This document shows positions 1 through 64,000 of a stretch of DNA of 64,000 bases, piece by piece. A model generated the notes under the pieces. The model was not told where the DNA came from, searched no databases, and saw nothing but the letters and a program-made list of their open reading frames with translations. Numbering within the stretch: the stretch's first letter is position 1; each line of letters opens with the position of its first letter. The position numbers and the translations under genes are program-made. This DNA is from Streptomyces sp. NBC_00461 (GTDB lineage Bacteria; Actinomycetota; Actinomycetes; Streptomycetales; Streptomycetaceae). The DNA is taken from the NCBI RefSeq assembly GCF_036013935.1, contig NZ_CP107902.1:2389001-2453000 (forward strand). Direction: 5' to 3'.

Positions 1-1028
1 TGGGCATGGTGCTCACGCTGGTCATCGTCACGGACGAGGAGAACGCGTACGACGCCCTGAGGGCGGCGAACGACGCCTCGCACGAGCACCCTTCGCGCAC
101 CCTGGTGGTCATCAAGCGCGTCTCACGCACGCCCCGCGACCGTACGCAGTCCCGCCTGGACGCCGAGGTCCGGGTGGGCGCGGACGCAGGGTCGGGCGAG
201 ACGGTCGTCCTGCGTCTGTACGGCGAAGTGGTGCACCACGCGCAGTCGGTGGTGCTCCCCTTGCTGCTGCCGGACGCACCCGTCGTCGTCTGGTGGCCGG
301 TGAACGCGCCCCTCGACCCGGCGAACGACCCCCTGGGCGCCCTCGCCCAGCGCCGCGTCACGGACACGTACGCCTCGGAACAGCCGGTACGGGAGCTGAC
401 GGCCCGCGCCGACACCTACACCCCCGGCGACACCGACCTCTCCTGGACCCGCATCACGCCCTGGCGCTCGATGCTGGCCGCCGCCCTCGACCAGGTCACC
501 TGCAAGGTGGAGGCCGTCGAGGTGGAGGGCGAGGAGTTCAACCCGAGCTGCGAGCTGCTCGCGATGTGGCTGGCGGACCGGCTGGACGTGCCGGTGAAGC
601 GGTCGCTGTCGAACGGCCCGGGTCTGACGGCGGTCCGTATGGCCACCGACACGGGCCAGGTCGTCCTGGACCGCGCGGACGGTTCGCTCGCCACCCTCTC
701 CATCCAGGGCCAGCCGGACCGTGCGGTGGCGCTGAAGCGACGTGAGACGGCCGAGCTGATCGCGGAGGAGCTGCGGCGGCTGGATCCGGACGACACCTAT
801 GCGTCGGCGCTGCGGTTCGGGGTGGAACGGCTGAACCCGTCGGCGCCCTCGCCATCGGCGTCCGCATCGTCGGCGCAACCCGTGGCCGAGGATCCGGCCA
901 AAGGAGAACCGGGCCGAGCGGGAGCCCCTGTCGAAACCCCTGTCGAGGACGCTGCGAAAGCTCCCGCGAAGGAAGCGGCGGAGGAGGCAGCGGTGACCGA
1001 CGTGGCGAAGAAGGCGGCGGCGAAGTGA
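1..1028 (+). CDS. opcA: Glucose-6-phosphate dehydrogenase assembly protein OpcA (5' partial)
   Basis: OpcA is the allosteric or assembly partner of glucose-6-phosphate dehydrogenase (Zwf) in the cytoplasmic oxidative pentose-phosphate pathway of actinobacteria and cyanobacteria. The frame is already open at base 3 and reads GMVLTLVIVTDEENAYDAL, which is internal to the family. The first ATG (base 6) is therefore not the start; about 30 N-terminal residues lie outside the window. The body ends near residue 275 and is followed by an Ala/Pro/Glu/Lys-rich, probably disordered tail of about 60 residues. The stop overlaps the pgl GTG start by four bases, so the two are translationally coupled in an operon that normally also holds tkt, tal and zwf upstream. 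Confidence 0.95.
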   Translation, partial: GMVLTLVIVTDEENAYDALRAANDASHEHPSRTLVVIKRVSRTPRDRTQSRLDAEVRVGADAGSGETVVLRLYGEVVHHAQSVVLPLLLPDAPVVVWWPVNAPLDPANDPLGALAQRRVTDTYASEQPVRELTARADTYTPGDTDLSWTRITPWRSMLAAALDQVTCKVEAVEVEGEEFNPSCELLAMWLADRLDVPVKRSLSNGPGLTAVRMATDTGQVVLDRADGSLATLSIQGQPDRAVALKRRETAELIAEELRRLDPDDTYASALRFGVERLNPSAPSPSASASSAQPVAEDPAKGEPGRAGAPVETPVEDAAKAPAKEAAEEAAVTDVAKKAAAK

Positions 1029-1807
1029 GCACTCCGCAGCTGGTCGTGCACCGCGACAAGGAACTGATGGCGCAGGCCGCCGCGGCCCGCCTCATCACGA
1101 AGATCGTGGACGCGCAGGCCTCCCGGGGCTACGCGTCCGTGGTCCTCACGGGCGGCCGCAACGGCAACGGCCTGCTGGCCGCCCTGGCCACCGCCCCGGC
1201 ACGGGACGCGGTCGACTGGGTCCGGCTGGACCTGTGGTGGGGGGACGAGCGCTTCCTGCCCGAGGGCGACCCCGAGCGCAATGTCACGCAGGCCCGTGAG
1301 GCCCTGCTCGACGCCGTCGCGCTGGACCCGAAGCGCGTGCACGCCATGCCGGCGTCGGACGGCCCGTACGGCCCGGACGTCGAGGCGGCGGCGGAGGGGT
1401 ACGCCCAGGAGCTGGCCCGTGCGGCCGGCCCCGAGAACCACGGTGCCGTGCCCACGTTCGACGTCCTGATGCTGGGCGTCGGTCCGGACACGCACGTGGC
1501 GTCCCTGTTCCCGGAGCTTCCCGCCGTCCGGGAGACGGAGCGGACGGTGGTGGCGGTGCACGGCGCCCCCAAGCCGCCACCGACGCGTGTGACCCTGACC
1601 CTTCCGGCGATCCGTGCGGCACGTGAGGTCTGGCTGCTGGCGGCCGGCGAGGACAAGGCGCAGGCCGCGGCGATCGCGCTCTCCGGGGCGGGCGAGGTCC
1701 AGGCCCCGGCGGCAGGCGCACGCGGCCGCTCCCGCACACTGTGGCTACTCGACGCGGCTGCCGCTTCACAGCTGCCGAGGTCGCTGTATCCGCCGGCTTC
1801 GCCGTAA
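1025..1807 (+). CDS. pgl: 6-phosphogluconolactonase
   Basis: Pgl (DevB) hydrolyses 6-phosphogluconolactone to 6-phosphogluconate, the second oxidative pentose-phosphate step. At 260 residues it has the usual length. Visible motifs are VVLTGGRNGNGLL near residue 40, the WWGDERFLP loop near residue 74 and LMLGVGPDTHVASLFP near residue 150, all typical of the glucosamine-6-phosphate isomerase/6-phosphogluconolactonase superfamily. The start is GTG within the GTGA overlap with the opcA stop. It is the last gene of the operon and is followed by a strong hairpin repeat shared with the convergent permease gene. Confidence 0.95.
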   Translation: MSTPQLVVHRDKELMAQAAAARLITKIVDAQASRGYASVVLTGGRNGNGLLAALATAPARDAVDWVRLDLWWGDERFLPEGDPERNVTQAREALLDAVALDPKRVHAMPASDGPYGPDVEAAAEGYAQELARAAGPENHGAVPTFDVLMLGVGPDTHVASLFPELPAVRETERTVVAVHGAPKPPPTRVTLTLPAIRAAREVWLLAAGEDKAQAAAIALSGAGEVQAPAAGARGRSRTLWLLDAAAASQLPRSLYPPASP

Positions 1808-1841
1808 GAACCCTGGGGGCTTCGGCCCTGAAGGGGCCTCG

Positions 1842-1917
1842 TCCTCAAACGCCGGACGGGCTGATTTCAGCCCCTCCGGCGTTTGAGGAGCAGGGGTCCG
1901 GGGGCGGAGCCCCCCGG
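1842..1917. terminator. Bidirectional terminator made of a dispersed Streptomyces hairpin repeat
   Basis: Two hairpins lie between the convergent pgl and malG-type genes. The first has perfect 14-base outer arms (TCCTCAAACGCCGG at 1842-1855, complement at 1876-1889) and an inner GGGCTGA/TCAGCCC pair. The second has arms CCGGGGG/CCCCCGG at 1898-1904 and 1911-1917. I recall the CTCAAACGCCGGAC hairpin as a common intergenic repeat in Streptomyces genomes. The position after both stop codons supports a terminator role. Confidence 0.8.
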
Positions 1918-1954
1918 GAACGGGACGGGTAGGGGCGGCGGGGGCGAAGAGCCC

Positions 1955-2794
1955 TCACTTCACCGACCCCGCCATGACCCCCTGCACAAAGTGCCGCTGG
2001 AACGCGAAGAACACGACGACCGGTACCACCAGCGACAGAAACGCCCCAGGCGCCAGCACATCGATGTTGCTCCCGAACTGCCGTATCTGCGACTGGAGTT
2101 GAACAGTCAACGGCTGCGAGGAACTGTCCGCGAACAGCAGCGCCACCAGCATGTCGTTCCACACCCACAGGAACTGGAAGATGGCCAGCGAGGCGATCGC
2201 CGGGCGGCCCACGGGCAGGACCAGCCGCGTGAAGATCCGCCACTCACTGCCACCGTCCATGCGAGCCGCTTCCAGCATCTCCTTCGGCATCTCGGCGAAG
2301 TAGTTGCGCAGGAGGAACACGGCGAACGGCAGGCCGTAGGCCACATGGAAGAGCACGACCCCCGGAATCGTCCCGAACAGCCCCAGCTCTCCGAAGAGTT
2401 TGGCCACCGGCAGCAGTCCGATCTGCACCGGCACCACCAACAGGGCCACCACGACCAGGAAGACGGCCTCCCGCCCGGGGAAGTCCAGCCAGGCGAAGGC
2501 GTATCCGGCCAGCGCCGCGAGGACGACGACCAGCACGGTCGCCGGCACCGAGATCAGCACCGTGTTCCAGAACGCCTGCGTCATCCCGGCGTTCTTCAGC
2601 AACGCCGAGTAGTTGTCGAAGGACAGCTGACCCGGACTGGTGAACACCGTCCACCAGCCACTGCTCGCCGAGTCCTGCGTGGACCGCAGCGAGGACAGGA
2701 ACAGCCCCGCCAGCGGAGTGAGCCACACCAGGCCGATCAGGACGAGAAAGGCCTGCACCACACCGCTGCTCAGAGTGCGCCGCACCGCGTTCAT
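1955..2794 (-). CDS. Carbohydrate ABC transporter permease, MalG type
   Basis: Inner-membrane permease of a CUT1-family sugar importer, 279 residues with about six membrane helices. The EAA loop reads EAARMDGGSEWRIFTRLVLP in the C-terminal half; this is the coupling helix contacting the ATPase. The ATG at 2794 is chosen because the protein then begins MNAVRRTLSSGVVQAF, straight into helix 1, and overlaps the upstream permease stop (2791) by four bases. The open frame extends further upstream but only in the shadow of that gene. It is the last gene of the alpha-glucoside operon and no ATPase gene follows, so a shared MsiK-type ATPase encoded elsewhere is expected. Confidence 0.93.
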   Translation of the reverse strand: MNAVRRTLSSGVVQAFLVLIGLVWLTPLAGLFLSSLRSTQDSASSGWWTVFTSPGQLSFDNYSALLKNAGMTQAFWNTVLISVPATVLVVVLAALAGYAFAWLDFPGREAVFLVVVALLVVPVQIGLLPVAKLFGELGLFGTIPGVVLFHVAYGLPFAVFLLRNYFAEMPKEMLEAARMDGGSEWRIFTRLVLPVGRPAIASLAIFQFLWVWNDMLVALLFADSSSQPLTVQLQSQIRQFGSNIDVLAPGAFLSLVVPVVVFFAFQRHFVQGVMAGSVK

Positions 2795-4152
2795 CGCTGA
2801 CTCCTTCGGAAACGACGGACGTTGAGGACCATGGCGGGCACGACCAGCAGCAGGAGCAGCACCCCGAGCGCACTGCCGAGTCCCTGGTTGTTGCCGCCGC
2901 CGAACGACACCAGCCACATCTGGGTGGCGAGCACGGTCGCGTCCTCCTGCACCGGGCCGGGCGCGATGATGTAGACGAGGTCGAAGACCTTCATCACGTT
3001 GATCACGAGGGTCACGAAGACCACGGTCAGCACGGGCGCGAGCAGCGGGACGGTGATCCGACGGAAGATCTGCCACTCGTTCGCGCCGTCCATCCGCGCC
3101 GCCTCCAGCGCGTCCCGTGGCAGAGCGGCCAGCCCCGCGCCGATCAGCACCATCGCGAAGCCCGTCCAGATCCACAGATACGCCCCGATGATCGCCGGGG
3201 TGACGAGCATCGGCCCGAGCCAGGAGACCCCGTCATACGGCTGCGCGAAGTTCGAGGCCGGCAACTGCACCGCGTACGAGCCGGACTTGAGGCCCGTGAA
3301 GCGGAAGGAACCGTCGGACCCGGTGGTCGTGTGCGCGGCTGTCGTACCGTCGTCCCGCACCGCCTCGACCCTCATCTGCGGCAGCCCGCTCTCCCGCCGG
3401 TCGACCTGCCCCTGCTTCCCTCCCCCGCCGGGTGTGAAGTCCAGGTAGACGACCCCGCGCAGTTCGTCGGCCGCCGCCCGCCGGTGCGCGGCCGTGTACG
3501 CGGGCCCCGCATCGCCCGGCAGGTCCTTCGGCGCGACGCCGACCAACCCCAGCGCCACCGAGTCCCCCGGCGACACGCGGTCGTTCGTGCGGTACGAGCC
3601 GTCCGGCCGCGCCGTCAGTCCCTGTCCCTCGCGAGCCCGCGCGGTCGGATACTCCGAGGTGCTCTTGAAGGCGTCGTGCACGCCGACCACGGCCGCGTTC
3701 AGCACACCCTTGTTCGGGTCCTCGTCGTAGGCGAGCCGGAAGATGATGCCCGCGGCCAGGAAGGACACCGCCATCGGCATGAACAGCAGCAGTTTGAAGG
3801 CCGTCGCCCAGCGGACCTTCTCCACCAGGACGGCGAGGATCAGGCCCAGGCCGGTCAGCAGCGCCGGGGCGACGACGACCCAGATGGCCGTGTTGCGGAC
3901 GGCTTTGAGGGTCGCCGGGTCCCGGAACATCTCGGTGTAGTTGTCGCCGCCCACGAAGCGCGTGCCGGACGCGTCGAAGAAGCTGCGGCCGACGGAGAAC
4001 AGCACCGGGTAGACGACGAGCGCGCCCAGCAGGAGCAGTGCCGGCAACGCGAACAGCACGGCGATGAACCGCGCCCGCCGCCGTGAGCGGCGAGCACGTT
4101 CAACCGCCCCGAGTCCAGGCGGACTTGTCTCTTTCACCAGAGTCGCGGTCAT
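2791..4152 (-). CDS. Carbohydrate ABC transporter permease, MalF type, with inserted extracytoplasmic domain
   Basis: Partner permease of the CUT1 importer. At 453 residues it is about 150 longer than usual actinobacterial MalF-type permeases. Helices are visible near 28-50, 88-112 and 116-141, then again from about 312. The EAA loop (EAARMDGANEWQIFRRITVP) is near 350-369. Residues 150-308 form a soluble insert between helices 3 and 4. Its second half, with VEAVRDDGTTAAHTTTGSDG followed by SFRFTGLKSGSYAVQLP, looks like a Cna-B/SdrD-B or carboxypeptidase-regulatory-like beta-sandwich. E. coli MalF carries its unrelated P2 loop at the equivalent place, where it contacts the maltose-binding protein. 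The ATG is 6 bases after the binding-protein stop and 4 bases of the 3' end overlap malG. Confidence 0.92.
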   Translation of the reverse strand: MTATLVKETSPPGLGAVERARRSRRRARFIAVLFALPALLLLGALVVYPVLFSVGRSFFDASGTRFVGGDNYTEMFRDPATLKAVRNTAIWVVVAPALLTGLGLILAVLVEKVRWATAFKLLLFMPMAVSFLAAGIIFRLAYDEDPNKGVLNAAVVGVHDAFKSTSEYPTARAREGQGLTARPDGSYRTNDRVSPGDSVALGLVGVAPKDLPGDAGPAYTAAHRRAAADELRGVVYLDFTPGGGGKQGQVDRRESGLPQMRVEAVRDDGTTAAHTTTGSDGSFRFTGLKSGSYAVQLPASNFAQPYDGVSWLGPMLVTPAIIGAYLWIWTGFAMVLIGAGLAALPRDALEAARMDGANEWQIFRRITVPLLAPVLTVVFVTLVINVMKVFDLVYIIAPGPVQEDATVLATQMWLVSFGGGNNQGLGSALGVLLLLLVVPAMVLNVRRFRRSQR

Positions 4153-4158
4153 GGCCCG

Positions 4159-5487
4159 TCAGCCCTTGTACGCCTTGGCCGCCGCGGTCTCCAGCTGCGC
4201 CGCGGTGCCCTTCGGGTCGGACGGGTCGCGCAGGAAGTCCTGGAGCAGCTTCCACTCCCCCGCGCCCTTCGTCCCGCCGAAGGCCGCCGGCGCCTGGTCG
4301 GACATGTCGAAGCGGACCGAATCCCCGGCTCCGACAAGGGACTTGGCGGTGGCGCGGGTGACGTCGTCGCCGTACGAGTCGAGTGTCAGCTTCTTGTTCG
4401 GGGACAGGAAGCCGCCGGCCTTCGCCCACACGGCCGCGGCCTCGGGGGTCGCGAGGTACTCCAGGAGCTTCATGCCGGCCTTGGTGTTCTTGCCGTCCTT
4501 CAGGACCACCGCCGCGTCGCCGCCACTGACCACGGGCGCCTTGCCCCCGTCGACCGCCGGGAAGGGGAAGAAGTTCGCGTCCGCGCCGATGCTCCTGCCG
4601 AACTGGTCGTGGGCCACCCCGGCAACGAAGTCGCCCTCGTACACCATGCCCGCCTCGGGCTTGGGGCCGAACACCTTCTCCACGGAGCCCGGGAAGTCGG
4701 TGTTGAGGGCCCCCTTCTGGCCGCCGGCTATCAGCTGCCTGTCCTTGAACAGCTTGCCCAGCGTGCCGAGTGCCTTGACCACCGAGGCGTCGGTCCACTT
4801 CAACGTGTGGGCGGCCAGGGCGTCGTACTTCTCGGGACCGGCCTGCGAGAGGTAGATGTTCTCGAACCAGTCGGTGAGGGTCCAGCCGTCCTGACCGGCG
4901 ACCGAGAAGGCGGCCAGGCCCGAGTCGGAGACGGTGTGTCCGGCCTTCAGCATCGCGTCGTACGTGGTCGGCGGCTTGACGCCGGCCTGGTCGAGGGCGT
5001 CCGGGCTGTACCAGACCGTCGACTTGTGGGCGGCCTTGAAGTAGAGGCCGTAGAGGTGGCCGTCGACGCTGCCGTACTTCTTCCAGACGGGCGCGTATCC
5101 CGCGTCCACGGACTTCTCGGTGGTGGCCGACAGCGGCTTGAGCCAGCCCTTCTTCGCGAACTGCTGCAACACGCCGACCTGCGGGACCATCACCACGTCC
5201 GGCGCGTTGCCGCCCTCGATCTTGCTGCCGACGACGGTGGAGACGTTGTCCCCGGTGGACGTGAACTGCGTCTTGGCGCCGGTCTTCGCGCTGAACGCGT
5301 CCAGCACCTTCTGGAAGTTCTTCTGCTCACTGCCGGACCAGACACCGGCCACGGTGACCGTCTGCCCGCTGAGCGCCTTGTCACCGCCGCCGGCCGAGAC
5401 CGGACCGCCGCCTCCGCAGGCGGTAGCGCCGAGAGCCAGGGCGAGGGTGGTGCAGCTTGCGAGCATGGTCGTACGTCGTCGCATCAT
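4159..5487 (-). CDS. Sugar ABC transporter solute-binding lipoprotein, MalE/AglE type
   Basis: Extracellular binding protein of the CUT1 importer, about 442 residues. It begins MMRRRTTMLASCTTLALALG and continues to a lipobox ending GATAC, so it should be a lipid-anchored protein with mature Cys about 26. Family-1 binding-protein features include the segment VTVAGVWSGSEQKNFQKVL near residue 45 and DAAVVLKDGKNTKAG near residue 330. The first of two adjacent ATG codons (5487) has AAGGGA seven bases upstream; the open frame starting at 5526 lacks this. It lies 78 bases after the alpha-glucosidase and 6 bases before the MalF-type permease, so it belongs to the same transcription unit. Confidence 0.93.
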   Translation of the reverse strand: MMRRRTTMLASCTTLALALGATACGGGGPVSAGGGDKALSGQTVTVAGVWSGSEQKNFQKVLDAFSAKTGAKTQFTSTGDNVSTVVGSKIEGGNAPDVVMVPQVGVLQQFAKKGWLKPLSATTEKSVDAGYAPVWKKYGSVDGHLYGLYFKAAHKSTVWYSPDALDQAGVKPPTTYDAMLKAGHTVSDSGLAAFSVAGQDGWTLTDWFENIYLSQAGPEKYDALAAHTLKWTDASVVKALGTLGKLFKDRQLIAGGQKGALNTDFPGSVEKVFGPKPEAGMVYEGDFVAGVAHDQFGRSIGADANFFPFPAVDGGKAPVVSGGDAAVVLKDGKNTKAGMKLLEYLATPEAAAVWAKAGGFLSPNKKLTLDSYGDDVTRATAKSLVGAGDSVRFDMSDQAPAAFGGTKGAGEWKLLQDFLRDPSDPKGTAAQLETAAAKAYKG

Positions 5488-5564
5488 CGTTGATGTCCCT
5501 TCAAGGGGTGAGTAACTGACGAGCAATCAGGGGATGGGCGGTGATCAGCGGTCCGTGACGGTGG

Positions 5565-7190
5565 TCAGAGGTCGTTGATCCACCACGCGGCCGTCGAGCC
5601 GGGCAGCACCCCGATCGGGCACGGGCCGCTGGACAGCAGGGGGGTGCCGGAGACCGGCGCGGGTGTGGGCGCCGTACCGAAGTTGACGGCGCAGACGAGG
5701 CCGTCGCCCCGGGTGAAGGCGAGGACGCCCGGTGGGGTGTCCAGCCAGCGCAGCATTCCCTCGCCCAACTGGGGCAGCGCGGCGCGGAGTTGGAGGCCGT
5801 CGCGGTACAGGTGCCAGAAGGAGCGGGTGTCGGCGAGGGCACGGTCGGTGGCGTACTCGGCGAAGTACGACGGCTGCGGCAGCCACGGCCGGGCGCTCTC
5901 GGCGCCGGAGGTGAAGCCGAAGGGGGACGCCTGCCCGGACCACGGCAGTGGCACCCGGCAGCCGTCACGGATCCGGGCCCGGCTGCCGGTGCGGCGGAAG
6001 ATGGGGTCGGTGAGCACGTCGTCGGGCAGGTCGACGACCTCGGGCAGACCCAGCTCCTCGCCCTGGTAGATGTACGCGGCGCCGGGCAGCGCCAGCATCA
6101 GCAGCGCGGCGGCGCGGGCGCGGGCGGCGCCGAGGCCGCCCCCGGTGGCGGGTTCGCCGTAGCGGGTGACGGTGCGGACCTGGTCGTGGTTGTTGAGCAC
6201 CCAGGTGACGGTGGATCCCGTGCCTGCTATGTCCTGCATGGCCTCGGAGATGACCTTGCGGAAGGCGTCCGCGTTCCACGGGGCGCTGAGCAGGTCGAAG
6301 AAGAAGGCCTGGTGGAGCTCGTCCGAGCGTACGTACTTCGCGTGCTCGCGGGCGCTGGGCACCGACACCTCGCCGACCAGCAGCCGCTCGTGGCCGTCCC
6401 GTGCCGTGTACTCCTCGCACACCGCCCGCCAGTGCCGCCACACGTCGTGCACCTCGGGCTGGTTCCAGGCGAGCGGGTTCACGGAGTCGCGGGTGCGGGC
6501 GTCGGCCTCGGGGTCGTCCGAGTCGGGCAGGCCGGGGTGCTTGAAGAGGCCGGCGGCGACGTCGATGCGGAAGCCGTCGACGCCGCGGTCGAGCCAGAAG
6601 CGCAGCACCCGGTCGAACTCGGCGGCGACGTCCGGGACGCGCCAGTTCCAGTCGGGCTGCTCGGGCGCGAACATGTGCAGGTACCACTGGCCGGGGCGGC
6701 CGTCGGACTCGACGACCCGGGTCCAGGCGGGGCCGCCGAACATGGAGTGCCAGTTGTTGGGCGGCTCGCAGCCGTCCGTGCCGCGTCCGTCGGCGAAGTG
6801 GAAGCGGGCGCGGGCCGCGCTGCCGGGCGCCGCCGCGAGCGCCTCCTTGAACCACGGGTGCTCGCTGGAGCAGTGGTTGGGCACCACGTCGAGGAGCACC
6901 TTGACGCCGAGCCGCCGGGCGGCCGCCACCAGCAGATCGAACTCGGCGAGGTCGCCGAAGAGCGGGTCGACGTCGCAGTAGTCGGCCACGTCGTAGCCGT
7001 GGTCGTGCTGGGGCGAGGGATAGAAGGGGCTCAGCCAGATCCCGTCCACGCCCAGCTTCTTCAGATACGGCAGCCCGGCCCGGACCCCGGCCAGATCGCC
7101 GATGCCGTCGCCGGTGCTGTCCAGGAAGCTGCGGACGTACACCTGGTAGATCACCGCGTCACGCCACCAGCGGCGGTACTTACTCAACAT
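5565..7190 (-). CDS. aglA: GH13 alpha-glucosidase (AglA type)
   Basis: Cytoplasmic glycoside hydrolase family 13 enzyme of 541 residues, predicted to release glucose from imported maltose, maltodextrins or related alpha-glucosides. Family motifs are in order: DVVPNHCS near residue 100, GFRIDVAAGL near 200 (nucleophile Asp), LLVGEVSV near 270 (acid/base Glu) and VLNNHDQVR near 330 (transition-state Asp). No signal peptide is present. The ATG at 7190 has no Shine-Dalgarno sequence but lies 6 bases downstream of a TAACAT -10 box with a perfect TTGACA -35, so translation is probably leaderless. The coupling of an intracellular glucosidase with MalEFG-type genes indicates uptake and cleavage of alpha-linked disaccharides; the exact sugar cannot be read from sequence. 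Confidence 0.92.
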   Translation of the reverse strand: MLSKYRRWWRDAVIYQVYVRSFLDSTGDGIGDLAGVRAGLPYLKKLGVDGIWLSPFYPSPQHDHGYDVADYCDVDPLFGDLAEFDLLVAAARRLGVKVLLDVVPNHCSSEHPWFKEALAAAPGSAARARFHFADGRGTDGCEPPNNWHSMFGGPAWTRVVESDGRPGQWYLHMFAPEQPDWNWRVPDVAAEFDRVLRFWLDRGVDGFRIDVAAGLFKHPGLPDSDDPEADARTRDSVNPLAWNQPEVHDVWRHWRAVCEEYTARDGHERLLVGEVSVPSAREHAKYVRSDELHQAFFFDLLSAPWNADAFRKVISEAMQDIAGTGSTVTWVLNNHDQVRTVTRYGEPATGGGLGAARARAAALLMLALPGAAYIYQGEELGLPEVVDLPDDVLTDPIFRRTGSRARIRDGCRVPLPWSGQASPFGFTSGAESARPWLPQPSYFAEYATDRALADTRSFWHLYRDGLQLRAALPQLGEGMLRWLDTPPGVLAFTRGDGLVCAVNFGTAPTPAPVSGTPLLSSGPCPIGVLPGSTAAWWINDL

Positions 7191-7192
7191 GC

Positions 7193-7227
7193 ATGCATGT
7201 TAGGTAGACGTGTCGAGAGGGTGTCAA
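7193..7227 (-). promoter_or_regulatory. aglA promoter overlapped by a PadR-like operator
   Basis: On the minus strand a perfect TTGACA (7222-7227) is followed after 19 bases by TAACAT (7197-7202), and the aglA ATG begins 7 bases below the -10 box. The 15-mer ATGCATGTTAGGTAG (7193-7207, plus strand) covers the -10 box and matches 12 of 15 positions of the perfect palindrome at 8662-8676. Repression by steric block of the -10 region is the natural inference. Confidence 0.6.
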
Positions 7228-7308
7228 TGAAAAGACGGAACCTACCGAGGAGTCAACCCTTTATATGCGCATTTAATGGGTCAGAATCAGCCCAAGAGAG
7301 ACCGTCGC

Positions 7309-7325
7309 GTTACCTAACAAGTAAC
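7309..7325. promoter_or_regulatory. Second PadR-like operator upstream of aglA
   Basis: The 17-mer GTTACCTAACAAGTAAC is a near-perfect palindrome (arms GTTAC and GTAAC, one internal mismatch). It contains TACCTAACA, the exact complement of the TGTTAGGTA found in the sites at 7199-7207 and 8668-8676. It lies just after the stop of the upstream binding-protein gene and about 120 bases upstream of aglA. Confidence 0.5.
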
Positions 7326-7331
7326 TAGGAG

Positions 7332-8603
7332 CTATCGGCCGGGAATGGCGGCCAGTTCCCGCGCCAGCCGTCGCACCGCCGCCGAAGGCGTCTCGTGCCC
7401 GGTCATCGCGTCCTGCACGACCGCCTGCACCACGAGGCTGACCTGGTCGTAACGCGGGCTCTTGGGGCGCGGCTGGGCGGAGACGACGCTCTTGCGCAGG
7501 GTCGGCAGATACGGGAACTGCCGTATCAGCGCGGGATCTTCGTACAGCGCGGCGCGTACGGGCGGCAGCGCGCCGCGCGTGAGGACCTGGCGCTGGACGG
7601 GCTCGCTGGTGAGGTACGCGATCAGGCGGGCGGCCGAGTCGGGATGCCGGGTGTGCGTGTTGACGGCCAGGTTGGAGCCCCCGAGGACGCTCTTCCCCGG
7701 CCCGTGCGGCCCGGGCAGCGGCACCGCGCCTATCCTGCCGGCGACCGGGGAGCCCTTGGTGGACGCGGCGACATAGGCGTAGGGCCAGTTGCGGAGGAAC
7801 AGCAGGTGGCCGTCCTGGAAGGCCTGCTTGGACTCCTCCTCCTTGTACGTCAGCGCCTTCTTCGGGATCCAGCCCTCGCGCACGCCCCGGGCGAGGAACC
7901 CGATGCCCTCGCGTGCGGCCGCCGAGTTCACGGTGACCCGTGCGCCCTCGTCGCCGAGGATGCTGCCGCCCGCGGAGTAGACGGCCTCCGCGGCGTTGAC
8001 GGTGAGGCCCTCGTAGGGGAGGAACTGCCCCGCGTAGCCGTCGAGTCCGTACTTCGGCGCGACGGTCCTGGCGTCGTGCTCCAACTCGGCCCAGGTGCGC
8101 GGCGGCGGGACGCCCTCCTTGGCGAGGACGTCCTTGCGGTAGAGGAGCAGGCCGGCGTTGGTGACGTACGGGACGGCGTACAGATGGCCGTCGTAGGTCG
8201 CCGTGTCGACGACCGGATCCAGGAAGCTCTTCAGCGGGAAGCGGTCGCGGGGCAGTGGCCTTATCCAATCCGCCGCCGCGAACTCCGAGGTCCAGTTCAC
8301 ATCGATGTTGAGGACGTCGAACCGGCTGCGGTCGCCGCCGCGCAGGTCGGTGGCCATCTGGGCGTGGGTCTCGTCGGCGGAGTCCGGCAGTTCGACGAGG
8401 GTGACCTTCTCGCCGGGGTGAGCGCGGTTCCAGCCCTCCAGCAAGGGGCCGAGATAGCTGGTGAGGTCTCCCGCGGTGGCGAGCGTCAGGGGCCCGCGGC
8501 CGCCTGCCGTGCCCTCGTCGGCGCGCGCGCCGGAGGCGACGTACCCGGTCATGACCACGACGAGAACCAGGAGGCCCCTACCGGCGGCATGGATCCACCG
8601 CAT
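7332..8603 (-). CDS. Second sugar ABC transporter solute-binding protein
   Basis: Family-1 extracellular solute-binding protein of 423 residues, expected outside the membrane. It starts MRWIHAAGRGLLVLVVVMTG, a signal peptide without an obvious lipobox Cys, cleaved near GARADEG. Internal features include FDVLNIDVNWTSEFAAADWI and YAVPYVTNAGLLLYRKDVL near residues 110-150, as in trehalose/maltose-binding proteins of the LpqY/ThuE kind. The ATG at 8603 has GGAGG six bases upstream; the longer frame from 8636 does not. It precedes aglA on the same strand by 142 bases, but aglA has its own promoter. Two binding proteins for one permease pair suggests alternative substrates, or that this one serves another permease. 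Confidence 0.9.
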   Translation of the reverse strand: MRWIHAAGRGLLVLVVVMTGYVASGARADEGTAGGRGPLTLATAGDLTSYLGPLLEGWNRAHPGEKVTLVELPDSADETHAQMATDLRGGDRSRFDVLNIDVNWTSEFAAADWIRPLPRDRFPLKSFLDPVVDTATYDGHLYAVPYVTNAGLLLYRKDVLAKEGVPPPRTWAELEHDARTVAPKYGLDGYAGQFLPYEGLTVNAAEAVYSAGGSILGDEGARVTVNSAAAREGIGFLARGVREGWIPKKALTYKEEESKQAFQDGHLLFLRNWPYAYVAASTKGSPVAGRIGAVPLPGPHGPGKSVLGGSNLAVNTHTRHPDSAARLIAYLTSEPVQRQVLTRGALPPVRAALYEDPALIRQFPYLPTLRKSVVSAQPRPKSPRYDQVSLVVQAVVQDAMTGHETPSAAVRRLARELAAIPGR

Positions 8604-8661
8604 AGGTTCCTCCCTGTACACCGGCACCACGGGCATCCTCGCCCGGGGACAGAGGCCATGT

Positions 8662-8676
8662 ATACCTGTTAGGTAT
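8662..8676. promoter_or_regulatory. Perfect 15-bp palindrome, probable PadR autoregulatory operator
   Basis: ATACCTGTTAGGTAT has perfect 6-base arms around GTT. It sits in the 123-base divergent region between the second binding-protein gene (minus) and the padR-type gene (plus), directly upstream of a -10-like GATACT at 8681-8686. PadR regulators often bind such sites in their own promoters. It could act on both divergent genes. Confidence 0.65.
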
Positions 8677-8726
8677 GCGCGATACTAGGGCCTGGAGCAC
8701 ATTACGAGGACGGGAGGACAGCACAC

Positions 8727-9242
8727 GTGCGCCTGCCCCTCCTGGCACTCCTCGCACGCGGCCCGGCCCACGGCTACGAGCTGAAGCAGGACCTTGAGCA
8801 ACTGCTGGGCTCCGCGTACCCTCAGCCGAACGTCGGCCAGATCTACGTAACCCTCGGCCGCCTCGAGAAGCAAGGGCTGATCGAGGGCAAAGACGTCGAG
8901 CAGTCGAGCAGGCCCAACAAAAAGGTCTACGACCTCACCGACACCGGGCGGGCGGCACTGCGCGCCTGGTTCGAGGAGCCCGAGGACGAGCCGCGGGTGC
9001 GGGACGAGTTCTTCATGAAGCTGGCACTCGCTCCGCAGACGGGTCTCGCCGAGCAGATCGCCCTGATCAACAAGCAGCGGCGCCAGTACCTCAACACCAT
9101 GCGTGACCTGTCGAAGCTGGCGGCCGCCGAAGACCGCGACAACCGCATCGCCCATCTGCTGATCGAGGGCGCGATGCTGCACCTGCAGGCCGACCTCGAC
9201 TGGCTGGAACGGTGTCAGGAAGAGCTGGAGGAGCTGGAGTGA
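8727..9242 (+). CDS. PadR family transcriptional regulator
   Basis: A 171-residue dimeric winged-helix repressor. The N-terminal PadR domain contains LLALLARGPAHGYELKQDL (about 4-22) and NVGQIYVTLGRLEKQGLIEG (about 36-55, recognition helix and wing). The C-terminal half, from about residue 90, carries the helical dimerisation segment with FFMKLALAP and a Glu-rich end. The start is GTG at 8727 with GGAGG nine bases upstream. It overlaps the ABC ATPase gene by four bases (GTGA), so it is the first gene of a padR-ATPase-permease operon. Such operons usually encode drug or lipid export induced when PadR binds a hydrophobic ligand. The palindrome at 8662-8676 is the likely operator. Confidence 0.92.
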   Translation: MRLPLLALLARGPAHGYELKQDLEQLLGSAYPQPNVGQIYVTLGRLEKQGLIEGKDVEQSSRPNKKVYDLTDTGRAALRAWFEEPEDEPRVRDEFFMKLALAPQTGLAEQIALINKQRRQYLNTMRDLSKLAAAEDRDNRIAHLLIEGAMLHLQADLDWLERCQEELEELE

Positions 9243-10000
9243 GTGCTGGGTTGAGTGACGGCCCCGCTCCCGTGCTGCGCGCCGAAGGCCTGGTCAAGAC
9301 GCACTACGGCGAGGGTGCCCCGGCGTGTGCCGTGCGCGGGGTCGAGCTGTGTGTGCGGCAGGGCGAGTTCGTGGCCGTCACCGGCCCGTCCGGCGCCGGC
9401 AAGTCGACGCTGCTGCACCTGCTGGGCGGACTGCAGCGGCCCGACGGCGGCAGCATCCTGCTGGACGGCGAGCGCACGGACGCCTGGAGTGAGGCGCGCT
9501 GGGCGGTGGAGCGCAGGAAACGGATCGGCATCGTCTTCCAGTTCTTCAATCTCGTATCCGGTCTGTCGGTCGCCGACAACGTGGAGCTGCCGGCGCTGCT
9601 GGCCGGAGTGGCGCCGAAGCGGGCTCGTGCCGAGCGGGAGGAGCTGCTGGCCGAACTGGGTCTTGAAGGCAAGGAGCGGAGCCTGCCGGGCGAACTGTCG
9701 GGCGGCCAGCAGCAGCGGGTCGCACTGGCCCGCGCCCTGGTCAACCATCCGCCGCTCCTGCTGGCCGACGAGCCCGCGGGCAGCCTGGACAGCAAGGGCA
9801 CCCGCGAGGTGATGCGGCTGCTGTCCCGTTTCCACCAGCGCGGCCAGACGATCGTGCTGGTCACCCATGACGCGCGGCTGGCGAGCGCCGCGGACCGGGT
9901 GATCAGCTTCTTCGACGGCCGGATAGCCGACGACGCGGCGCTCGACGGCGCGCCGTCGCGCGGGACGGGCATATCCGGTGTGCTCGAACTCAGGGACTGA
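9239..10000 (+). CDS. ABC transporter ATP-binding protein, MacB/LolD type
   Basis: Cytoplasmic ATPase, 253 residues, that would power the adjacent FtsX-like permease. Walker A is GPSGAGKSTLL near residue 47, the Q-loop lies in FQFFNLVSGLSV near 101, the signature LSGGQQQRVALARAL is near 152 and Walker B LLLADEPAGSLDS is near 175, followed by the H-loop LVTHDARLA. The GTG at 9239 overlaps the padR stop; a longer frame from 9212 adds only shadow sequence. The LolD/MacB-type subfamily extracts or exports lipids, peptides or drugs rather than importing solutes. Confidence 0.93.
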   Translation: MSAGLSDGPAPVLRAEGLVKTHYGEGAPACAVRGVELCVRQGEFVAVTGPSGAGKSTLLHLLGGLQRPDGGSILLDGERTDAWSEARWAVERRKRIGIVFQFFNLVSGLSVADNVELPALLAGVAPKRARAEREELLAELGLEGKERSLPGELSGGQQQRVALARALVNHPPLLLADEPAGSLDSKGTREVMRLLSRFHQRGQTIVLVTHDARLASAADRVISFFDGRIADDAALDGAPSRGTGISGVLELRD

Positions 10001-10039
10001 CATGCGGGCGTACGACGACCCCCGGAAGGGCTGAGCCGC

Positions 10040-12574
10040 ATGCGGGCGACGTTGCGCTGGGCGCACTCCGATCTGCGCACGCATCGCGGTGAGGCGCTGT
10101 TCCTGGTGCTCGCCACCGCTGGAATAGTGGTGTCGCTGCTGCTGGCCACGGCGCTGTTCGGGTACGCCACCAACCCCTGGCAGCGGATCTTCACGCAGGA
10201 GCGCGGGGCGCACGTGTGGATCCACACCAGCGAGTCCGCCAAGGTGCGCAGACTGGCGGACCTGGCCGGCGTCGAGTCGGTCTCCGGCCCCTACCCGACC
10301 GCCCCCACCACCCTCGCCTCACGCGGCACCCGCGCGTCGGTCGAACTGCGTGCGACGCCCGAGCGCCCCACCATCGGTCATCCGCTGCTCACCGCGGGCC
10401 ACTGGCTGGACCCCGCCACGCCCGACGGCGTGGTCCTGGAAAGCCGACTCGCCCGCGCCCTGCTCGCCGAACCGGGCGACACGCTCACCCTGCCGGGCAC
10501 GGCACGGACGGTGACCGTGCTGGGCGTGGCCGACAGCGCCGAGCCCCGCTACCGCCCCGGTGAGCAGCCGGGCCTGGTCTGGGCGCTCCCCTCCGTCGTG
10601 TCCCACCCCACCGGGCAGGTCATCGGCCTGCGCCTCAGCGACCCCGAGGACACGGCCTACGCCGTCCAGCGCGCCGTCACCGTCCTCGGTGCCGGCGCCA
10701 TCGGCGAGGTCTCCACCTGGCAGCAGGCCCGGGCCGAGGCGCAGGGCGACAACCGGCTGCTCGGCCAGGTGCTGGGGCTGTTCGGGCTGGGCGCACTGAT
10801 CGCCGCCGGGCTCGCCGTGCACGGCGCGATCGCCACCCGCATCCGCGGCCACCTGCGGGACATCTCGGTCCTGAAGGCGATCGGCTTCACCCCGGGCCAG
10901 GTCGTCCGCGTGTTCCTGCTCCAGCACATCGCCTACGCCGTCCTGGGCGCCGTGTCCGCGGCAACACTGGCCCAGGCCCTCGGCAGCCGCTTCCCGGGCC
11001 GCCTCGGAGACGCCCTCGGCGTATGGCAGAGCCTCCCCGGCCACACAGCGGCCCTCTTCGCCATCCCGGTGGGCGCGATCCTCTTCATCACCGGGACGAC
11101 AGGTCTCGCGGCCTGGCGAGCGGGCCGAGTACCCCCGGTCCCGGTGACACGGCCTTCCGTGAGGGGCGGAGGGTTGTCGGGGGCGGCTCGGCGAGGAACA
11201 GGGACGGAGTCCCGGGAGCCGGGGGCGGGGTCCCCGGGGATGTCGGGCTTCCGACCGGCAGGTCTGGTGCGGCGGGCGTTCGGGCCAGGGCCGGCGACTC
11301 CGGCCGACGTCCAGGACACCGGCCACGTTTCGAGCCCGGCCCCACTGCCCCCGGCACAAGCCGGCGGGAATCCCAACCCGGCTCACAGCCCCTCCGGCCG
11401 GCCCCCCACCGCTCGCTCCGGCGGGCAGCTCTCGGGTATGGCCCGGTGGGCGCTCGGGGTGGGGGTGTCGCCCGCGTTGGTGCTGGGGTGGCACACGGCC
11501 TTTGTCCGCAGGATGCGGTCGCTGGCCACCGTGGCCCGGCTGGCGTTGCCCCTGCTGCTGATCGTCGTGGCGATGAGTGCCTGGACCACCATCGACCGTT
11601 TCCACAGCAGGCCCGAGCAGATGGGCCTGCCGACCGCACTCACCGTCCACACGGACGCGGGTCTCAGCGGCCCCGCCACCCGCACACTGCTGGATCGCGA
11701 CCCGCAGGTCGCCGCCACGTACCCCGGCGTCGAGGTCGCCGCCCTGGTCCCCGGCCAGACGGCCACGATCGCCCTGCGTGGCCTGGGCACCCGCCAGAAT
11801 CCCTACCCGTACGCCCTGGCCGAGGGCCGGCGCGCGCACGGCAGCGACGAGGCGGTGGCCGGGCAGGGCTTCCTCGACCTGCTGGACGCCCGTGTCGGCG
11901 ACTGGGTGCGGATCACGGTCGGCGAGCAGCCGCAGATCCTGCACATCGTGGGCCGCAGCATCGAACCGGAGAACGCCGGCCGGGTGATCTCCACCTCGCT
12001 CGACACCCTTCGCGAGAACGACCCCCACCTCACCCCGAGCCTCTACCAGCTCCGCCTGCGCCCCGGCGCCGACCCGCACGCGGTCGCCGGCCGGCTGACC
12101 ACCGCCGGGCACGGGCATCTGGACGTGCACGCCGTGACCAACCCGGCCGACGGGCTCTCCCCGCTGCGCTCGGTCGTCGTCGGCCTGATCGTCGTCCTCG
12201 CCCTCATCGGGCTCATCGAACTGCTCACCGCGATAGGCGGCACGGTCCGCGAGGGCGAACGCGATCTGCTCGCCCTCAAGGCCATCGGACTGTCCCCGCG
12301 CCAGATCACCGCGATCACGGTCACGGCCACCACCTGCACCGCGCTGGCCGCCGTCCTCGCCAGTACGGCCCTGGGCACACCCCTCGCGCACTGGCTGATC
12401 GACACCCAGGGCAGATCGAGCGGCGTCGGGGCAGGGATAGCCCAAGGACCGTCACCCGCGCTGCTGGTGCTGTTCGGCGCGGCCGCGGTGCTCGGCGCCG
12501 CCGGACTCGCGGCCCTGCCCGCGGCCCGTGCGGCACGACGACGGCTCGCGGACACCCTCAGCGCACTGGCCTGA
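10040..12574 (+). CDS. FtsX-like ABC transporter permease
   Basis: Large membrane protein of 844 residues with two FtsX-type halves. Helix 1 is near 27-47 (FLVLATAGIVVSLLLATALF), followed by an extracytoplasmic MacB-type domain to about 240, three helices, a linker, then a second module whose last three helices span about 710-835 (SVVVGLIVVLALIGLIELL and LLVLFGAAAVLGAAGLAAL). Residues about 364-466 form a Pro/Gly/Arg-rich linker with no helices. The ATG at 10040 is preceded by GGAAGGG. With the ATPase it forms a type VII exporter under PadR control; the substrate is unknown. Confidence 0.9.
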   Translation: MRATLRWAHSDLRTHRGEALFLVLATAGIVVSLLLATALFGYATNPWQRIFTQERGAHVWIHTSESAKVRRLADLAGVESVSGPYPTAPTTLASRGTRASVELRATPERPTIGHPLLTAGHWLDPATPDGVVLESRLARALLAEPGDTLTLPGTARTVTVLGVADSAEPRYRPGEQPGLVWALPSVVSHPTGQVIGLRLSDPEDTAYAVQRAVTVLGAGAIGEVSTWQQARAEAQGDNRLLGQVLGLFGLGALIAAGLAVHGAIATRIRGHLRDISVLKAIGFTPGQVVRVFLLQHIAYAVLGAVSAATLAQALGSRFPGRLGDALGVWQSLPGHTAALFAIPVGAILFITGTTGLAAWRAGRVPPVPVTRPSVRGGGLSGAARRGTGTESREPGAGSPGMSGFRPAGLVRRAFGPGPATPADVQDTGHVSSPAPLPPAQAGGNPNPAHSPSGRPPTARSGGQLSGMARWALGVGVSPALVLGWHTAFVRRMRSLATVARLALPLLLIVVAMSAWTTIDRFHSRPEQMGLPTALTVHTDAGLSGPATRTLLDRDPQVAATYPGVEVAALVPGQTATIALRGLGTRQNPYPYALAEGRRAHGSDEAVAGQGFLDLLDARVGDWVRITVGEQPQILHIVGRSIEPENAGRVISTSLDTLRENDPHLTPSLYQLRLRPGADPHAVAGRLTTAGHGHLDVHAVTNPADGLSPLRSVVVGLIVVLALIGLIELLTAIGGTVREGERDLLALKAIGLSPRQITAITVTATTCTALAAVLASTALGTPLAHWLIDTQGRSSGVGAGIAQGPSPALLVLFGAAAVLGAAGLAALPAARAARRRLADTLSALA

Positions 12575-12592
12575 CCGCAACGCGCGAGCGGG

Positions 12593-13561
12593 TCAACTTC
12601 CGTACGGATTCCCTGGGTTGCCGTAAGGGTTCCCGGAGTTGCCGTAGGGATTCTGCGGGTGGTGCGGCGGGCGCGGGTCGTAGGGATTGCCGTACGGACT
12701 GCCGTATGGATTCCCGGACGGCTGACCCGCCGGATGACCCGGCGGAGGACCGTACGGGTTGCCCTGCCGAGGGACGAAGCCGTTCGGGGCGTACTGCGGC
12801 GGTGGCGGCGGAGCGATCCGCGGCAGCGTGAGCGGATGTGCCGCCAGCCGGACGCCGTAGCGCTGTCTGAGCCGCCGCAGCTCCAGGACCGCGATCGCGG
12901 TGACCGTCACGGGAGCGCCCAGGATGAACACGATGCCCATGGTGAGGCCCAGGCCGTGCAGATCGCCCGTGAACAGGTCGGGCAGCGCCATCAGCCAGGT
13001 CGTCACCGTGGCGAGCAGGGGCGGCAGGCCGCGGTGCACGGCGGCGGTGCCGAAGAAGTTCCCCGTGAGCTTGACCGCACCCGCGATCACGAACCACACC
13101 ATCCAGAGTCCGGCGAGGCTCAGCACGAGTCTCGCGAGGATTCCGAACGCGTCGCCCAGCCGGAAGAGCAGCACGGTCACGAGGACCGAACCGATGAAGA
13201 GCAGCAGCAACTTGAGCGCGTTGACGAGTGGCACCCGCAACTGCCGCACCGTGCCGCCGCGCCGCCAGACGTAGAGCATCACGCCCACCGTCAGCGGGGT
13301 GAGGAACAGCAGGACGACGGAGGCGGTGACCGCGTTGTCCAGCATCTCGTCGAAGGCGAACCCGCCCTCGACGAAGGTGTAGACGCCGAGCCCCGCGAAC
13401 GCCCCGGCGATGACCCGCACCCGCTTGAGCTGCTCCACGGACGGGTCGACCGCCGGGGGGATCCACGCCGGATGGAACACCGCCCGCGCCAAGTGATGAG
13501 GCTTCAGAAAGGACCGGGCTTCCAGCCTGTCGCTGAGCCAACTCCCCTGTGCGTTACTCAC
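12593..13561 (-). CDS. Putative Yip1-like membrane protein with GNPYG-repeat tail
   Basis: A 322-residue protein of unknown function. Six or so helices are visible between residues 50 and 230 (for example VIAGAFAGLGVYTFVEGGF and LARLVLSLAGLWMVWFVIA), compatible with a Yip1-type fold but not diagnostic. From about residue 255 the cytoplasmic tail is Pro/Gly/Asn/Tyr-rich and contains at least seven NPYG or close units, encoded by short imperfect DNA repeats. The gene is convergent with the FtsX-like permease (18 bases between stops) and lies downstream of pgi on the same strand. Confidence 0.75.
   Translation of the reverse strand: MSNAQGSWLSDRLEARSFLKPHHLARAVFHPAWIPPAVDPSVEQLKRVRVIAGAFAGLGVYTFVEGGFAFDEMLDNAVTASVVLLFLTPLTVGVMLYVWRRGGTVRQLRVPLVNALKLLLLFIGSVLVTVLLFRLGDAFGILARLVLSLAGLWMVWFVIAGAVKLTGNFFGTAAVHRGLPPLLATVTTWLMALPDLFTGDLHGLGLTMGIVFILGAPVTVTAIAVLELRRLRQRYGVRLAAHPLTLPRIAPPPPPQYAPNGFVPRQGNPYGPPPGHPAGQPSGNPYGSPYGNPYDPRPPHHPQNPYGNSGNPYGNPGNPYGS
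12600..12770 (-). repeat. Imperfect short repeats encoding NPYG units
   Basis: Variants of GGGTTGCCGTAGGGATT recur across this stretch and encode the Asn-Pro-Tyr-Gly repeats at the C-terminus of the membrane protein. Unit spacing is irregular (12 to 36 bases). This is coding low complexity, not an intergenic array. Confidence 0.7.
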
Positions 13562-13661
13562 GGTGTGCTCCCCCGAGCGGTCGTGTTCATGATCGCCGAG
13601 GCAGTCTACGGGAAGCGGACGGCCAGGTGCCGCCTCGCTTCCCGAACCTGTGGCGGCGGTG

Positions 13662-15317
13662 TCACGCCCGCCCGCGCAGCTCCCGGTACTTGGCGACCAG
13701 TGCCCTGCTGGACTCGTCCAGACCCGGAACCTGCGCCCCTTCGGTCAGCGCCGGCTCGACCCGCTTGGCCAGCACCTTGCCGAGCTCGACGCCCCACTGG
13801 TCGAAGGAGTCGATGTTCCAGACCGCGCCCTGTACGAACACCTTGTGCTCGTACAGGGCGATCAACTGGCCGAGCACGGACGGCGTCAGCTCACGCGCGA
13901 GGATCGTCGTGGTCGGGTGGTCGCCCTTGAAGGTCTTGTGCGCCACCAGCTCCTCGGGCACGCCCTCCACCCGCACCTCGTCCGGCGTCTTGCCGAAGGC
14001 GAGGGCCTGCGTCTGCGCGAAGAAGTTGGCCATCAGCAGGTCGTGCTGCGCCTTGAGCCCGTCGCTCAGCTCGCCCACCGGCTCGGCGAAGCCGATGAAG
14101 TCCGCCGGGATCAGCTTCGTGCCCTGGTGGATCAACTGGTAGTACGCGTGCTGCCCGTTGGTGCCCGGCGTGCCCCACACCACCGGCCCGGTCTGCCAGT
14201 CGACCTCCCGCCCGTCACGGTCCACCGACTTGCCGTTGGACTCCATGTCCAGCTGCTGCAGATACGCCGTGAACTTGGACAGGTAGTGGCTGTACGGCAG
14301 CACGGCATGCGACTGGGCGTCGTGGAAGTTGCCGTACCAGATACCCAACAGGCCGAGCAGCAACGGCACGTTGGACTCGGCGGGCGCCGACCTGAAGTGC
14401 TCGTCGACGAGCGCGAACCCGTCGAGCATCTCCCGGAAGCGGTCCGGGCCGATGGCGATCATCAGCGACAGGCCGATCGCCGAGTCGACGGAGTACCGTC
14501 CGCCGACCCAGTCCCAGAACTCGAACATGTTGGCCGTGTCGATGCCGAACTCGCCGACCTTCCCGGCGTTCGTCGACAGCGCCACGAAGTGCTTCGCGAC
14601 GGCCTCCTGACCGGCCTTCAGCTCGCGGAGCAGCCACTCGCGCGCCGATGTGGCGTTCGTGATGGTCTCGATGGTGGTGAAGGTCTTGGAGGCGATGACG
14701 AACAGCGTCTCCGCCGCGTCGAGGTCACGGGTGGCCTCGTGCAGGTCGGCGCCGTCGACGTTCGACACGAAGCGGACCGTGAGGTCGCGGTCGGTGAAGC
14801 TGCGCAGCACCTCGTACGCCATCGCCGGGCCGAGGTCGGAGCCGCCGATGCCGATGTTGACCACGTTCTTGATGCGCCTGCCGGTGTGGCCGGTCCAGGC
14901 GCCGGAGCGGACCCGCTCGGCGAAGCCGGCCATCTTGTCGAGGACCGCGTGCACAGCAGGGACGACGTTCTCGCCGTCGACCTCGATCACCGCGTCGCGC
15001 GGCGCGCGCAGGGCGGTGTGCAACACGGCCCGGTCCTCGGTCGTGTTGATCTTCGCGCCGCGGAACATGGCGTCCCGCAGGCCGAACACCTCCGTGGCGG
15101 CGGCCAGCTCGCGCAGCAGCCGCAGGGTCTCGTCGGTGACCAGGTGCTTGGAGTAGTCGACGTACAGGTCGCCCACCTGCATCGTGTAGCCGGTGCCGCG
15201 GCCCGGGTCGGTGGTGAAGAGCTCCCGCAGACCGGTGCCGGCGAGCTCCTCACGGTGCTTGGCCAGCGCGGTCCACTCGGGCGTCTGGTTGAGCCTGGTA
15301 CGGCCGTCTGCGTTCAT
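13662..15317 (-). CDS. pgi: Glucose-6-phosphate isomerase
   Basis: Cytoplasmic enzyme interconverting glucose 6-phosphate and fructose 6-phosphate, 551 residues, the usual length for this class. Signature 1 is [18 protein letters not shown] near residue 268; signature 2 is [18 protein letters not shown] near 390. The phosphate-binding [16 protein letters not shown] is near 160. The ATG at 15317 begins [15 protein letters not shown], the conserved start; the frame to 15416 is shadow. It sits 52 bases downstream of the MFS gene on the same strand. Confidence 0.97.
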
Positions 15318-15369
15318 GTCCGACTTCAGCCTTCTTTCGTGCCTGTCCCAGCTGTTCCAACCTAATTGA

Positions 15370-16641
15370 TCAGCGCGGGGCGTGAGCCGTCGTGGCGTCG
15401 TCGCCCGGCGCAACAACAGGTACGTCCCGCTTGCGGGCAGGTATCAGCGCGAGGACGGACAGGACGAAGAAAGCGGCGGTGAGCAGGGCCGGCATGTTCG
15501 GTCCCCAGGCGGTGGCGACGGCCCCGCCGAGCAGGGCGCCCACCGGGGCCCCGGCGACGGCCAGGGTACGGAAGGCCGAACTGACCCGGCCCAGCATGTC
15601 GGAGGGGGCGCGCTGCTGCATGAGGGTCGTGGTGTTGACGTTCCACACCATGCCCATGAAGCCGAAGACAGCGAGGGCGGTCGCCGTCACGGCCAGGCTG
15701 CGCACACTTCCCAGGACCACGAGGGCAGCGATCTGCACCAGCCCGGCGAGGATCACGGTCCGCGTGGGCCCGAACCGCGTGGCGATCCGCCCGTTCACCA
15801 CTCCCCCGGCCAGGCCGCCGACCGCGTACGCCGTGGTCACCACCGCGTATCCGGCGGTGCCGGCGTCAAGCCAGCCGGTCACCAGGATCACCAGCGTGGC
15901 GATCAGGGCGCCCATTCCGATGTTGCACAGGGCCGTGGCGGTGCACAGTCCGCGTAGCGCCCGGTCGTGCCACAGGGTGCGCAGCCCGTCCGCGATCTCC
16001 CGGCGCAGGGTGCTGCCCGCCGGTCTCGGCGTGCGCTCGGGCGCTTCGGTTCGTTGCAGGGAGGCCACCAGCGCGGCGGCGAGCAGGAAAGTCCCCGCGT
16101 CGGCCGCGAAGGGAACGGCGGCCCCCGCGGCGATCAGCAGAGGCACCACGGGCGCCCCGATCAGGCCGCCCGCGATCTGCTGTCCGGTCATCAGACGCGC
16201 GTTGGCACGGCCTAGTGCCTCATGGTCGACCAGGGCGGGCAGCAGGGCCGTGGAGGCATTGTCGAAGAGCGTCTGGAGGGTGGTCAGTACGAAGGCGAGC
16301 GCGATGAGCAGCGCGATCGAGGCGTGACCGAGGGCGACGGCCACGGCGAAGACGGCGACGAGCAGTCCCCGTACCGCATCGACGGTCCACATGGCGCGCC
16401 GCTGGTCCACCCGGTCCGCGACCGCGCCGCCGAGCAGCCCGAAGACGATCCACGGCAGATAGCCGCAGGCGGTCACCGACGCGATGAGCAGGGGCCGGCT
16501 CGTCAGTGAAGTGGCCAGCAGGGGCAGCGCCACGCCACGCAGCGCGTCCCCGAACCGGGAGACCACCGCGGCCGTCCACAGCCGCCCGAATCCCCCACGC
16601 CACACGGGCGCGAACGTGCCCGTCCCCTCGACCGCCGCCAC
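15370..16641 (-). CDS. MFS transporter, EntS/MFS_3 type, with DNA-damage promoter
   Basis: Predicted 12-helix major facilitator exporter, 423 residues. The N-terminal motif [20 protein letters not shown] and loop 2-3 [19 protein letters not shown] (about 67-85) are typical of the EntS/MFS_3 group that exports siderophores and drugs. The GTG at 16641 has GGGGGAG directly upstream; codon 2 onward reads AAVEGTG. The promoter at 16672-16694 is an exact match to the PafBC-type DNA-damage consensus, unusual for a transporter. Substrate unknown. It ends with a Thr/Ala-rich tail close to pgi. Confidence 0.88.
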
Positions 16642-16671
16642 GTCTCCCCCTCACGATTCGCCGATGCACAA

Positions 16672-16694
16672 ACCGTAGAGGGCACCACTGACAA
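16672..16694 (-). promoter_or_regulatory. PafBC/RecA-independent DNA-damage promoter of the MFS gene
   Basis: On the minus strand TTGTCAGTG (16686-16694), exactly 8 bases, then TACGGT (16672-16677). This fits the mycobacterial RecA-NDp consensus TTGTCRGTG-N8-TANNNT at every defined position. The GTG start follows about 30 bases below the -10 box with its own Shine-Dalgarno sequence, leaving a short leader. Confidence 0.8.
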
Positions 16695-16804
16695 TCGGTC
16701 CGCAGGCGACCGGCCGCCGGTGACGAAACGGGCCGCTGACGGCAGAGGTCGGTGACGAAACAGCTCCGGCCAGGCACCCTGGGTACCCGGCCGGCTCTCA
16801 ACTC

Positions 16805-17140
16805 CTAGATTTCTCCCCGCAGTTTGGCGAGCGCCTCGGCGAGGATCGCCTCGCCGTCCGCGTCGCTGCGCCGCTCCCGGACGTACGCGAGGTGCGTCTT
16901 GTAGGGCTCGGTGCGCGGCGGGTCCGGCGGGTTGTCCCGGTCCTGTCCGGCCGGGAAGCCGCAGCGCGGACAGTCCCAGGTCTCCGGAACCTGCGCGTCG
17001 CTGGCGAAGCTGGGCTGCGTCTCGTGCCCGTTGGAGCACCAGAAGGAGATGCGCAGACGCGGCGCGGACTCGCCACGCTCGGCCTCGCCCATCGGCCCCG
17101 CCCCGACCCGGCTTCCTCGGATCGCGTTGCCACTTGCCAC
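16805..17140 (-). CDS. RbpA-family RNA polymerase-binding protein (RbpB-like paralogue)
   Basis: Small protein of 111 residues. RbpA-family proteins bind RNA polymerase and group 1/2 sigma factors and stabilise the open complex in actinobacteria. The zinc-site pattern Cys-x3-His (CSNGH near residue 35) then Cys-x2-Cys (WDCPRCGFPAG near 57) is present, followed by a linker and a sigma-interacting helix with THLAYVRERRSDADGEAIL near 83-101. The sequence differs clearly from what I remember of S. coelicolor RbpA, which starts MSERALRGTRL, so a paralogue such as RbpB is more likely. The GTG at 17140 has GGGAG eight bases upstream. Confidence 0.85.
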   Translation of the reverse strand: MASGNAIRGSRVGAGPMGEAERGESAPRLRISFWCSNGHETQPSFASDAQVPETWDCPRCGFPAGQDRDNPPDPPRTEPYKTHLAYVRERRSDADGEAILAEALAKLRGEI

Positions 17141-17353
17141 GGTCGTAACTCCCTGCGTGATGGTGCCGCGAAGCGAGTCGGCGTGTCGCTTCGTTGCGGG
17201 CGCCTCAGTCTACGTAAGGCCCAACGCGCGTCCAGTGATGGGAGTTACATCCCCTACATCCAGACGCAAGCCCCATGATAGGCCGCGCTCAGCTGCGCGT
17301 ACCGAACATGGGGCCTTACGTGCGGAATCCAGGTGCTGTGTGTGCGTTGCTGC

Positions 17354-17590
17354 TCAGCTGTTCGTCTTCATGATGATGCCGAGTACGACAATGCACGCGA
17401 ACCACAGCAGACCGATCACCACGGTGATGCGGTCGAGGTTGCGCTCGGCGACCGAGGAGCCGCCGACGGACGACTGCATGCCGCCACCGAACATGTCGGA
17501 GAGGCCGCCGCCCTTCCCCTTGTGCATCAGCACCAGCAGCATCATCAGCAGGCTGAAGACGATCAGGGCGATCGAGAACCCCAAAACCAC
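17354..17590 (-). CDS. secG: Preprotein translocase subunit SecG
   Basis: Small membrane subunit of the SecYEG channel, 78 residues, two helices: about 2-22 (VLGFSIALIVFSLLMMLLVL) and about 55-75 (ITVVIGLLWFACIVVLGII). Between them lies the conserved loop HKGKGGGLSDMFGGG. The start is placed at GTG 17590, giving VVLGFSIAL as in other Streptomyces; the frame from 17659 adds a non-conserved hydrophilic segment. The gene follows tpiA with a hairpin between them. Confidence 0.93.
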   Translation of the reverse strand: MVLGFSIALIVFSLLMMLLVLMHKGKGGGLSDMFGGGMQSSVGGSSVAERNLDRITVVIGLLWFACIVVLGIIMKTNS

Positions 17591-17625
17591 GGCTGGACCA
17601 ACTCTCTCGGATTCGGATGAACGAC

Positions 17626-17655
17626 GGGGGCACGGTAGCTCCCTACCATGCCCCC
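17626..17655 (-). terminator. Hairpin between tpiA and secG
   Basis: GGGGGCA-C-GGTAG (17626-17638) pairs with CTACC-A-TGCCCCC (17643-17655) around a CTCC loop, with one mismatch. It lies just after the tpiA stop and may attenuate read-through into secG. Confidence 0.6.
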
Positions 17656-17688
17656 GCAAGGGTACGACGGATCGCCGCTATGGCCTAC

Positions 17689-18465
<777 letters not shown>

Positions 18466-18470
18466 AAAGG

Positions 18471-19682
18471 TCAGTCCTCCAGTGCGGCGAGGCCGGGGAG
18501 CGTCTTGCCCTCGAGGTATTCGAGGGAGGCGCCGCCACCGGTCGAGATGTGTCCGAACGCGTTCTCGTCGAAGCCCAGGAGGCGGACGGCCGCGGCGGAG
18601 TCGCCACCGCCGACCACCGTGAAGGCCTGGGAGTCGAGGAGGGCCTGGGCGACCGCCTTGGTGCCCTCGGCGAATTCGGGGTGTTCGAAGACGCCCATCG
18701 GGCCGTTCCAGAAGACGGTGGCGGCGTCGGTGATCTTCGAGGCGTACAGCTTGCCGGACGCCGGGCCGATGTCCAGGCCCATCCGGTCGGCGGGGATGGC
18801 GTCCGCGGCGACGGTGGTGGCGTCGGCCGGGGCCTTGGTCTTCAGGTCCGGGAACGCGGGGGCGACCACCGCGTCGACCGGCAGGACCAGCTCGACGCCG
18901 GTCTTCTCGGCCCGCTCGATGTACTCCAGGACCGCCGGGATCTGGTCCTCCTGGAGAAGGGACGCGCCGACCTCGTGGCCCTTGGCCTTGAGGAAGGTGA
19001 AGGCCATGCCGCCGCCGATGAGGATGCGGTCGGCCTTGCCGAGCAGCTGGTCGATGACGGCGAGCTTGTCGGAGACCTTGGCGCCGCCGAGCACGACCAC
19101 GTAGGGCCGCCGGACCTCGTCGGTGAGCTTCTTCAGGACGCCGACCTCGGTGGCGATGAGGTGGCCGGCGTAGTGCGGCAGACGGGCCGGCAGGTCGTAC
19201 ACGGAGGCGTGCTTGCGGTGCACCGCGCCGAATCCGTCGCTGACGTAGACGTCCGCGAGGGCGGCGAGGCGGTCCGCGAACTCACCGCGCTCGGTGTCGT
19301 CCTTGGAGGTCTCCCCGGCGTTGAAGCGCAGGTTCTCGATGACCGCGACCTGGCCCGGCTGCAGGCCGTCCACGGCGTCGTGGGCGGCGGGGCCGACGGT
19401 GTCCTGGGCGAACGCCACGGGCGCGCCGAGCAGTTCACCGAGCCGCTCCGCGGCGGGCAGCAGCGAGAAGGCCGGGTCCGGCGCGCCCTTGGGGCGGCCG
19501 AGGTGCGAGGCGACGACGACGCGCGCGCCGGCCTCGGCGAGGGCCTTCACGGTGGGCAGCACGGCGCGGATACGGCCGTCGTCGGTGATGGTGGTGCCGT
19601 CCAGCGGCACGTTGAGGTCGGCGCGGACGAAGACCCGCTTGCCGGTCACGCCTTCGGCGAGGAGTTCGTCGATCGTCTTCAT
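18471..19682 (-). CDS. pgk: Phosphoglycerate kinase
   Basis: Transfers phosphate from 1,3-bisphosphoglycerate to ADP, 403 residues. The signature [14 protein letters not shown] is at about 15-28, the substrate-binding ASHLGRPKG near 58, and the nucleotide-binding [13 protein letters not shown] plus C-terminal [14 protein letters not shown] are present. The ATG at 19682 has GGAG nearby (GAGGAG). It sits between gap and tpiA on one strand, with a hairpin upstream that may give it some independence from gap. Confidence 0.98.
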
Positions 19683-19748
19683 TGAGAGGGCTCCCGAGGA
19701 GGACTTGTGGTGCTCGTGATCGTAAGAGCGCTGATCCGTACGTGAGTC

Positions 19749-19786
19749 AGGGCCCGGGCGGCGCGTCGCTGCGCCGCCCGAGCCCT
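19749..19786 (-). terminator. Hairpin between gap and pgk
   Basis: CGGGCGGCGC (19755-19764) pairs perfectly with GCGCCGCCCG (19771-19780) over a 6-base loop, with an outer AGGGC/GCCCT extension. It lies 30-67 bases after the gap stop. It may set the ratio of gap to pgk-tpiA transcripts. Confidence 0.65.
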
Positions 19787-19815
19787 GCCGTCACATCAAG
19801 TGCCTGCTCTGTGGA

Positions 19816-20853
<1,038 letters not shown>

Positions 20854-20955
20854 CTATGCGGTGCCGGCGAGCTCTGTTTGGGATGTCCCCGACCAACCCC
20901 GACCCTACCTCCCTGCGGGCCCCGCGGTGACATCGAGACGCCCCATACATGGGCA

Positions 20956-20991
20956 GGCGGTCCGTACCCGCCAGTAGCGGTACGGACCGCC
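20956..20991 (-). terminator. Terminator after the M14 carboxypeptidase gene
   Basis: GGCGGTCCGTACC (20956-20968) pairs perfectly with GGTACGGACCGCC (20979-20991) around a 10-base loop. It lies 64 bases past the carboxypeptidase stop and upstream of the gap promoter region, so it probably insulates gap. Confidence 0.75.
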
Positions 20992-21054
20992 CGGCTCGAA
21001 AGTTCTGATCACTCTTTCTGACTACGAGGTGCTAGTCATCGTTGACCAGGTGAT

Positions 21055-24009
21055 TCAGCCCCGGAGAGCCGCGAGTGCCTTCTTGACGAGGGCGTTGCGA
21101 TCCGCGGCCGCGGGGACGTGCTCCAGACCGAAGCCCAGCAGCACGCTCCGGTCGGTGGTGATCGCGCCGTACGTCTTGAACAGTGCCCCGGTGCGCGCCC
21201 AGTCCTTGAGCACGGCCGGGCTGCCCGCGGGCGGTCCGCTCACGCTCCAGGCGCCGAGCGACGTCTCGAAACCCTCGGTCTGCGTCGCCGTGCCGCCGAC
21301 GACGAGCGAGGCCTCGTCGGCGAGGACGCCGTGGCCGCCCGTGCTGGGGTCGGTGACATAGCTGATGGAGACCTCGACGGACTTTCCTGCGTAGGCGCTC
21401 AGGTCGTAGTTGACCTGCTGCCAGCCGCTGGAGGCGCCGGTGAGGCTGTTCCAGGACCCGCTGGTGCCGCTCGCGGTGCAGCCGCCGGAGGCGACGGTGA
21501 GGTAGTGCTTGAGCCACGGGTGCTCGTTCACCAGGAAGCCCGCCTCGCACTCCGCCGGCACCTTCTGGCTGGTGGCGCCGCCTGCCTCCGGCAACGTCGT
21601 CCAGTCGTCCGCGCCGGTGGTGTGCGCCTCGACGATCACATGGTCGTAGCCGGGTTCGGTGTCCCACAGCAGCCGGCTGCGCAGGGTGGGCTGCCCGGCC
21701 GCGGTCACGCCGGTGAGGTCGACGGTGCGGGTGAGGCGCTTGTAGGAGTCGTCGGTGTGGACGGCCGCTGCCATGGAGGAACCCGCGTACGGCGCGTACG
21801 GGTCGACGGTCCCGGCGAACCGGCCCGCGCCCGCGCTCGCGAACTGCGGGTAGGTGCCGACGGGCAGTTCCTCGGAGGTGGCGCTGTAGGTGCCCGCCTT
21901 GTCGAGCGGGTTGCCGGGAGCCGCACCGAGCGCACCGCTGAAGCCGTCGAGTTTGCCGGAACCGGTGATGCCGGTGGCCCCGGGCGTCGACGTACGCGAA
22001 TAGGCGCCCAGGTAGTACTGGCTGAAGTCGTTCGACAGGGTGCCGCCGCCGAGATCGACGTTGCCGCCGGCCTGCTCGCCCGCCTCGATCAGCTTGCCGC
22101 CCTCGTTGAGGAAGGCGCGCAGCTGAAGCTGGGTGGCGTTGCCGGGGACGCTCGCGCCGGTGTAGTGGACGACCGTCCTGAAGTGCTTCAGCACGCCGAG
22201 CGCGTCGGGCGCGCCCTGGGTGGCGACGTCCCAGACGATCGCCTTGCGGCCGTTCGCCTTCAGCGCGTCCACGTACGTCTGCGCCTGCGTGGCGGCCGCG
22301 CCCTCCTCGGCGACGACGAGGGTGTCGGCCTTGGGCCGCTGGGCGACGGTGTAGGTGAAGTGCCCGCTGGAGACCTTCTTGCCGCTCTTCGACTTTCCGG
22401 TGAACCAGACCTCGACCCTGTCGCCCGGGTCGCCGTCCTTGACCCTGGCCCGGTACTCGTCGAAGTGCAGGTTGTCCGCACCGCCGTAGGTCTCGCCGCC
22501 CTTCCAGGACCTGAGCGCCACGTCCTTGGTACGGCCGCCGTCGACGCGGTACTTCAGCTCCTTGCCGCGGACGGCCTTGCGTGCGACGACGGAAACCTCC
22601 TGGTCGGCGCCGCGGGAGTACGAGGTGGAGAACGTCGCCGGGGTGAAGTCGGCCGCGGTCAGGCCGAGCGAGGAGGACGGCGTGTCGGGGTGCGGGGCGG
22701 TCTCGGCGACCGACAGCGCGAAGGGGACGTTCTTCGCGAACTCCGCCTGGATCAGCTTCTCGTCGTCCGGGAAGTTGAACACGGACTGGCAGTCGGCCGC
22801 GTTCCACTGGTCGCCCGGATCGACGTTCGAGGCGGTCTGGCAGGTCGACATCTCGGGGGTGAACATCGACATGCCGTTGACGTTCCCCGCGTGGCCGTCC
22901 GCCTCGCCGTTGGTCGTGTACAGCTCCGAGGAGACCTGCGGGTGGTAGCCGGGGATCGCGGAGTTGTCCGGCGAACCGGCGAGGGCCTTGTAGACGACGT
23001 CGTCCGGGGTCGGCGTGGCGACCTGCCAGCCGACGCCGTAGAGGAGGAGTTCGGCGGCGGAGTGGTAGTTGATGGCGTACCTGAAGCCGATCCGCTTCTC
23101 GAAGGCGTCGAGCGCCTTGGTCTCGGGCTCGGAGCCGGGGCTCGCGCCGCGATAGGTCTCACTGGTCGGGTTGGGCGACGAACCCTCGTCGTCGTAGCCC
23201 CACTTGTAGGCGAAGTTTCGGTTGAGGTCGACGCCGTCGCCGGTGGAGATGACACCGTCGCCGTTGACGTCCCGCAGGTTCTTGCGCCACAGGCGGGTGT
23301 CGGAGTTCCGGAACGTGTAGTCGTAGCCGTCGGGGTTGGCGGAGATCACGAACCACAGCTCGGTCGAGTCGACGATCTTCCTGATGCGTTTGTCCGTCTT
23401 GTAGTTGTCCAGGTAGTAGTGCATCAGCCGGCGGGTCATCTCCGGCGTGATCCACTCGCGCGCGTGCTGGTTGGACATGTAGAGGACGGAGGGCTTCGAG
23501 CCGTCCTTGGACTTCTTCGCGCCCTTGGTCAGTTTGAGCGCGAGGATGTCCTGGCCGTTGACGGTCTTGCCGATGGAGACGACCTTGGTGAGGCCGGGGT
23601 TCTGCTGCCCGGTCCGGACGATCTCCTCCTTGAGCCCACCGCTTCCGCCGTACGGGCGGAACACGCCCTGGGCGGCGGCATCGACACGCTTCTCCGCCTT
23701 GGCCGAAAGTGTGCGCTCGGTGAGGTCGACGCCCTGTTTCTCCAGCTTGTGGGCCTGCTGGTCGGTCAGATAGACCTCGACCGATGCGGTGCCCTTGTCC
23801 GGGACCTGCTGGCCGAGTTCGTGACTGTCCTGTCCGGCCGCCAGCAGCAGGGGTACCTGCCTGGCGGTGACGTCGGCGCGGAAGACCTTGACCTCGTTGG
23901 GGTCGGATCCCTGCGAACTTCCGTTCTGCGCCTGGGCGACGGGTGCGAGGCTCGCTCCGCCGATCAGAAGCGCGCCGGCAGCGAGGATCAATCTCGCTCT
24001 AGGTCTCAT
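21055..24009 (-). CDS. Secreted M14 family zinc carboxypeptidase, multidomain
   Basis: Exported 984-residue peptidase. Signal peptide about 1-28 (MRPRARLILAAGALLIGG, then ...APVAQAQ). The M14 catalytic domain runs about 115-440: HAREWITPEM gives the His-x2-Glu zinc ligands near residue 180, INYHSAAELLLYG supplies the third His and a Glu in the TPEMSTC region could be the catalytic base. A following region from about 550 to 700 contains a DUF4350/GATase-like fold candidate, and the C-terminal 250 residues resemble the jelly-roll or immune-inhibitor-A-like modules of secreted peptidases. The ATG at 24009 has AGGGGGG six bases upstream; the frame from 24135 is spurious. Confidence 0.9.
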   Translation of the reverse strand: MRPRARLILAAGALLIGGASLAPVAQAQNGSSQGSDPNEVKVFRADVTARQVPLLLAAGQDSHELGQQVPDKGTASVEVYLTDQQAHKLEKQGVDLTERTLSAKAEKRVDAAAQGVFRPYGGSGGLKEEIVRTGQQNPGLTKVVSIGKTVNGQDILALKLTKGAKKSKDGSKPSVLYMSNQHAREWITPEMTRRLMHYYLDNYKTDKRIRKIVDSTELWFVISANPDGYDYTFRNSDTRLWRKNLRDVNGDGVISTGDGVDLNRNFAYKWGYDDEGSSPNPTSETYRGASPGSEPETKALDAFEKRIGFRYAINYHSAAELLLYGVGWQVATPTPDDVVYKALAGSPDNSAIPGYHPQVSSELYTTNGEADGHAGNVNGMSMFTPEMSTCQTASNVDPGDQWNAADCQSVFNFPDDEKLIQAEFAKNVPFALSVAETAPHPDTPSSSLGLTAADFTPATFSTSYSRGADQEVSVVARKAVRGKELKYRVDGGRTKDVALRSWKGGETYGGADNLHFDEYRARVKDGDPGDRVEVWFTGKSKSGKKVSSGHFTYTVAQRPKADTLVVAEEGAAATQAQTYVDALKANGRKAIVWDVATQGAPDALGVLKHFRTVVHYTGASVPGNATQLQLRAFLNEGGKLIEAGEQAGGNVDLGGGTLSNDFSQYYLGAYSRTSTPGATGITGSGKLDGFSGALGAAPGNPLDKAGTYSATSEELPVGTYPQFASAGAGRFAGTVDPYAPYAGSSMAAAVHTDDSYKRLTRTVDLTGVTAAGQPTLRSRLLWDTEPGYDHVIVEAHTTGADDWTTLPEAGGATSQKVPAECEAGFLVNEHPWLKHYLTVASGGCTASGTSGSWNSLTGASSGWQQVNYDLSAYAGKSVEVSISYVTDPSTGGHGVLADEASLVVGGTATQTEGFETSLGAWSVSGPPAGSPAVLKDWARTGALFKTYGAITTDRSVLLGFGLEHVPAAADRNALVKKALAALRG

Positions 24010-24100
24010 GAACCCCCCTAGCAGTGGTCCGCCACAGTGGCGAACTGCTGCCAGGTTCATGACACTCCATGATCGAGTCAAGGGGGCCACGGACAGACGG

Positions 24101-24141
24101 ACGCCGGTGCCGACGCCCCAACAGGGCATCGGCACCGGCGT
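24101..24141 (-). terminator. Terminator of the uvrC-rapZ-yvcK-whiA operon
   Basis: ACGCCGGTGCCGA (24101-24113) pairs perfectly with TCGGCACCGGCGT (24129-24141), 24 bases past the whiA stop. The central part can extend the stem. Confidence 0.8.
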
Positions 24142-24164
24142 GTTGAACGATCCTTCGCTCGCCG

Positions 24165-25154
24165 TCAGCCGACGAGGTGGTCGGCCATCTCCTCGGTGAT
24201 GCTGGACTCCGTGCCGGGAATGCCGATGTCGGAGGCGCGCTTGTCGGCCATCGCGAGAAGCCGGCGGATACGGCCGGCGACGGCGTCCTTGGTCAGCGGC
24301 GGGTCGGCGAGCGCGCCCAGCTCCTCCAGCGAGGCCTGCTTGTGGTCCATGCGCAGGCGCCCGGCGGCCGCGAGGTGCTCGGGGACCTCCTCGCCGAGGA
24401 TCTCCAGGGCACGCTGGACACGGGCTCCGGCCGCGACCGCGGCGCGGGCGGAGCGCCGCAGGTTGGCGTCGTCGAAGTTGGCGAGCCGGTTCGCCGTCGC
24501 CCGCACCTCGCGGCGCATCCGGCGCTCCTCCCAGGCCAGCACCGACTCGTGCGCGCCGAGGCGGGTGAGCAGGGCGCCGATCGCGTCGCCGTCACGGACG
24601 ACCACACGGTCCACTCCGCGCACCTCACGGGCCTTGGCGGCGATCGACAGCCGACGGGCGGCGCCGACCAGGGCGAGGGCGGCCTCGGGCCCGGGGCAGG
24701 TCACCTCCAGGGAGGACGAGCGGCCGGGCTCGGTCAGCGAGCCGTGCGCGAGGAAGGCCCCGCGCCAGGCGGCCTCCGCGTCGCAGGTGGCCCCCGAGAC
24801 CACCTGCGGGGGCAGACCGCGGATCGGGCGGCCCCGGCCGTCCACCAGGCCGGTCTGCCGGGCCAGCTGATCACCTCCGGCGACGACCCGGACGACGTAG
24901 CGCGAACCGCGCCGCAGTCCGCCCGGTGCCATCACGATCAGTTCGGAACTGTGGCCGAAGATCTCCAGGATGTCCCGCTTCAGGCGCCGGGCCGCCATCG
25001 CGGTATCCAGCTCCGCCTCGATCACGATGCGCCCGCTGACCAGGTGAAGGCCGCCGGCGAACCGCAGAATGGCGGAGACCTCCGCCTTCCTGCAGCAGGT
25101 GCGGGTGACGGGGAGCCGGGAGATCTCGTCCTTCACCGCTGCCGTCATCGCCAT
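24165..25154 (-). CDS. whiA: Sporulation transcription factor WhiA
   Basis: WhiA acts with WhiB to switch aerial hyphae to sporulation septation. The protein has 329 residues: N-terminal LAGLIDADG-like homing-endonuclease fold (about 20-200, with [16 protein letters not shown] near 30) and a C-terminal helix-turn-helix (about 225-310, with [19 protein letters not shown]). As in other WhiA proteins the catalytic residues of the endonuclease motifs are absent. The ATG at 25154 gives [15 protein letters not shown]; the second ATG (MTAAVKDE) is equally plausible. Its 5' end overlaps the yvcK 3' end by ten bases, placing it last in the uvrC operon. Confidence 0.97.
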
Positions 25155-26212
25155 GGGCCGATCCTTCCATGCATCCGAAAAATACGGTCGTACGCGGCGG
25201 CCAGCAGCTCCGGGTCGTGCCGAGGGGTTCCGTCCCTCCGGGCCACCGGCGCCAGCTCGACCGCGGCTCCGAGTCGCTTGGCAGCCTCGGTGAGCACGTC
25301 GCGGTCGGGCACGGCGGCCTCGTCGGCCAGCACCACGTCCAGGGCGAGTTTAGGGGCGTGTCGTCCCAAAACCTCCAAATGACGCTGCGGTGAGAAGCCT
25401 TCGGTTTCTCCGGGCTGCGGGGCGAGGTTCAGCGGGAGCACCCGGCGCGCCTTGGTCTCGATGAGCGCGTCCAGCAGATCGGGCACGAGGAGGTGCGGGA
25501 TGACCGAGGAGAACCAGGAGCCCGGGCCGAGAACCACCCAGTCGGCGTCCAGGACCGCCTCGACGGCCTCGGGGACGGCCGGCGGGTCGTGCGGCACGAG
25601 GTGCACGGACTGCACCTCGCCGGGCGTCAGCGCCACGGTCGCCTGTCCGCGCACGGTCTCGACGTCCTCGGGCCGCTCCGGGAGATGGCCCTTGACCAGT
25701 GCCTGCAGTTCCAGGGGTACGGCGGACATGGGCAGCACCCGCCCGTGCGCGCCGAGCAGCTTGCCGACCAGGTCGAGGGCCTGGACGTGATCGCCGAGCT
25801 GTTCCCAGAGGGCGACGATCAGGAGGTTGCCGACGGCGTGCTCGTGCAGGTCGCCCTTGGACTGGAAGCGGTGCTGGATGACCCGGGCCCAGGTCTGGCC
25901 CCAGTCGTCGTCGCCGCACAGCGCGGCCAGCGCCTTGCGCAGGTCGCCGGGCGGCAGTACGCCCAGCTCGTCGCGCAGGCGTCCGCTGGAGCCGCCGTCG
26001 TCGGCCACGGTGACGACGGCGGTGAGGTCGCCGGTGATCCGGCGGAGGGCAGCGAGCGAGGCGGACAGGCCCATGCCGCCGCCGAGGGCGACCACCTTGG
26101 GCTGGGCGCCGCGTCGGCGGGGCCTGGCACCGCGGCTCTCGACGGGCCGGCTCGCACGCCCCTCCGGCACCGTCCGGCGCAGCCTGCTCAGCCGCGAAGA
26201 ACGTCCTGTCAT
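25145..26212 (-). CDS. yvcK: YvcK/CofD-like gluconeogenesis factor
   Basis: YvcK-family protein of 355 residues, related to CofD. In other bacteria YvcK binds UDP-GlcNAc and is needed for growth on gluconeogenic carbon and for normal morphogenesis. The glycine-rich loop [18 protein letters not shown] lies near residue 40, [14 protein letters not shown] near 70, and [20 protein letters not shown] motif [17 protein letters not shown] near 230. The start is ATG 26212, in an ATGA overlap with the rapZ stop; the longer frame from 27007 is a shadow of rapZ. The first 35 residues are Arg-rich and probably unstructured. Confidence 0.95.
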
Positions 26213-27177
26213 TCCCGTCCCATGTCCCGGTGCACGACCACCGTCTCCACACCCTCGGCCACGAGGCGCGCGGCGAGCTTCTCGGAGGTGGCGACCGAAC
26301 GGTGCTTGCCGCCGGTGCAGCCGATGGCGATGGTCACGTACCGCTTGCCCTCGCGGCGGTAGCCGGCCGCGATGAGCCGCAGCAGCTCGGCGTAACGGTC
26401 GAGGAACTCCTTGGCGCCGGGCTGGTTGAAGATGTACGCCGACACCTCCTCGTTGAGACCGGTGAAGGGGCGCAGCTCCGGGATCCAGTGCGGGTTGGGC
26501 AGGAACCGCATGTCCGCGACCAGGTCGGCGTCGACCGGGAGGCCGTACTTGAAGCCGAAGGACATGACGGTGGCCCTCAGCTCCGGCTCCTCCTCGCCGG
26601 CGAACTGGGCGTCCATCTTGGCGCGCAGCTCGTGCACGTTCAGGCTGGAGGTGTCGATCACCAGGTCGGCGTCGCCGCGCAGCTCGCGCAGCAGTTCGCG
26701 CTCGGCTGCGATGCCGTCGACGATGCGGCCGTCGCCCTGGAGGGGGTGCGGGCGGCGTACCGACTCGAAGCGGCGCACCAGGGCCTCGTCGGAGGACTCC
26801 AGGAAGACGATCCGCCGGGTGACGTGCTTGGACTCCAGGTCGGCGAGGGAGTCGCGGAGGTTGTCGAAGAAGCGGCGGCCGCGGACGTCGACGACGACCG
26901 CGATCCTGGCCACGTTGCCCTGCGAGCGGGCGCCGAGTTCCACCATGGTGGGGATCAGGGCGGGCGGCAGGTTGTCGACGACGAACCAGCCGAGGTCCTC
27001 CAGACACTTGGCGGCCGTCGACCTGCCCGCACCGGACATGCCGGAGATGATCACCAACTCGGGGATGGCCGACTCGGGCACCCCGGGTGTTTCGCTGCCC
27101 GTACTCACCTGTGCTCCGTCTCCGGCTGAGCCGTCTCCGGCTGGGGTCTGCTGCCCGTCGTGCTCGTTCACATTCAT
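26209..27177 (-). CDS. rapZ: RNase adapter/nucleotide-binding protein RapZ (YvcJ)
   Basis: P-loop protein of 322 residues. Walker A is [20 protein letters not shown] near 44-63. The C-terminal domain contains FGFKYGLP near 206, the segment RDLPNPHW-like [12 protein letters not shown] and the HRS motif [10 protein letters not shown] near 288. E. coli RapZ controls glmZ decay; the function in Streptomyces, which lacks that sRNA pathway, is not established. The first 38 residues are Ser/Gly/Glu-rich. ATGA overlap links it to uvrC upstream, and yvcK and whiA follow, the conserved Gram-positive order rapZ-yvcK-whiA. Confidence 0.95.
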
Positions 27178-29234
27178 GTCTCCTGCCCCCGTCGTTCGTC
27201 CGGGGCGCCCATCGTCACGGGCTCCCCACTGGAACCCATGGTGCCGGGTTCCTCCTCCATGATCTCTCCAGTCGCCGTGTTCACGGCGGGCGCGGCCGGG
27301 GCCGCCTGGGCGAGGGCCGCGGCAATGGTCTCGGCCGTCTTGCGGCCTATGCCGGGAACCTCGCAGATCTGGTCGATGGTGGCGGATCGCAGTTTCTTCA
27401 ACGAACCGAAGTGCTTGAGAAGTGCCTGCTTGCGGGTGTCTCCGAGGCCGGGCACGTCATCCAGGGGGCTCGACCGGAAGCGCTTGGCCCGCTTGGTGCG
27501 CTGATAGGTGATCGCGAAGCGATGGGCCTCGTCACGGACGCGCTGCAGCAGGTAGAGGCCCTCGCTGGTGCGGGGCAGGACCACAGGGTCGTCGTCGTCC
27601 GGCAGCCACACCTCCTCCAGACGCTTGGCCAGGCCGCACACCGCGACGTCGTCGATGCCGAGCTCGTCGAGGGCCCTCTTGGCGGCCGCGACCTGGGGCT
27701 GCCCGCCGTCGACGACGACGAGCTGGGGCGGGTAGGCGAACTTCTTGGGCCTGCCCTCCTCGTCCTTGAGGCCGTTGCCGAGATCACCGTCGAGGTGGTT
27801 CTCCTGGCCGTCGTCGACCCACTCGCCGGTCTTCTCCTTCTCGACCAGGTACCGCCTGAAGCGGCGGGTGATCACCTCGTGCATGGAGCGGACGTCGTCC
27901 TGGCCCTCGAAGCCCTTGATCTGGAAGCGGCGGTACTCGCTCTTGCGCTGCAGGCCGTCCTCGAAGACGACCATGGACGCCACGACGTCGTCGCCCTGGA
28001 GGTGCGAGATGTCGTAGCACTCGATCCTCAGGGGTGCGCTGTCCAGGTCGAGAGCGTCGGCGATCTCCTCCAGGGCGCGCGAGCGCGTGGTCAGGTCGGA
28101 GGCACGCTTGGTCTTGTGCAGCACCAGCGACTGCTGGGCGTTGCGCTCCACCGTCTCCATCAGGGCCTTCTTGTCGCCGCGCTGCGGGATGCGCAGGGAG
28201 ACGCCCGAGCCCCGGCGCTCGGCGAGCCACTGCTGGACGGGCTCGACCGGGTCGGGCAGGGCGGGGACGAGGACCTCCTTGGGGACGGAGTCGCCCTTCT
28301 CCTCGCCGTACAGCTGCTGCAGGGCGTGCTCGACGAGGGCGCCGGTGGTGATCTCCTCGACCTTGTCGGTGACCCAGCCGCGCTGGCCACGCACGCGTCC
28401 GCCGCGGACATGGAAGATCTGGACCGCGGCCTCCAGCTCGTCCTCGGCGACCGCGATCAGGTCGGCGTCGGTCGCGTCGGCGAGCACGACCGCGCTCTTC
28501 TCCATGGCCTTCTTCAGGGCCCCGATGTCGTCGCGCAGGCGGGCCGCCCGCTCGTACTCCATGTCCTCGGCCGCCTGAGCCATCTGCTTCTCCAGGCGGC
28601 GGAGGTACGTGCCCGTCCGGCCGGCCATGAAGTCGCAGAACTCCTCGGCCAGTTCGTAGTGCTCCTCGGCCGAGACGCGGCCGACGCAGGGCGCCGAGCA
28701 CTTTCCGATGTAGCCGAGCAGACAGGGCCGGCCGGTGCGCGCGGCGTTCTTGAAGACGCCGGCCGAGCAGGTGCGCACGGGGAAGACGCGCAGGAGGAGG
28801 TCCACGGTGTCGCGGATCGCCCACGCGTGTCCGTACGGCCCGAAGTAGCGCACGCCCTTGCGCTTGTGGCCGCGCATCACCTGGACGCGCGGAAACTCCT
28901 CGTTCATGGTCACCGCGAGGTACGGATAGCTCTTGTCGTCGCGGTACTTGACGTTGAACCGCGGGTCGAACTCCTTGATCCAGGAGTACTCCAGCTGCAG
29001 GGCCTCGACCTCTGTGGACACCACGGTCCACTCCACGGACGCGGCCGTGGTGACCATCGTCCGGGTGCGCGGGTGCAGGTTCGTCAGGTCCTGGAAGTAG
29101 TTCGCCAGGCGCTGGCGCAGGCTCTTCGCCTTTCCGACGTAGATCACCCGGCGGTGCTCGTCGCGGAACCTGTACACCCCCGGAGAGTCCGGGATCGCAC
29201 CCGGCCTGGGGCGGTAGCTGGAGGGATCGGCCAT
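27174..29234 (-). CDS. uvrC: Excinuclease ABC subunit C
   Basis: UvrC makes both incisions in nucleotide excision repair. At 686 residues it has the GIY-YIG nuclease domain at the N-terminus ([20 protein letters not shown], about 19-38), the UvrB-interacting UVR motif ([20 protein letters not shown], near 205-225), the RNase H-like second nuclease domain (about 390-560, with [20 protein letters not shown]) and a C-terminal helix-hairpin-helix pair ([31 protein letters not shown]). The ATG at 29234 has no Shine-Dalgarno sequence but lies 7 bases from a TAGGGT -10 box, so it is probably leaderless. It is first in the operon with rapZ, yvcK and whiA. Confidence 0.98.
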
Positions 29235-29241
29235 GTCTCAC

Positions 29242-29264
29242 ACCCTACTGGCGAGGGCTGACAC
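29242..29264 (-). promoter_or_regulatory. Degenerate PafBC-type promoter of uvrC
   Basis: Minus-strand GTGTCAGCC (29256-29264), 8 bases, then TAGGGT (29242-29247). Six of nine upstream positions match TTGTCRGTG and the spacing and -10 are exact. The uvrC ATG starts 7 bases after the -10 box. Confidence 0.5.
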
Positions 29265-29700
29265 TGCGACCGGCCTGTGGACAACCCCGCTGCGCGGACT
29301 GCCGGGACCCGAGGAACGTGAGAACGGCCAGGACGCGGCGGTGGTCGTCGGTGTCCCCGGTGAGGCGGAGTTTGCCCAGGATGCTGCGGACGTGTTTCTC
29401 GACGGTGCCCTCGGTGACCCACAGCCTGCGGCCTAGGGCGGCCGCCGGACGGGCGTGGCGGCCGGTGCCGTCCGGGCCCGCCGACTCCCGCGCGTTCGAG
29501 CGGCTCTCCGCCATCAGGGCCAGAACCTCGCGCTCCCGGGCACTGAGGTGGGACATGGGGTCGTCACGGCGGTTGGCGGCGAAGCTCCGCCACCAGCGAG
29601 GGGTCGACGACCCGGGCTTCCAGGCACTCGTCGCCGCCAGTGCCACCCGAGGGTTCCTGCAGAAGTCCGACCTGCCGGCGCGGGAGATCAGGGAGGTGCC
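29245..29700 (-). pseudogene. Remnant of a NarL/LuxR-type response regulator
   Basis: The minus strand encodes the end of a two-component response regulator in two frames. VVDPSLVAELRRQ (about 29590-29625) is the linker after the receiver domain; about 157 bases away in phase, the next frame reads RRDDPMSHLSAREREVLALM and WVTEGTVEKHVRSILGKLRL, a LuxR helix-turn-helix. About 22 residues of foreign, Gly/Arg-rich sequence split that helix-turn-helix, and the receiver domain with its phospho-Asp is missing. A frameshift, an insertion and a 5' deletion all point to decay. No histidine-kinase gene is next to it. Confidence 0.8.
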
Positions 29701-29942
29701 CGGCCACGACGGGACGACCGCGCCGGCCTGAGAGAGCCGATCGTGTCTCGGCCAGGAGTGCGCCGCTGTTGGGCGTCAGGTGTTGTCGGGACTTGGTCAA
29801 CACGCTTCAATGCGGGGGAACTCGGGGCCGTGAACGGCGGCGTACGGATGGGAAGACGCCCCGGCGCCGACGGGGTGGCCCCGACAGACAGCACGAACCC
29901 GGCCCGACCAGCCGTAGCGAGCATTCACAGAAAGGCCCCTGC

Positions 29943-30899
29943 ATGCCGCACGCCACACAGCACGCGGACGTCGCCACCGTCGCCACAGCGGAACTGGACT
30001 CGGCCCTGCGGGGTGGCCCCTTCCATGCCGCGCTGCGCGCCGCGATCGCCGCCCGTGGGCTGCCTCTGCAGCGCGTGCAGCACCATCTGTCGCGCTACGG
30101 GGTCAAGGTCGGCGTCACCAGCCTGAGTTACTGGCAGCAGGGCGCCCGGCGACCGCAGCGCCCCGAGTCCCTGCGGGCCGTGCGGGCGCTGGAGGAGATC
30201 CTGCAGCTGCCGGAGGAGTCCCTGATCCGGTTGCTCTCGGAGACCGACGAAGGCCCGTCCGCACAACGGGCCGCGGGCCGTTCCTACCGCTCCCTCGTGG
30301 AGGCGTCGGGCGTCCTGGAACGACTGCTGGCCGAACTCGGCTCGCCCCTGGACAGCGGGCTGCACACCCTGGGGCATCACGAGCGGATACGGATCGGATC
30401 GCACCGCGAGCTGGCGGGGCGCGAGTCCCACCACATCGTGCGCGCCCACAAGGACGGCGTCGACCGCTTCGTGGCCGTCCACCACGGCGACCCGGGGTGC
30501 GCTCCGGAGCGCATGGGGGTGCACGCGCTGGAGAACTGCCGCACGGGACGCATACGCGTGCACCACGAGACAGGTGTACTCGTCGCCGAGCTCCTCTTCG
30601 ACACCCGCCTGCGGGCCGGCGACACCTTCCTGTTCCGCTACGGCATCGAGGACGGCACCGCGGGTGTGTGCCGCGAGTACGTCCGCAGCTTCGGGCCCGC
30701 GGGCGGCCAGTACGCGCTCCAGGTGCGCTTCGACGAGCAGGCTCTGCCGTCCCACTGCCACCGCTTCGCCCAGCACTCCCCGGCGGCCCCACGCAGCGGC
30801 CGCCAGGAACTCGCCCTCACGGGCCGCCACCACTCGGTCCACCTCGTCGAGCCCCGGGTGCGGTCGGGGATCGTGGGGATCGGGTGGGACTGGGAATGA
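29943..30899 (+). CDS. XRE-type helix-turn-helix regulator, function unknown
   Basis: A 318-residue protein. Residues about 25-100 resemble an XRE/Cro helix-turn-helix (GVTSLSYWQQGARRPQRPES, then LRAVRALEEILQLPEESLIRLL). The remaining 220 residues are rich in His and Arg and contain HHETGVLVAELLFDTRLRAG and FRYGIEDGTAGVCREYVR; I recognise no named domain, though the beta-rich pattern suggests a sensing or cupin-like fold. The ATG at 29943 has AAAGG nine bases upstream; upstream codons in the same frame are not conserved in character. The gene stands alone between the response-regulator remnant and a LacI regulator. The preceding 200 bases (29735-29942) hold no other gene that I can support. 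Confidence 0.7.
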   Translation: MPHATQHADVATVATAELDSALRGGPFHAALRAAIAARGLPLQRVQHHLSRYGVKVGVTSLSYWQQGARRPQRPESLRAVRALEEILQLPEESLIRLLSETDEGPSAQRAAGRSYRSLVEASGVLERLLAELGSPLDSGLHTLGHHERIRIGSHRELAGRESHHIVRAHKDGVDRFVAVHHGDPGCAPERMGVHALENCRTGRIRVHHETGVLVAELLFDTRLRAGDTFLFRYGIEDGTAGVCREYVRSFGPAGGQYALQVRFDEQALPSHCHRFAQHSPAAPRSGRQELALTGRHHSVHLVEPRVRSGIVGIGWDWE

Positions 30900-30935
30900 G
30901 GCGGACGTAAGGGGCCGGCTCACGCAGAGCCCCGG

Positions 30936-30968
30936 GGTGAGGGACTCCCTGCGAGGTGAGGGACTCCC
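30936..30968 (+). repeat. Two direct copies of GGTGAGGGACTCCC
   Basis: Identical 14-mers at 30936-30949 and 30955-30968 with a 19-base period, just upstream of the LacI operator. No function can be assigned. Confidence 0.6.
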
Positions 30969-30988
30969 CTCACATGTGTGCGGCCGGC

Positions 30989-31018
30989 GACGTAAACGTT
31001 TGCGCAAGCGTTTACGTC
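30989..31018. promoter_or_regulatory. LacI-family operator, 30-bp palindrome
   Basis: Outer arms GACGTAAACG (30989-30998) and CGTTTACGTC (31009-31018) are exact complements and the centre TTTGCGCAAG departs from symmetry at one pair. The AAACGTTTGCGCAA core is what LacI/GalR proteins usually recognise. It is 79 bases upstream of the LacI gene, so autoregulation of the regulator-kinase unit is likely. Confidence 0.8.
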
Positions 31019-31096
31019 CGCTCTGGAATGAGATACCGTCCCGGCCGGAAGGCATGCTCTGCCGGCGAAGGGCCACGGTTCAGGAGGGGGTACGTC

Positions 31097-32233
31097 ATGG
31101 TCACCATGGCCGACGTCGCTCGCAGCGCCGGTGTCTCCGTCGCGACCGTGTCGCACGTCCTGAACGACACCCGGCCCGTCCTCCCCCACACCCGCCAGGC
31201 GGTCCTGGACGCCGTCGACCTGCTCGGCTACAGCCCGAACACCCTCGCCCGCTCCCTGGTGACCTCGCGCACCCGGTCCATCGGTCTCGCGGTGTCGGCG
31301 ATCAGCAACCCGTACTTCACGGAGATCCTCCAGGGCGTCGAGGCCGGCGCCCTGGAACACGGCTACAGCCTGCTCATCGCCGATCCGCACGACGACCCGG
31401 AGCACGAGCGCAAGGTCGTCCAACTGCTGCACGAACGCCGGGTCGACGGCATGATCGTCGCCCCGTCCGCGGACCCGGGCGAACTCGTCGCCTACCTCAG
31501 CCGGCACGGCGTACCGGCCGTGTTCCTCGACCGCCGCGTGGACTTCCCGGCCGACGGCACACCGCGCTACGACCAGGTCTGTACCGAGAGCACGCAGCCG
31601 ACCGCCCGGCTGGTCACCCACCTCGCCGAGCTCGGCCACCGCCGGATCGCCCTGGTCGCCGGCGCGCCCGGGTTCAGCACCACCCGCGAACGCATCGCCG
31701 GATACCGCAGCGGCCTCGCCGCCTCCGGGCTCCTCCCCGACGAACACCTCGTGGTGCACGGCAACTCCGAGTCCCTCGGCGCCGAACGCGCCACTGCGCA
31801 GCTCCTCTCCCTCGCCGACCCACCCACGGCACTTGTCACCGCCAACAACGCGATGACCATCGGCGCACTGCGTGCGCTGCGGGAACGCAGCCTGTCCGTG
31901 CCCGATGACATCGCCCTGTGCTGCTTCGACGACTTCGCCTGGGCGGACCTGTTCTCGCCCCGGCTCACCGCCGTCGCCCAGCCCAGCAGGGAACTCGGCG
32001 CCGAGGCGGTGCGGGTGCTCCTGGAACGCCTCGCCTCCCCGGACCGCCCCGCCCGCACTCTGCGACTCCCCTGCACCTTGGTCCACCGCACCTCCTGCGG
32101 CTGCCCGGAGGGGTCGGTGCAGTTCGAGCTTTCGCAGTTCGCCCTTCCCGACGTCACCGAACAGCCCGAGCCACACGGCGAGTTCGAGGAGCGCGAGGCC
32201 GCGAAGGCCGACGGGGCCGATAGGGCCCGATGA
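31097..32233 (+). CDS. LacI family transcriptional regulator
   Basis: DNA-binding sugar sensor, 378 residues. The N-terminal helix-turn-helix is textbook (MADVARSAGVSVATVSHVLN, about 4-23, with hinge GYSPNTLARSL near 48). The periplasmic-binding-like core follows (IGLAVSAISNPYFTEILQG near 65; ALVTANNAMTIGALRAL near 245; IALCCFDDFAWADLFSPRLT near 270). The C-terminus beyond about 340 has CGCPEG and then an acidic tail not seen in most homologues. ATG 31097 has AGGAGGGGG eight bases upstream. The sugar kinase begins 89 bases downstream, so the likely inducer is that kinase's substrate. Confidence 0.93.
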   Translation: MVTMADVARSAGVSVATVSHVLNDTRPVLPHTRQAVLDAVDLLGYSPNTLARSLVTSRTRSIGLAVSAISNPYFTEILQGVEAGALEHGYSLLIADPHDDPEHERKVVQLLHERRVDGMIVAPSADPGELVAYLSRHGVPAVFLDRRVDFPADGTPRYDQVCTESTQPTARLVTHLAELGHRRIALVAGAPGFSTTRERIAGYRSGLAASGLLPDEHLVVHGNSESLGAERATAQLLSLADPPTALVTANNAMTIGALRALRERSLSVPDDIALCCFDDFAWADLFSPRLTAVAQPSRELGAEAVRVLLERLASPDRPARTLRLPCTLVHRTSCGCPEGSVQFELSQFALPDVTEQPEPHGEFEEREAAKADGADRAR

Positions 32234-32322
32234 GGCCGAACGGCCCGAGCGTGAAAAGACCGCAGAGTTGGAGCAGTCCGAGCAGTTCGAGAAGTTCGAA
32301 CAGTCGAGAAAGGAACCGTCTC

Positions 32323-33234
32323 GTGATCGTCGTCGCCGGTGAGGCTCTGATCGACCTGGTACCGCACGGCACCGGTGCCCTCGCGGCCCTCAAACCGGCG
32401 CTCGGCGGCGGCCCGTACAACACGGCCGTGGCGCTCGGCCGCCTCGGCTCCCCCACCGCCTTCTGCTCCCGTACCTCGCACGACGCCTTCGGCGAGGCGC
32501 TGCTCGACCGACTCCGGGAGGCGGGCGTGGACGTCTCGGCCGTGCAGCGCGGTCCGGAGCCGACCACCCTCGCCCTCGCCACGCTCGACGGGAACGGCTC
32601 GGCCGCCTACTCCTTCTATGTCGAGGGCACCGCGGACCGGCTGTTCGCCACACCGCAGGCGCTGCCCGCCGAGACACGAGCCGTGTCCTTCGGCACCTGC
32701 TCGCTCGTCCTGGAGCCCGGCGCGACCGCCTACGAGAGCCTGATGCGGACCGCTGCCGCCCAAGGCGTCTTCACCGCGCTCGACCCCAACATCAGGGCGG
32801 GGCTGATCCCTGATGCGGACGCCTATCGTGCCCGCTTCACGAGCTGGCTGCCCTCGGTGACGCTGCTCAAGCTCTCCGAGGAGGACGCCCTCTGGCTGGG
32901 CGGCACCCCGCGCGAGTGGCTGGCCGCCGGACCCGCGGCGGTCGTGATCACCCATGGCGGGGACGGGCTGACCGCCTTCACCCGGGACGGAACGGTGCAC
33001 GCCGTACCGGGCGAGAAGGTCGACGTGGTGGACACGATCGGCGCCGGTGACACCGTGAACGCCGCTCTCCTGCATGCTCTGGCCGCCCAGGACGCCCTGT
33101 CCGCCGAGTCGCTCCTGGGACTGGGCGCCGACGGCTGGACGAGGCTGCTGCGATTCGCGGCGCGCGCAGCCGCGATCACCTGCTCCCGGGCAGGCGCAGA
33201 GCCGCCGTACGCCTCCGAACTCGGGGACTGGTAA
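32323..33234 (+). CDS. PfkB family carbohydrate kinase (fructokinase-like)
   Basis: Ribokinase-fold sugar kinase, 303 residues. PfkB motif 1 is GGGPYNTAVALGRLG near 28-42, and motif 2 with the catalytic Asp is DTIGAGDTVNAALLHAL near 230-246. The N-terminus VIVVAGEALIDLVP is typical of fructokinases and 2-keto-3-deoxygluconate kinases; the sugar cannot be fixed from sequence. The start is GTG 32323 with AAAGGAA eight bases upstream. It pairs with the LacI gene, but no transporter is adjacent. Confidence 0.9.
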   Translation: MIVVAGEALIDLVPHGTGALAALKPALGGGPYNTAVALGRLGSPTAFCSRTSHDAFGEALLDRLREAGVDVSAVQRGPEPTTLALATLDGNGSAAYSFYVEGTADRLFATPQALPAETRAVSFGTCSLVLEPGATAYESLMRTAAAQGVFTALDPNIRAGLIPDADAYRARFTSWLPSVTLLKLSEEDALWLGGTPREWLAAGPAAVVITHGGDGLTAFTRDGTVHAVPGEKVDVVDTIGAGDTVNAALLHALAAQDALSAESLLGLGADGWTRLLRFAARAAAITCSRAGAEPPYASELGDW

Positions 33235-33321
33235 GGGGCGTTCGGCTTTCCTTCGCTGATTCCGCTGTTCAGGAGTCAAGGTTCGTCGTAGCCGTGGATC
33301 AGGCGGCTGATCTTGCAACGA

Positions 33322-33356
33322 GCGGCGCCCCGCGGGGAGTTCCCACGGGGCGCCGC
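33322..33356. terminator. Bidirectional terminator between the sugar kinase and uvrA
   Basis: GCGGCGCCCCG (33322-33332) pairs perfectly with CGGGGCGCCGC (33346-33356), followed by ACTTTT on the plus strand. It lies between convergent stops at 33234 and 33372. Confidence 0.85.
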
Positions 33357-33371
33357 ACTTTTCCGGATTGT

Positions 33372-36437
<3,066 letters not shown>

Positions 36438-36493
36438 GCCGGTCCGCACCTTTCTTGAGAGAAGTGACAGGGGCGAGGCCCCCGTGCTTTCTC

Positions 36494-36516
36494 AGACTAG
36501 GGGGAGCCACTGACAA
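36494..36516 (-). promoter_or_regulatory. PafBC/RecA-independent DNA-damage promoter of uvrA
   Basis: Minus-strand TTGTCAGTG (36508-36516), 8 bases, TAGTCT (36494-36499): full match to TTGTCRGTG-N8-TANNNT. The expected transcript has a leader of about 50 bases. Confidence 0.85.
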
Positions 36517-36660
36517 CGCCGGTCGGATTCCGGGATGCATAACAATCCCCGACCATCCAGCATGCCCGACGCCACTCCCGACCATATAGCACGTGCATTC
36601 GATTTATGGCACGGCTTCACCACCTTCACCCAAAGGTGTGGCGGGGCTAGGGTCAGCACC

Positions 36661-37347
36661 ATGATTGATCACGGTCATGACCTGGCGTCTGTACGTGACG
36701 CGACCGACCGGCTGCTCACCGCAGCCGCCAAACTGGACAACGCCTCGGCGGCCGGACCGTCACGGCTTCCCGGCTGGACCCGCGGCCACGTCCTCGCCCA
36801 CCTCGCCCGCAACGCGGACGCCCTTGTGAACGTCCTCCGGGGTCGTCCCATGTACGCATCCGGGGACGCCCGCGACGCCGACATCGAGCGGGACGCCCCG
36901 CGCCCGATCGACGTCCAGCTCGCCGACCTGCGCGACAGCGCGGCCCGCTTCCAGGAGACGGGAGCCGCGCCCGCGGACTGGTCGCGCACGGTGGAGCTGC
37001 GCAACGGGGTCACCGACTCGGCGTCCATGGTGCCGTTCCGTCGATGGGCCGAGGTGGAGCTGCACCACGTGGACCTCGGCATCGGGTACGAGCTGGAGGA
37101 TCTGCCGACGGAGTTCTCGGAGCGGGAGATCGACTTCCTCGCCGAGCGCTTCTCGGGGCACCCAGGGGTGACCGCCGCACGTCTGACGGACGCCGCGCGC
37201 GCGTGGCGGACGGGCCGGGAGGCGACGGAGCCGGAGGTCACCGTCTCGGGCCCGGCGCCCGAACTGCTCGGCTGGCTCGCCGGACGCAGCGACGGCTCCG
37301 GGCTGACCGTGGAGGGCGGCTCGCTGCCGGCGCTTCCCCCGCTGTGA
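36661..37347 (+). CDS. Maleylpyruvate isomerase family mycothiol-dependent enzyme
   Basis: A 228-residue DinB-like four-helix protein. Members include mycothiol-dependent maleylpyruvate isomerase and mycothiol S-transferases. The motif RLPGWTRGHVLAHLARNADAL (about 37-57) carries the first metal-ligand His, and RWAEVELHHVDLGIGYELED near 138-157 carries the others. The C-terminal MDMPI subdomain is GPAPELLGWLAGRSDG. The reaction of this member is unknown. ATG 36661 lies 7 bases below a TAGGGT -10 box (36648-36653) with TTCACC 17 bases upstream, and there is no Shine-Dalgarno sequence, so it is probably leaderless. Confidence 0.88.
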   Translation: MIDHGHDLASVRDATDRLLTAAAKLDNASAAGPSRLPGWTRGHVLAHLARNADALVNVLRGRPMYASGDARDADIERDAPRPIDVQLADLRDSAARFQETGAAPADWSRTVELRNGVTDSASMVPFRRWAEVELHHVDLGIGYELEDLPTEFSEREIDFLAERFSGHPGVTAARLTDAARAWRTGREATEPEVTVSGPAPELLGWLAGRSDGSGLTVEGGSLPALPPL

Positions 37348-37402
37348 CGTCGCCGCCTATGGCGGGGGACCGGGTGCGCTCCCCCGCTATAGGCTGGCCG
37401 TC

Positions 37403-38059
37403 ATGACGTACAGCGGACAGGTGACGGTCGGCGGCCCGGCGGACGTGCACGAGCTGAAGGACCTGATGATCACCAAGATCGCGGTCGGCCCGATGGACAA
37501 CAACGCCTATCTGCTGCGCTGCCGGGCCACCGATGAGCAGCTGCTGATCGACGCCGCCAACGACGCGGACACGCTGCTCGGCATGATCGGTGACGACGGC
37601 ATCGCCTCCGTCGTCACGACGCATCAGCACGGCGACCACTGGCAGGCGCTCGAGCGGGTCGTCACGGCTACCGGCGCCCGCACGTACGCGGGCCGGGACG
37701 ACGCCACCGGCATCCCCGTGCCGACCGACGTCCTCGTCGACGACGGCGACACGATCCGGGTGGGGAGCGTGGAGCTGACCGCGCGCCATCTGGTCGGGCA
37801 CACGCCGGGCTCGATCGCCCTCGTGTACGACGACCCGCACGGGCACCCTCATGTGTTCACCGGGGACTGCCTCTTCCCCGGGGGTGTCGGCAACACCCGT
37901 AAGGATCCGAAGGCGTTCGCCAGTCTGATGCGCGACGTCGAGACGAAGATCTTCGGTGCGCTCCCGGACGAGACGTGGGTCTACCCGGGACACGGCAACG
38001 ACACGACCCTGGGCGCGGAACGACCGCATCTGCCGGAGTGGCACGCGCGCGGGTGGTGA
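37403..38059 (+). CDS. MBL fold metallo-hydrolase (glyoxalase II-like)
   Basis: Cytoplasmic metallo-beta-lactamase-fold hydrolase of 218 residues. The metal motif THQHGDHW (about 73-80) fits His-x-His-x-Asp-His; further ligands are in HLVGHTPGSIAL near 131, FTGDCLFPGG near 152 and YPGHGNDTTL near 196. Such proteins act on thioesters or sulfur adducts. Its position after a mycothiol-type enzyme makes a mycothiol-adduct hydrolase conceivable, but this is inference. The ATG at 37403 is 7 bases below TAGGCT (37390-37395) and lacks a Shine-Dalgarno sequence, suggesting leaderless translation. Confidence 0.9.
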   Translation: MTYSGQVTVGGPADVHELKDLMITKIAVGPMDNNAYLLRCRATDEQLLIDAANDADTLLGMIGDDGIASVVTTHQHGDHWQALERVVTATGARTYAGRDDATGIPVPTDVLVDDGDTIRVGSVELTARHLVGHTPGSIALVYDDPHGHPHVFTGDCLFPGGVGNTRKDPKAFASLMRDVETKIFGALPDETWVYPGHGNDTTLGAERPHLPEWHARGW

Positions 38060-38074
38060 ACACCGCCGGACGGG

Positions 38075-38099
38075 GGCGCGCAGAAGTTGTCTGCGCGCC
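38075..38099 (+). terminator. Terminator after the MBL hydrolase
   Basis: GGCGCGCAGA (38075-38084) pairs perfectly with TCTGCGCGCC (38090-38099) around AGTTG, 16 bases after the stop codon. Confidence 0.8.
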
Positions 38100-38124
38100 G
38101 CGCATAGTCCACCGCACGCGCCCC

Positions 38125-38141
38125 GTGTGAACCGTTCACAC
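38125..38141. promoter_or_regulatory. 17-bp palindrome, possible operator
   Basis: GTGTGAACCGTTCACAC has perfect 7-base arms around CCG. It is in the leader region of the amino-acid importer. The binding protein is not evident; the half-site spacing does not fit the actinobacterial LexA box. Confidence 0.4.
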
Positions 38142-38386
38142 ACGCCGGAGCCAAGTGCACGCTCCCGGCGCACCTTGTTGCGCAGTCAACTGGAAGCAGC
38201 CCCGCACAGGATGACGGCTCCTGGGCGGTACGGGCCGCCGGTCTTTCGATCCCCGCCCTCGACCGGCGGCCCCGGCGCGTTCCCTGTCCGGAAACTGTTC
38301 ACAGGACTGCAACACCCGTTCCCACTATGCGGACAATTGTAGTCGTGACCTCGACAAACGGGAGGTCGTACTGCCAATCTCCCGCC

Positions 38387-39271
38387 ATGTACCTCGCCCC
38401 TCGCGCACTGCGCCGCGCCGTCGCCGCGGCAACCATCGCCCTGCTTGCCACAGCCGTCGGCTGTGCCCCGCAGCCGGAGGAGAAGGCGGCGGCCGCGCCG
38501 TCCGGGTCGGCCGGGAACACCTGCGCCAAGGGCAAGTTGGCCACCCAGACGTCCGGCAAGCTGACGATCGCCACCGACGAGCCCGCGTACGAGCCGTGGT
38601 TCAAGGACGACAAGCCCGCCAACGGCAAAGGCTACGAGTCGGCCGTCGCCTACGCCGTGGCACAGCGGCTCGGCTACGGCAAGAGCGCCGTCGTCTGGCA
38701 GAGCGTGCCCTTCAACAAGGCCTTCGCGCCCGGTGTGAAGACCTTCGACTTCGACATCAACCAGGTGTCGATCAGTGCCGAGCGCAAGAAGGCCGTCGAC
38801 TTCTCGTCCGGCTACTACGACGTACGCCAGGCCGTGATCGCCCTCAAGAGCTCGAAGGCCGCGAAGGCGTCCAGCATCGCCGATCTGAAGGGCCTCAAAC
38901 TGGGCGCCCAGGTCGGCACCACCAGCCTCGACTACATCACCGACGTGGTGAAGCCGAAGCAGGAGGCCGCGGTCTACGCCAAGAACGACCAGGCCAAGTC
39001 CGCGCTGAAGAACGGCCAGGTGGACGCCATCGTCGTCGACCTGCCGACCGCCTTCTACATCACCGCTGCCGAAGTGACGGACGCGAAGATCGTCGGGCAG
39101 TTCGAGAACCAGGGCGGTACGCCGGAGCAGTTCGGGCTCGTGCTCGACAAGGGCAGCGCGCTCACCTCGTGCGTCACGAGCGCCGTGGACGCCCTGCGCA
39201 AGGACGGCACGCTCGCGAAGATCGAGAAGCAGTGGCTCTCCGACGCCGTCGACGCCCCGGTCCTCAAGTGA
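38387..39271 (+). CDS. Amino-acid ABC transporter substrate-binding lipoprotein
   Basis: Family-3 extracellular solute-binding protein, 294 residues. The signal sequence ends in a lipobox (ATAVGC, mature Cys near residue 27), so it is a surface lipoprotein. Family features: KLTIATDEPAYEPWF near 55-69, GYESAVAYAVAQRLGYG near 83 and FDFDINQVSISAERKKAVDF near 125. Polar or glutamine/glutamate-type substrates are usual for the family. The ATG at 38387 (MYLAPRALRRAV) gives a proper signal peptide; an upstream ATG at 38327 would add 20 non-signal residues. The stop overlaps the permease GTG. Confidence 0.92.
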   Translation: MYLAPRALRRAVAAATIALLATAVGCAPQPEEKAAAAPSGSAGNTCAKGKLATQTSGKLTIATDEPAYEPWFKDDKPANGKGYESAVAYAVAQRLGYGKSAVVWQSVPFNKAFAPGVKTFDFDINQVSISAERKKAVDFSSGYYDVRQAVIALKSSKAAKASSIADLKGLKLGAQVGTTSLDYITDVVKPKQEAAVYAKNDQAKSALKNGQVDAIVVDLPTAFYITAAEVTDAKIVGQFENQGGTPEQFGLVLDKGSALTSCVTSAVDALRKDGTLAKIEKQWLSDAVDAPVLK

Positions 39272-40185
39272 CGGTCGCGAAGGAGGAGTCCGGCCGCGAC
39301 AGCGCGGACGACACGGGTGACATGCCCGGCGGGGGCGACGACTACGTCCCGTCGCAGCGGCGGATCGAGCGCGAGGCCTTCAAACGCGCGCGTGCCCGCC
39401 GCGCGACGGCTCTCGCGGCGCTCTCGACCCTCGTCACGGGCATCGTCCTCTACCTGATCGTCGTCAACGCGCCCGGCTGGCCGCGCACCAAGGAGACGTT
39501 CTTCGACTGGCAGTACGCGCGCGAGGCGTTCCCCAAAGTCCTCGAAGGGCTGTGGCTGAACGTCCGGCTGCTGCTGATCTGCGGCGTGGCGGTGCTGGTC
39601 CTCGGCATGATGATCGCCATCGCGCGCACGCTGCGCGGGCCCGTGTTCTTCCCTCTCAGGTTCCTGGCTGCCGCGTACACCGACTTCTTCCGCGGGCTGC
39701 CGCTGATCATCAACCTGATGATCGTGGTCCTCGGCGTTCCGGCGCTGCGCCTGCAGGGTGTGACCGTCGACCCGGTGCTTCTCGGCGGTACGGCGCTCAC
39801 GCTCACGTACTCGGCGTATGTGGCCGAGGTGTTCCGCGCCGGCATCGAGTCCGTGCACCCCTCGCAGCGCGCGGCGGCCCGCTCGCTCGGCCTCAGCAAC
39901 CGGCAGGCGCTGCGACACGTCGTCCTCCCGCAGGCCGTGCGCCGCCAGGTGCCGCCCCTGCTCAACGACCTGGTGTCGCTGCAGAAGGACACCGGTCTCG
40001 TGTCGATCGGCGGTGCCATCGACGCCGTACGGGCCGCGGACATCATCGTGGGGCGCAGCCTCAACTACACGCCGTACATCGTCGCGGGCCTGGTCTTCGT
40101 GGCGCTGACCATCCCGATGACCCGCTTCACGGACTGGGTGACGGCCCGGATGGACCGCCGGCGGGCCCAGGGAGGATCGATATGA
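39268..40185 (+). CDS. Amino-acid ABC transporter permease, HisM/GlnP type
   Basis: Membrane component of a polar amino-acid uptake system, 305 residues. A hydrophilic N-terminal segment of about 55 residues precedes helix 1 (TALAALSTLVTGIVLYLIVV). The BPD_transp motif IESVHPSQRAAARSLGLSNR and HVVLPQAVRRQVPPLLND follow near 200-240. The start is GTG 39268, overlapping the binding-protein stop by four bases; the stop overlaps the ATPase ATG in the same way. Only one permease gene is present, so it should act as a homodimer. Confidence 0.93.
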   Translation: MTVAKEESGRDSADDTGDMPGGGDDYVPSQRRIEREAFKRARARRATALAALSTLVTGIVLYLIVVNAPGWPRTKETFFDWQYAREAFPKVLEGLWLNVRLLLICGVAVLVLGMMIAIARTLRGPVFFPLRFLAAAYTDFFRGLPLIINLMIVVLGVPALRLQGVTVDPVLLGGTALTLTYSAYVAEVFRAGIESVHPSQRAAARSLGLSNRQALRHVVLPQAVRRQVPPLLNDLVSLQKDTGLVSIGGAIDAVRAADIIVGRSLNYTPYIVAGLVFVALTIPMTRFTDWVTARMDRRRAQGGSI

Positions 40186-40934
40186 GCGACGCGCCCGTGC
40201 TGCGCATGGAGTCCGTGCGCAAGGCCTTCGGCGACTCGGTCGTCCTGCGGGACGTCGACCTGGAGGTCGCGCCGCACACGGTGACCGCGCTGATCGGCGC
40301 CTCGGGGTCCGGGAAGTCGACGCTGCTGCGGTGCGCCAACCTCCTGGAGGAGATCGACGACGGCGCGATCTGGCTGGACGGCGAGGAGATCACCGATCCG
40401 CGCGTCGACCAGGACGCGGTACGCCGTCGTATCGGCGTCGTCTTCCAGGCGTACAACCTCTTTCCGCACATGACCGTCCTGGACAACATCACCCTCGCCC
40501 CGCGGCGCGTGCACGGCGCCTCCCGCGCGGAGGCCGAGGAGCGCGCCCGGGAGCTTCTGGAGCGGCTCGGCCTTGCCGGGAAGGCGGGCGAGTTCCCGGA
40601 CCGGCTGAGCGGCGGTCAGCAGCAGCGTGTGGCGATCGTGCGTGCTCTCGCGGTACGGCCCCGGCTGCTGCTGTTCGACGAGATCACCGCGGCCCTCGAC
40701 CCGGAGCTCGTCGGTGAGGTCCTCGCCGTCGTACGTGACCTCAAGGACGACGGCATGACCATGGTGCTGGCGACGCACGAGATGGGCTTCGCCCGGGACG
40801 TCGCCGACCAGGTTTGTTTTCTGGACGGAGGCGTGGTCCTGGAGCGCGGAACCGCCGCGCAGATCTTCGGCGATCCGCAGCAGGAGCGCACACAGCGGTT
40901 CCTGCGGCGGATCGTGGAAGCGGGGCGGCTGTAA
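40182..40934 (+). CDS. Amino-acid ABC transporter ATP-binding protein, GlnQ/HisP type
   Basis: Cytoplasmic ATPase, 250 residues. Walker [14 protein letters not shown] near 38, Q-loop FQAYNLFPHMTV near 87, signature LSGGQQQRVAIVRAL near 142, Walker B LLLFDEITAALDPE near 165 and H-loop LATHEMGFARDVADQV near 197. The ATG at 40182 has GGAGG six bases upstream and is in ATGA overlap with the permease. It is the last of the three genes of the importer. Confidence 0.94.
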   Translation: MSDAPVLRMESVRKAFGDSVVLRDVDLEVAPHTVTALIGASGSGKSTLLRCANLLEEIDDGAIWLDGEEITDPRVDQDAVRRRIGVVFQAYNLFPHMTVLDNITLAPRRVHGASRAEAEERARELLERLGLAGKAGEFPDRLSGGQQQRVAIVRALAVRPRLLLFDEITAALDPELVGEVLAVVRDLKDDGMTMVLATHEMGFARDVADQVCFLDGGVVLERGTAAQIFGDPQQERTQRFLRRIVEAGRL

Positions 40935-40959
40935 GGGGCGCGCGCCTGGACGTCGGGGC

Positions 40960-41433
40960 TTACGCGTCGGCCTGAGCCGCCCCCGCCAGCGCCGCGACGC
41001 GTTCCACGCCGAACACGTAGCCCTGCACACCGCACCCGGCGATGACGCCGTCGGCACGGAGCGAGACGTACGAATGGTGCCGGAACGACTCGCGCTGGTG
41101 GATGTTGGAGATGTGCACCTCCAACACGGGCAGCCCGTCACAGGTGTTGAGAGCGTCCAGAATCGCGACCGAGGTGTGGGAGTAGGCACCGGGATTGATG
41201 ACGATCCCGCAGTGGTTGAGCCGCGCCTCGTGGATCCAGTCGACCAACTCGCCCTCGTGGTTGGACTGACGGAAGTCCACCGTGCCGCCGTGCGCGGCCG
41301 CCGCCTTGGCGCACAGGGCCTCGACGTCGGCGAGGGTGTCCTTGCCGTAGATCTCGGGCTGGCGCTGGCCGAGCAGGTTCAGGTTGGGCCCGTTGAGAAT
41401 CATGATCGGGGCGTTGGCCAGGGTGCGGGGCAC
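40960..41433 (-). CDS. aroQ: 3-dehydroquinate dehydratase, type II
   Basis: Third shikimate-pathway enzyme, a dodecamer in this class, 157 residues. The family start [19 protein letters not shown] (catalytic Tyr near residue 29) is clear, followed by [18 protein letters not shown] and the catalytic-His region [16 protein letters not shown] [19 protein letters not shown]. The start is GTG 41433, with GGAGG five bases upstream, giving [15 protein letters not shown]; the frame to 41499 is not conserved. It converges with the amino-acid importer, 25 bases apart. Confidence 0.97.
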
Positions 41434-41618
41434 GGTTCCTCCGGTCCGGTCGGGGTGGGGCGATCCGGCGAAGGACCGCTGCTCGGACCGGTCTATCACG
41501 CTGTATCAACGGTGGACCGGCCCGTATCCTCCCGGCGCATCACCCTCACGTACTGACGCTGCCCACACGCACCCGCGCGCCCCCGTAACCCGCGATCACC
41601 GTGGGTAGTTGACGCGGC

Positions 41619-42923
41619 ATGCACGACGTACGCACCGTAACGAAACCCTCCATGCGGCGGCTCGCGGCCGCCTCGCTCGCCGGGACGGCCATCGAGTTCT
41701 ACGACTTCTTCGTCTACGGGACCGCCGCGGCGCTGTTCCTGGGGCCGCTGTTCTTCCCGGCGTTCTCGCCGGTGGCGGGGACGCTCGCCGCCTTTGCCAC
41801 GTTCGGTGTGGGATTCGTGGCGAGGCCACTGGGTTCGGTGCTCTTCGGGCACATCGGGGACCGGCGCGGACGCCGGCCGGTCCTCGTCGGCTCGCTGCTG
41901 CTGACCGGCGCCTCCACGGTCGCGGTCGGCTGCGTGCCGACGTACGAGTCGATCGGTGTGGCCGCGCCGTTGCTGCTGCTCGTGCTGCGTTTTCTGCAGG
42001 GGCTGGGGCTCGGTGGGGAGTGGGGCGGGGCCGTGCTGCTCACCGCTGAGCACGCGCCCGCCGAACGGCGCGCACTGTGGTCGAGCTTCCCGCAGGTCGG
42101 ACCCGCCCTCGGGTTTCTGCTCGCCAACGGTGTGGTGTTGGCGCTGTCGGCGACACTGCCCGAGGCGCAGTTCGCCCAGTGGGGATGGCGTGTGCCGTTC
42201 TGGGCGGCGGGGGTGCTGGCCGCGGTGGGGCTGTGGCTGCGGTCCTCGCTCGCCGAGAGTCCCAGCTTCCTGGATATCGACGACCACGCGCGCGTGCCGC
42301 TCGTGGAGGTCGTGCGCGAGCACTGGCGGCTCGTCCTGCTGACGGCCGGGGCGCTCTCGGTCGGCTACGCGATCTTCTACTCCGTGACGACCTGGTCCCT
42401 CGCGTACGGGACGGAGCGACTCGGAGTGAGCCGTACCGTCATGCTGACCTGCATCATGGCCGCGGTGGTGGTGAAGGGCGCGCTCACGCCGGTCGCCGCC
42501 CTGCTCGGAGACCGCTACGGACGGCGTCCCATGTGCCTGGCCGGCTGCGCCGCTGCCGTCCTGTGGATGTTTCCCACGGTCGCGCTCCTCGCGACGGGTG
42601 AGCCGCTCCTGATGTTCACGGGCTTCCTGGGTGCGCTGATCGCGTTCATCACGATGTTCGGAGTCATCGCCGCGTATCTGCCCGAGTTGTACGAGCCACG
42701 GGTGCGCTGCACGGGAGCGGCGGTCGGCTACAACCTCGGCGGGGTGCTCGGGGGTGCGCTCACGCCGATCGCGGCGACGGCGCTCGCCGAGCACGGGGGC
42801 CGGGTGCCGTGGGGCGTGGGCGCGTATCTGACGGCGATCGCGCTGCTGAGCCTGGGCTGTTTCGCGCTGCTGCCCGAGACGCGACCGGTACCGGTGGCCG
42901 TCGCGAAGCCGGTCATGGATTGA
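41619..42923 (+). CDS. MFS metabolite:H+ symporter (MHS family)
   Basis: Twelve-helix transporter, 434 residues. The N-terminus AGTAIEFYDFFVYGTAAAL is diagnostic of the metabolite/H+ symporter family (shikimate, alpha-ketoglutarate, proline/betaine), and the 2-3 loop FGHIGDRRGRRPVLVGSLL (about 73-91) is the MFS signature. The location next to aroQ makes shikimate or quinate a reasonable guess, but nothing in the sequence proves it. There is no clear Shine-Dalgarno sequence before 41619; MRRLAAASLAG, eleven codons later, is an alternative start. Its 3' end overlaps the convergent exchanger gene by 11 bases. Confidence 0.9.
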   Translation: MHDVRTVTKPSMRRLAAASLAGTAIEFYDFFVYGTAAALFLGPLFFPAFSPVAGTLAAFATFGVGFVARPLGSVLFGHIGDRRGRRPVLVGSLLLTGASTVAVGCVPTYESIGVAAPLLLLVLRFLQGLGLGGEWGGAVLLTAEHAPAERRALWSSFPQVGPALGFLLANGVVLALSATLPEAQFAQWGWRVPFWAAGVLAAVGLWLRSSLAESPSFLDIDDHARVPLVEVVREHWRLVLLTAGALSVGYAIFYSVTTWSLAYGTERLGVSRTVMLTCIMAAVVVKGALTPVAALLGDRYGRRPMCLAGCAAAVLWMFPTVALLATGEPLLMFTGFLGALIAFITMFGVIAAYLPELYEPRVRCTGAAVGYNLGGVLGGALTPIAATALAEHGGRVPWGVGAYLTAIALLSLGCFALLPETRPVPVAVAKPVMD

Positions 42924-44013
42924 TCGCCAGCTCCAAGTAGGCGGCGAACAGCACCAGATGGACGCCTCCCTGCAGCGGCGTGGCCCGGCCCGGCACCACG
43001 GTCAGGGAGCTGACCACCACGGTCAGCGCGAGCAGCACCATGTACGTGGAGCCGAGGCCGAGGACGAGCGGGCCGGAGAGCCAGACGGACGCCAGGGCCA
43101 CCGCTGGGACGGTCAGGCCGATGCTGGCCATGGCGGAGCCGAGGGCGAGGTTCAGGCTGGTCTGCACCCGGTCCCGGCGGGCGGAGCGCAGGGCGGCGAT
43201 GGTCTCGGGCAGCAGGACCAGCAGGGCGATGATCACGCCCACGACGGCCTGGTGCAGTCCGGCGTCCTCCACCCCGGACTCGATGGTCGGCGACACTCCC
43301 TTGGCCAGCCCGACCACGCCGATCAGTGCCAGGCCGAGCAGCCCGAGACTGGTCCAGGCGGTGCGGGCGGACGGCGCGTCGGCGTGGTCGTCCGCCGTGA
43401 TCACCTCGCCCTGACGGGTGATGGGCAGGAAGTAGTCGCGGTGCCGCACGGTCTGGGTCGCGACGAACAGGCCGTAGAGGATCAGCGAGGAGATCGCGGC
43501 GAAGGTGAGCTGTACGCCCGAGAACTCCGGGCCCGGCTTGCTCGTGGTGAACGTCGGCAGCACCAGGCTGAGCGTGGCCAGGGTGGCGACGGTCGCGACG
43601 GCGGCGCCGGTGCCCTCGGGGTTGAAGACCGCCAGGCCGTGCCGGAGTGAGGCGACGAGGAGGCAGATGCCGACGATGCCGTTGCAGGTGATCATCACGG
43701 CTGCGAAGACGGTGTCCCGGGCCAGGGTCGAGCTCTTGTCGCCGCCGTCCACCATGAGGGTGACGATCAGGGCGACCTCGATGACCGTGACCGCGATGGC
43801 GAGCACGAGGGAGCCGAAGGGTTCGCCGACCCGGTGGGCGACCACCTCGGCATGATGGACGGCCGCCAGCACCGCGCCCGCGAGGACGAGTGTCACGAGG
43901 GCGACGACCGCGCCGGGCAGGTCACGCCCCCAGGTGAAGGCCAGCAGGACGACCGCGAGAGCCGGCACGACGGACGTCCACTGTGTCGTGAGCGACCTCA
44001 GCCGAGCGATCAT
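42913..44013 (-). CDS. Calcium/proton exchanger (ChaA/CAX family)
   Basis: Ion antiporter of 366 residues and about 11 helices. The two alpha-repeats are recognisable: VGEPFGSLVLAIAVTVIEVA near 60-80 and LLPETIAALRSARRDRVQTS near 265-285, each with the acidic residue needed for cation transport. It should extrude Ca2+ or Na+ in exchange for H+. The gene begins at 44013 with a leader that contains the terminator of the gene upstream. Confidence 0.9.
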   Translation of the reverse strand: MIARLRSLTTQWTSVVPALAVVLLAFTWGRDLPGAVVALVTLVLAGAVLAAVHHAEVVAHRVGEPFGSLVLAIAVTVIEVALIVTLMVDGGDKSSTLARDTVFAAVMITCNGIVGICLLVASLRHGLAVFNPEGTGAAVATVATLATLSLVLPTFTTSKPGPEFSGVQLTFAAISSLILYGLFVATQTVRHRDYFLPITRQGEVITADDHADAPSARTAWTSLGLLGLALIGVVGLAKGVSPTIESGVEDAGLHQAVVGVIIALLVLLPETIAALRSARRDRVQTSLNLALGSAMASIGLTVPAVALASVWLSGPLVLGLGSTYMVLLALTVVVSSLTVVPGRATPLQGGVHLVLFAAYLELAINP

Positions 44014-44038
44014 GGAGTGATCGTCGCAGAGGCGTACA

Positions 44039-44065
44039 GGCCCCGCACTCCGGCGGTGCGGGGCC
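44039..44065 (-). terminator. Terminator after the ABM-like gene
   Basis: GGCCCCGCAC (44039-44048) pairs perfectly with GTGCGGGGCC (44056-44065), 12 bases after the stop at 44077 and upstream of the exchanger. Confidence 0.75.
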
Positions 44066-44076
44066 CGTGGGCATCG

Positions 44077-44388
44077 CTAGAACTCGGTCATGCCCACCAC
44101 GTCGCAGTCCGTGAAGGACGGCGGCCTGGTACACAATGCGGCCATCTGTTCGGCAATCTTCGTCGTCTCGGGGTCGTTGCTGTTGCGCATGGCCTCCTCG
44201 TACGAGTTGAACTCGATCACGACGAGATAGCGGCCCGGGTTGTTGCGGTCGTGCAGGACGAGGCGGTGCGTCGGGCCGCCACTGCGGCCGGCGAACTTCT
44301 TCTCCATCTCCTCGGACAGGGTCCGCATCTCCTCGATGCGGTCGGTCTCGAAGTCGACGATCTGCACGAACTTCATCGGTGCGTCCAC
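44077..44388 (-). CDS. Small dimeric alpha/beta-barrel (ABM-like) protein
   Basis: A 103-residue protein that resembles antibiotic-biosynthesis-monooxygenase-type ferredoxin folds: KFVQIVDFETDRIEEMRTL at the N-terminus and RNNPGRYLVVIEFNSYEEAM near 50-69, with no catalytic signature. Members are often stress-linked or unannotated. The GTG at 44388 has GGAGG four bases away; the ATG four codons later would have an unsuitable spacing. It lies downstream of terC on the same strand, 127 bases away. Confidence 0.7.
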   Translation of the reverse strand: MDAPMKFVQIVDFETDRIEEMRTLSEEMEKKFAGRSGGPTHRLVLHDRNNPGRYLVVIEFNSYEEAMRNSNDPETTKIAEQMAALCTRPPSFTDCDVVGMTEF

Positions 44389-44515
44389 GGTGCCTCCACC
44401 CGGCCATGGCTCTCCCGGGGCGGGAGCGCCAAGCACCCAACGAAGCACCGGGAGCGGTGGTCGGCAATTCGCCGCGCACCGCTCCCGGAGGTGGTTGTCC
44501 CTACGTCGGTCGTGG

Positions 44516-45517
44516 TCAGGCCTGGATGCTGTCCTTCGGAGCGCCTTCGCTCTCCGCCTGCGCCGCCTCGGCCGCCGCCTGCTTCTTGGACGCCCTGAGG
44601 CTGGTGATCGTGGTGATCGCCAGGACGAGCACGATGAAGCCGAGTGAGAACGGGATGCCGATCTCGGGGACGTGGACCCCCGACTCGTGCAGCGCGTGCA
44701 GTACCAGCTTCACGCCGATGAAGCCCAGGATGATCGACAGGCCGTAACTGAGGTGGACCAGCTTCCTCAGCAGTCCGCCGATGAGGAAGTACAGCTGCCT
44801 GAGGCCCATCAGCGCGAACGCGTTCGCCGTGAACACGATGTAGGGGTCCTGGGTCAGACCGAAGATCGCGGGGATCGAGTCGAGCGCGAACAGGACGTCG
44901 GTGGTGCCGATCGCGAGCATCACGACCAGCATCGGCGTCATGACCCGCTTGCCGTTCTGGGCGATCCACAGCTTGGTGCCGTGGTAGCGGTCGGCGACGC
45001 CGAAGCGGCGCTCGACGGCCTTCAGCAGCTTGTTCTCCTCGAACTCCTCGTCCTCCTCGTCGGCCCTGGCCTCCTGGATGAGCTTCCAGGCCGTCCAGAT
45101 CAGGAAGGCGCCGAAGAGGTAGAAGACCCAGGCGAAGCTGGCGAGGATCGCCGCTCCGGCGGCGATGAAGATCGCCCGCAGTACCAGGGCTATGAGGACA
45201 CCGACGAGCAGGACCCGCTGCTGGTACTGGGACGGCACGGCGAACTTCGCCATGATCAGCACGAACACGAAGAGGTTGTCGACGCTCAGCGACTTCTCGG
45301 TGATGAAGCCCGCGAAGAACTCACCACCCGCCTGGCCGCCTCCGAAGACGAGCAGGCCGAGCCCGAAGAGCCCGGCGAGGGCGATCCAGACGACCGTCCA
45401 GATCCCGGCTTCCTTGATCGAGACGTCGTGCGGCTTGCGGCCGATGAAGAAGTCGACCGCGATGAGGGCGGCAAGGCCCACGATGGTCAGGACCCACAGG
45501 GTCGGGGAAACATTCAC
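44516..45517 (-). CDS. TerC family membrane protein, likely Mn2+ exporter
   Basis: Integral membrane protein, 333 residues and about nine helices. TerC motifs: ITEKSLSVDNLFVFVLIMAKF near 80-100 and GTTDVLFALDSIPAIFGLTQ near 205-224, both carrying conserved Asp. A charged cytoplasmic loop (ADEEDEEFEENKLLKAVERR) is near 160. TerC homologues such as Alx/MeeF export Mn2+, sometimes protecting secreted metalloenzymes. The GTG at 45517 has GGAGG five bases upstream. The leader carries a yybP-ykoY manganese riboswitch, strongly supporting the Mn2+ role. Confidence 0.93.
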   Translation of the reverse strand: MNVSPTLWVLTIVGLAALIAVDFFIGRKPHDVSIKEAGIWTVVWIALAGLFGLGLLVFGGGQAGGEFFAGFITEKSLSVDNLFVFVLIMAKFAVPSQYQQRVLLVGVLIALVLRAIFIAAGAAILASFAWVFYLFGAFLIWTAWKLIQEARADEEDEEFEENKLLKAVERRFGVADRYHGTKLWIAQNGKRVMTPMLVVMLAIGTTDVLFALDSIPAIFGLTQDPYIVFTANAFALMGLRQLYFLIGGLLRKLVHLSYGLSIILGFIGVKLVLHALHESGVHVPEIGIPFSLGFIVLVLAITTITSLRASKKQAAAEAAQAESEGAPKDSIQA

Positions 45518-45521
45518 TGCG

Positions 45522-45667
45522 CCTCCGGCAGTACGTAACGGCAAATGTCAGCGTCGTCGCTACCGGAGGTCTCTTCCACCCAGGCACGGGCCCTGGGCCG
45601 ACGCCCCGGGATCTGGTTGATCCGTACTGACGGGTGCGCCGCAGCAGACAGGGAGTACTCCCCTCCG
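45522..45667 (-). ncRNA. yybP-ykoY manganese riboswitch with Shine-Dalgarno switch
   Basis: The aptamer is 45564-45667 on the minus strand. CGGAGG (45662-45667) closes with CCTCCG (45564-45569). L1 carries GGGGAGTA, L3 carries CCCGTCAGTACGG and the 3' side has AGAGACC, all hallmarks of the yybP-ykoY class that senses Mn2+. The 3' closing strand CCTCCGG (45563-45569) is also exactly complementary to CCGGAGG at 45522-45528, which is the terC Shine-Dalgarno sequence. P1 formation and Shine-Dalgarno masking are therefore mutually exclusive, giving a translational ON switch. Fit to the covariance model was not run. Confidence 0.8.
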
Positions 45668-45747
45668 TGAGGAAAACAGTACCCCAATCACCAAGGAAAG
45701 GTAAAGCGATTGGTAAAAGAAAGGCCAAAACAGCTGGTCAGAGAGCT

Positions 45748-47742
45748 TCACATGTACTTGGTGCGGCCCTGCGCGATCTGACTGAGCACCTGCTGGAGCA
45801 CCTGACTGCCGGGCGGCACGAGCGCCGGCTCGTACGTCCAGGCATGGCCGACCCACGGGTCGGCGAGGTGGTCGTCGGGCAGCGGTGTGAGTCGCATCAG
45901 CGAACGCCACAGGGGGTCGAGCAAAGGCCCGTATCCGGCGGCCTCCTCGCGGTCCGCGACCATCATCAGGTGGACGCCGACGGCCGGGCCCTCGTCCGCG
46001 AGATAGCGTAGCTGGGTCACGGCACGGTCGTCGAAGCCGTGCGGGAAGTCGTTGACGATCAGGAGCTGTTCGGCGGTGTCGAAGCCGGGCGGCAGCGAGT
46101 CTGCCGCACCACCGCGCACCGCCATCTGCACCAGGTCGACGCGCTGGGTGAGCCGGGTCAGGACGTCCGACACCCCTGCCGCACCCGGGGCAGGTGGTGA
46201 GGCGAGCAGGCCGGTCCGCACCAGCGGCGCGAGCGCCTGAGCCCCGGAGCCGGCCGGGTCGATGACGTGCACGGCGAACTCGCCCGCCGGGTAGACCGCG
46301 AGCAGCCGGACCGCCAGCGCCACCGCCGTGTCCATCGCGAGGCGTCCAGGTGCGTGGGCGTCCGCGTACGACTCGTCGAGTGATCCGGTGCGTCCACTGT
46401 CGATCCACAGACCGCGTTCGAGCGGCAGGCGGACCAGCATGGGGATGCGCAGCAGCTCGCTCTCGGGCAGGTACAGGTCGCCCAGGCGCAGGGCCATGGG
46501 GATCTCCATCGGCACCCGGTAGGCGTGCCAGACGGGGTTGTCCCAGCGTGCGTACGCGGGCGGCAGCGCGGGCTCGACGACATCGGACTCGGCGGCCAGC
46601 TGGGCGAGGTCCCGGTCCAGGGCCTGGCGGGCCTGGTCGACGAGTTGCGCGTGCTTGACCCGGGCCGCCTCGCGGGCGGCGTCACCCTGTCCACCGATCC
46701 TGCTGCGCGGGTCGGACAGGGCCTGGTCGAGCTCCTTCTCCATGCGTGAGTCGGCGAAGTCGACGGCGCTGCGGTACGCGGCCGCGGTCCGGGCCAGGTC
46801 CTCGAACATGCCCCACACCTGGTTGTACAGCCGTTCGTCCATCGACCAGCCGGTGGCGTCGCCCGCGACGGGCTGCGCGGGCTGCCCGGGCGGGGCCTGA
46901 GGCGCGGTCGGCGGGGGCGGAGGCGGTGCGGCGTTCTGCCGCCCGGGGTGGCTGTAGTCGACCGGGCTGCCGACGTGGGGAACGGACGGCTGGGTGGCCG
47001 CGGAAGGGTTCGCGGGATACCCCGACTGCGTGCCCTGTGGACCGTACGGCGACGTGGGCTGCGGGATCGCGTGACCAGGGGTGGCCTGGGGCGCGGGCCC
47101 GCCCTGGTCGGGGCCGAGCGCCGGTGCGGCGGCCTGGCGGGTACGGTCGCCGTCCGCCGTGCGCTGCGGAGGTGCGGGCACCGAGCGGGCCAGGCCTTGA
47201 GCCACCGCCTCGTTGATCGTGCCCGCGAGCTGGTGGGCCTCGGACAGGCCCTGGTCGGCGAAGAGTTCGGCGAGGCCGCCTGCGTAGCCCTGGCCGACGG
47301 CGCGCACCTTCCAGGCGCCCTGCCGTCGGTAGAGTTCCAGGGCGACGACGGCCGACTCGGCGTCCAGGCCGGTGATGGTGTAACTGGCGACCTCGGTGCC
47401 GTCGAGGCCGGTGACCGCGACGAACGGGGCCGCCACGGCGCCGAAGCGGACCGGTCCCCCGCCTCCGGTGGGCAGGGCGAGCAGCACATTGACGCGGTGC
47501 ACGGCCTCCGGCATGGCGCCCAGGTCCACCGCGAGACGGTGGTCGGCGGCGGCCTGCTTGGAGACCTCCAGCCCCGGGAGAGTGGGGGCACCCGGATGCG
47601 CCACCCATTCCACGCCGCGGGCCCTGCCGTGCTCGTCGCTGAGCGTGGCCGAGGCCACGACCGGTGCACCGGCCGAGACCCGGATCTCCAGACGGGCCTG
47701 GGAGAGCGAGTGGTTCTGCCCCCGCACCAGCTCGGCCGTCAT
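45748..47742 (-). CDS. TerD-domain protein with C-terminal FtsK/ATPase-like region
   Basis: A 664-residue two-part protein. Residues about 1-165 form a TerD domain (LVRGQNHSLSQARLEIRVSA; VVALELYRRQGAWKVRAVGQ), a Ca2+-binding fold. A Pro/Gln/Gly-rich linker (about 205-310) leads to an alpha-helical and mixed region of unknown class that ends with LIVNDFPHGFDDRAVTQLRY and DREEAAGYGPLLDPLW, reminiscent of TerY-P or FtsK-adjacent ter-cluster proteins, but without a clear Walker A motif. The ATG at 47742 gives MTAELVRGQNHSL, with GAGGGCG just upstream. It lies 82 bases from a second terD gene on the same strand. Confidence 0.75.
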   Translation of the reverse strand: MTAELVRGQNHSLSQARLEIRVSAGAPVVASATLSDEHGRARGVEWVAHPGAPTLPGLEVSKQAAADHRLAVDLGAMPEAVHRVNVLLALPTGGGGPVRFGAVAAPFVAVTGLDGTEVASYTITGLDAESAVVALELYRRQGAWKVRAVGQGYAGGLAELFADQGLSEAHQLAGTINEAVAQGLARSVPAPPQRTADGDRTRQAAAPALGPDQGGPAPQATPGHAIPQPTSPYGPQGTQSGYPANPSAATQPSVPHVGSPVDYSHPGRQNAAPPPPPPTAPQAPPGQPAQPVAGDATGWSMDERLYNQVWGMFEDLARTAAAYRSAVDFADSRMEKELDQALSDPRSRIGGQGDAAREAARVKHAQLVDQARQALDRDLAQLAAESDVVEPALPPAYARWDNPVWHAYRVPMEIPMALRLGDLYLPESELLRIPMLVRLPLERGLWIDSGRTGSLDESYADAHAPGRLAMDTAVALAVRLLAVYPAGEFAVHVIDPAGSGAQALAPLVRTGLLASPPAPGAAGVSDVLTRLTQRVDLVQMAVRGGAADSLPPGFDTAEQLLIVNDFPHGFDDRAVTQLRYLADEGPAVGVHLMMVADREEAAGYGPLLDPLWRSLMRLTPLPDDHLADPWVGHAWTYEPALVPPGSQVLQQVLSQIAQGRTKYM

Positions 47743-47824
47743 CGCCCTCGTCCCCCTGTGTCGCTGGTCCGTCGTGTCGTGTGCCGCCAGGGCCTGCACT
47801 CCGACAGGCCCCGGCGGGATTGCC

Positions 47825-48403
47825 CTACAGGTGCGGCAGGATCGACGGCATCAGATCCTGGAAGGTGCGGCCGTTGGCCGGGGTGCCGAGCGCGGTCATC
47901 GTCCAGCCCGGGCCCGAGCGGTGCACCTTCGCCATGATCTGGGCCGTGTAGGCGCCACCGCCCGCCAGCGTGTAGCGGGCCAGCTCCTGGCCGTTGGTCT
48001 CGTCGACCAGACGGCAGAACGCGTTCTGCACTTCCTGGAAGGTCTGGCCCGTGAAGGAGTTCACGGTGAAGACGATCTGGTCGATGTGGACCGGGATGCG
48101 CGCCAGGTCGACGAGGATCGCCTCGTCGTCGCCGCCCTGGCCGACACCGCCCACGAGGTTGTCACCGGTGTGGCGCACGGAGCCGTCGTCGCTCACCAGG
48201 TGGCGGAAGAAGACGACGTCGACCGGCTGCTTGTCCGCGAACAGGACCGCGGAGGCGTCCAGGTCGATCTCCCGCGTGCGCGAGCCGAACAGGCCGCGCC
48301 GGGGAGCCGCCTGCCAGCCGAGACCCATGCGCACCGCGGTCAGGCTGCCTCCGTCGTTCTTCTGCAGACTGATGGCCTGACCCTTGGTCATGTTGACGGT
48401 CAC
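47825..48403 (-). CDS. TerD family protein
   Basis: Calcium-binding stress protein of the TerD family, 192 residues. TMTKGQAISLQKND-type start (MTVNMTKGQAISLQKNDGG) and the acidic metal-binding segment EIDLDASAVLFADKQPVDVV near 45-64 with GGDDEAILVDLARIP near 88-104 are typical. The wider ter system is linked to tellurite, phage and colicin stress; in Streptomyces, TerD proteins also influence development. It is upstream of the TerD/C-terminal fusion and probably in the same operon. The stop of uvrB-side sequences does not overlap. Confidence 0.93.
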   Translation of the reverse strand: MTVNMTKGQAISLQKNDGGSLTAVRMGLGWQAAPRRGLFGSRTREIDLDASAVLFADKQPVDVVFFRHLVSDDGSVRHTGDNLVGGVGQGGDDEAILVDLARIPVHIDQIVFTVNSFTGQTFQEVQNAFCRLVDETNGQELARYTLAGGGAYTAQIMAKVHRSGPGWTMTALGTPANGRTFQDLMPSILPHL

Positions 48404-48563
48404 GCGCTGATTCCCCTCTCGAACTGTCCCCTGTTGCCGCGGAGTCCGCGGTTGACCAGAACCCTACGCAGGGCCCCTGACCGTGCCGTACCCCGGCTCG
48501 TACTTTGTGTCGGTCTTGCAACACACAGCGCGTATGCCGAGGCCCGGCGGTCGCCCGCGGAGG

Positions 48564-50702
48564 TCAGGCCAGGCCCGCCTCCCTCATCTGACGCAGTTCC
48601 TTCTTCATCTCGGAGACCTCGTCGCGCAGCCGGGCCGCGATCTCGAACTGGAGGTCGGCGGCCGCGGCCCGCATACGCGCCGTCATCTCCTCGATCTGCT
48701 CGGCGAGTTCGGCCGCGGGCCGGTCGGTCGGGACCGTCTCCTTGGCCTTGCCCTTGGCGGACTTGGCACCGCCGGCCGCCTTGCCGCCGAGGGCGGGCAC
48801 GGGTGCCTTGGCGCCCTTGCCCTCCTTGAGCTTGCGGTAGCCGGAGCCGAGCAGCTGTTCGGTGTCGACGTCCTCGCGGGCGATCTGCGCGACGATGTCG
48901 TTGATCTTCTTGCGGAGAGGCTGAGGGTCGATGCCGTTCGCCGTGTTGTACGCGACCTGCTTCTCCCGGCGGCGGTTGGTCTCGTCGATGGCCTTCTCCA
49001 TCGCCGGGGTGATCTTGTCGGCGTACATGTGGACTTGGCCGGAGACGTTGCGCGCCGCGCGGCCGATGGTCTGGATCAGGGACGTGCCGGAGCGCAGGAA
49101 GCCCTCCTTGTCGGCGTCGAGGATGGCCACCAAGGACACCTCGGGCAGGTCGAGGCCCTCTCGCAGGAGGTTGATGCCGACCAGGACGTCGAACTCGCCG
49201 GAGCGCAGTTCGCGCAGCAGCTCGACGCGGCGCAGGGTGTCGACGTCGCTGTGCAGATAGCGGACCTGGATGCCGAGCTCCAGGAAGTAGTCCGTGAGGT
49301 CCTCGGCCATCTTCTTGGTGAGGGTGGTGACCAGGACGCGCTCGTCCTTCTCGGTACGCGTCCGGATCTCGTGCACCAGGTCGTCGATCTGCCCCTCGGT
49401 GGGCTTGACCACGACCTCCGGGTCGATCAGGCCGGTGGGGCGGATGATCTGCTCGACGGCGCCGTCGCCGCGTGAGAGTTCGTACTTGCCCGGGGTCGCC
49501 GACAGATAGACCGTCTGCCCGATGCGCTCCTGGAACTCCTCCCACTTCAGGGGACGGTTGTCGAGGGCCGAGGGCAGGCGGAAGCCGTGGTCGACGAGGG
49601 TGCGCTTGCGGGAGGCGTCGCCCTCGTACATGGCGCCGATCTGCGGCACGGTGTTGTGTGACTCGTCGATGACGAGCAGGAAGTCGTCCGGGAAGTAGTC
49701 CAGGAGTGTGTTGGGCGGGGAGCCGGGCGAGCGGCCGTCGAAGTGCATCGAGTAGTTCTCGACGCCCGAGCAGGAGCCGATCTGGCGGAGCATCTCGAGG
49801 TCGTACGTCGTGCGCATCCGCAGGCGCTGGGCCTCCAGGAGCTTGCCCTGCTTCTCCAGCTCGGCCAGGCGCTCGCCGAGCTCCTTCTCGATGTCGTTGG
49901 CGGCCCGCTCCAGGCGCTCGGGGCCCGCTACGTAGTGGGTGGCCGGGAAGATGTACAGCTGCTGGTCGTCGCTGATGATCTCGCCGGTCAGCGGGTGGAG
50001 CGTGGAGAGTGCCTCGACCTCGTCGCCGAACATCTCGATGCGGACGGCGAGTTCCTCGTAAACCGGGAAGATCTCGATGGTGTCGCCGCGGACGCGGAAG
50101 GTGCCGCGCGTGAACGCCGTGTCGTTGCGCGTGTACTGGATGTCGACGAAACGGCGCAGCAGCTGGTCCCGGTCGATCTCGTCGCCGACCCTGAGGGGGA
50201 CCATGCGGTCCACGTACTCCTGCGGGGTACCGAGGCCGTAGATGCAGGAGACCGAGGCGACCACGATGACGTCACGGCGGGTGAGCAGCGAGTTGGTCGC
50301 GGAGTGGCGCAGGCGCTCGACCTCCTCGTTGATCGAGGAGTCCTTCTCGATGTAGGTGTCCGACTGGGGGACGTAGGCCTCGGGCTGGTAGTAGTCGTAG
50401 TACGAGACGAAGTACTCGACTGCGTTGTTCGGCAGGAGTTCTCTGAACTCGTTCGCCAGCTGGGCGGCCAGGGTCTTGTTCGGCGCCATCACGAGCGTGG
50501 GGCGCTGGAGCTTCTCGATCATCCACGCGGTGGTGGCGGACTTGCCGGTGCCGGTCGCGCCCAGCAGGACGACGTCCTTCTCGCCTGCCTCGATGCGTTT
50601 GGCCAGCTCGGCGATGGCCGTCGGCTGGTCGCCGCTGGGCTGGTAGGGGCTGACGACCTCGAAGGGCGCCACCGTGCGTTCGATGTTGGAAACGGGCCGC
50701 AT
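48564..50702 (-). CDS. uvrB: Excinuclease ABC subunit B
   Basis: DNA-damage verification helicase of nucleotide excision repair, 712 residues. Walker A is [15 protein letters not shown] near 48-62, the beta-hairpin [20 protein letters not shown] is near 100, the DEAH-like [15 protein letters not shown] near 350, motif [22 protein letters not shown] and [13 protein letters not shown] near 540-580, and the C-terminal UVR motif ([20 protein letters not shown]) near 670-690. Between is a Lys/Ala/Gly-rich linker ([20 protein letters not shown]). The ATG at 50702 lies 7 bases after the -10 box of the DNA-damage promoter, so translation is leaderless; the earlier GTG/ATG codons in frame lie inside the promoter. 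Confidence 0.98.
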
Positions 50703-50709
50703 GGAAACC

Positions 50710-50732
50710 ACCGTACGACCCGGCACTGACAA
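50710..50732 (-). promoter_or_regulatory. PafBC/RecA-independent DNA-damage promoter of uvrB
   Basis: Minus-strand TTGTCAGTG (50724-50732), 8 bases, TACGGT (50710-50715), then 7 bases to the ATG. Exact match to TTGTCRGTG-N8-TANNNT. Confidence 0.88.
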
Positions 50733-50742
50733 CGCGGACCGA

Positions 50743-51609
50743 TCAGCGGTTCTGCGGGGTGCGGGAGCCGCTCCGGCCGGGCTGCCGGACCGGGCGGAGC
50801 GGGGGGCGGTGGGCCGGGTGGTGGACCGCCGGATGGGCCGGGACGCCCGGCTTGTGCTCGACGGGGGTCCAGTCGGGTTTCCCCATGACCATCAGCGGGT
50901 CGAACATCACGACCACCCCCGCGAGCAGGAGGAAGGCGAGCGGGCCGACGAGCATGGGCCACAGCAGCGCGGCGGGCGATGCGCCGGCGGCGGGTGCCCC
51001 CGTGCCGTGGAGGTGGACGCTGAGGGCCGCCATGCCCGTGTAGTGCATGCCGCTGACGGCGAGGCCCATGACGAGGCTCGCGCCCACGCTCCACAGGAAG
51101 CCCCTGACCTGCCCGGCCGCCCACAGAGCGGCGGTCGCGGCCACCATCGCTATGACGACGGAGACGGCGACGGTCACCGTGTTGTACTCCAGCTGTCCGT
51201 TCAGGCGCATTCCGGCCATGCCCAAATAGTGCATCGAGGCGATACCCAGGCCGGTGATCGTGCCTCCGGTGAACAGGGCCGTACCTTTCGCGCCCTTGTA
51301 GCCGACGATGAATATGCCGATTCCCACCATGACGATGGCGACTCCGAGACTGGCGAACGTCATCGCTCTGTCGTAGTGGATGGGCGCCTGTTTGACCTTG
51401 AACCCCATCATCGCGACGAAGTGCATGGTCCATATGCCGGAAGCGATGGCCGCCGAACCGAGGGCCAGCCAGCCGGGCCGCCAGGAGTGCGAGACGACCA
51501 TGGATCTGGTGGTGCAGCGCAGGCCCAGAGCGCCGCCGAGGGAGGCCATGAGAAAGGCCACCAGCGGTGTGACGAGTCCGTAGCTGAATCCGTCGACCGT
51601 GCCTTGCAT
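50743..51609 (-). CDS. MHYT-domain sensory membrane protein
   Basis: Integral membrane protein of 288 residues with about seven helices. Three Met-His-x-x motifs are seen: WTMHFVAMM near 58, SMHYLGMAG near 129 and [10 protein letters not shown] near 193, the pattern proposed to bind Cu, O2, CO or NO. The C-terminal 40 residues are Pro/His/Arg-rich and hydrophilic; there is no GGDEF, EAL or kinase domain, so it would be a stand-alone sensor or metal-handling protein. The ATG at 51609 ([11 protein letters not shown]) opens directly into helix 1; the long upstream open frame is not coding. The gene lies just upstream of uvrB on the same strand. Confidence 0.87.
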
Positions 51610-51888
51610 GCGCGGCTGCCCTTCCCGCCTTCGTACGTCCTGTAATCCCCTGAAATACGCCCCTCCCGGGACCGCCCGGGCGGTCAGGGGTGAGGCAGAG
51701 AGTATGACTCCCACCGGAATGGTCGAACGATTTTCCGGCAAAGAAACACGTCGTTGCCTCAGTTGTGCGGCAACAGTGAGCGCACTTGGGCATCTGCATT
51801 CAATGTGTGGCCATCTTGCACCCCTCCGTCGTTGACGCTCTGCTGTCACAGTTGATCTGACCGTGATCGACCGACGCGAGGAGTACGC

Positions 51889-52764
51889 ATGCACGCGCGC
51901 GCAGTCGCCGCCATCACCGCCGCGCTCCTGGGGACCGCTGCCCTTCTGCTGCCCGGCTCCGCCGCCCGGGCGGGCGACGTCGGAGTGCGGCCCCTGGTCA
52001 TCGGCCACCGAGGGGCAGCCGCCTACGCGCCCGAGAACACACTGGCCTCCATCGACAAGGCGGCCGAGCTGGGCATCACCTGGGTCGAGAACGATGTCCA
52101 GCGCACCAAGGACGGCCAGCTCGTCGTCATCCACGACGACAGCCTGCAGCGCACCACGGACGTCGAGCAGGTGTTCCCCGACCGGGCGCCCTGGAAGGTG
52201 AAGGACTTCACCGCTGCCGAGATCGCACGCCTCGACGCGGGCAGCTGGTTCGGCCCCGGGTTCGGGTGCGCGCACGTGCCGACGCTGACGCAGTACATGC
52301 GCCGCGTCGAGCACAACCACCAGAAGCTGCTGCTGGAGATCAAGAACCCCGACCTGTACCCGGGCATCGAGGGGCAGACCCTGAAGGTCCTCGGCAACGA
52401 GGGCTGGCTCGACCGGCAGCACCTCGCCGACCGGCTGATCGTGCAGAGCTTCAGCGCGGACAGCCTGCGGATCGTCCATGACCTCAAACCCGCCGTCAGG
52501 ACGGGCTTCCTCGGCACACCGCGCGTCTCGGAACTGCCCGGGTACGCGAGCTTCACCGACGGGATCAACCCGTCCTACGGCTCGATCTCGCGGGGTTACG
52601 TCGCCGCCGTGCACGCCGTGACGGGACCGCACGGCCGGCCGCTCGCCGTCTTCGCCTGGACCGTCGACGACGCGGACACCGCCCGCCGGGTCGCCCGGTA
52701 CGGCGTGGACGGCCTCATCACCGACAAGCCGGATGTGGTCAGGGCCGCCCTGCAGGCCCCCTGA
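51889..52764 (+). CDS. Secreted glycerophosphodiester phosphodiesterase
   Basis: Hydrolyses glycerophosphodiesters to glycerol 3-phosphate and an alcohol, outside the cell. The 291-residue protein has a signal peptide (about 1-29, cleavage near AARAG). GDPD signature VIGHRGAAAYAPENTLASI is near 34-52 and WVENDVQRTKDGQLVVIHDD near 63-82 contains the catalytic His and metal-binding Glu. The C-terminal FAWTVDDADTARRVARYG is typical. The ATG at 51889 has GAGGAG six bases upstream. It may scavenge phosphate or teichoic-acid fragments. Confidence 0.95.
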   Translation: MHARAVAAITAALLGTAALLLPGSAARAGDVGVRPLVIGHRGAAAYAPENTLASIDKAAELGITWVENDVQRTKDGQLVVIHDDSLQRTTDVEQVFPDRAPWKVKDFTAAEIARLDAGSWFGPGFGCAHVPTLTQYMRRVEHNHQKLLLEIKNPDLYPGIEGQTLKVLGNEGWLDRQHLADRLIVQSFSADSLRIVHDLKPAVRTGFLGTPRVSELPGYASFTDGINPSYGSISRGYVAAVHAVTGPHGRPLAVFAWTVDDADTARRVARYGVDGLITDKPDVVRAALQAP

Positions 52765-52781
52765 GCCCCGCTCGCCGGGCG

Positions 52782-52804
52782 TTGTCAGTGGCGGGTCGTA
52801 CGGT
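52782..52804 (+). promoter_or_regulatory. PafBC/RecA-independent DNA-damage promoter of ogt
   Basis: TTGTCAGTG (52782-52790), GCGGGTCG, TACGGT (52799-52804), then GGGCGC and the ATG. Exact match to TTGTCRGTG-N8-TANNNT; the spacer and -10 are almost identical to the uvrB promoter (CCGGGTCG TACGGT). Confidence 0.88.
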
Positions 52805-52810
52805 GGGCGC

Positions 52811-53365
52811 ATGGACAGCGATGGGCAGTACGAACAGCAGGTCGTGTGGGCGGTGGTCGGCACCGGGATCGGCCCGCTGCTGCTGGCCGCGACCCGCGAA
52901 GGCCTGGTCAACGTCGTGTTCCACGCCACCGGGGCGGCACGCGACAAGGCGCTCGACCGGCTGGCGTCGCGGCTGGGCTGCCAGCCCGTCGAGGCACCCG
53001 GCTCGCCGCTGCTGACCGAGGCGATACGCCAGGTCGAGGCGTACTTCGCGGGCGATCGGCGCGACTTCAAGCTGGCGCTGGACTGGTCGCTGATCTCGGG
53101 CTTCAACCGGCAGGTACTGCGCGAACTGGCCTCGGGTGTCCCGTACGGCGCGGTGGTGGGCTATGGCGACCTCGCAGGGCGGGTGGGCCAGCCGGGCGCG
53201 GCCCAGGCGGTCGGGGTGGCGATGGGGTCCAATCCGCTGCCGGTCGTCGTGCCCTGTCACCGGGTGGTGGAGAGCGACGGGGGCATCGGCGGGTTCGGGG
53301 GCGGGCTGGAGACGAAGCGCAAGCTGCTCGCTCTGGAGGGGGTACTGCCCGAGCCGCTGTTCTGA
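52811..53365 (+). CDS. ogt: Methylated-DNA--[protein]-cysteine S-methyltransferase
   Basis: Suicide repair protein for O6-alkylguanine, 184 residues. The alkyl-acceptor Cys is in VVVPCHRVVESDGGIGGFGG near 148-167; the upstream helix-turn-helix region VPYGAVVGYGDLAGRVGQPG near 113 contains the Tyr and Arg used in base flipping. The N-terminal half is shorter and more variable, as in Ogt. ATG 52811 (MDSDGQYEQQVVW) lies 6 bases below the -10 box, so it is leaderless; the earlier frame to 52733 overlaps the promoter. It is co-located with uvrB and shares its promoter type. Confidence 0.95.
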   Translation: MDSDGQYEQQVVWAVVGTGIGPLLLAATREGLVNVVFHATGAARDKALDRLASRLGCQPVEAPGSPLLTEAIRQVEAYFAGDRRDFKLALDWSLISGFNRQVLRELASGVPYGAVVGYGDLAGRVGQPGAAQAVGVAMGSNPLPVVVPCHRVVESDGGIGGFGGGLETKRKLLALEGVLPEPLF

Positions 53366-53485
53366 CGCTCTGACGTTCTGAGGGGCGCGCGAAGGGTGGT
53401 CGGGAAGCGGGGCCGGTAGCAGACTCCGCCATGCGCACAGCCACTGGCATCCGAGGGCTCGGAGCCGAAGGGACGGCGATCACGC

Positions 53486-53693
53486 ATGAGCGGAAACAGG
53501 GCAGTCGCGTATCTCAAGCCGGGCGCGGTGGAAGTGAGGACCATCGACTACCCGACGCTTGAACTCCAGGACGGGCCGGGGTCGCATCCGAGAACGTCGG
53601 CCGAAAGTGCCGGCACGGTGTGATCCTCAAGGTGCTCGCCGCAAGTACGTGCTCGATCCGCACGGGGCGCTGACCGGCGTACGGCCGGTCTGA
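53486..53693 (+). pseudogene. Remnant of glutathione-independent formaldehyde dehydrogenase (FdhA)
   Basis: The ATG at 53486 reads MSGNRAVAYLKPGAVEVRTI then DYPTLELQDGPG, the N-terminus of the zinc-dependent FdhA family. After a frameshift the next phase continues ENVGRKCRHGVILKVLA. The sequence then jumps directly to KYVLDPHGAL and a TGA, which is the family's C-terminus. About 330 internal codons, including the zinc and NAD sites, are therefore missing. A large internal deletion plus a frameshift make this a clear pseudogene. Confidence 0.85.
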
Positions 53694-53705
53694 GGCGCTG
53701 AGGCA

Positions 53706-53735
53706 GGGGGTGCCCAGGCACGCGTGGGCACCCCC
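53706..53735. terminator. Bidirectional terminator
   Basis: GGGGGTGCCCA (53706-53716) pairs perfectly with TGGGCACCCCC (53725-53735) around an 8-base loop. It lies between the FdhA remnant and the convergent VOC gene. Confidence 0.85.
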
Positions 53736-53736
53736 T

Positions 53737-53808
53737 GTGCCCTGTCGGCCGTAGTTCCCTGTGCCCTGCCGCTCGTGGTCCCCCGTGCCCTGTCAGTCGT
53801 AGTGCCGG
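53737..53808 (-). repeat. Three imperfect 24-bp tandem repeats at the VOC gene 3' end
   Basis: Units start with GTGCCCTG at 53737, 53761 and 53785 and vary inside. The third contains the stop codon of the VOC gene, so the array extends from coding sequence into the 3' flank as if the gene end had been duplicated. Confidence 0.75.
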
Positions 53809-54221
53809 GCCTCGAAGACGTTTCCGTCCGGGTCGCGGAAGTAGAAGCTGCGCCTGGCCTTCCCGCGGGCGCCGTAGGAGTCGTACGAGAACTCCGAGAC
53901 GGGGACGGAGCGTTCCGCCAGGCGGCTGTGCAGGGCGTCGAAGTCGTCACCGGGCAGGGCCAGGCAGACGTGGTTGACCGGGTGGCCCGCGCTTTCGGGG
54001 GCGCCGGGGAGCATCGTCATGTGCTCCGCCATGGTGTGGGGCATGAGGTCGATGATGGTCTCGTCGTTGAGCCGTACCGAGGGGAACGGCGCCTTCCCTG
54101 CGGAGAACTCGCTGGTCCTGAGGGGGCGCAGCCCGACGGCCTTCTCGTAGAAGCCGGCCGCGGCGACCGGGTCGTGTACCCACAGGACGACATGATCGAG
54201 ACGTGTCGTGTTGTCCGTCAT
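53793..54221 (-). CDS. VOC (glyoxalase/bleomycin-resistance) family protein
   Basis: Metal-binding vicinal-oxygen-chelate protein of 142 residues in two beta-alpha-beta-beta-beta modules: RLDHVVLWVHDPVAAAGFYE near 6-25 and HPVNHVCLALPGDDFDALHS near 82-101, with FYFRDPDGNVFEARHYD at the C-terminus (the last Glu is a usual metal ligand). Substrate unknown. The ATG at 54221 is chosen because it starts the first strand; the longer frame to 54995 is shadow. It converges with the FdhA remnant. Confidence 0.88.
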   Translation of the reverse strand: MTDNTTRLDHVVLWVHDPVAAAGFYEKAVGLRPLRTSEFSAGKAPFPSVRLNDETIIDLMPHTMAEHMTMLPGAPESAGHPVNHVCLALPGDDFDALHSRLAERSVPVSEFSYDSYGARGKARRSFYFRDPDGNVFEARHYD

Positions 54222-54334
54222 GTTCTTCAGGCTGGTGCCGTCTCCCACAGGCCGCAAGGTCCTGACCGGAGCTGCCGCTCGCCGGAGACGAGGGGACGGG
54301 GGACGGGGGGACGGGAGGTGGACGGGGTCGCGGG

Positions 54335-55129
54335 TTACGCCTTGCGTCCCCATGCCGAGATCATCGGGGCCGTGGCCAGGTCCATTGCACCGGATGCGAT
54401 GTTCGCCAGGTGGCGGTCGACGTCCTCGTTCGTGGCGATCTTCGCGCTGACGAGGCGGTCGCGGATCTGGCGGATCGTGGCCGATTCGAGGGCGGCGCAG
54501 GCCGGCGAGGTGAGGGGGAAGTACGCGTCGGCCTCCACCTGGCGCAGGCCTGCCTCGCGGAGCAGGCGCGGGAGGCGGCGGCCGTAGGCGAGGTCGGCGC
54601 CCCGGTCGGCGAGCAGGTGACGGAAGCCGTGCCGCAGGCGGTTGGCGAGCTCCTGCTCGGGGCCGTGCTCGTCGGGGCAGACCAGGGGCTGCAGGGCGGG
54701 GTCGGCGTCCTCGATCAGAAGCCGGCCGCCGGGGCGCAAGGCCTTGACCATCGAACGCAACGCCCGTTCGCGGTCCGGCACATGGACGAGGACGAGCCGG
54801 GCGTGCACCAGGTCGAAGCCCTCGCCGGGCGGCTCCTCGGCACCGACATCGTGGACCCGTACGTCCACCGGCGGACGGGCGACGGAGGCGAGCAGGGACG
54901 TGTCGATGTCCGTGGCGACGACCTTTCCGGTCGCACCGACCTTCTCGGCAAGCCAGGACACCACGGAGGTGCCACCCGCACCCACCTCCCAGCACCGCCA
55001 GCCGGAACCGACGCCCAACCCTTCGAGGTGCCGAAAGGTCGTCGGGTCGAAGAGGGTGGCGAAGGCGTCGAAGCGCTCTCCCGCCTCGTTCTGCTGGTTG
55101 TCGAGGAGGTACCCGTCGGATCGCGTCAT
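54335..55129 (-). CDS. SAM-dependent methyltransferase
   Basis: Class I methyltransferase of 264 residues. Motif I is WRCWEVGAGGTSVVSWLAEK near 45-64, motif II VVATDIDTSLL near 72, and FDLVHARLVLVHVPDRERAL near 105-124 is motif IV. The C-terminal part with LRHGFRHLLADRGADLAYGR resembles the MerR-associated or small-molecule methyltransferases. Substrate unknown. The ATG at 55129 (MTRSDGYLLDNQQNEA) is the conserved kind of start, with the DNQ segment shared by this subfamily. Confidence 0.88.
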   Translation of the reverse strand: MTRSDGYLLDNQQNEAGERFDAFATLFDPTTFRHLEGLGVGSGWRCWEVGAGGTSVVSWLAEKVGATGKVVATDIDTSLLASVARPPVDVRVHDVGAEEPPGEGFDLVHARLVLVHVPDRERALRSMVKALRPGGRLLIEDADPALQPLVCPDEHGPEQELANRLRHGFRHLLADRGADLAYGRRLPRLLREAGLRQVEADAYFPLTSPACAALESATIRQIRDRLVSAKIATNEDVDRHLANIASGAMDLATAPMISAWGRKA

Positions 55130-55157
55130 GGCGCGATCATCCCAGCCGCTCGCCCGG

Positions 55158-55211
55158 CTCGGCGGAGGCCGTCGAGGTCTCGGCGGAAGCCGTCGACGCC
55201 TCGGCGCACGG
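55158..55211. repeat. 21-bp direct repeats upstream of the methyltransferase
   Basis: CTCGGCGGAGGCCGTCGAGGT-like units start at 55158, 55179 and, degenerately, 55200 (first two share 18 of 21 bases). The 291-base region 55130-55420 holds no gene I can support; its last 15 bases are the corA ribosome-binding site. Confidence 0.65.
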
Positions 55212-55420
55212 CGCACGGCGTACGGCGTGACGGCCGACCCGGTCGTCGGGGAACCCTTCGTCCACAGTCGGGAACCAAGCGGAATGCCCTGCTCCCACAG
55301 GCTCACCCGCCGCTTACACAGACCTGGCACACTGGCGCGCCAAGGCACAAGCAGGCGGTTCATCGCGCAGGTGAACCGCGCACCACGCATCGAGCCGGAG
55401 ATCCACGCAAGGAGATCCAG

Positions 55421-56548
55421 ATGTCCATGGCAGGGAATCTGCGGAAGGTCACGCACCTCGGCAGGGTCGGCGGCCTCCGCACGGTGGCACGGTTGGCCAG
55501 GCGGCGCCCCCGCGTCGACCTGAGTCACCCGGCCAGATCCCCGCTGGGCTCCTCGGTGGTGAACTGCGTGACCTACCGGGACGGCGTGCGGGTCCCCGGC
55601 GGGAGCGATCTGGTGGACGCCGTGGAGCGCGTGCGCAAGAAGGGGGACGGGTTCGTGTGGCTCGGGCTGCACGAGCCGACGGACCAGGAGTTCGCCGGCA
55701 TCGCCGAGCTCTTCGACCTGCATCCGCTGGCGGTCGAGGACGCGGTCGAGGCACATCAGCGTCCGAAGCTGGAGCGCTACGGCGAGACGCTGTTCGCGGT
55801 GTTCAAGACGGTTTGCTACGTCGAGCACGAGGAGCTGACGGCGACGAGCGAGGTGGTGAACACCGGCGAGATCATGCTGTTCGTCGGTGAGGACTTCGTG
55901 ATCACCGTCCGGCACGGGATGCACGGCTCGCTGGGCCCGCTGCGCGAGGAGCTGGAGTCCAACCCCCACCAGCTCGCGAAGGGGCCGGCGGCGGTGCTGC
56001 ACGCCGTCGCGGACCACGTGGTCGACGACTATCTGCACGTCACCGACTCCATCCAGGCGGACATCGACCAGGTGGAGATGGACGTGTTCGCGGAGGGCGG
56101 CGCGCGGGCCGACCCGGGCCGGATCTACCAGCTCAAGCGTGAGCTGCTGGAGCTGAAGCGCGCCGTCGTCCCCCTGGGCCGCCCGGTCGAGGACCTCGCC
56201 ACCCGGCCGGTACGGGTGGTCGACCCGGAGATACAGACCTACTTCAGGGACGTCCTCGATCACCTCATGCGGGCGAAAGAGCAGATCGCCTCTTTCGACG
56301 AACTGCTCAACTCGATCCTGCAGGCTCATCTCGCGCAGGTCACGGTCGCCCAGAACGAGGACATGCGGAAGATCACGGCCTGGGCCGCGGTGATCGCCGT
56401 ACCGACGATGGTGTGTGGTGTGTACGGCATGAACTTCGATCACATGCCGGAGCTGCACTGGAGGTTCGGCTACCCCCTGGTCATAGGCGTGATGTCGTTG
56501 GCGTGTCTGGTGCTGTACCGCGGCTTCAGGCGCAGCGGCTGGCTGTGA
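55421..56548 (+). CDS. CorA family Mg2+/Co2+ transporter
   Basis: Divalent-cation channel of 375 residues, pentameric in the family. A long cytoplasmic domain (helix-rich stalk near 190-300, EQIASFDELLNSILQAHLAQ) precedes two helices at the C-terminus (ITAWAAVIAVPTMVCGVYGM and PLVIGVMSLACLVLYRGF). The selectivity motif Tyr-Gly-Met-Asn is present in VYGMNFDHMPEL. ATG 55421 has a strong AAGGAG six bases upstream; the frame from 54410 is shadow. Confidence 0.94.
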   Translation: MSMAGNLRKVTHLGRVGGLRTVARLARRRPRVDLSHPARSPLGSSVVNCVTYRDGVRVPGGSDLVDAVERVRKKGDGFVWLGLHEPTDQEFAGIAELFDLHPLAVEDAVEAHQRPKLERYGETLFAVFKTVCYVEHEELTATSEVVNTGEIMLFVGEDFVITVRHGMHGSLGPLREELESNPHQLAKGPAAVLHAVADHVVDDYLHVTDSIQADIDQVEMDVFAEGGARADPGRIYQLKRELLELKRAVVPLGRPVEDLATRPVRVVDPEIQTYFRDVLDHLMRAKEQIASFDELLNSILQAHLAQVTVAQNEDMRKITAWAAVIAVPTMVCGVYGMNFDHMPELHWRFGYPLVIGVMSLACLVLYRGFRRSGWL

Positions 56549-56566
56549 CGCGCCGCGTCCGACGGG

Positions 56567-56995
56567 TCAGCGGGTCGTACCCCTCGCGTACACGCTGTGG
56601 GCGAAGTCGGCGATCTGGTCCTCCGTCAGGTGCTGGGCCAGGTCGGCCTCGCTGATCATCCCGACCAGCCGCTTGTTCTCGATGACGGGGAGCCGGCGGA
56701 TCTGGTGGCCCTGCATCTCCCGGAGTACGTCGCCGACGTCGGCGCTCGCGTCGATCCAGCGCGGGGTGCCGTGAGCCATCTCGCCCGCGGTGACCTTGGC
56801 CGGGTCGTGGCCCATGGCCACACAGCCGACGACGATGTCGCGGTCGGTGAGGATGCCGCAGAGCCGCTCGTTCTCGTCGCTGATGGGCAGTGCTCCGACG
56901 TTCAGCTCGCGCATCAGCTGGGCCGCGCGGTCCAGCGTCTCGTGCGCGGGGATCCACTGGGCGCCACGGTGCATGATGTCTCCGGCGGTGGTCAT
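56567..56995 (-). CDS. CBS domain-pair protein
   Basis: A 142-residue protein built of two CBS domains: about 6-62 (IMHRGAQWIPAHETLDRAAQ; LPISDENERLCGILTDRDIV) and about 72-130 (MAHGTPRWIDASADVGDVLR; RLPVIENKRLVGMISEADLA). These bind adenine nucleotides or related ligands and, as stand-alone proteins, are often dormancy or redox-stress linked. It is convergent with corA (18 bases apart), so a role in Mg2+ sensing is possible but unproven. Confidence 0.92.
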   Translation of the reverse strand: MTTAGDIMHRGAQWIPAHETLDRAAQLMRELNVGALPISDENERLCGILTDRDIVVGCVAMGHDPAKVTAGEMAHGTPRWIDASADVGDVLREMQGHQIRRLPVIENKRLVGMISEADLAQHLTEDQIADFAHSVYARGTTR

Positions 56996-57129
56996 GGAAT
57001 ACCTCCCGGTGCCGGACGGCCGGCGCGGCGCGGGAACGCTCCGCTAGTCCCGGCGCCCTACATTCTCGCCGCGCGGCCCGCCCCGTGCACCCTGAACCCC
57101 GCGGTAACAGGCGGCCCGGGAAGGCGATG

Positions 57130-57543
57130 TCAGGCCGAGAAGCCGACGATCCTCCGCGGGACGATGCGGATGATCACGCGGACCTCGTCGTCCTTCTCCG
57201 CGGGCGGATCGATGCCGAGGTATTTGTGCGAGAGCTCGTGCGGGAGCCGCTTGCCCTCGTCGGGGAGGATCTCGGCGGTGCCGCGGATCTCGACCGACGT
57301 GTAGGGGTTGGCGAGGTCGAAGACCGAAAGGCTGATGCGGGGGTCGCGGCGGAGGTTGCGCACCTTCTGGCGCCCGTCGGTGGAGGAGAAGAGCACGGTG
57401 TCGCCGTCGCGCTTGATCCAGACCACCGAGTTCTGCGGGGCGCCGTCGGGGCCGAGGGTGGCGACGCTGGCGAAGTTCTTGCCGTCGAGAAGGGCGCGGA
57501 CGGAGTCGGCGAAGGGGACGGGATCACTCGATGAGGTCGGCAT
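57130..57543 (-). CDS. PPOX-class F420-dependent oxidoreductase
   Basis: Split-barrel flavin/deazaflavin-binding protein of 137 residues: FADSVRALLDGKNFASVATLG near 10-30, PQNSVVWIKRDGDTVLFSST near 35-54 and KVRNLRRDPRISLSVFDLAN near 60-80, the last fitting the F420-family phosphate-binding segment. Streptomyces uses F420 widely. ATG 57543 lies 6 bases below TACTGT, so it may be leaderless. An almost palindromic ATGCACGCGCAT (57561-57572) sits upstream. Confidence 0.88.
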   Translation of the reverse strand: MPTSSSDPVPFADSVRALLDGKNFASVATLGPDGAPQNSVVWIKRDGDTVLFSSTDGRQKVRNLRRDPRISLSVFDLANPYTSVEIRGTAEILPDEGKRLPHELSHKYLGIDPPAEKDDEVRVIIRIVPRRIVGFSA

Positions 57544-57604
57544 GGGATCACAGTAACTAAATGCACGCGCATATAAAAGTGGTGGGGCGCCACCTAGTGG
57601 CCTC

Positions 57605-58246
57605 TCACCCCCTCCATGCCGGATGCCGTGGATCGTCGGCACGCACCAGGACGTCGGCCGTGTCCGCCGGGGCGGTCTCGTCCGCGTAGCGCTCGAAGGC
57701 GGGGAGCGTCCAGTGGTCGGCCTCGGGGGTACGGCGGCGCAGGGCGCCGGGTGAGAGGAGGACATGGACGGTCAGGTCGAAGGGGAACCAGTGACGCAGC
57801 AGGAGGGGACCGTGGAGCAACAGGAAGCCGCCGGGCGGGAGTTGGACGTAGGGGCTGCGCGTGGCGCGGTCGGTGGCCGGGTCCCACAGGTCGGGCAGGA
57901 CGCGTCCGTCACCGCCGGCTTCGAGAGGTCCGAACACCTCGCGCCACAGGGCGCCGGAGTCCAACCAGCCGTCGTAATAGGTGTCGACGTCCTGGCGGCC
58001 GTACTCCAGACGGAGCGAGGCGGGCCGCAGGAAGCCCTCGGCGCCGACGGCCAGCGAGGGCCGGCCGCGTATGCGCAGGGCCTCGGCGACGCGCTCGGCG
58101 AGGTCCCCGGGACGGGCCGCCGGGGCTCCGTCGAAGGCGATGCGGGGCCAGGAGCCGCCGTCGGCCGGCTTGAGGTCGAGCAGACGCTCGGCCAGGAGGT
58201 CGCCGAGCCGGTCCCAGGTGATCGCTTCGAGTCGCACACGGCCCAT
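57605..58246 (-). CDS. Uridine/nucleoside kinase-like protein with degenerate P-loop
   Basis: A 213-residue P-loop-fold protein resembling the actinobacterial uridine kinase group. The segment WPRIAFDGAPAARPGDLAER (near 33-52) occupies the Walker A place but lacks the usual Gly-Lys-Ser/Thr; GAPAARPG replaces it. Later motifs that are conserved in the group are present: RLEYGRQDVDTYYDGWLDSG near 78 and LLLHGPLLLRHWFPFDLTVH near 140. Either it is catalytically altered or the Lys comes from elsewhere. ATG 58246 is accepted because it begins MGRVRLEAITWDRLGD. Neighbours: F420 oxidoreductase downstream. Confidence 0.75.
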   Translation of the reverse strand: MGRVRLEAITWDRLGDLLAERLLDLKPADGGSWPRIAFDGAPAARPGDLAERVAEALRIRGRPSLAVGAEGFLRPASLRLEYGRQDVDTYYDGWLDSGALWREVFGPLEAGGDGRVLPDLWDPATDRATRSPYVQLPPGGFLLLHGPLLLRHWFPFDLTVHVLLSPGALRRRTPEADHWTLPAFERYADETAPADTADVLVRADDPRHPAWRG

Positions 58247-58384
58247 GATGCGTCAGCCGCCCGCCCGGATGCGTCGCGTACCCGCGGGGAGGGAAGGTGT
58301 ACCGGAGGAGGGTGCGCGGAGCGCGGGCGCGGAGGGCGTGATGGCGCGGTGGTCCCAAGTCCTGTCAGGGGGAATGAATCACCC

Positions 58385-59080
58385 ATGGCACGTCTGGCAA
58401 CTCCCCCGCCCCGCACCGGACTTCTCGTCTTCCAGCCTCTCCGCAGACGACACTGCAAGGAGTGTCAAGCCGGACCGTTGACGCTGCTCGTGCTCGAAGA
58501 GGGAGCGCCGCGGTGTCTCGACTGTGCCGATCTCGGGCATCTGGTGTTCCTGCCGCGCGGCGACACGGCGCTGACGCGTCGGTCGCGGGAGGAGAGCACG
58601 CTGTCGGCGGTCGTGGTGCGCTTCAACCGGCGCAAGGCGCGGTACGAGCGGCAGGGCGTCCTGGTCGAGGAGGCGGGGCTCGCCCGGGCCGAGCGGCGGT
58701 GCCTGGCGGACGCCGAGGCGCGGCGGCGGCGTCGGGTGCGGGACGCCCGGCGGCGGGCCGCGGAGGACGTGCGGTTCACGAAGGCGTTCGCGGCGGAGAT
58801 ACGGCGGCTGTTTCCCGGGTGCCCGGTGGAGCGGGCCCGGGAGATCGCGGAGCACGCGTCGGTGCGGGGCAGCGGGCGGGTGGGCCGGAGCGCCGCGGGG
58901 CGGGCGCTGTCCGAGGGGGCGGTGGTCTCGGCGGTCGTGGCGTCCGTACGGCATGTGGACACGCCGTACGACCAGCTGCTGATGAGCGGGGTGCCGCGGC
59001 ACGAGGCTCGGCGGCGGATCGGAGCGGGGGTGGAGACGGTGCTGCAGGGGTGGCGGTCGGACAGGGTGGAGGTCGGTTGA
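58385..59080 (+). CDS. DUF2293 domain-containing protein
   Basis: Protein of 231 residues, function unknown. The N-terminus has Cys-x2-Cys pairs (HCKECQAGPL near 23 and CLDCADLGHL near 44), probably a zinc ribbon. The middle is Arg-rich and basic (ADAEARRRRRVRDARRRAAE), and the DUF2293 domain follows (RLFPGCPVERAREIAEHASV and VDTPYDQLLMSGVPRHEARR). ATG 58385 begins MARLATPPPRT; an upstream Shine-Dalgarno sequence is weak. The basic, zinc-bearing make-up suggests nucleic-acid binding. Confidence 0.85.
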   Translation: MARLATPPPRTGLLVFQPLRRRHCKECQAGPLTLLVLEEGAPRCLDCADLGHLVFLPRGDTALTRRSREESTLSAVVVRFNRRKARYERQGVLVEEAGLARAERRCLADAEARRRRRVRDARRRAAEDVRFTKAFAAEIRRLFPGCPVERAREIAEHASVRGSGRVGRSAAGRALSEGAVVSAVVASVRHVDTPYDQLLMSGVPRHEARRRIGAGVETVLQGWRSDRVEVG

Positions 59081-59281
59081 CGAAAAGGGGACGAGAAGAA
59101 GGGGCCGGGCGGCGAGCGCCGGGCCTGCCGTGCACGGTCGGCGGACCAACGGTGCGCGCCTGGACGCTCGCGCATGCGCCCGCGTCGTTCGGCCATGGTC
59201 ACCGATCGCGTGCGGGATTTCACTGGTGGTGACTGGAGGTGCCGGGCGCGGTCTCGGCTCGATACGGGGAGTTGACCTGAA

Positions 59282-59761
59282 GTGATCGATGGGCCGTACC
59301 TCTGGCTGACGGTGTTGGGGGTGCTCGGGACCGGTCTGGTGGCCGGGGTCTTCTGCGGTTTCTCGACGTTCGTGATGAGGGGGCTCGCCGCGCTGCCGCC
59401 GGCGCAGGGCGTCGCCGCGATGAACGCGATCAACGTGAGCGCGGTGATGCCCGCGTTCATGCTCGTGTTCGTGGGGTCGGCGGTGCTGTGCGCGGTGCTC
59501 GCCGTGGTGACGTTCGTGTTGTGGCCGGACCAGGGCACGGTGGAGCTGCTGGTGGGCAGCGCGCTGTATCTGTTCGGCTGCTTCGGGGTGACCATGGTCG
59601 CGAACGTGCCGCGCAACGACGCCCTGCTCAAGCTGGACCCGGGCACCGCGGAGGCGGCCGCGTACTGGCCGTCGTACGTGCGCGAGTGGACGTTCTGGAA
59701 CCACGTCCGCATGGTCGCCTCGGCCGGCTCGGCGATGGCGTATGTGCTGGCGCTCATATGA
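59282..59761 (+). CDS. DUF1772 family membrane protein
   Basis: Four-helix membrane protein of 159 residues related to the DUF1772/anthrone-oxygenase-like family. Helices lie near 6-30 (LWLTVLGVLGTGLVAGVFCG), 55-80, 85-105 and 140-158. The FSTFVMRGLAALP turn and NVPRNDALLKLDPGTAEAAA loop are typical; some members oxidise anthrones, others are unknown. The GTG at 59282 has GGGGAG ten bases upstream. The 201 bases before it (59081-59281) hold no gene. Confidence 0.85.
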   Translation: MIDGPYLWLTVLGVLGTGLVAGVFCGFSTFVMRGLAALPPAQGVAAMNAINVSAVMPAFMLVFVGSAVLCAVLAVVTFVLWPDQGTVELLVGSALYLFGCFGVTMVANVPRNDALLKLDPGTAEAAAYWPSYVREWTFWNHVRMVASAGSAMAYVLALI

Positions 59762-59763
59762 GA

Positions 59764-59801
59764 GGGCGCTGAGAAGTTCCGGGGGCGTTGAGAAGTTCCG
59801 G
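59764..59801 (+). repeat. Two tandem 19-bp repeats upstream of gltD
   Basis: GGGCGCTGAGAAGTTCCGG (59764-59782) and GGGCGTTGAGAAGTTCCGG (59783-59801) differ at one base. They lie in the 186-base region between the DUF1772 gene and gltD, which otherwise holds the gltD promoter region. Confidence 0.7.
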
Positions 59802-59947
59802 GCGGGCGTTGGGGGAATGCCGGGAGGGGTGGGGCGGAAAGCGCTGTCCGTCCCCTCTGCGCACAGGGCCGAGGAGTCGTATCGTGGCCGAAAGAATGCC
59901 GCCCGATGACGCACGGCTCGTCGTACGCGTAGGCAAGGAAGACGGCC

Positions 59948-61435
59948 ATGGCCGATCCCAAGGGTTTCATGACCACGCCTCGCCGGGAGTGGCCCCGCCG
60001 TCCGGTCGAGGAGCGGGTCCGGGACTGGAACGAGGTCTATGTTCCCGGTGCGCTGCTGCCCATCGTCACCAAACAGGCCGACCGCTGCATGGACTGCGGC
60101 GTCCCGTTCTGCCACGACGCCTGCCCGCTGGGCAATCTGATCCCCGAGTGGAACGACCTGGTCAGCCGGGACGACTGGCGGGCGGCCGCGGACCGGCTGC
60201 ATGCCACGAACAACTTCCCGGAGTTCACCGGCCGGCTCTGTCCGGCGCCGTGCGAGGCGGGGTGCGTGCTCGCCATCAACCAGCCCGCAGTCACCATCAA
60301 GAACGTCGAGGTCGCCATCGCCGACAGAGCCTGGGAGTTGGGCCTCGCGCCTCCAAGGCCACCGGACCGGCTGTCCGGGCGGACCGTCGCGGTGATCGGG
60401 TCGGGGCCCACGGGGCTCGCGGCGGCACAGCAGCTGACCCGGGCCGGGCACACGGTCGCCGTGTACGAGAAGGACGACCGGCTCGGCGGGCTGATGCGGT
60501 ACGGCATCCCCGAGTTCAAGATGGAGAAGCATCATCTGGACCGGCGGCTGGAGCAGATGCGGGCCGAGGGCACGAAGTTCCGTACGTCGACGGCGGTCGG
60601 GCGGGACGTCGGCGCGGCGGAGTTGCGGACGCGCTACGACGCCGTGGTGATCGCGACAGGAGCCACCGCATGGCGCGAACTACCCGTGCCGGGGCGGGAG
60701 TTGACTGGGATACAGCAGGCGATGGAGTATCTGCCGCTGTCCAACCGGGTACGCGAGGGGGACCTGGAGAGTTCCCCGATGTGCGCCGCCGGGAAACACG
60801 TCGTCATCGTCGGCGGCGGTGACACGGGGGCGGACTGCCTGGGCACCGCGGTGCGTGAAGGGGCCGCGTCCGTCACGCAGTTGGACATCTACACCCAGCC
60901 CGGCGCCGAGCGCGACGAGGACATCGAGCCCTGGCCGACGTACCCGAAGATCTACCGGCTGTCGGCCGCCCACGAGGAGGCCCGCGATCTTCGGACGGCG
61001 CCGGCGGCGGACGCGGACGCACGCCTGTTCGCGGCGTCCACGCTCCGCTTCGAGGGCGACGCGAACGGGCATGTGACTTCGCTGCACCTCGTCGAGGTCG
61101 ACGCGCGGCGCCGGCCGGTGGCGGAGAGCGGGCGGACGTTGCCCGCCGACCTCGTCCTGCTCGCGCTCGGTTTTTCCGGACCGGACCGGGCGGACGGGCT
61201 CGTCGACGAGTTGGGGCTGGCGATGGAGCCTCGCGGGACGATCACCCGGGACTCCGGGTTCGCGACGAACGTGCCCGGCGTGTTCGCGGCCGGGGACGCC
61301 GCGCGCGGGCAGTCACTGATCGTGTGGGCGATCGCGGAGGGCCGGGCGGTGGCGGCGGCCGTCGACCGCCACCTGACGGGCAGTTCACGACTGCCCGCGC
61401 CGATAGGGCCGTACGACCGGCCCATGACGGTCTAG
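59948..61435 (+). CDS. gltD: Glutamate synthase small subunit-like NADPH oxidoreductase
   Basis: FAD- and iron-sulfur-binding flavoprotein, 495 residues, the length of GltD. The N-terminal Fe-S cysteines are in RCMDCGVPFCHDACPLGN near 43-60 and LCPAPCEAGCVL near 97. Two dinucleotide-binding folds follow: AVIGSGPTGLAAAQQL near 151 (FAD) and VVIVGGGDTGADCLG near 286 (NADPH), and the FAD C-terminal motif GVFAAGDAARGQSLIVWAI near 445. GltD passes electrons from NADPH to the large subunit GltB. No gltB is adjacent in this window, so this may be a second, orphan copy. ATG 59948 has GGAAG eight bases upstream. Confidence 0.92.
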   Translation: MADPKGFMTTPRREWPRRPVEERVRDWNEVYVPGALLPIVTKQADRCMDCGVPFCHDACPLGNLIPEWNDLVSRDDWRAAADRLHATNNFPEFTGRLCPAPCEAGCVLAINQPAVTIKNVEVAIADRAWELGLAPPRPPDRLSGRTVAVIGSGPTGLAAAQQLTRAGHTVAVYEKDDRLGGLMRYGIPEFKMEKHHLDRRLEQMRAEGTKFRTSTAVGRDVGAAELRTRYDAVVIATGATAWRELPVPGRELTGIQQAMEYLPLSNRVREGDLESSPMCAAGKHVVIVGGGDTGADCLGTAVREGAASVTQLDIYTQPGAERDEDIEPWPTYPKIYRLSAAHEEARDLRTAPAADADARLFAASTLRFEGDANGHVTSLHLVEVDARRRPVAESGRTLPADLVLLALGFSGPDRADGLVDELGLAMEPRGTITRDSGFATNVPGVFAAGDAARGQSLIVWAIAEGRAVAAAVDRHLTGSSRLPAPIGPYDRPMTV

Positions 61436-61515
61436 CCGATGACGGTCCAGCCGACGGCGGTGTGATCGCCGGCGCGGCGGCGGGCCAGTGGGCGCTGGGG
61501 CGCTGCGGCCGAGGG

Positions 61516-62076
61516 TCAGCGCCGTCCGTCCGTCCCCGCCACCTTGGCCGTCGACAGCGCCACCCGGTTCCACGTGTTGATCGTGAAGATCAGGGCGAGC
61601 ACGTGAGCCAGTTCCTGCTCGTCGAACTGGGCCGCGGCCTGGGCGTAGACCTCGTCCGGGACGCCGCCGTCGGCCACCAGCGTGACCGCCTCCGTCAGGG
61701 CGAGAGCCGCCTGCTCCCGCTCGGTGAAGAAGTGGCGGGCCTCGCGCCACACGGAGATCATGTGCAGCCGTTCCTCGCTCTCACCGGCCTTGCGGGCGTC
61801 GCCCGTGTGCATGTGCAGGCAGTACGCGCAGTGGTTGAGGTGCGAGGCACGGATCTGGATCAGTTCCACGAGGGCCGGGTCGAGGCCCTCGCGGGCGGCG
61901 GCGTCGAATCCGATGAGGGCGCGGAACACCTTGGGGGCGGACTTCCCGAAGTCCAGGCGGCCCTTTTCGGCCACGGCCGCGGTGACCTGACCGCCAGTCG
62001 TGCTGGTCGTGCTCGTCGTGCTCGTCGTGTTCATCGTGCCTGCCGAGACCGTGGTGTTCGTCGTGTTCGTCGTCAT
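61516..62076 (-). CDS. Carboxymuconolactone decarboxylase/AhpD family protein
   Basis: Alkylhydroperoxidase-like protein of 186 residues. The catalytic pattern is present: HLNHCAYCLHMHTGDARKAG near 95-115 (Cys-x2-Cys-x3-His). The helical context EGLDPALVELIQIRASHLNH is typical of CMD/AhpD. The first 28 residues are almost entirely Thr, Asn and Ser (TTNTTNTTVS; STTSTTSTT), encoded by a short repeat, so the true start could be a later codon such as the Met at residue 15. The assigned ATG 62076 lies 7 bases below TAGATT, suggesting leaderless translation. It is divergent from the MocR gene. Confidence 0.82.
   Translation of the reverse strand: MTTNTTNTTVSAGTMNTTSTTSTTSTTGGQVTAAVAEKGRLDFGKSAPKVFRALIGFDAAAREGLDPALVELIQIRASHLNHCAYCLHMHTGDARKAGESEERLHMISVWREARHFFTEREQAALALTEAVTLVADGGVPDEVYAQAAAQFDEQELAHVLALIFTINTWNRVALSTAKVAGTDGRR
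61997..62073 (-). repeat. Short repeat encoding a Thr-rich N-terminus
   Basis: GTCGTGCTC, GTCGTGCTG and GTCGTGTTC units recur over about 75 bases in the 5' end of the AhpD-like gene, coding for Asn-Thr-Thr and Ser-Thr-Thr triplets. Slippage-prone. Confidence 0.7.
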
Positions 62077-62123
62077 GTGCATCAATCTACGAGCTGGAAA
62101 GACCCGCTGTAGGGTGCATTTCC
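62077..62123. promoter_or_regulatory. Divergent promoter region between the AhpD-like and MocR genes
   Basis: Only 47 bases separate the start codons. On the minus strand TAGATT (62084-62089) is 7 bases from the AhpD-like ATG; on the plus strand TAGGGT (62110-62115) is 8 bases from the MocR ATG. GTGCAT occurs twice as a direct repeat (62078 and 62114 region). A MocR protein binding direct repeats here would control both genes. Confidence 0.55.
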
Positions 62124-63611
62124 ATGGCGGAATCATGGGTCAATTCGGCGGAGCGGATCGGGGCCGACCTGCATCTGGAGCTGACCGCAGCGGGCGGGCG
62201 GCGGGCCGCGCTCATCGAGGCGCTGCGCGAGGCCGTGCGCGGCGGGCGGCTCGCCCCCGGCACCCGGCTGCCGCCGTACCGCTCGCTCGCCGCCGACCTC
62301 GGTGTCGCCCGCAACACGGTCGCCGACGCGTACGCGGAACTGGTCGCGGAGGGCTGGCTGACCGCCCGCCAGGGCTCGGGCACCCGGGTGGCGGCCCGTA
62401 GCGAACCTCTCCGCCACGCTCCACGCGTGCCCCGGAACGCACCTGCACGCGCGCGTGGGTCCAAGGCACCCGCACACACGCGTGGCCCCCGGCACGATCT
62501 GCGCCAGGGCACCCCGGACGCGTCCGCTTTCCCGCGTGCGGCCTGGCTCGCGTCCTACCGGCGAGCATTGCAGCAGGCGCCCAACGAGGTGTTCGGGCCC
62601 GGTGATCCCGCCGGTCGGGTCGAGCTCAGGGAGGCGCTCACGGAGTATCTGGCACGCGCGCGCGGTGTGCGCACCGAGCCGGACCGGATCGTGATCTGCT
62701 CGGGCTTCGCGCACGCGCTGCGCCTGCTCTTCGCCGGCCGGAACCGGATCCTCGGCGGACCACTGGCCGTGGAGGCGTACGGGCTGCCCTTCCACCGGGA
62801 ACTGCTCACGGCCGCCGGCGTACGGACGGTGCCACTCCCCCTCGACGAACACGGCGCCCGTATCGACCGGTTGGCACGCGAGCGCGCCGTGCTGCTCACG
62901 CCCGCCCACCAGTTCCCGACCGGCGGACCGCTGGCCGCCGACCGCCGTTCCGCGGTGGTCGACTGGGCACGCGCGCGTGGCGGAGTGGTCCTGGAGGACG
63001 ACTACGACGGGGAGTTCCGTTACGACCGCAGGCCCGTCGGCGCCGTCCAGGGTCTCGATCCCGAGCGGGTGATCTACATCGGCTCGGTCAGCAAGAGCCT
63101 GTCACCCGCGGTGCGGCTCGGGTGGATGGTGCTGCCCGGGCGGTACGTGGACGGCGTGCTCGCGGCCAAGGGCGAGCGGGAGGCGTGGGCGAGCGTCCTG
63201 GACCAGCTGAGCCTCGCCGACCTCATCACCTCGGGGTCGTACGACCGTCATGTACGGCGCATGCGACAGCGATACCGGAGCCGCCGCGACCGACTCGTCA
63301 CGGCACTCGCCCCGCACGCGCCGCGGATCGAGGTGACCGGAGTCGCGGCCGGACTGCACGCGGTGCTGCGACTGCCGCCGGGCACCGAGCCGTCCACCGT
63401 CAAGGCCGCCACCTGGCAGGGCGTCGCGCTCGACGGGCTCGCCGAGTTCCGGCACCCGGACACCGACGCGGCCTCGGCCGCGCCCGACGGTCTCGTGGTG
63501 GGCTATGCGACGCCCTCGGAACACGCCTACGGGACCGCACTGGACGCGCTGTGCCGGATCCTGCCGCCGGGCGACCCCGACCACCCCGACGACCCCGACG
63601 ACCCCGCGTGA
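62124..63611 (+). CDS. MocR/PdxR-type GntR-aminotransferase fusion regulator
   Basis: A 495-residue transcription factor. The N-terminal GntR winged helix spans about 15-85 (LPPYRSLAADLGVARNTVAD and YAELVAEGWLTARQGSGTRV). The C-terminal two-thirds is a type I aminotransferase fold that binds pyridoxal phosphate: DDYDGEFRYDRRPVGAVQGL near 290 and the Lys in GSVSKSLSPAVRLGWMVLPG near 315-334. MocR proteins sense PLP or amino acids such as GABA. ATG 62124 has no Shine-Dalgarno sequence and lies 8 bases below a TAGGGT -10 box. Its divergent partner, the AhpD-like gene, is the likely target. The C-terminus repeats DHPDDPDDP. Confidence 0.93.
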   Translation: MAESWVNSAERIGADLHLELTAAGGRRAALIEALREAVRGGRLAPGTRLPPYRSLAADLGVARNTVADAYAELVAEGWLTARQGSGTRVAARSEPLRHAPRVPRNAPARARGSKAPAHTRGPRHDLRQGTPDASAFPRAAWLASYRRALQQAPNEVFGPGDPAGRVELREALTEYLARARGVRTEPDRIVICSGFAHALRLLFAGRNRILGGPLAVEAYGLPFHRELLTAAGVRTVPLPLDEHGARIDRLARERAVLLTPAHQFPTGGPLAADRRSAVVDWARARGGVVLEDDYDGEFRYDRRPVGAVQGLDPERVIYIGSVSKSLSPAVRLGWMVLPGRYVDGVLAAKGEREAWASVLDQLSLADLITSGSYDRHVRRMRQRYRSRRDRLVTALAPHAPRIEVTGVAAGLHAVLRLPPGTEPSTVKAATWQGVALDGLAEFRHPDTDAASAAPDGLVVGYATPSEHAYGTALDALCRILPPGDPDHPDDPDDPA

Positions 63612-63757
63612 TCCACTCGCCGACGGGACAGTTCTCACCGCTGCTCGGCACCCATCAATTCAGCAGCAGCACAAGGGAGTTCAGAGGTCCAGAAGTCCAG
63701 AAGTCCATAGGTTCCGGAGCCGGAAGCCAGAGGTTCAGCGAACATCACGCAACGCCG

Positions 63758-64000
63758 TCACGAGAGCAGGAAGTCGGCTTCCCCCGCCTTGGCACCCTGG
63801 ATGAACGCCGTCATCTCGTCGGTGGTGTAGATCAGCGCCGGCCCGTCCGGGTCGGTGGACTGGCGTACGGCGATCCGGCCGTCGGCGAGCTTCATCGCCT
63901 CCAGGCAGTTCCCGCCGTTGCCGCCGCTCCACGGCTTGTGCCAGCCCTCGCTGCCCAACTCCCGCGCGGGCATGCCGTTGTAGACGTGTTCGCGCGGCTT
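63758..64000 (-). CDS. DUF397 domain protein (5' partial)
   Basis: Small protein of the DUF397 family. WHKPWSGGNGGNCLEAMKLA and VRQSTDPDGPALIYTTDEMT are typical, ending GAKAGEADFLLS. The frame stays open past the ATG at 63973 into KPREHVYNGM at the window edge, which looks like genuine family sequence, so the start is outside the window. DUF397 genes usually sit beside an XRE-type regulator and act with it in Streptomyces development (WhiJ/BldB-like pairs). The partner would lie just outside. Confidence 0.85.
   Translation of the reverse strand, partial: KPREHVYNGMPARELGSEGWHKPWSGGNGGNCLEAMKLADGRIAVRQSTDPDGPALIYTTDEMTAFIQGAKAGEADFLLS

Follow-up and report, generated by a model that had tools for sequence, protein, structure and literature searches.

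PafBC-type promoters in a Streptomyces genome: leaderless geometry in a putative damage regulon and apparent use of the same promoter class by temperate actinophages

Introduction

Four genes in a 64-kb stretch of Streptomyces DNA (the window, meaning the whole of the DNA analysed) are each preceded by the motif TTGTCAGTG-N8-TANNNT. This raises the question of whether they belong to one DNA-damage promoter class, which factor reads it and who else uses it. The presence of a PafBC damage response in Streptomyces is described as an open question by authors working on S. venezuelae, who write, in the excerpted text, that conservation of the motif in that species was not seen in an initial search (PMC9380542). 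From the sequence we consider it probable that the window sites are promoters of a PafBC-type regulon, that many of its targets are leaderless and that phages use the same promoter for an IrrE-like protease.

Results

Four exact promoters in the window

A first-pass annotation had described four copies of the motif, each facing a gene start, as one promoter class, the mycobacterial RecA-NDp motif now attributed to PafBC. All four were recovered where it had placed them, with 0 mismatches each and with MFS, uvrA, uvrB and ogt downstream (Table 1), and the class assignment agrees with the motif as given in the excerpts of PMC6789036 and PMC8223512. The expected number of exact copies was 0.00 (100 shuffles), and the window holds no further copy even with 2 mismatches tolerated. 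Four of the 28 genome copies fall inside 36,132 bp (P 0.0035 for uniform placement, 20,000 draws, in a post hoc test).

Table 1. Promoters and genes of the window.
Feature	Position	Strand	Evidence
PafBC-type promoter of MFS gene	16672..16694	-	exact match; conserved in 80/80 Streptomyces loci
MFS exporter gene, 423 aa	15370..16641	-	PF07690 E 1.8e-32, PF05977 E 4.7e-30 (MFS_1/MFS_3)
PafBC-type promoter of uvrA	36494..36516	-	exact match
uvrA	33372..36437	-	NF001503 1581 bits, cut-off 1147; start codon chosen by us
PafBC-type promoter of uvrB	50710..50732	-	exact match; leaderless geometry
uvrB	48564..50702	-	NF003673 1079 bits, cut-off 743
PafBC-type promoter of ogt	52782..52804	+	exact match; leaderless geometry
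ogt, methylated-DNA-protein-cysteine methyltransferase	52811..53365	+	TIGR00589 92.5 bits, cut-off 46.4
uvrC, without PafBC-type promoter	27174..29234	-	NF001824 1130 bits

Spacing is given as the number of bases separating the end of the -10 box from the start codon, and start codons were checked. The ATG codons of uvrB (50702) and ogt (52811) lie 7 and 6 nt past the -10 box, respectively. The uvrB geometry is repeated in two other Streptomyces and in genome G260, and one other Streptomyces ogt has its ATG at +7. The GTG of uvrA (36437) lies 56 bases past the box, giving a leader of about 50 nt, and the site stands 55-56 nt ahead of the start in the uvrA orthologues of three other Streptomyces. 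The GTG of the MFS gene (16641) lies 30 bases past the box, giving a leader of about 24-30 nt. The 300 nt upstream of uvrC contain no PafBC-type site, the best match having 3 mismatches.

That the MFS gene belongs to this set was borne out by its conservation. The promoter is exact in 76/80 Streptomyces loci and has one mismatch, confined to the first base, in the other 4/80, which makes the gene a stable member of the regulon across this sample (the best-scoring 80 of 160 relatives, all from records named Streptomyces and including two MAGs, with divergent relatives unsampled). Over 81 sequences, information reaches 1.96 bits per base in the 9-mer and 1.97 in the -10 box, compared with 0.48 over the upstream 60 nt. 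The gene is leadered, with a start codon at +5 to +10 in only 2/80 loci. A family profile search assigned the protein to no specific efflux family above cut-off.

Genome-wide targets and distribution

The genome scan that the annotation had proposed as a check was run on the single 10.37-Mb contig and returned 28 exact copies against 0 in the reversed control, with none at N7 and none at N9; when one mismatch was allowed the counts were 103 and 5. Many of the one-mismatch sites keep TTGTCAGTG intact and have C or G in place of the first -10 T, often ending in AT; the requirement at the -10 may be less strict than the consensus suggests. The statement that the sites always lie upstream of genes held within the window but not genome-wide, where a gene could be assigned to 23 of the 28. 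The other five are L012, which is doubtful, and L001, L013, L021 and L023, without an assigned gene, two of which appear by eye to lie inside other reading frames. L021 was considered as the promoter of an ABC exporter and dropped, the site sitting by eye inside the upstream reading frame.

In 15 of the 23 assigned targets the start codon lies 6-10 nt past the -10. These encode a CoiA-nuclease-like protein, a RarA-like ATPase, a DSHCT helicase beside pafBC, UvrB, Ogt, a HAD hydrolase, a DUF3263 protein, DnaX, a DUF2797 protein, RadA, a SWIM protein, an ABC transporter, a PRA-PH/MazG-like protein, a DinG-type helicase and YjbR. The eight leadered targets are ung, a gene for a 297-aa unknown protein, a RecD2 HHH-domain gene (site by eye within the 3' end of the preceding gene), the MFS gene, uvrA, rpsF (in what we take to be an operon with ssb), recA (ATG at +43) and a gene for a 54-aa small protein, identified by eye. 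Family searches thus place the likely damage genes uvrA, uvrB, ogt, ung, recA, radA, dnaX and others among the targets; with several queries truncated to 300 residues, names such as RarA and DinG are partly our presumption. A second exporter-type gene, that of the ABC transporter, follows a leaderless PafBC-type site in two Streptomyces genomes (L024, L222).

In a sample of 396 genomes drawn from the phylum, the 19 other Streptomyces carry 6-37 exact copies each (399 in total, 1 reversed) and the remainder 0-4 each. In 15 genomes of the class, hand-picked and mostly ones holding an exact match, the R form with one mismatch occurs in 15-66 copies, each above its own control; the weakest are G192 (15 vs 7) and G363 (36 vs 15).

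A candidate regulator

The genome encodes pafC, pafB, pafA, tatA, tatC and the DSHCT helicase in one cluster. The pafBC assignment is based on HTH_PafC, WYL and WCX domains, a second WYL/WCX protein and a Pup ligase nearby. By analogy with mycobacterial work, as excerpted from PMC6789036 and PMC11804915, we infer that PafBC acts at these Streptomyces sites. Alternatively, the main reader of the motif could be a different factor, for instance ClgR, or an unknown regulator: PMC5656591 (in part) cites a report that ClgR recognises the RecA-independent motif of mycobacteria, and lists 15 affected proteins whose genes bear it. Later in vivo binding and structures nevertheless assign the motif to PafBC (PMC6789036, PMC11804915), and pafBC is present in this genome, so that we regard this alternative as very improbable.

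In the mechanism we favour, ssDNA would activate PafBC, which would then occupy TTGTCAGTG (the -26 element) and recruit the housekeeping RNA polymerase to a -10 box lying 8 bp onward, steps that are established in mycobacteria and inferred here. Transcription would then start about 7 bases past the -10. Since that position falls at or near the start codon in 15/23 targets, their mRNAs would be leaderless. uvrB, ogt, radA, dnaX, the DinG-type helicase and others would be expressed in this way, and uvrA, recA, rpsF-ssb, ung and the MFS gene from leadered transcripts.

Leaderless geometry of the targets

Sites were called leaderless when an ATG or GTG followed at +5 to +10 after the -10 with at least 60 open codons. 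In Streptomyces, the start lies 5-10 nt past the -10 at 68/121 PafBC-type sites and at 5/47 housekeeping-type promoters (Fisher 2e-8), although kinship among genomes inflates all such counts and sites in related genomes are not independent. The 121 comprise 17/28 leaderless sites from the genome itself (15 assigned targets, L012 and an in-frame GTG before the recA ATG) and 51/93 from 13 other Streptomyces (which hold 297 sites in all). The control motif, TTGACA-N17/18-TANNNT, was represented by 17 sites of the genome itself and 30 of the 98 in the 13 other Streptomyces, a set that includes some chance matches (17 vs 5 reversed in the genome itself, 98 vs 13 in the 13 Streptomyces). Elsewhere, 13/22 sites in f3 (10 genomes), 3/3 in G082, 3/4 in f8, 1/2 in f10 and 19/21 in G260 (all its exact R-form sites) are leaderless. 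The pooled count is 107/173, with offsets 6 and 7 alone giving 87 of the leaderless sites, whereas six shifted windows give 12-27. Sites from other classes, kept outside this sum, are leaderless in 1/5 cases.

This geometry could be unspecific, reflecting the general actinobacterial leaderless share or compact promoters. The leaderless share in S. coelicolor is 21% (PMC4895711, in part), and outside Streptomyces we found no contrast: the housekeeping control from f3 and G260, to which G260 contributed only 1 site, gave 8/14 against 13/22 in f3 (P 0.59). The Streptomyces contrast and the G260 proportion argue against this reading, as does the fact that within Streptomyces leaderless status tracks the gene (SWIM 8/8, YjbR 4/4), and we judge it rather unlikely. 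dnaX is leaderless in three families; uvrA is leadered in Streptomyces and leaderless in two other families (L257, L258). Leaderless geometry in a damage regulon looks, from sequence and within the open papers searched, like a new property, with a contrast to the control in Streptomyces only. According to the excerpts consulted, neither the leaderless genes of S. coelicolor (PMC4681348) nor, during standard growth, those of M. smegmatis (PMC4633059) shared a linked function. The damage regulon would be a functionally linked leaderless group such as those surveys lacked.

The GTG at +7 in recA, in frame with the ATG at +43, has identical bases in four Streptomyces genomes (L025, L194, L209, L239). 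A leaderless, N-terminally longer form of RecA starting there is possible.

Relation to RecA and LexA

The first-pass annotation had further implied a RecA/LexA-independent pathway, a label that is only partly safe. UvrA and SSB of M. tuberculosis go up even when RecA is absent (PMC8151990, in part), which fits. Against it, LexA in S. venezuelae binds recA and, by ChIP-seq and SPR, the uvrA promoter (PMC9380542, in part), and a 14-base stretch situated 112 bp ahead of the PafBC site at recA is identical to the SOS box confirmed for the recA gene of S. venezuelae. In Streptomyces, LexA also acts at recA and probably at uvrA. Beside the four window promoters, candidate LexA boxes did not rise above background: those at uvrA, uvrB and ogt have 2 mismatches (118/400 random windows are as good), and the MFS promoter has no SOS box even at 3 mismatches. 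The uvrA candidate is identical in the three uvrA loci compared.

Induction of the M. tuberculosis alkA-ogt operon, by contrast, persists in the absence of RecA and under pafBC knock-down (PMC8151990, in part), which does not fit the PafBC reading, and control of ogt thus differs between genera. In S. venezuelae, LexA targets infC, the gene for IF3, whose induction is about 3-fold (PMC9380542 Table 1). By the account in PMC3062782 (in part), IF3 influences leaderless initiation, and it might connect the two damage responses.

The promoter in temperate phages

In temperate actinophages and proviruses, a metalloprotease gene of the immunity region is preceded by a PafBC-type promoter of identical spacing. 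This promoter is present with at most 2 mismatches in 16/20 sampled phages; two sampled phages, REQ2 and Dulem virus 32, lack it. The protease start codon lies at +6 to +8, and a DUF3263/HTH gene often follows; a repressor is labelled in 12/22 phage records. The predicted fold matches IrrE/PprI and CapP, with HExxH present, although Foldseek E values were weak (best 0.028) and a sequence search against solved structures gave a best E of 0.1. On its modelled fold and HExxH the protein qualifies as a putative IrrE/M78 metallopeptidase. Annotated protease starts lie 86, 17, 56 and 203 nt upstream of the promoter end in L547, L551, L559 and L564. As judged from the sequence, the leaderless ATG is the more likely start than annotated ones within or above the promoter.

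DUF3263 stands behind a leaderless PafBC-type site in both the Streptomyces host (L015) and a viral contig (L367). On another contig (L376, 1257-3005), a TnpB-like gene (OrfB_IS605, Cas12f1-like TNB) starts 7 nt past an exact site, a placement that may be chance.

These sites could also be ordinary phage promoters that are alike by descent in a few lineages, PafBC not acting on them. The phage records include many duplicates or close relatives, some of the sites carry 2-3 mismatches, and bulk viral contigs show no excess of the leaderless pattern (97 stretches vs 88 reversed), the viral signal being restricted to GC-rich loci (GC >0.6 in 20/97 vs 0/80 control loci). Yet proteases as divergent as that of Horus (33.6% identity) keep the site, the protease promoter is nearly the sole motif copy per phage genome, the hosts are Gordonia and Mycobacterium, and a DUF3263 search led to further phage versions bearing the promoter, which together make descent without PafBC unlikely.

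Under the PafBC reading, phages of the same bacterial class would run an IrrE-like protease off this promoter and so couple prophage exit to the host PafBC. Within the open papers searched, temperate phages look like a new user of the promoter. A fuller proposal, which we hold with slightly more confidence than doubt, is that actinophages tap an SOS-independent damage pathway in which a PafBC-driven leaderless IrrE-like protease and the DUF3263 protein would remove the immunity repressor and let the prophage leave, and that much of the actinobacterial damage regulon would be leaderless mRNA whose output follows ribosome state and the IF2/IF3 balance. If true, the protease would explain how actinophages can sense DNA damage by a route other than RecA.

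Discussion

The sequence evidence makes the presence of the known RecA-NDp/PafBC promoter class in Streptomyces well supported, and the site list makes a Streptomyces PafBC damage response directly testable. The four window copies and the 28 genome copies all conform to TTGTCRGTG-N8-TANNNT with strict spacing. They share with the mycobacterial promoters the 9-mer, the 8-bp spacer and TANNNT, as well as the targets recA, uvrA, uvrB and ssb and the position of pafBC beside pafA. They differ in that Streptomyces sites are mostly of the A form, with more exact copies, that an MFS exporter and ogt are members, and that the leaderless share has been measured. The RecA-NDp promoters of Streptomyces recA and SCO6735 (PMC5087735, in part) are of the same class and genus; that work treated single genes, whereas the set here is genome-wide with controls.

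The phage protease resembles IrrE/PprI, ImmA-type repressor proteases and CapP of CBASS in predicted fold and HExxH, and its gene adjoins a repressor, an arrangement paralleled by ImmA/ImmR. Unlike in those systems, the protease gene itself carries the host damage promoter, and its role would be repressor cleavage.
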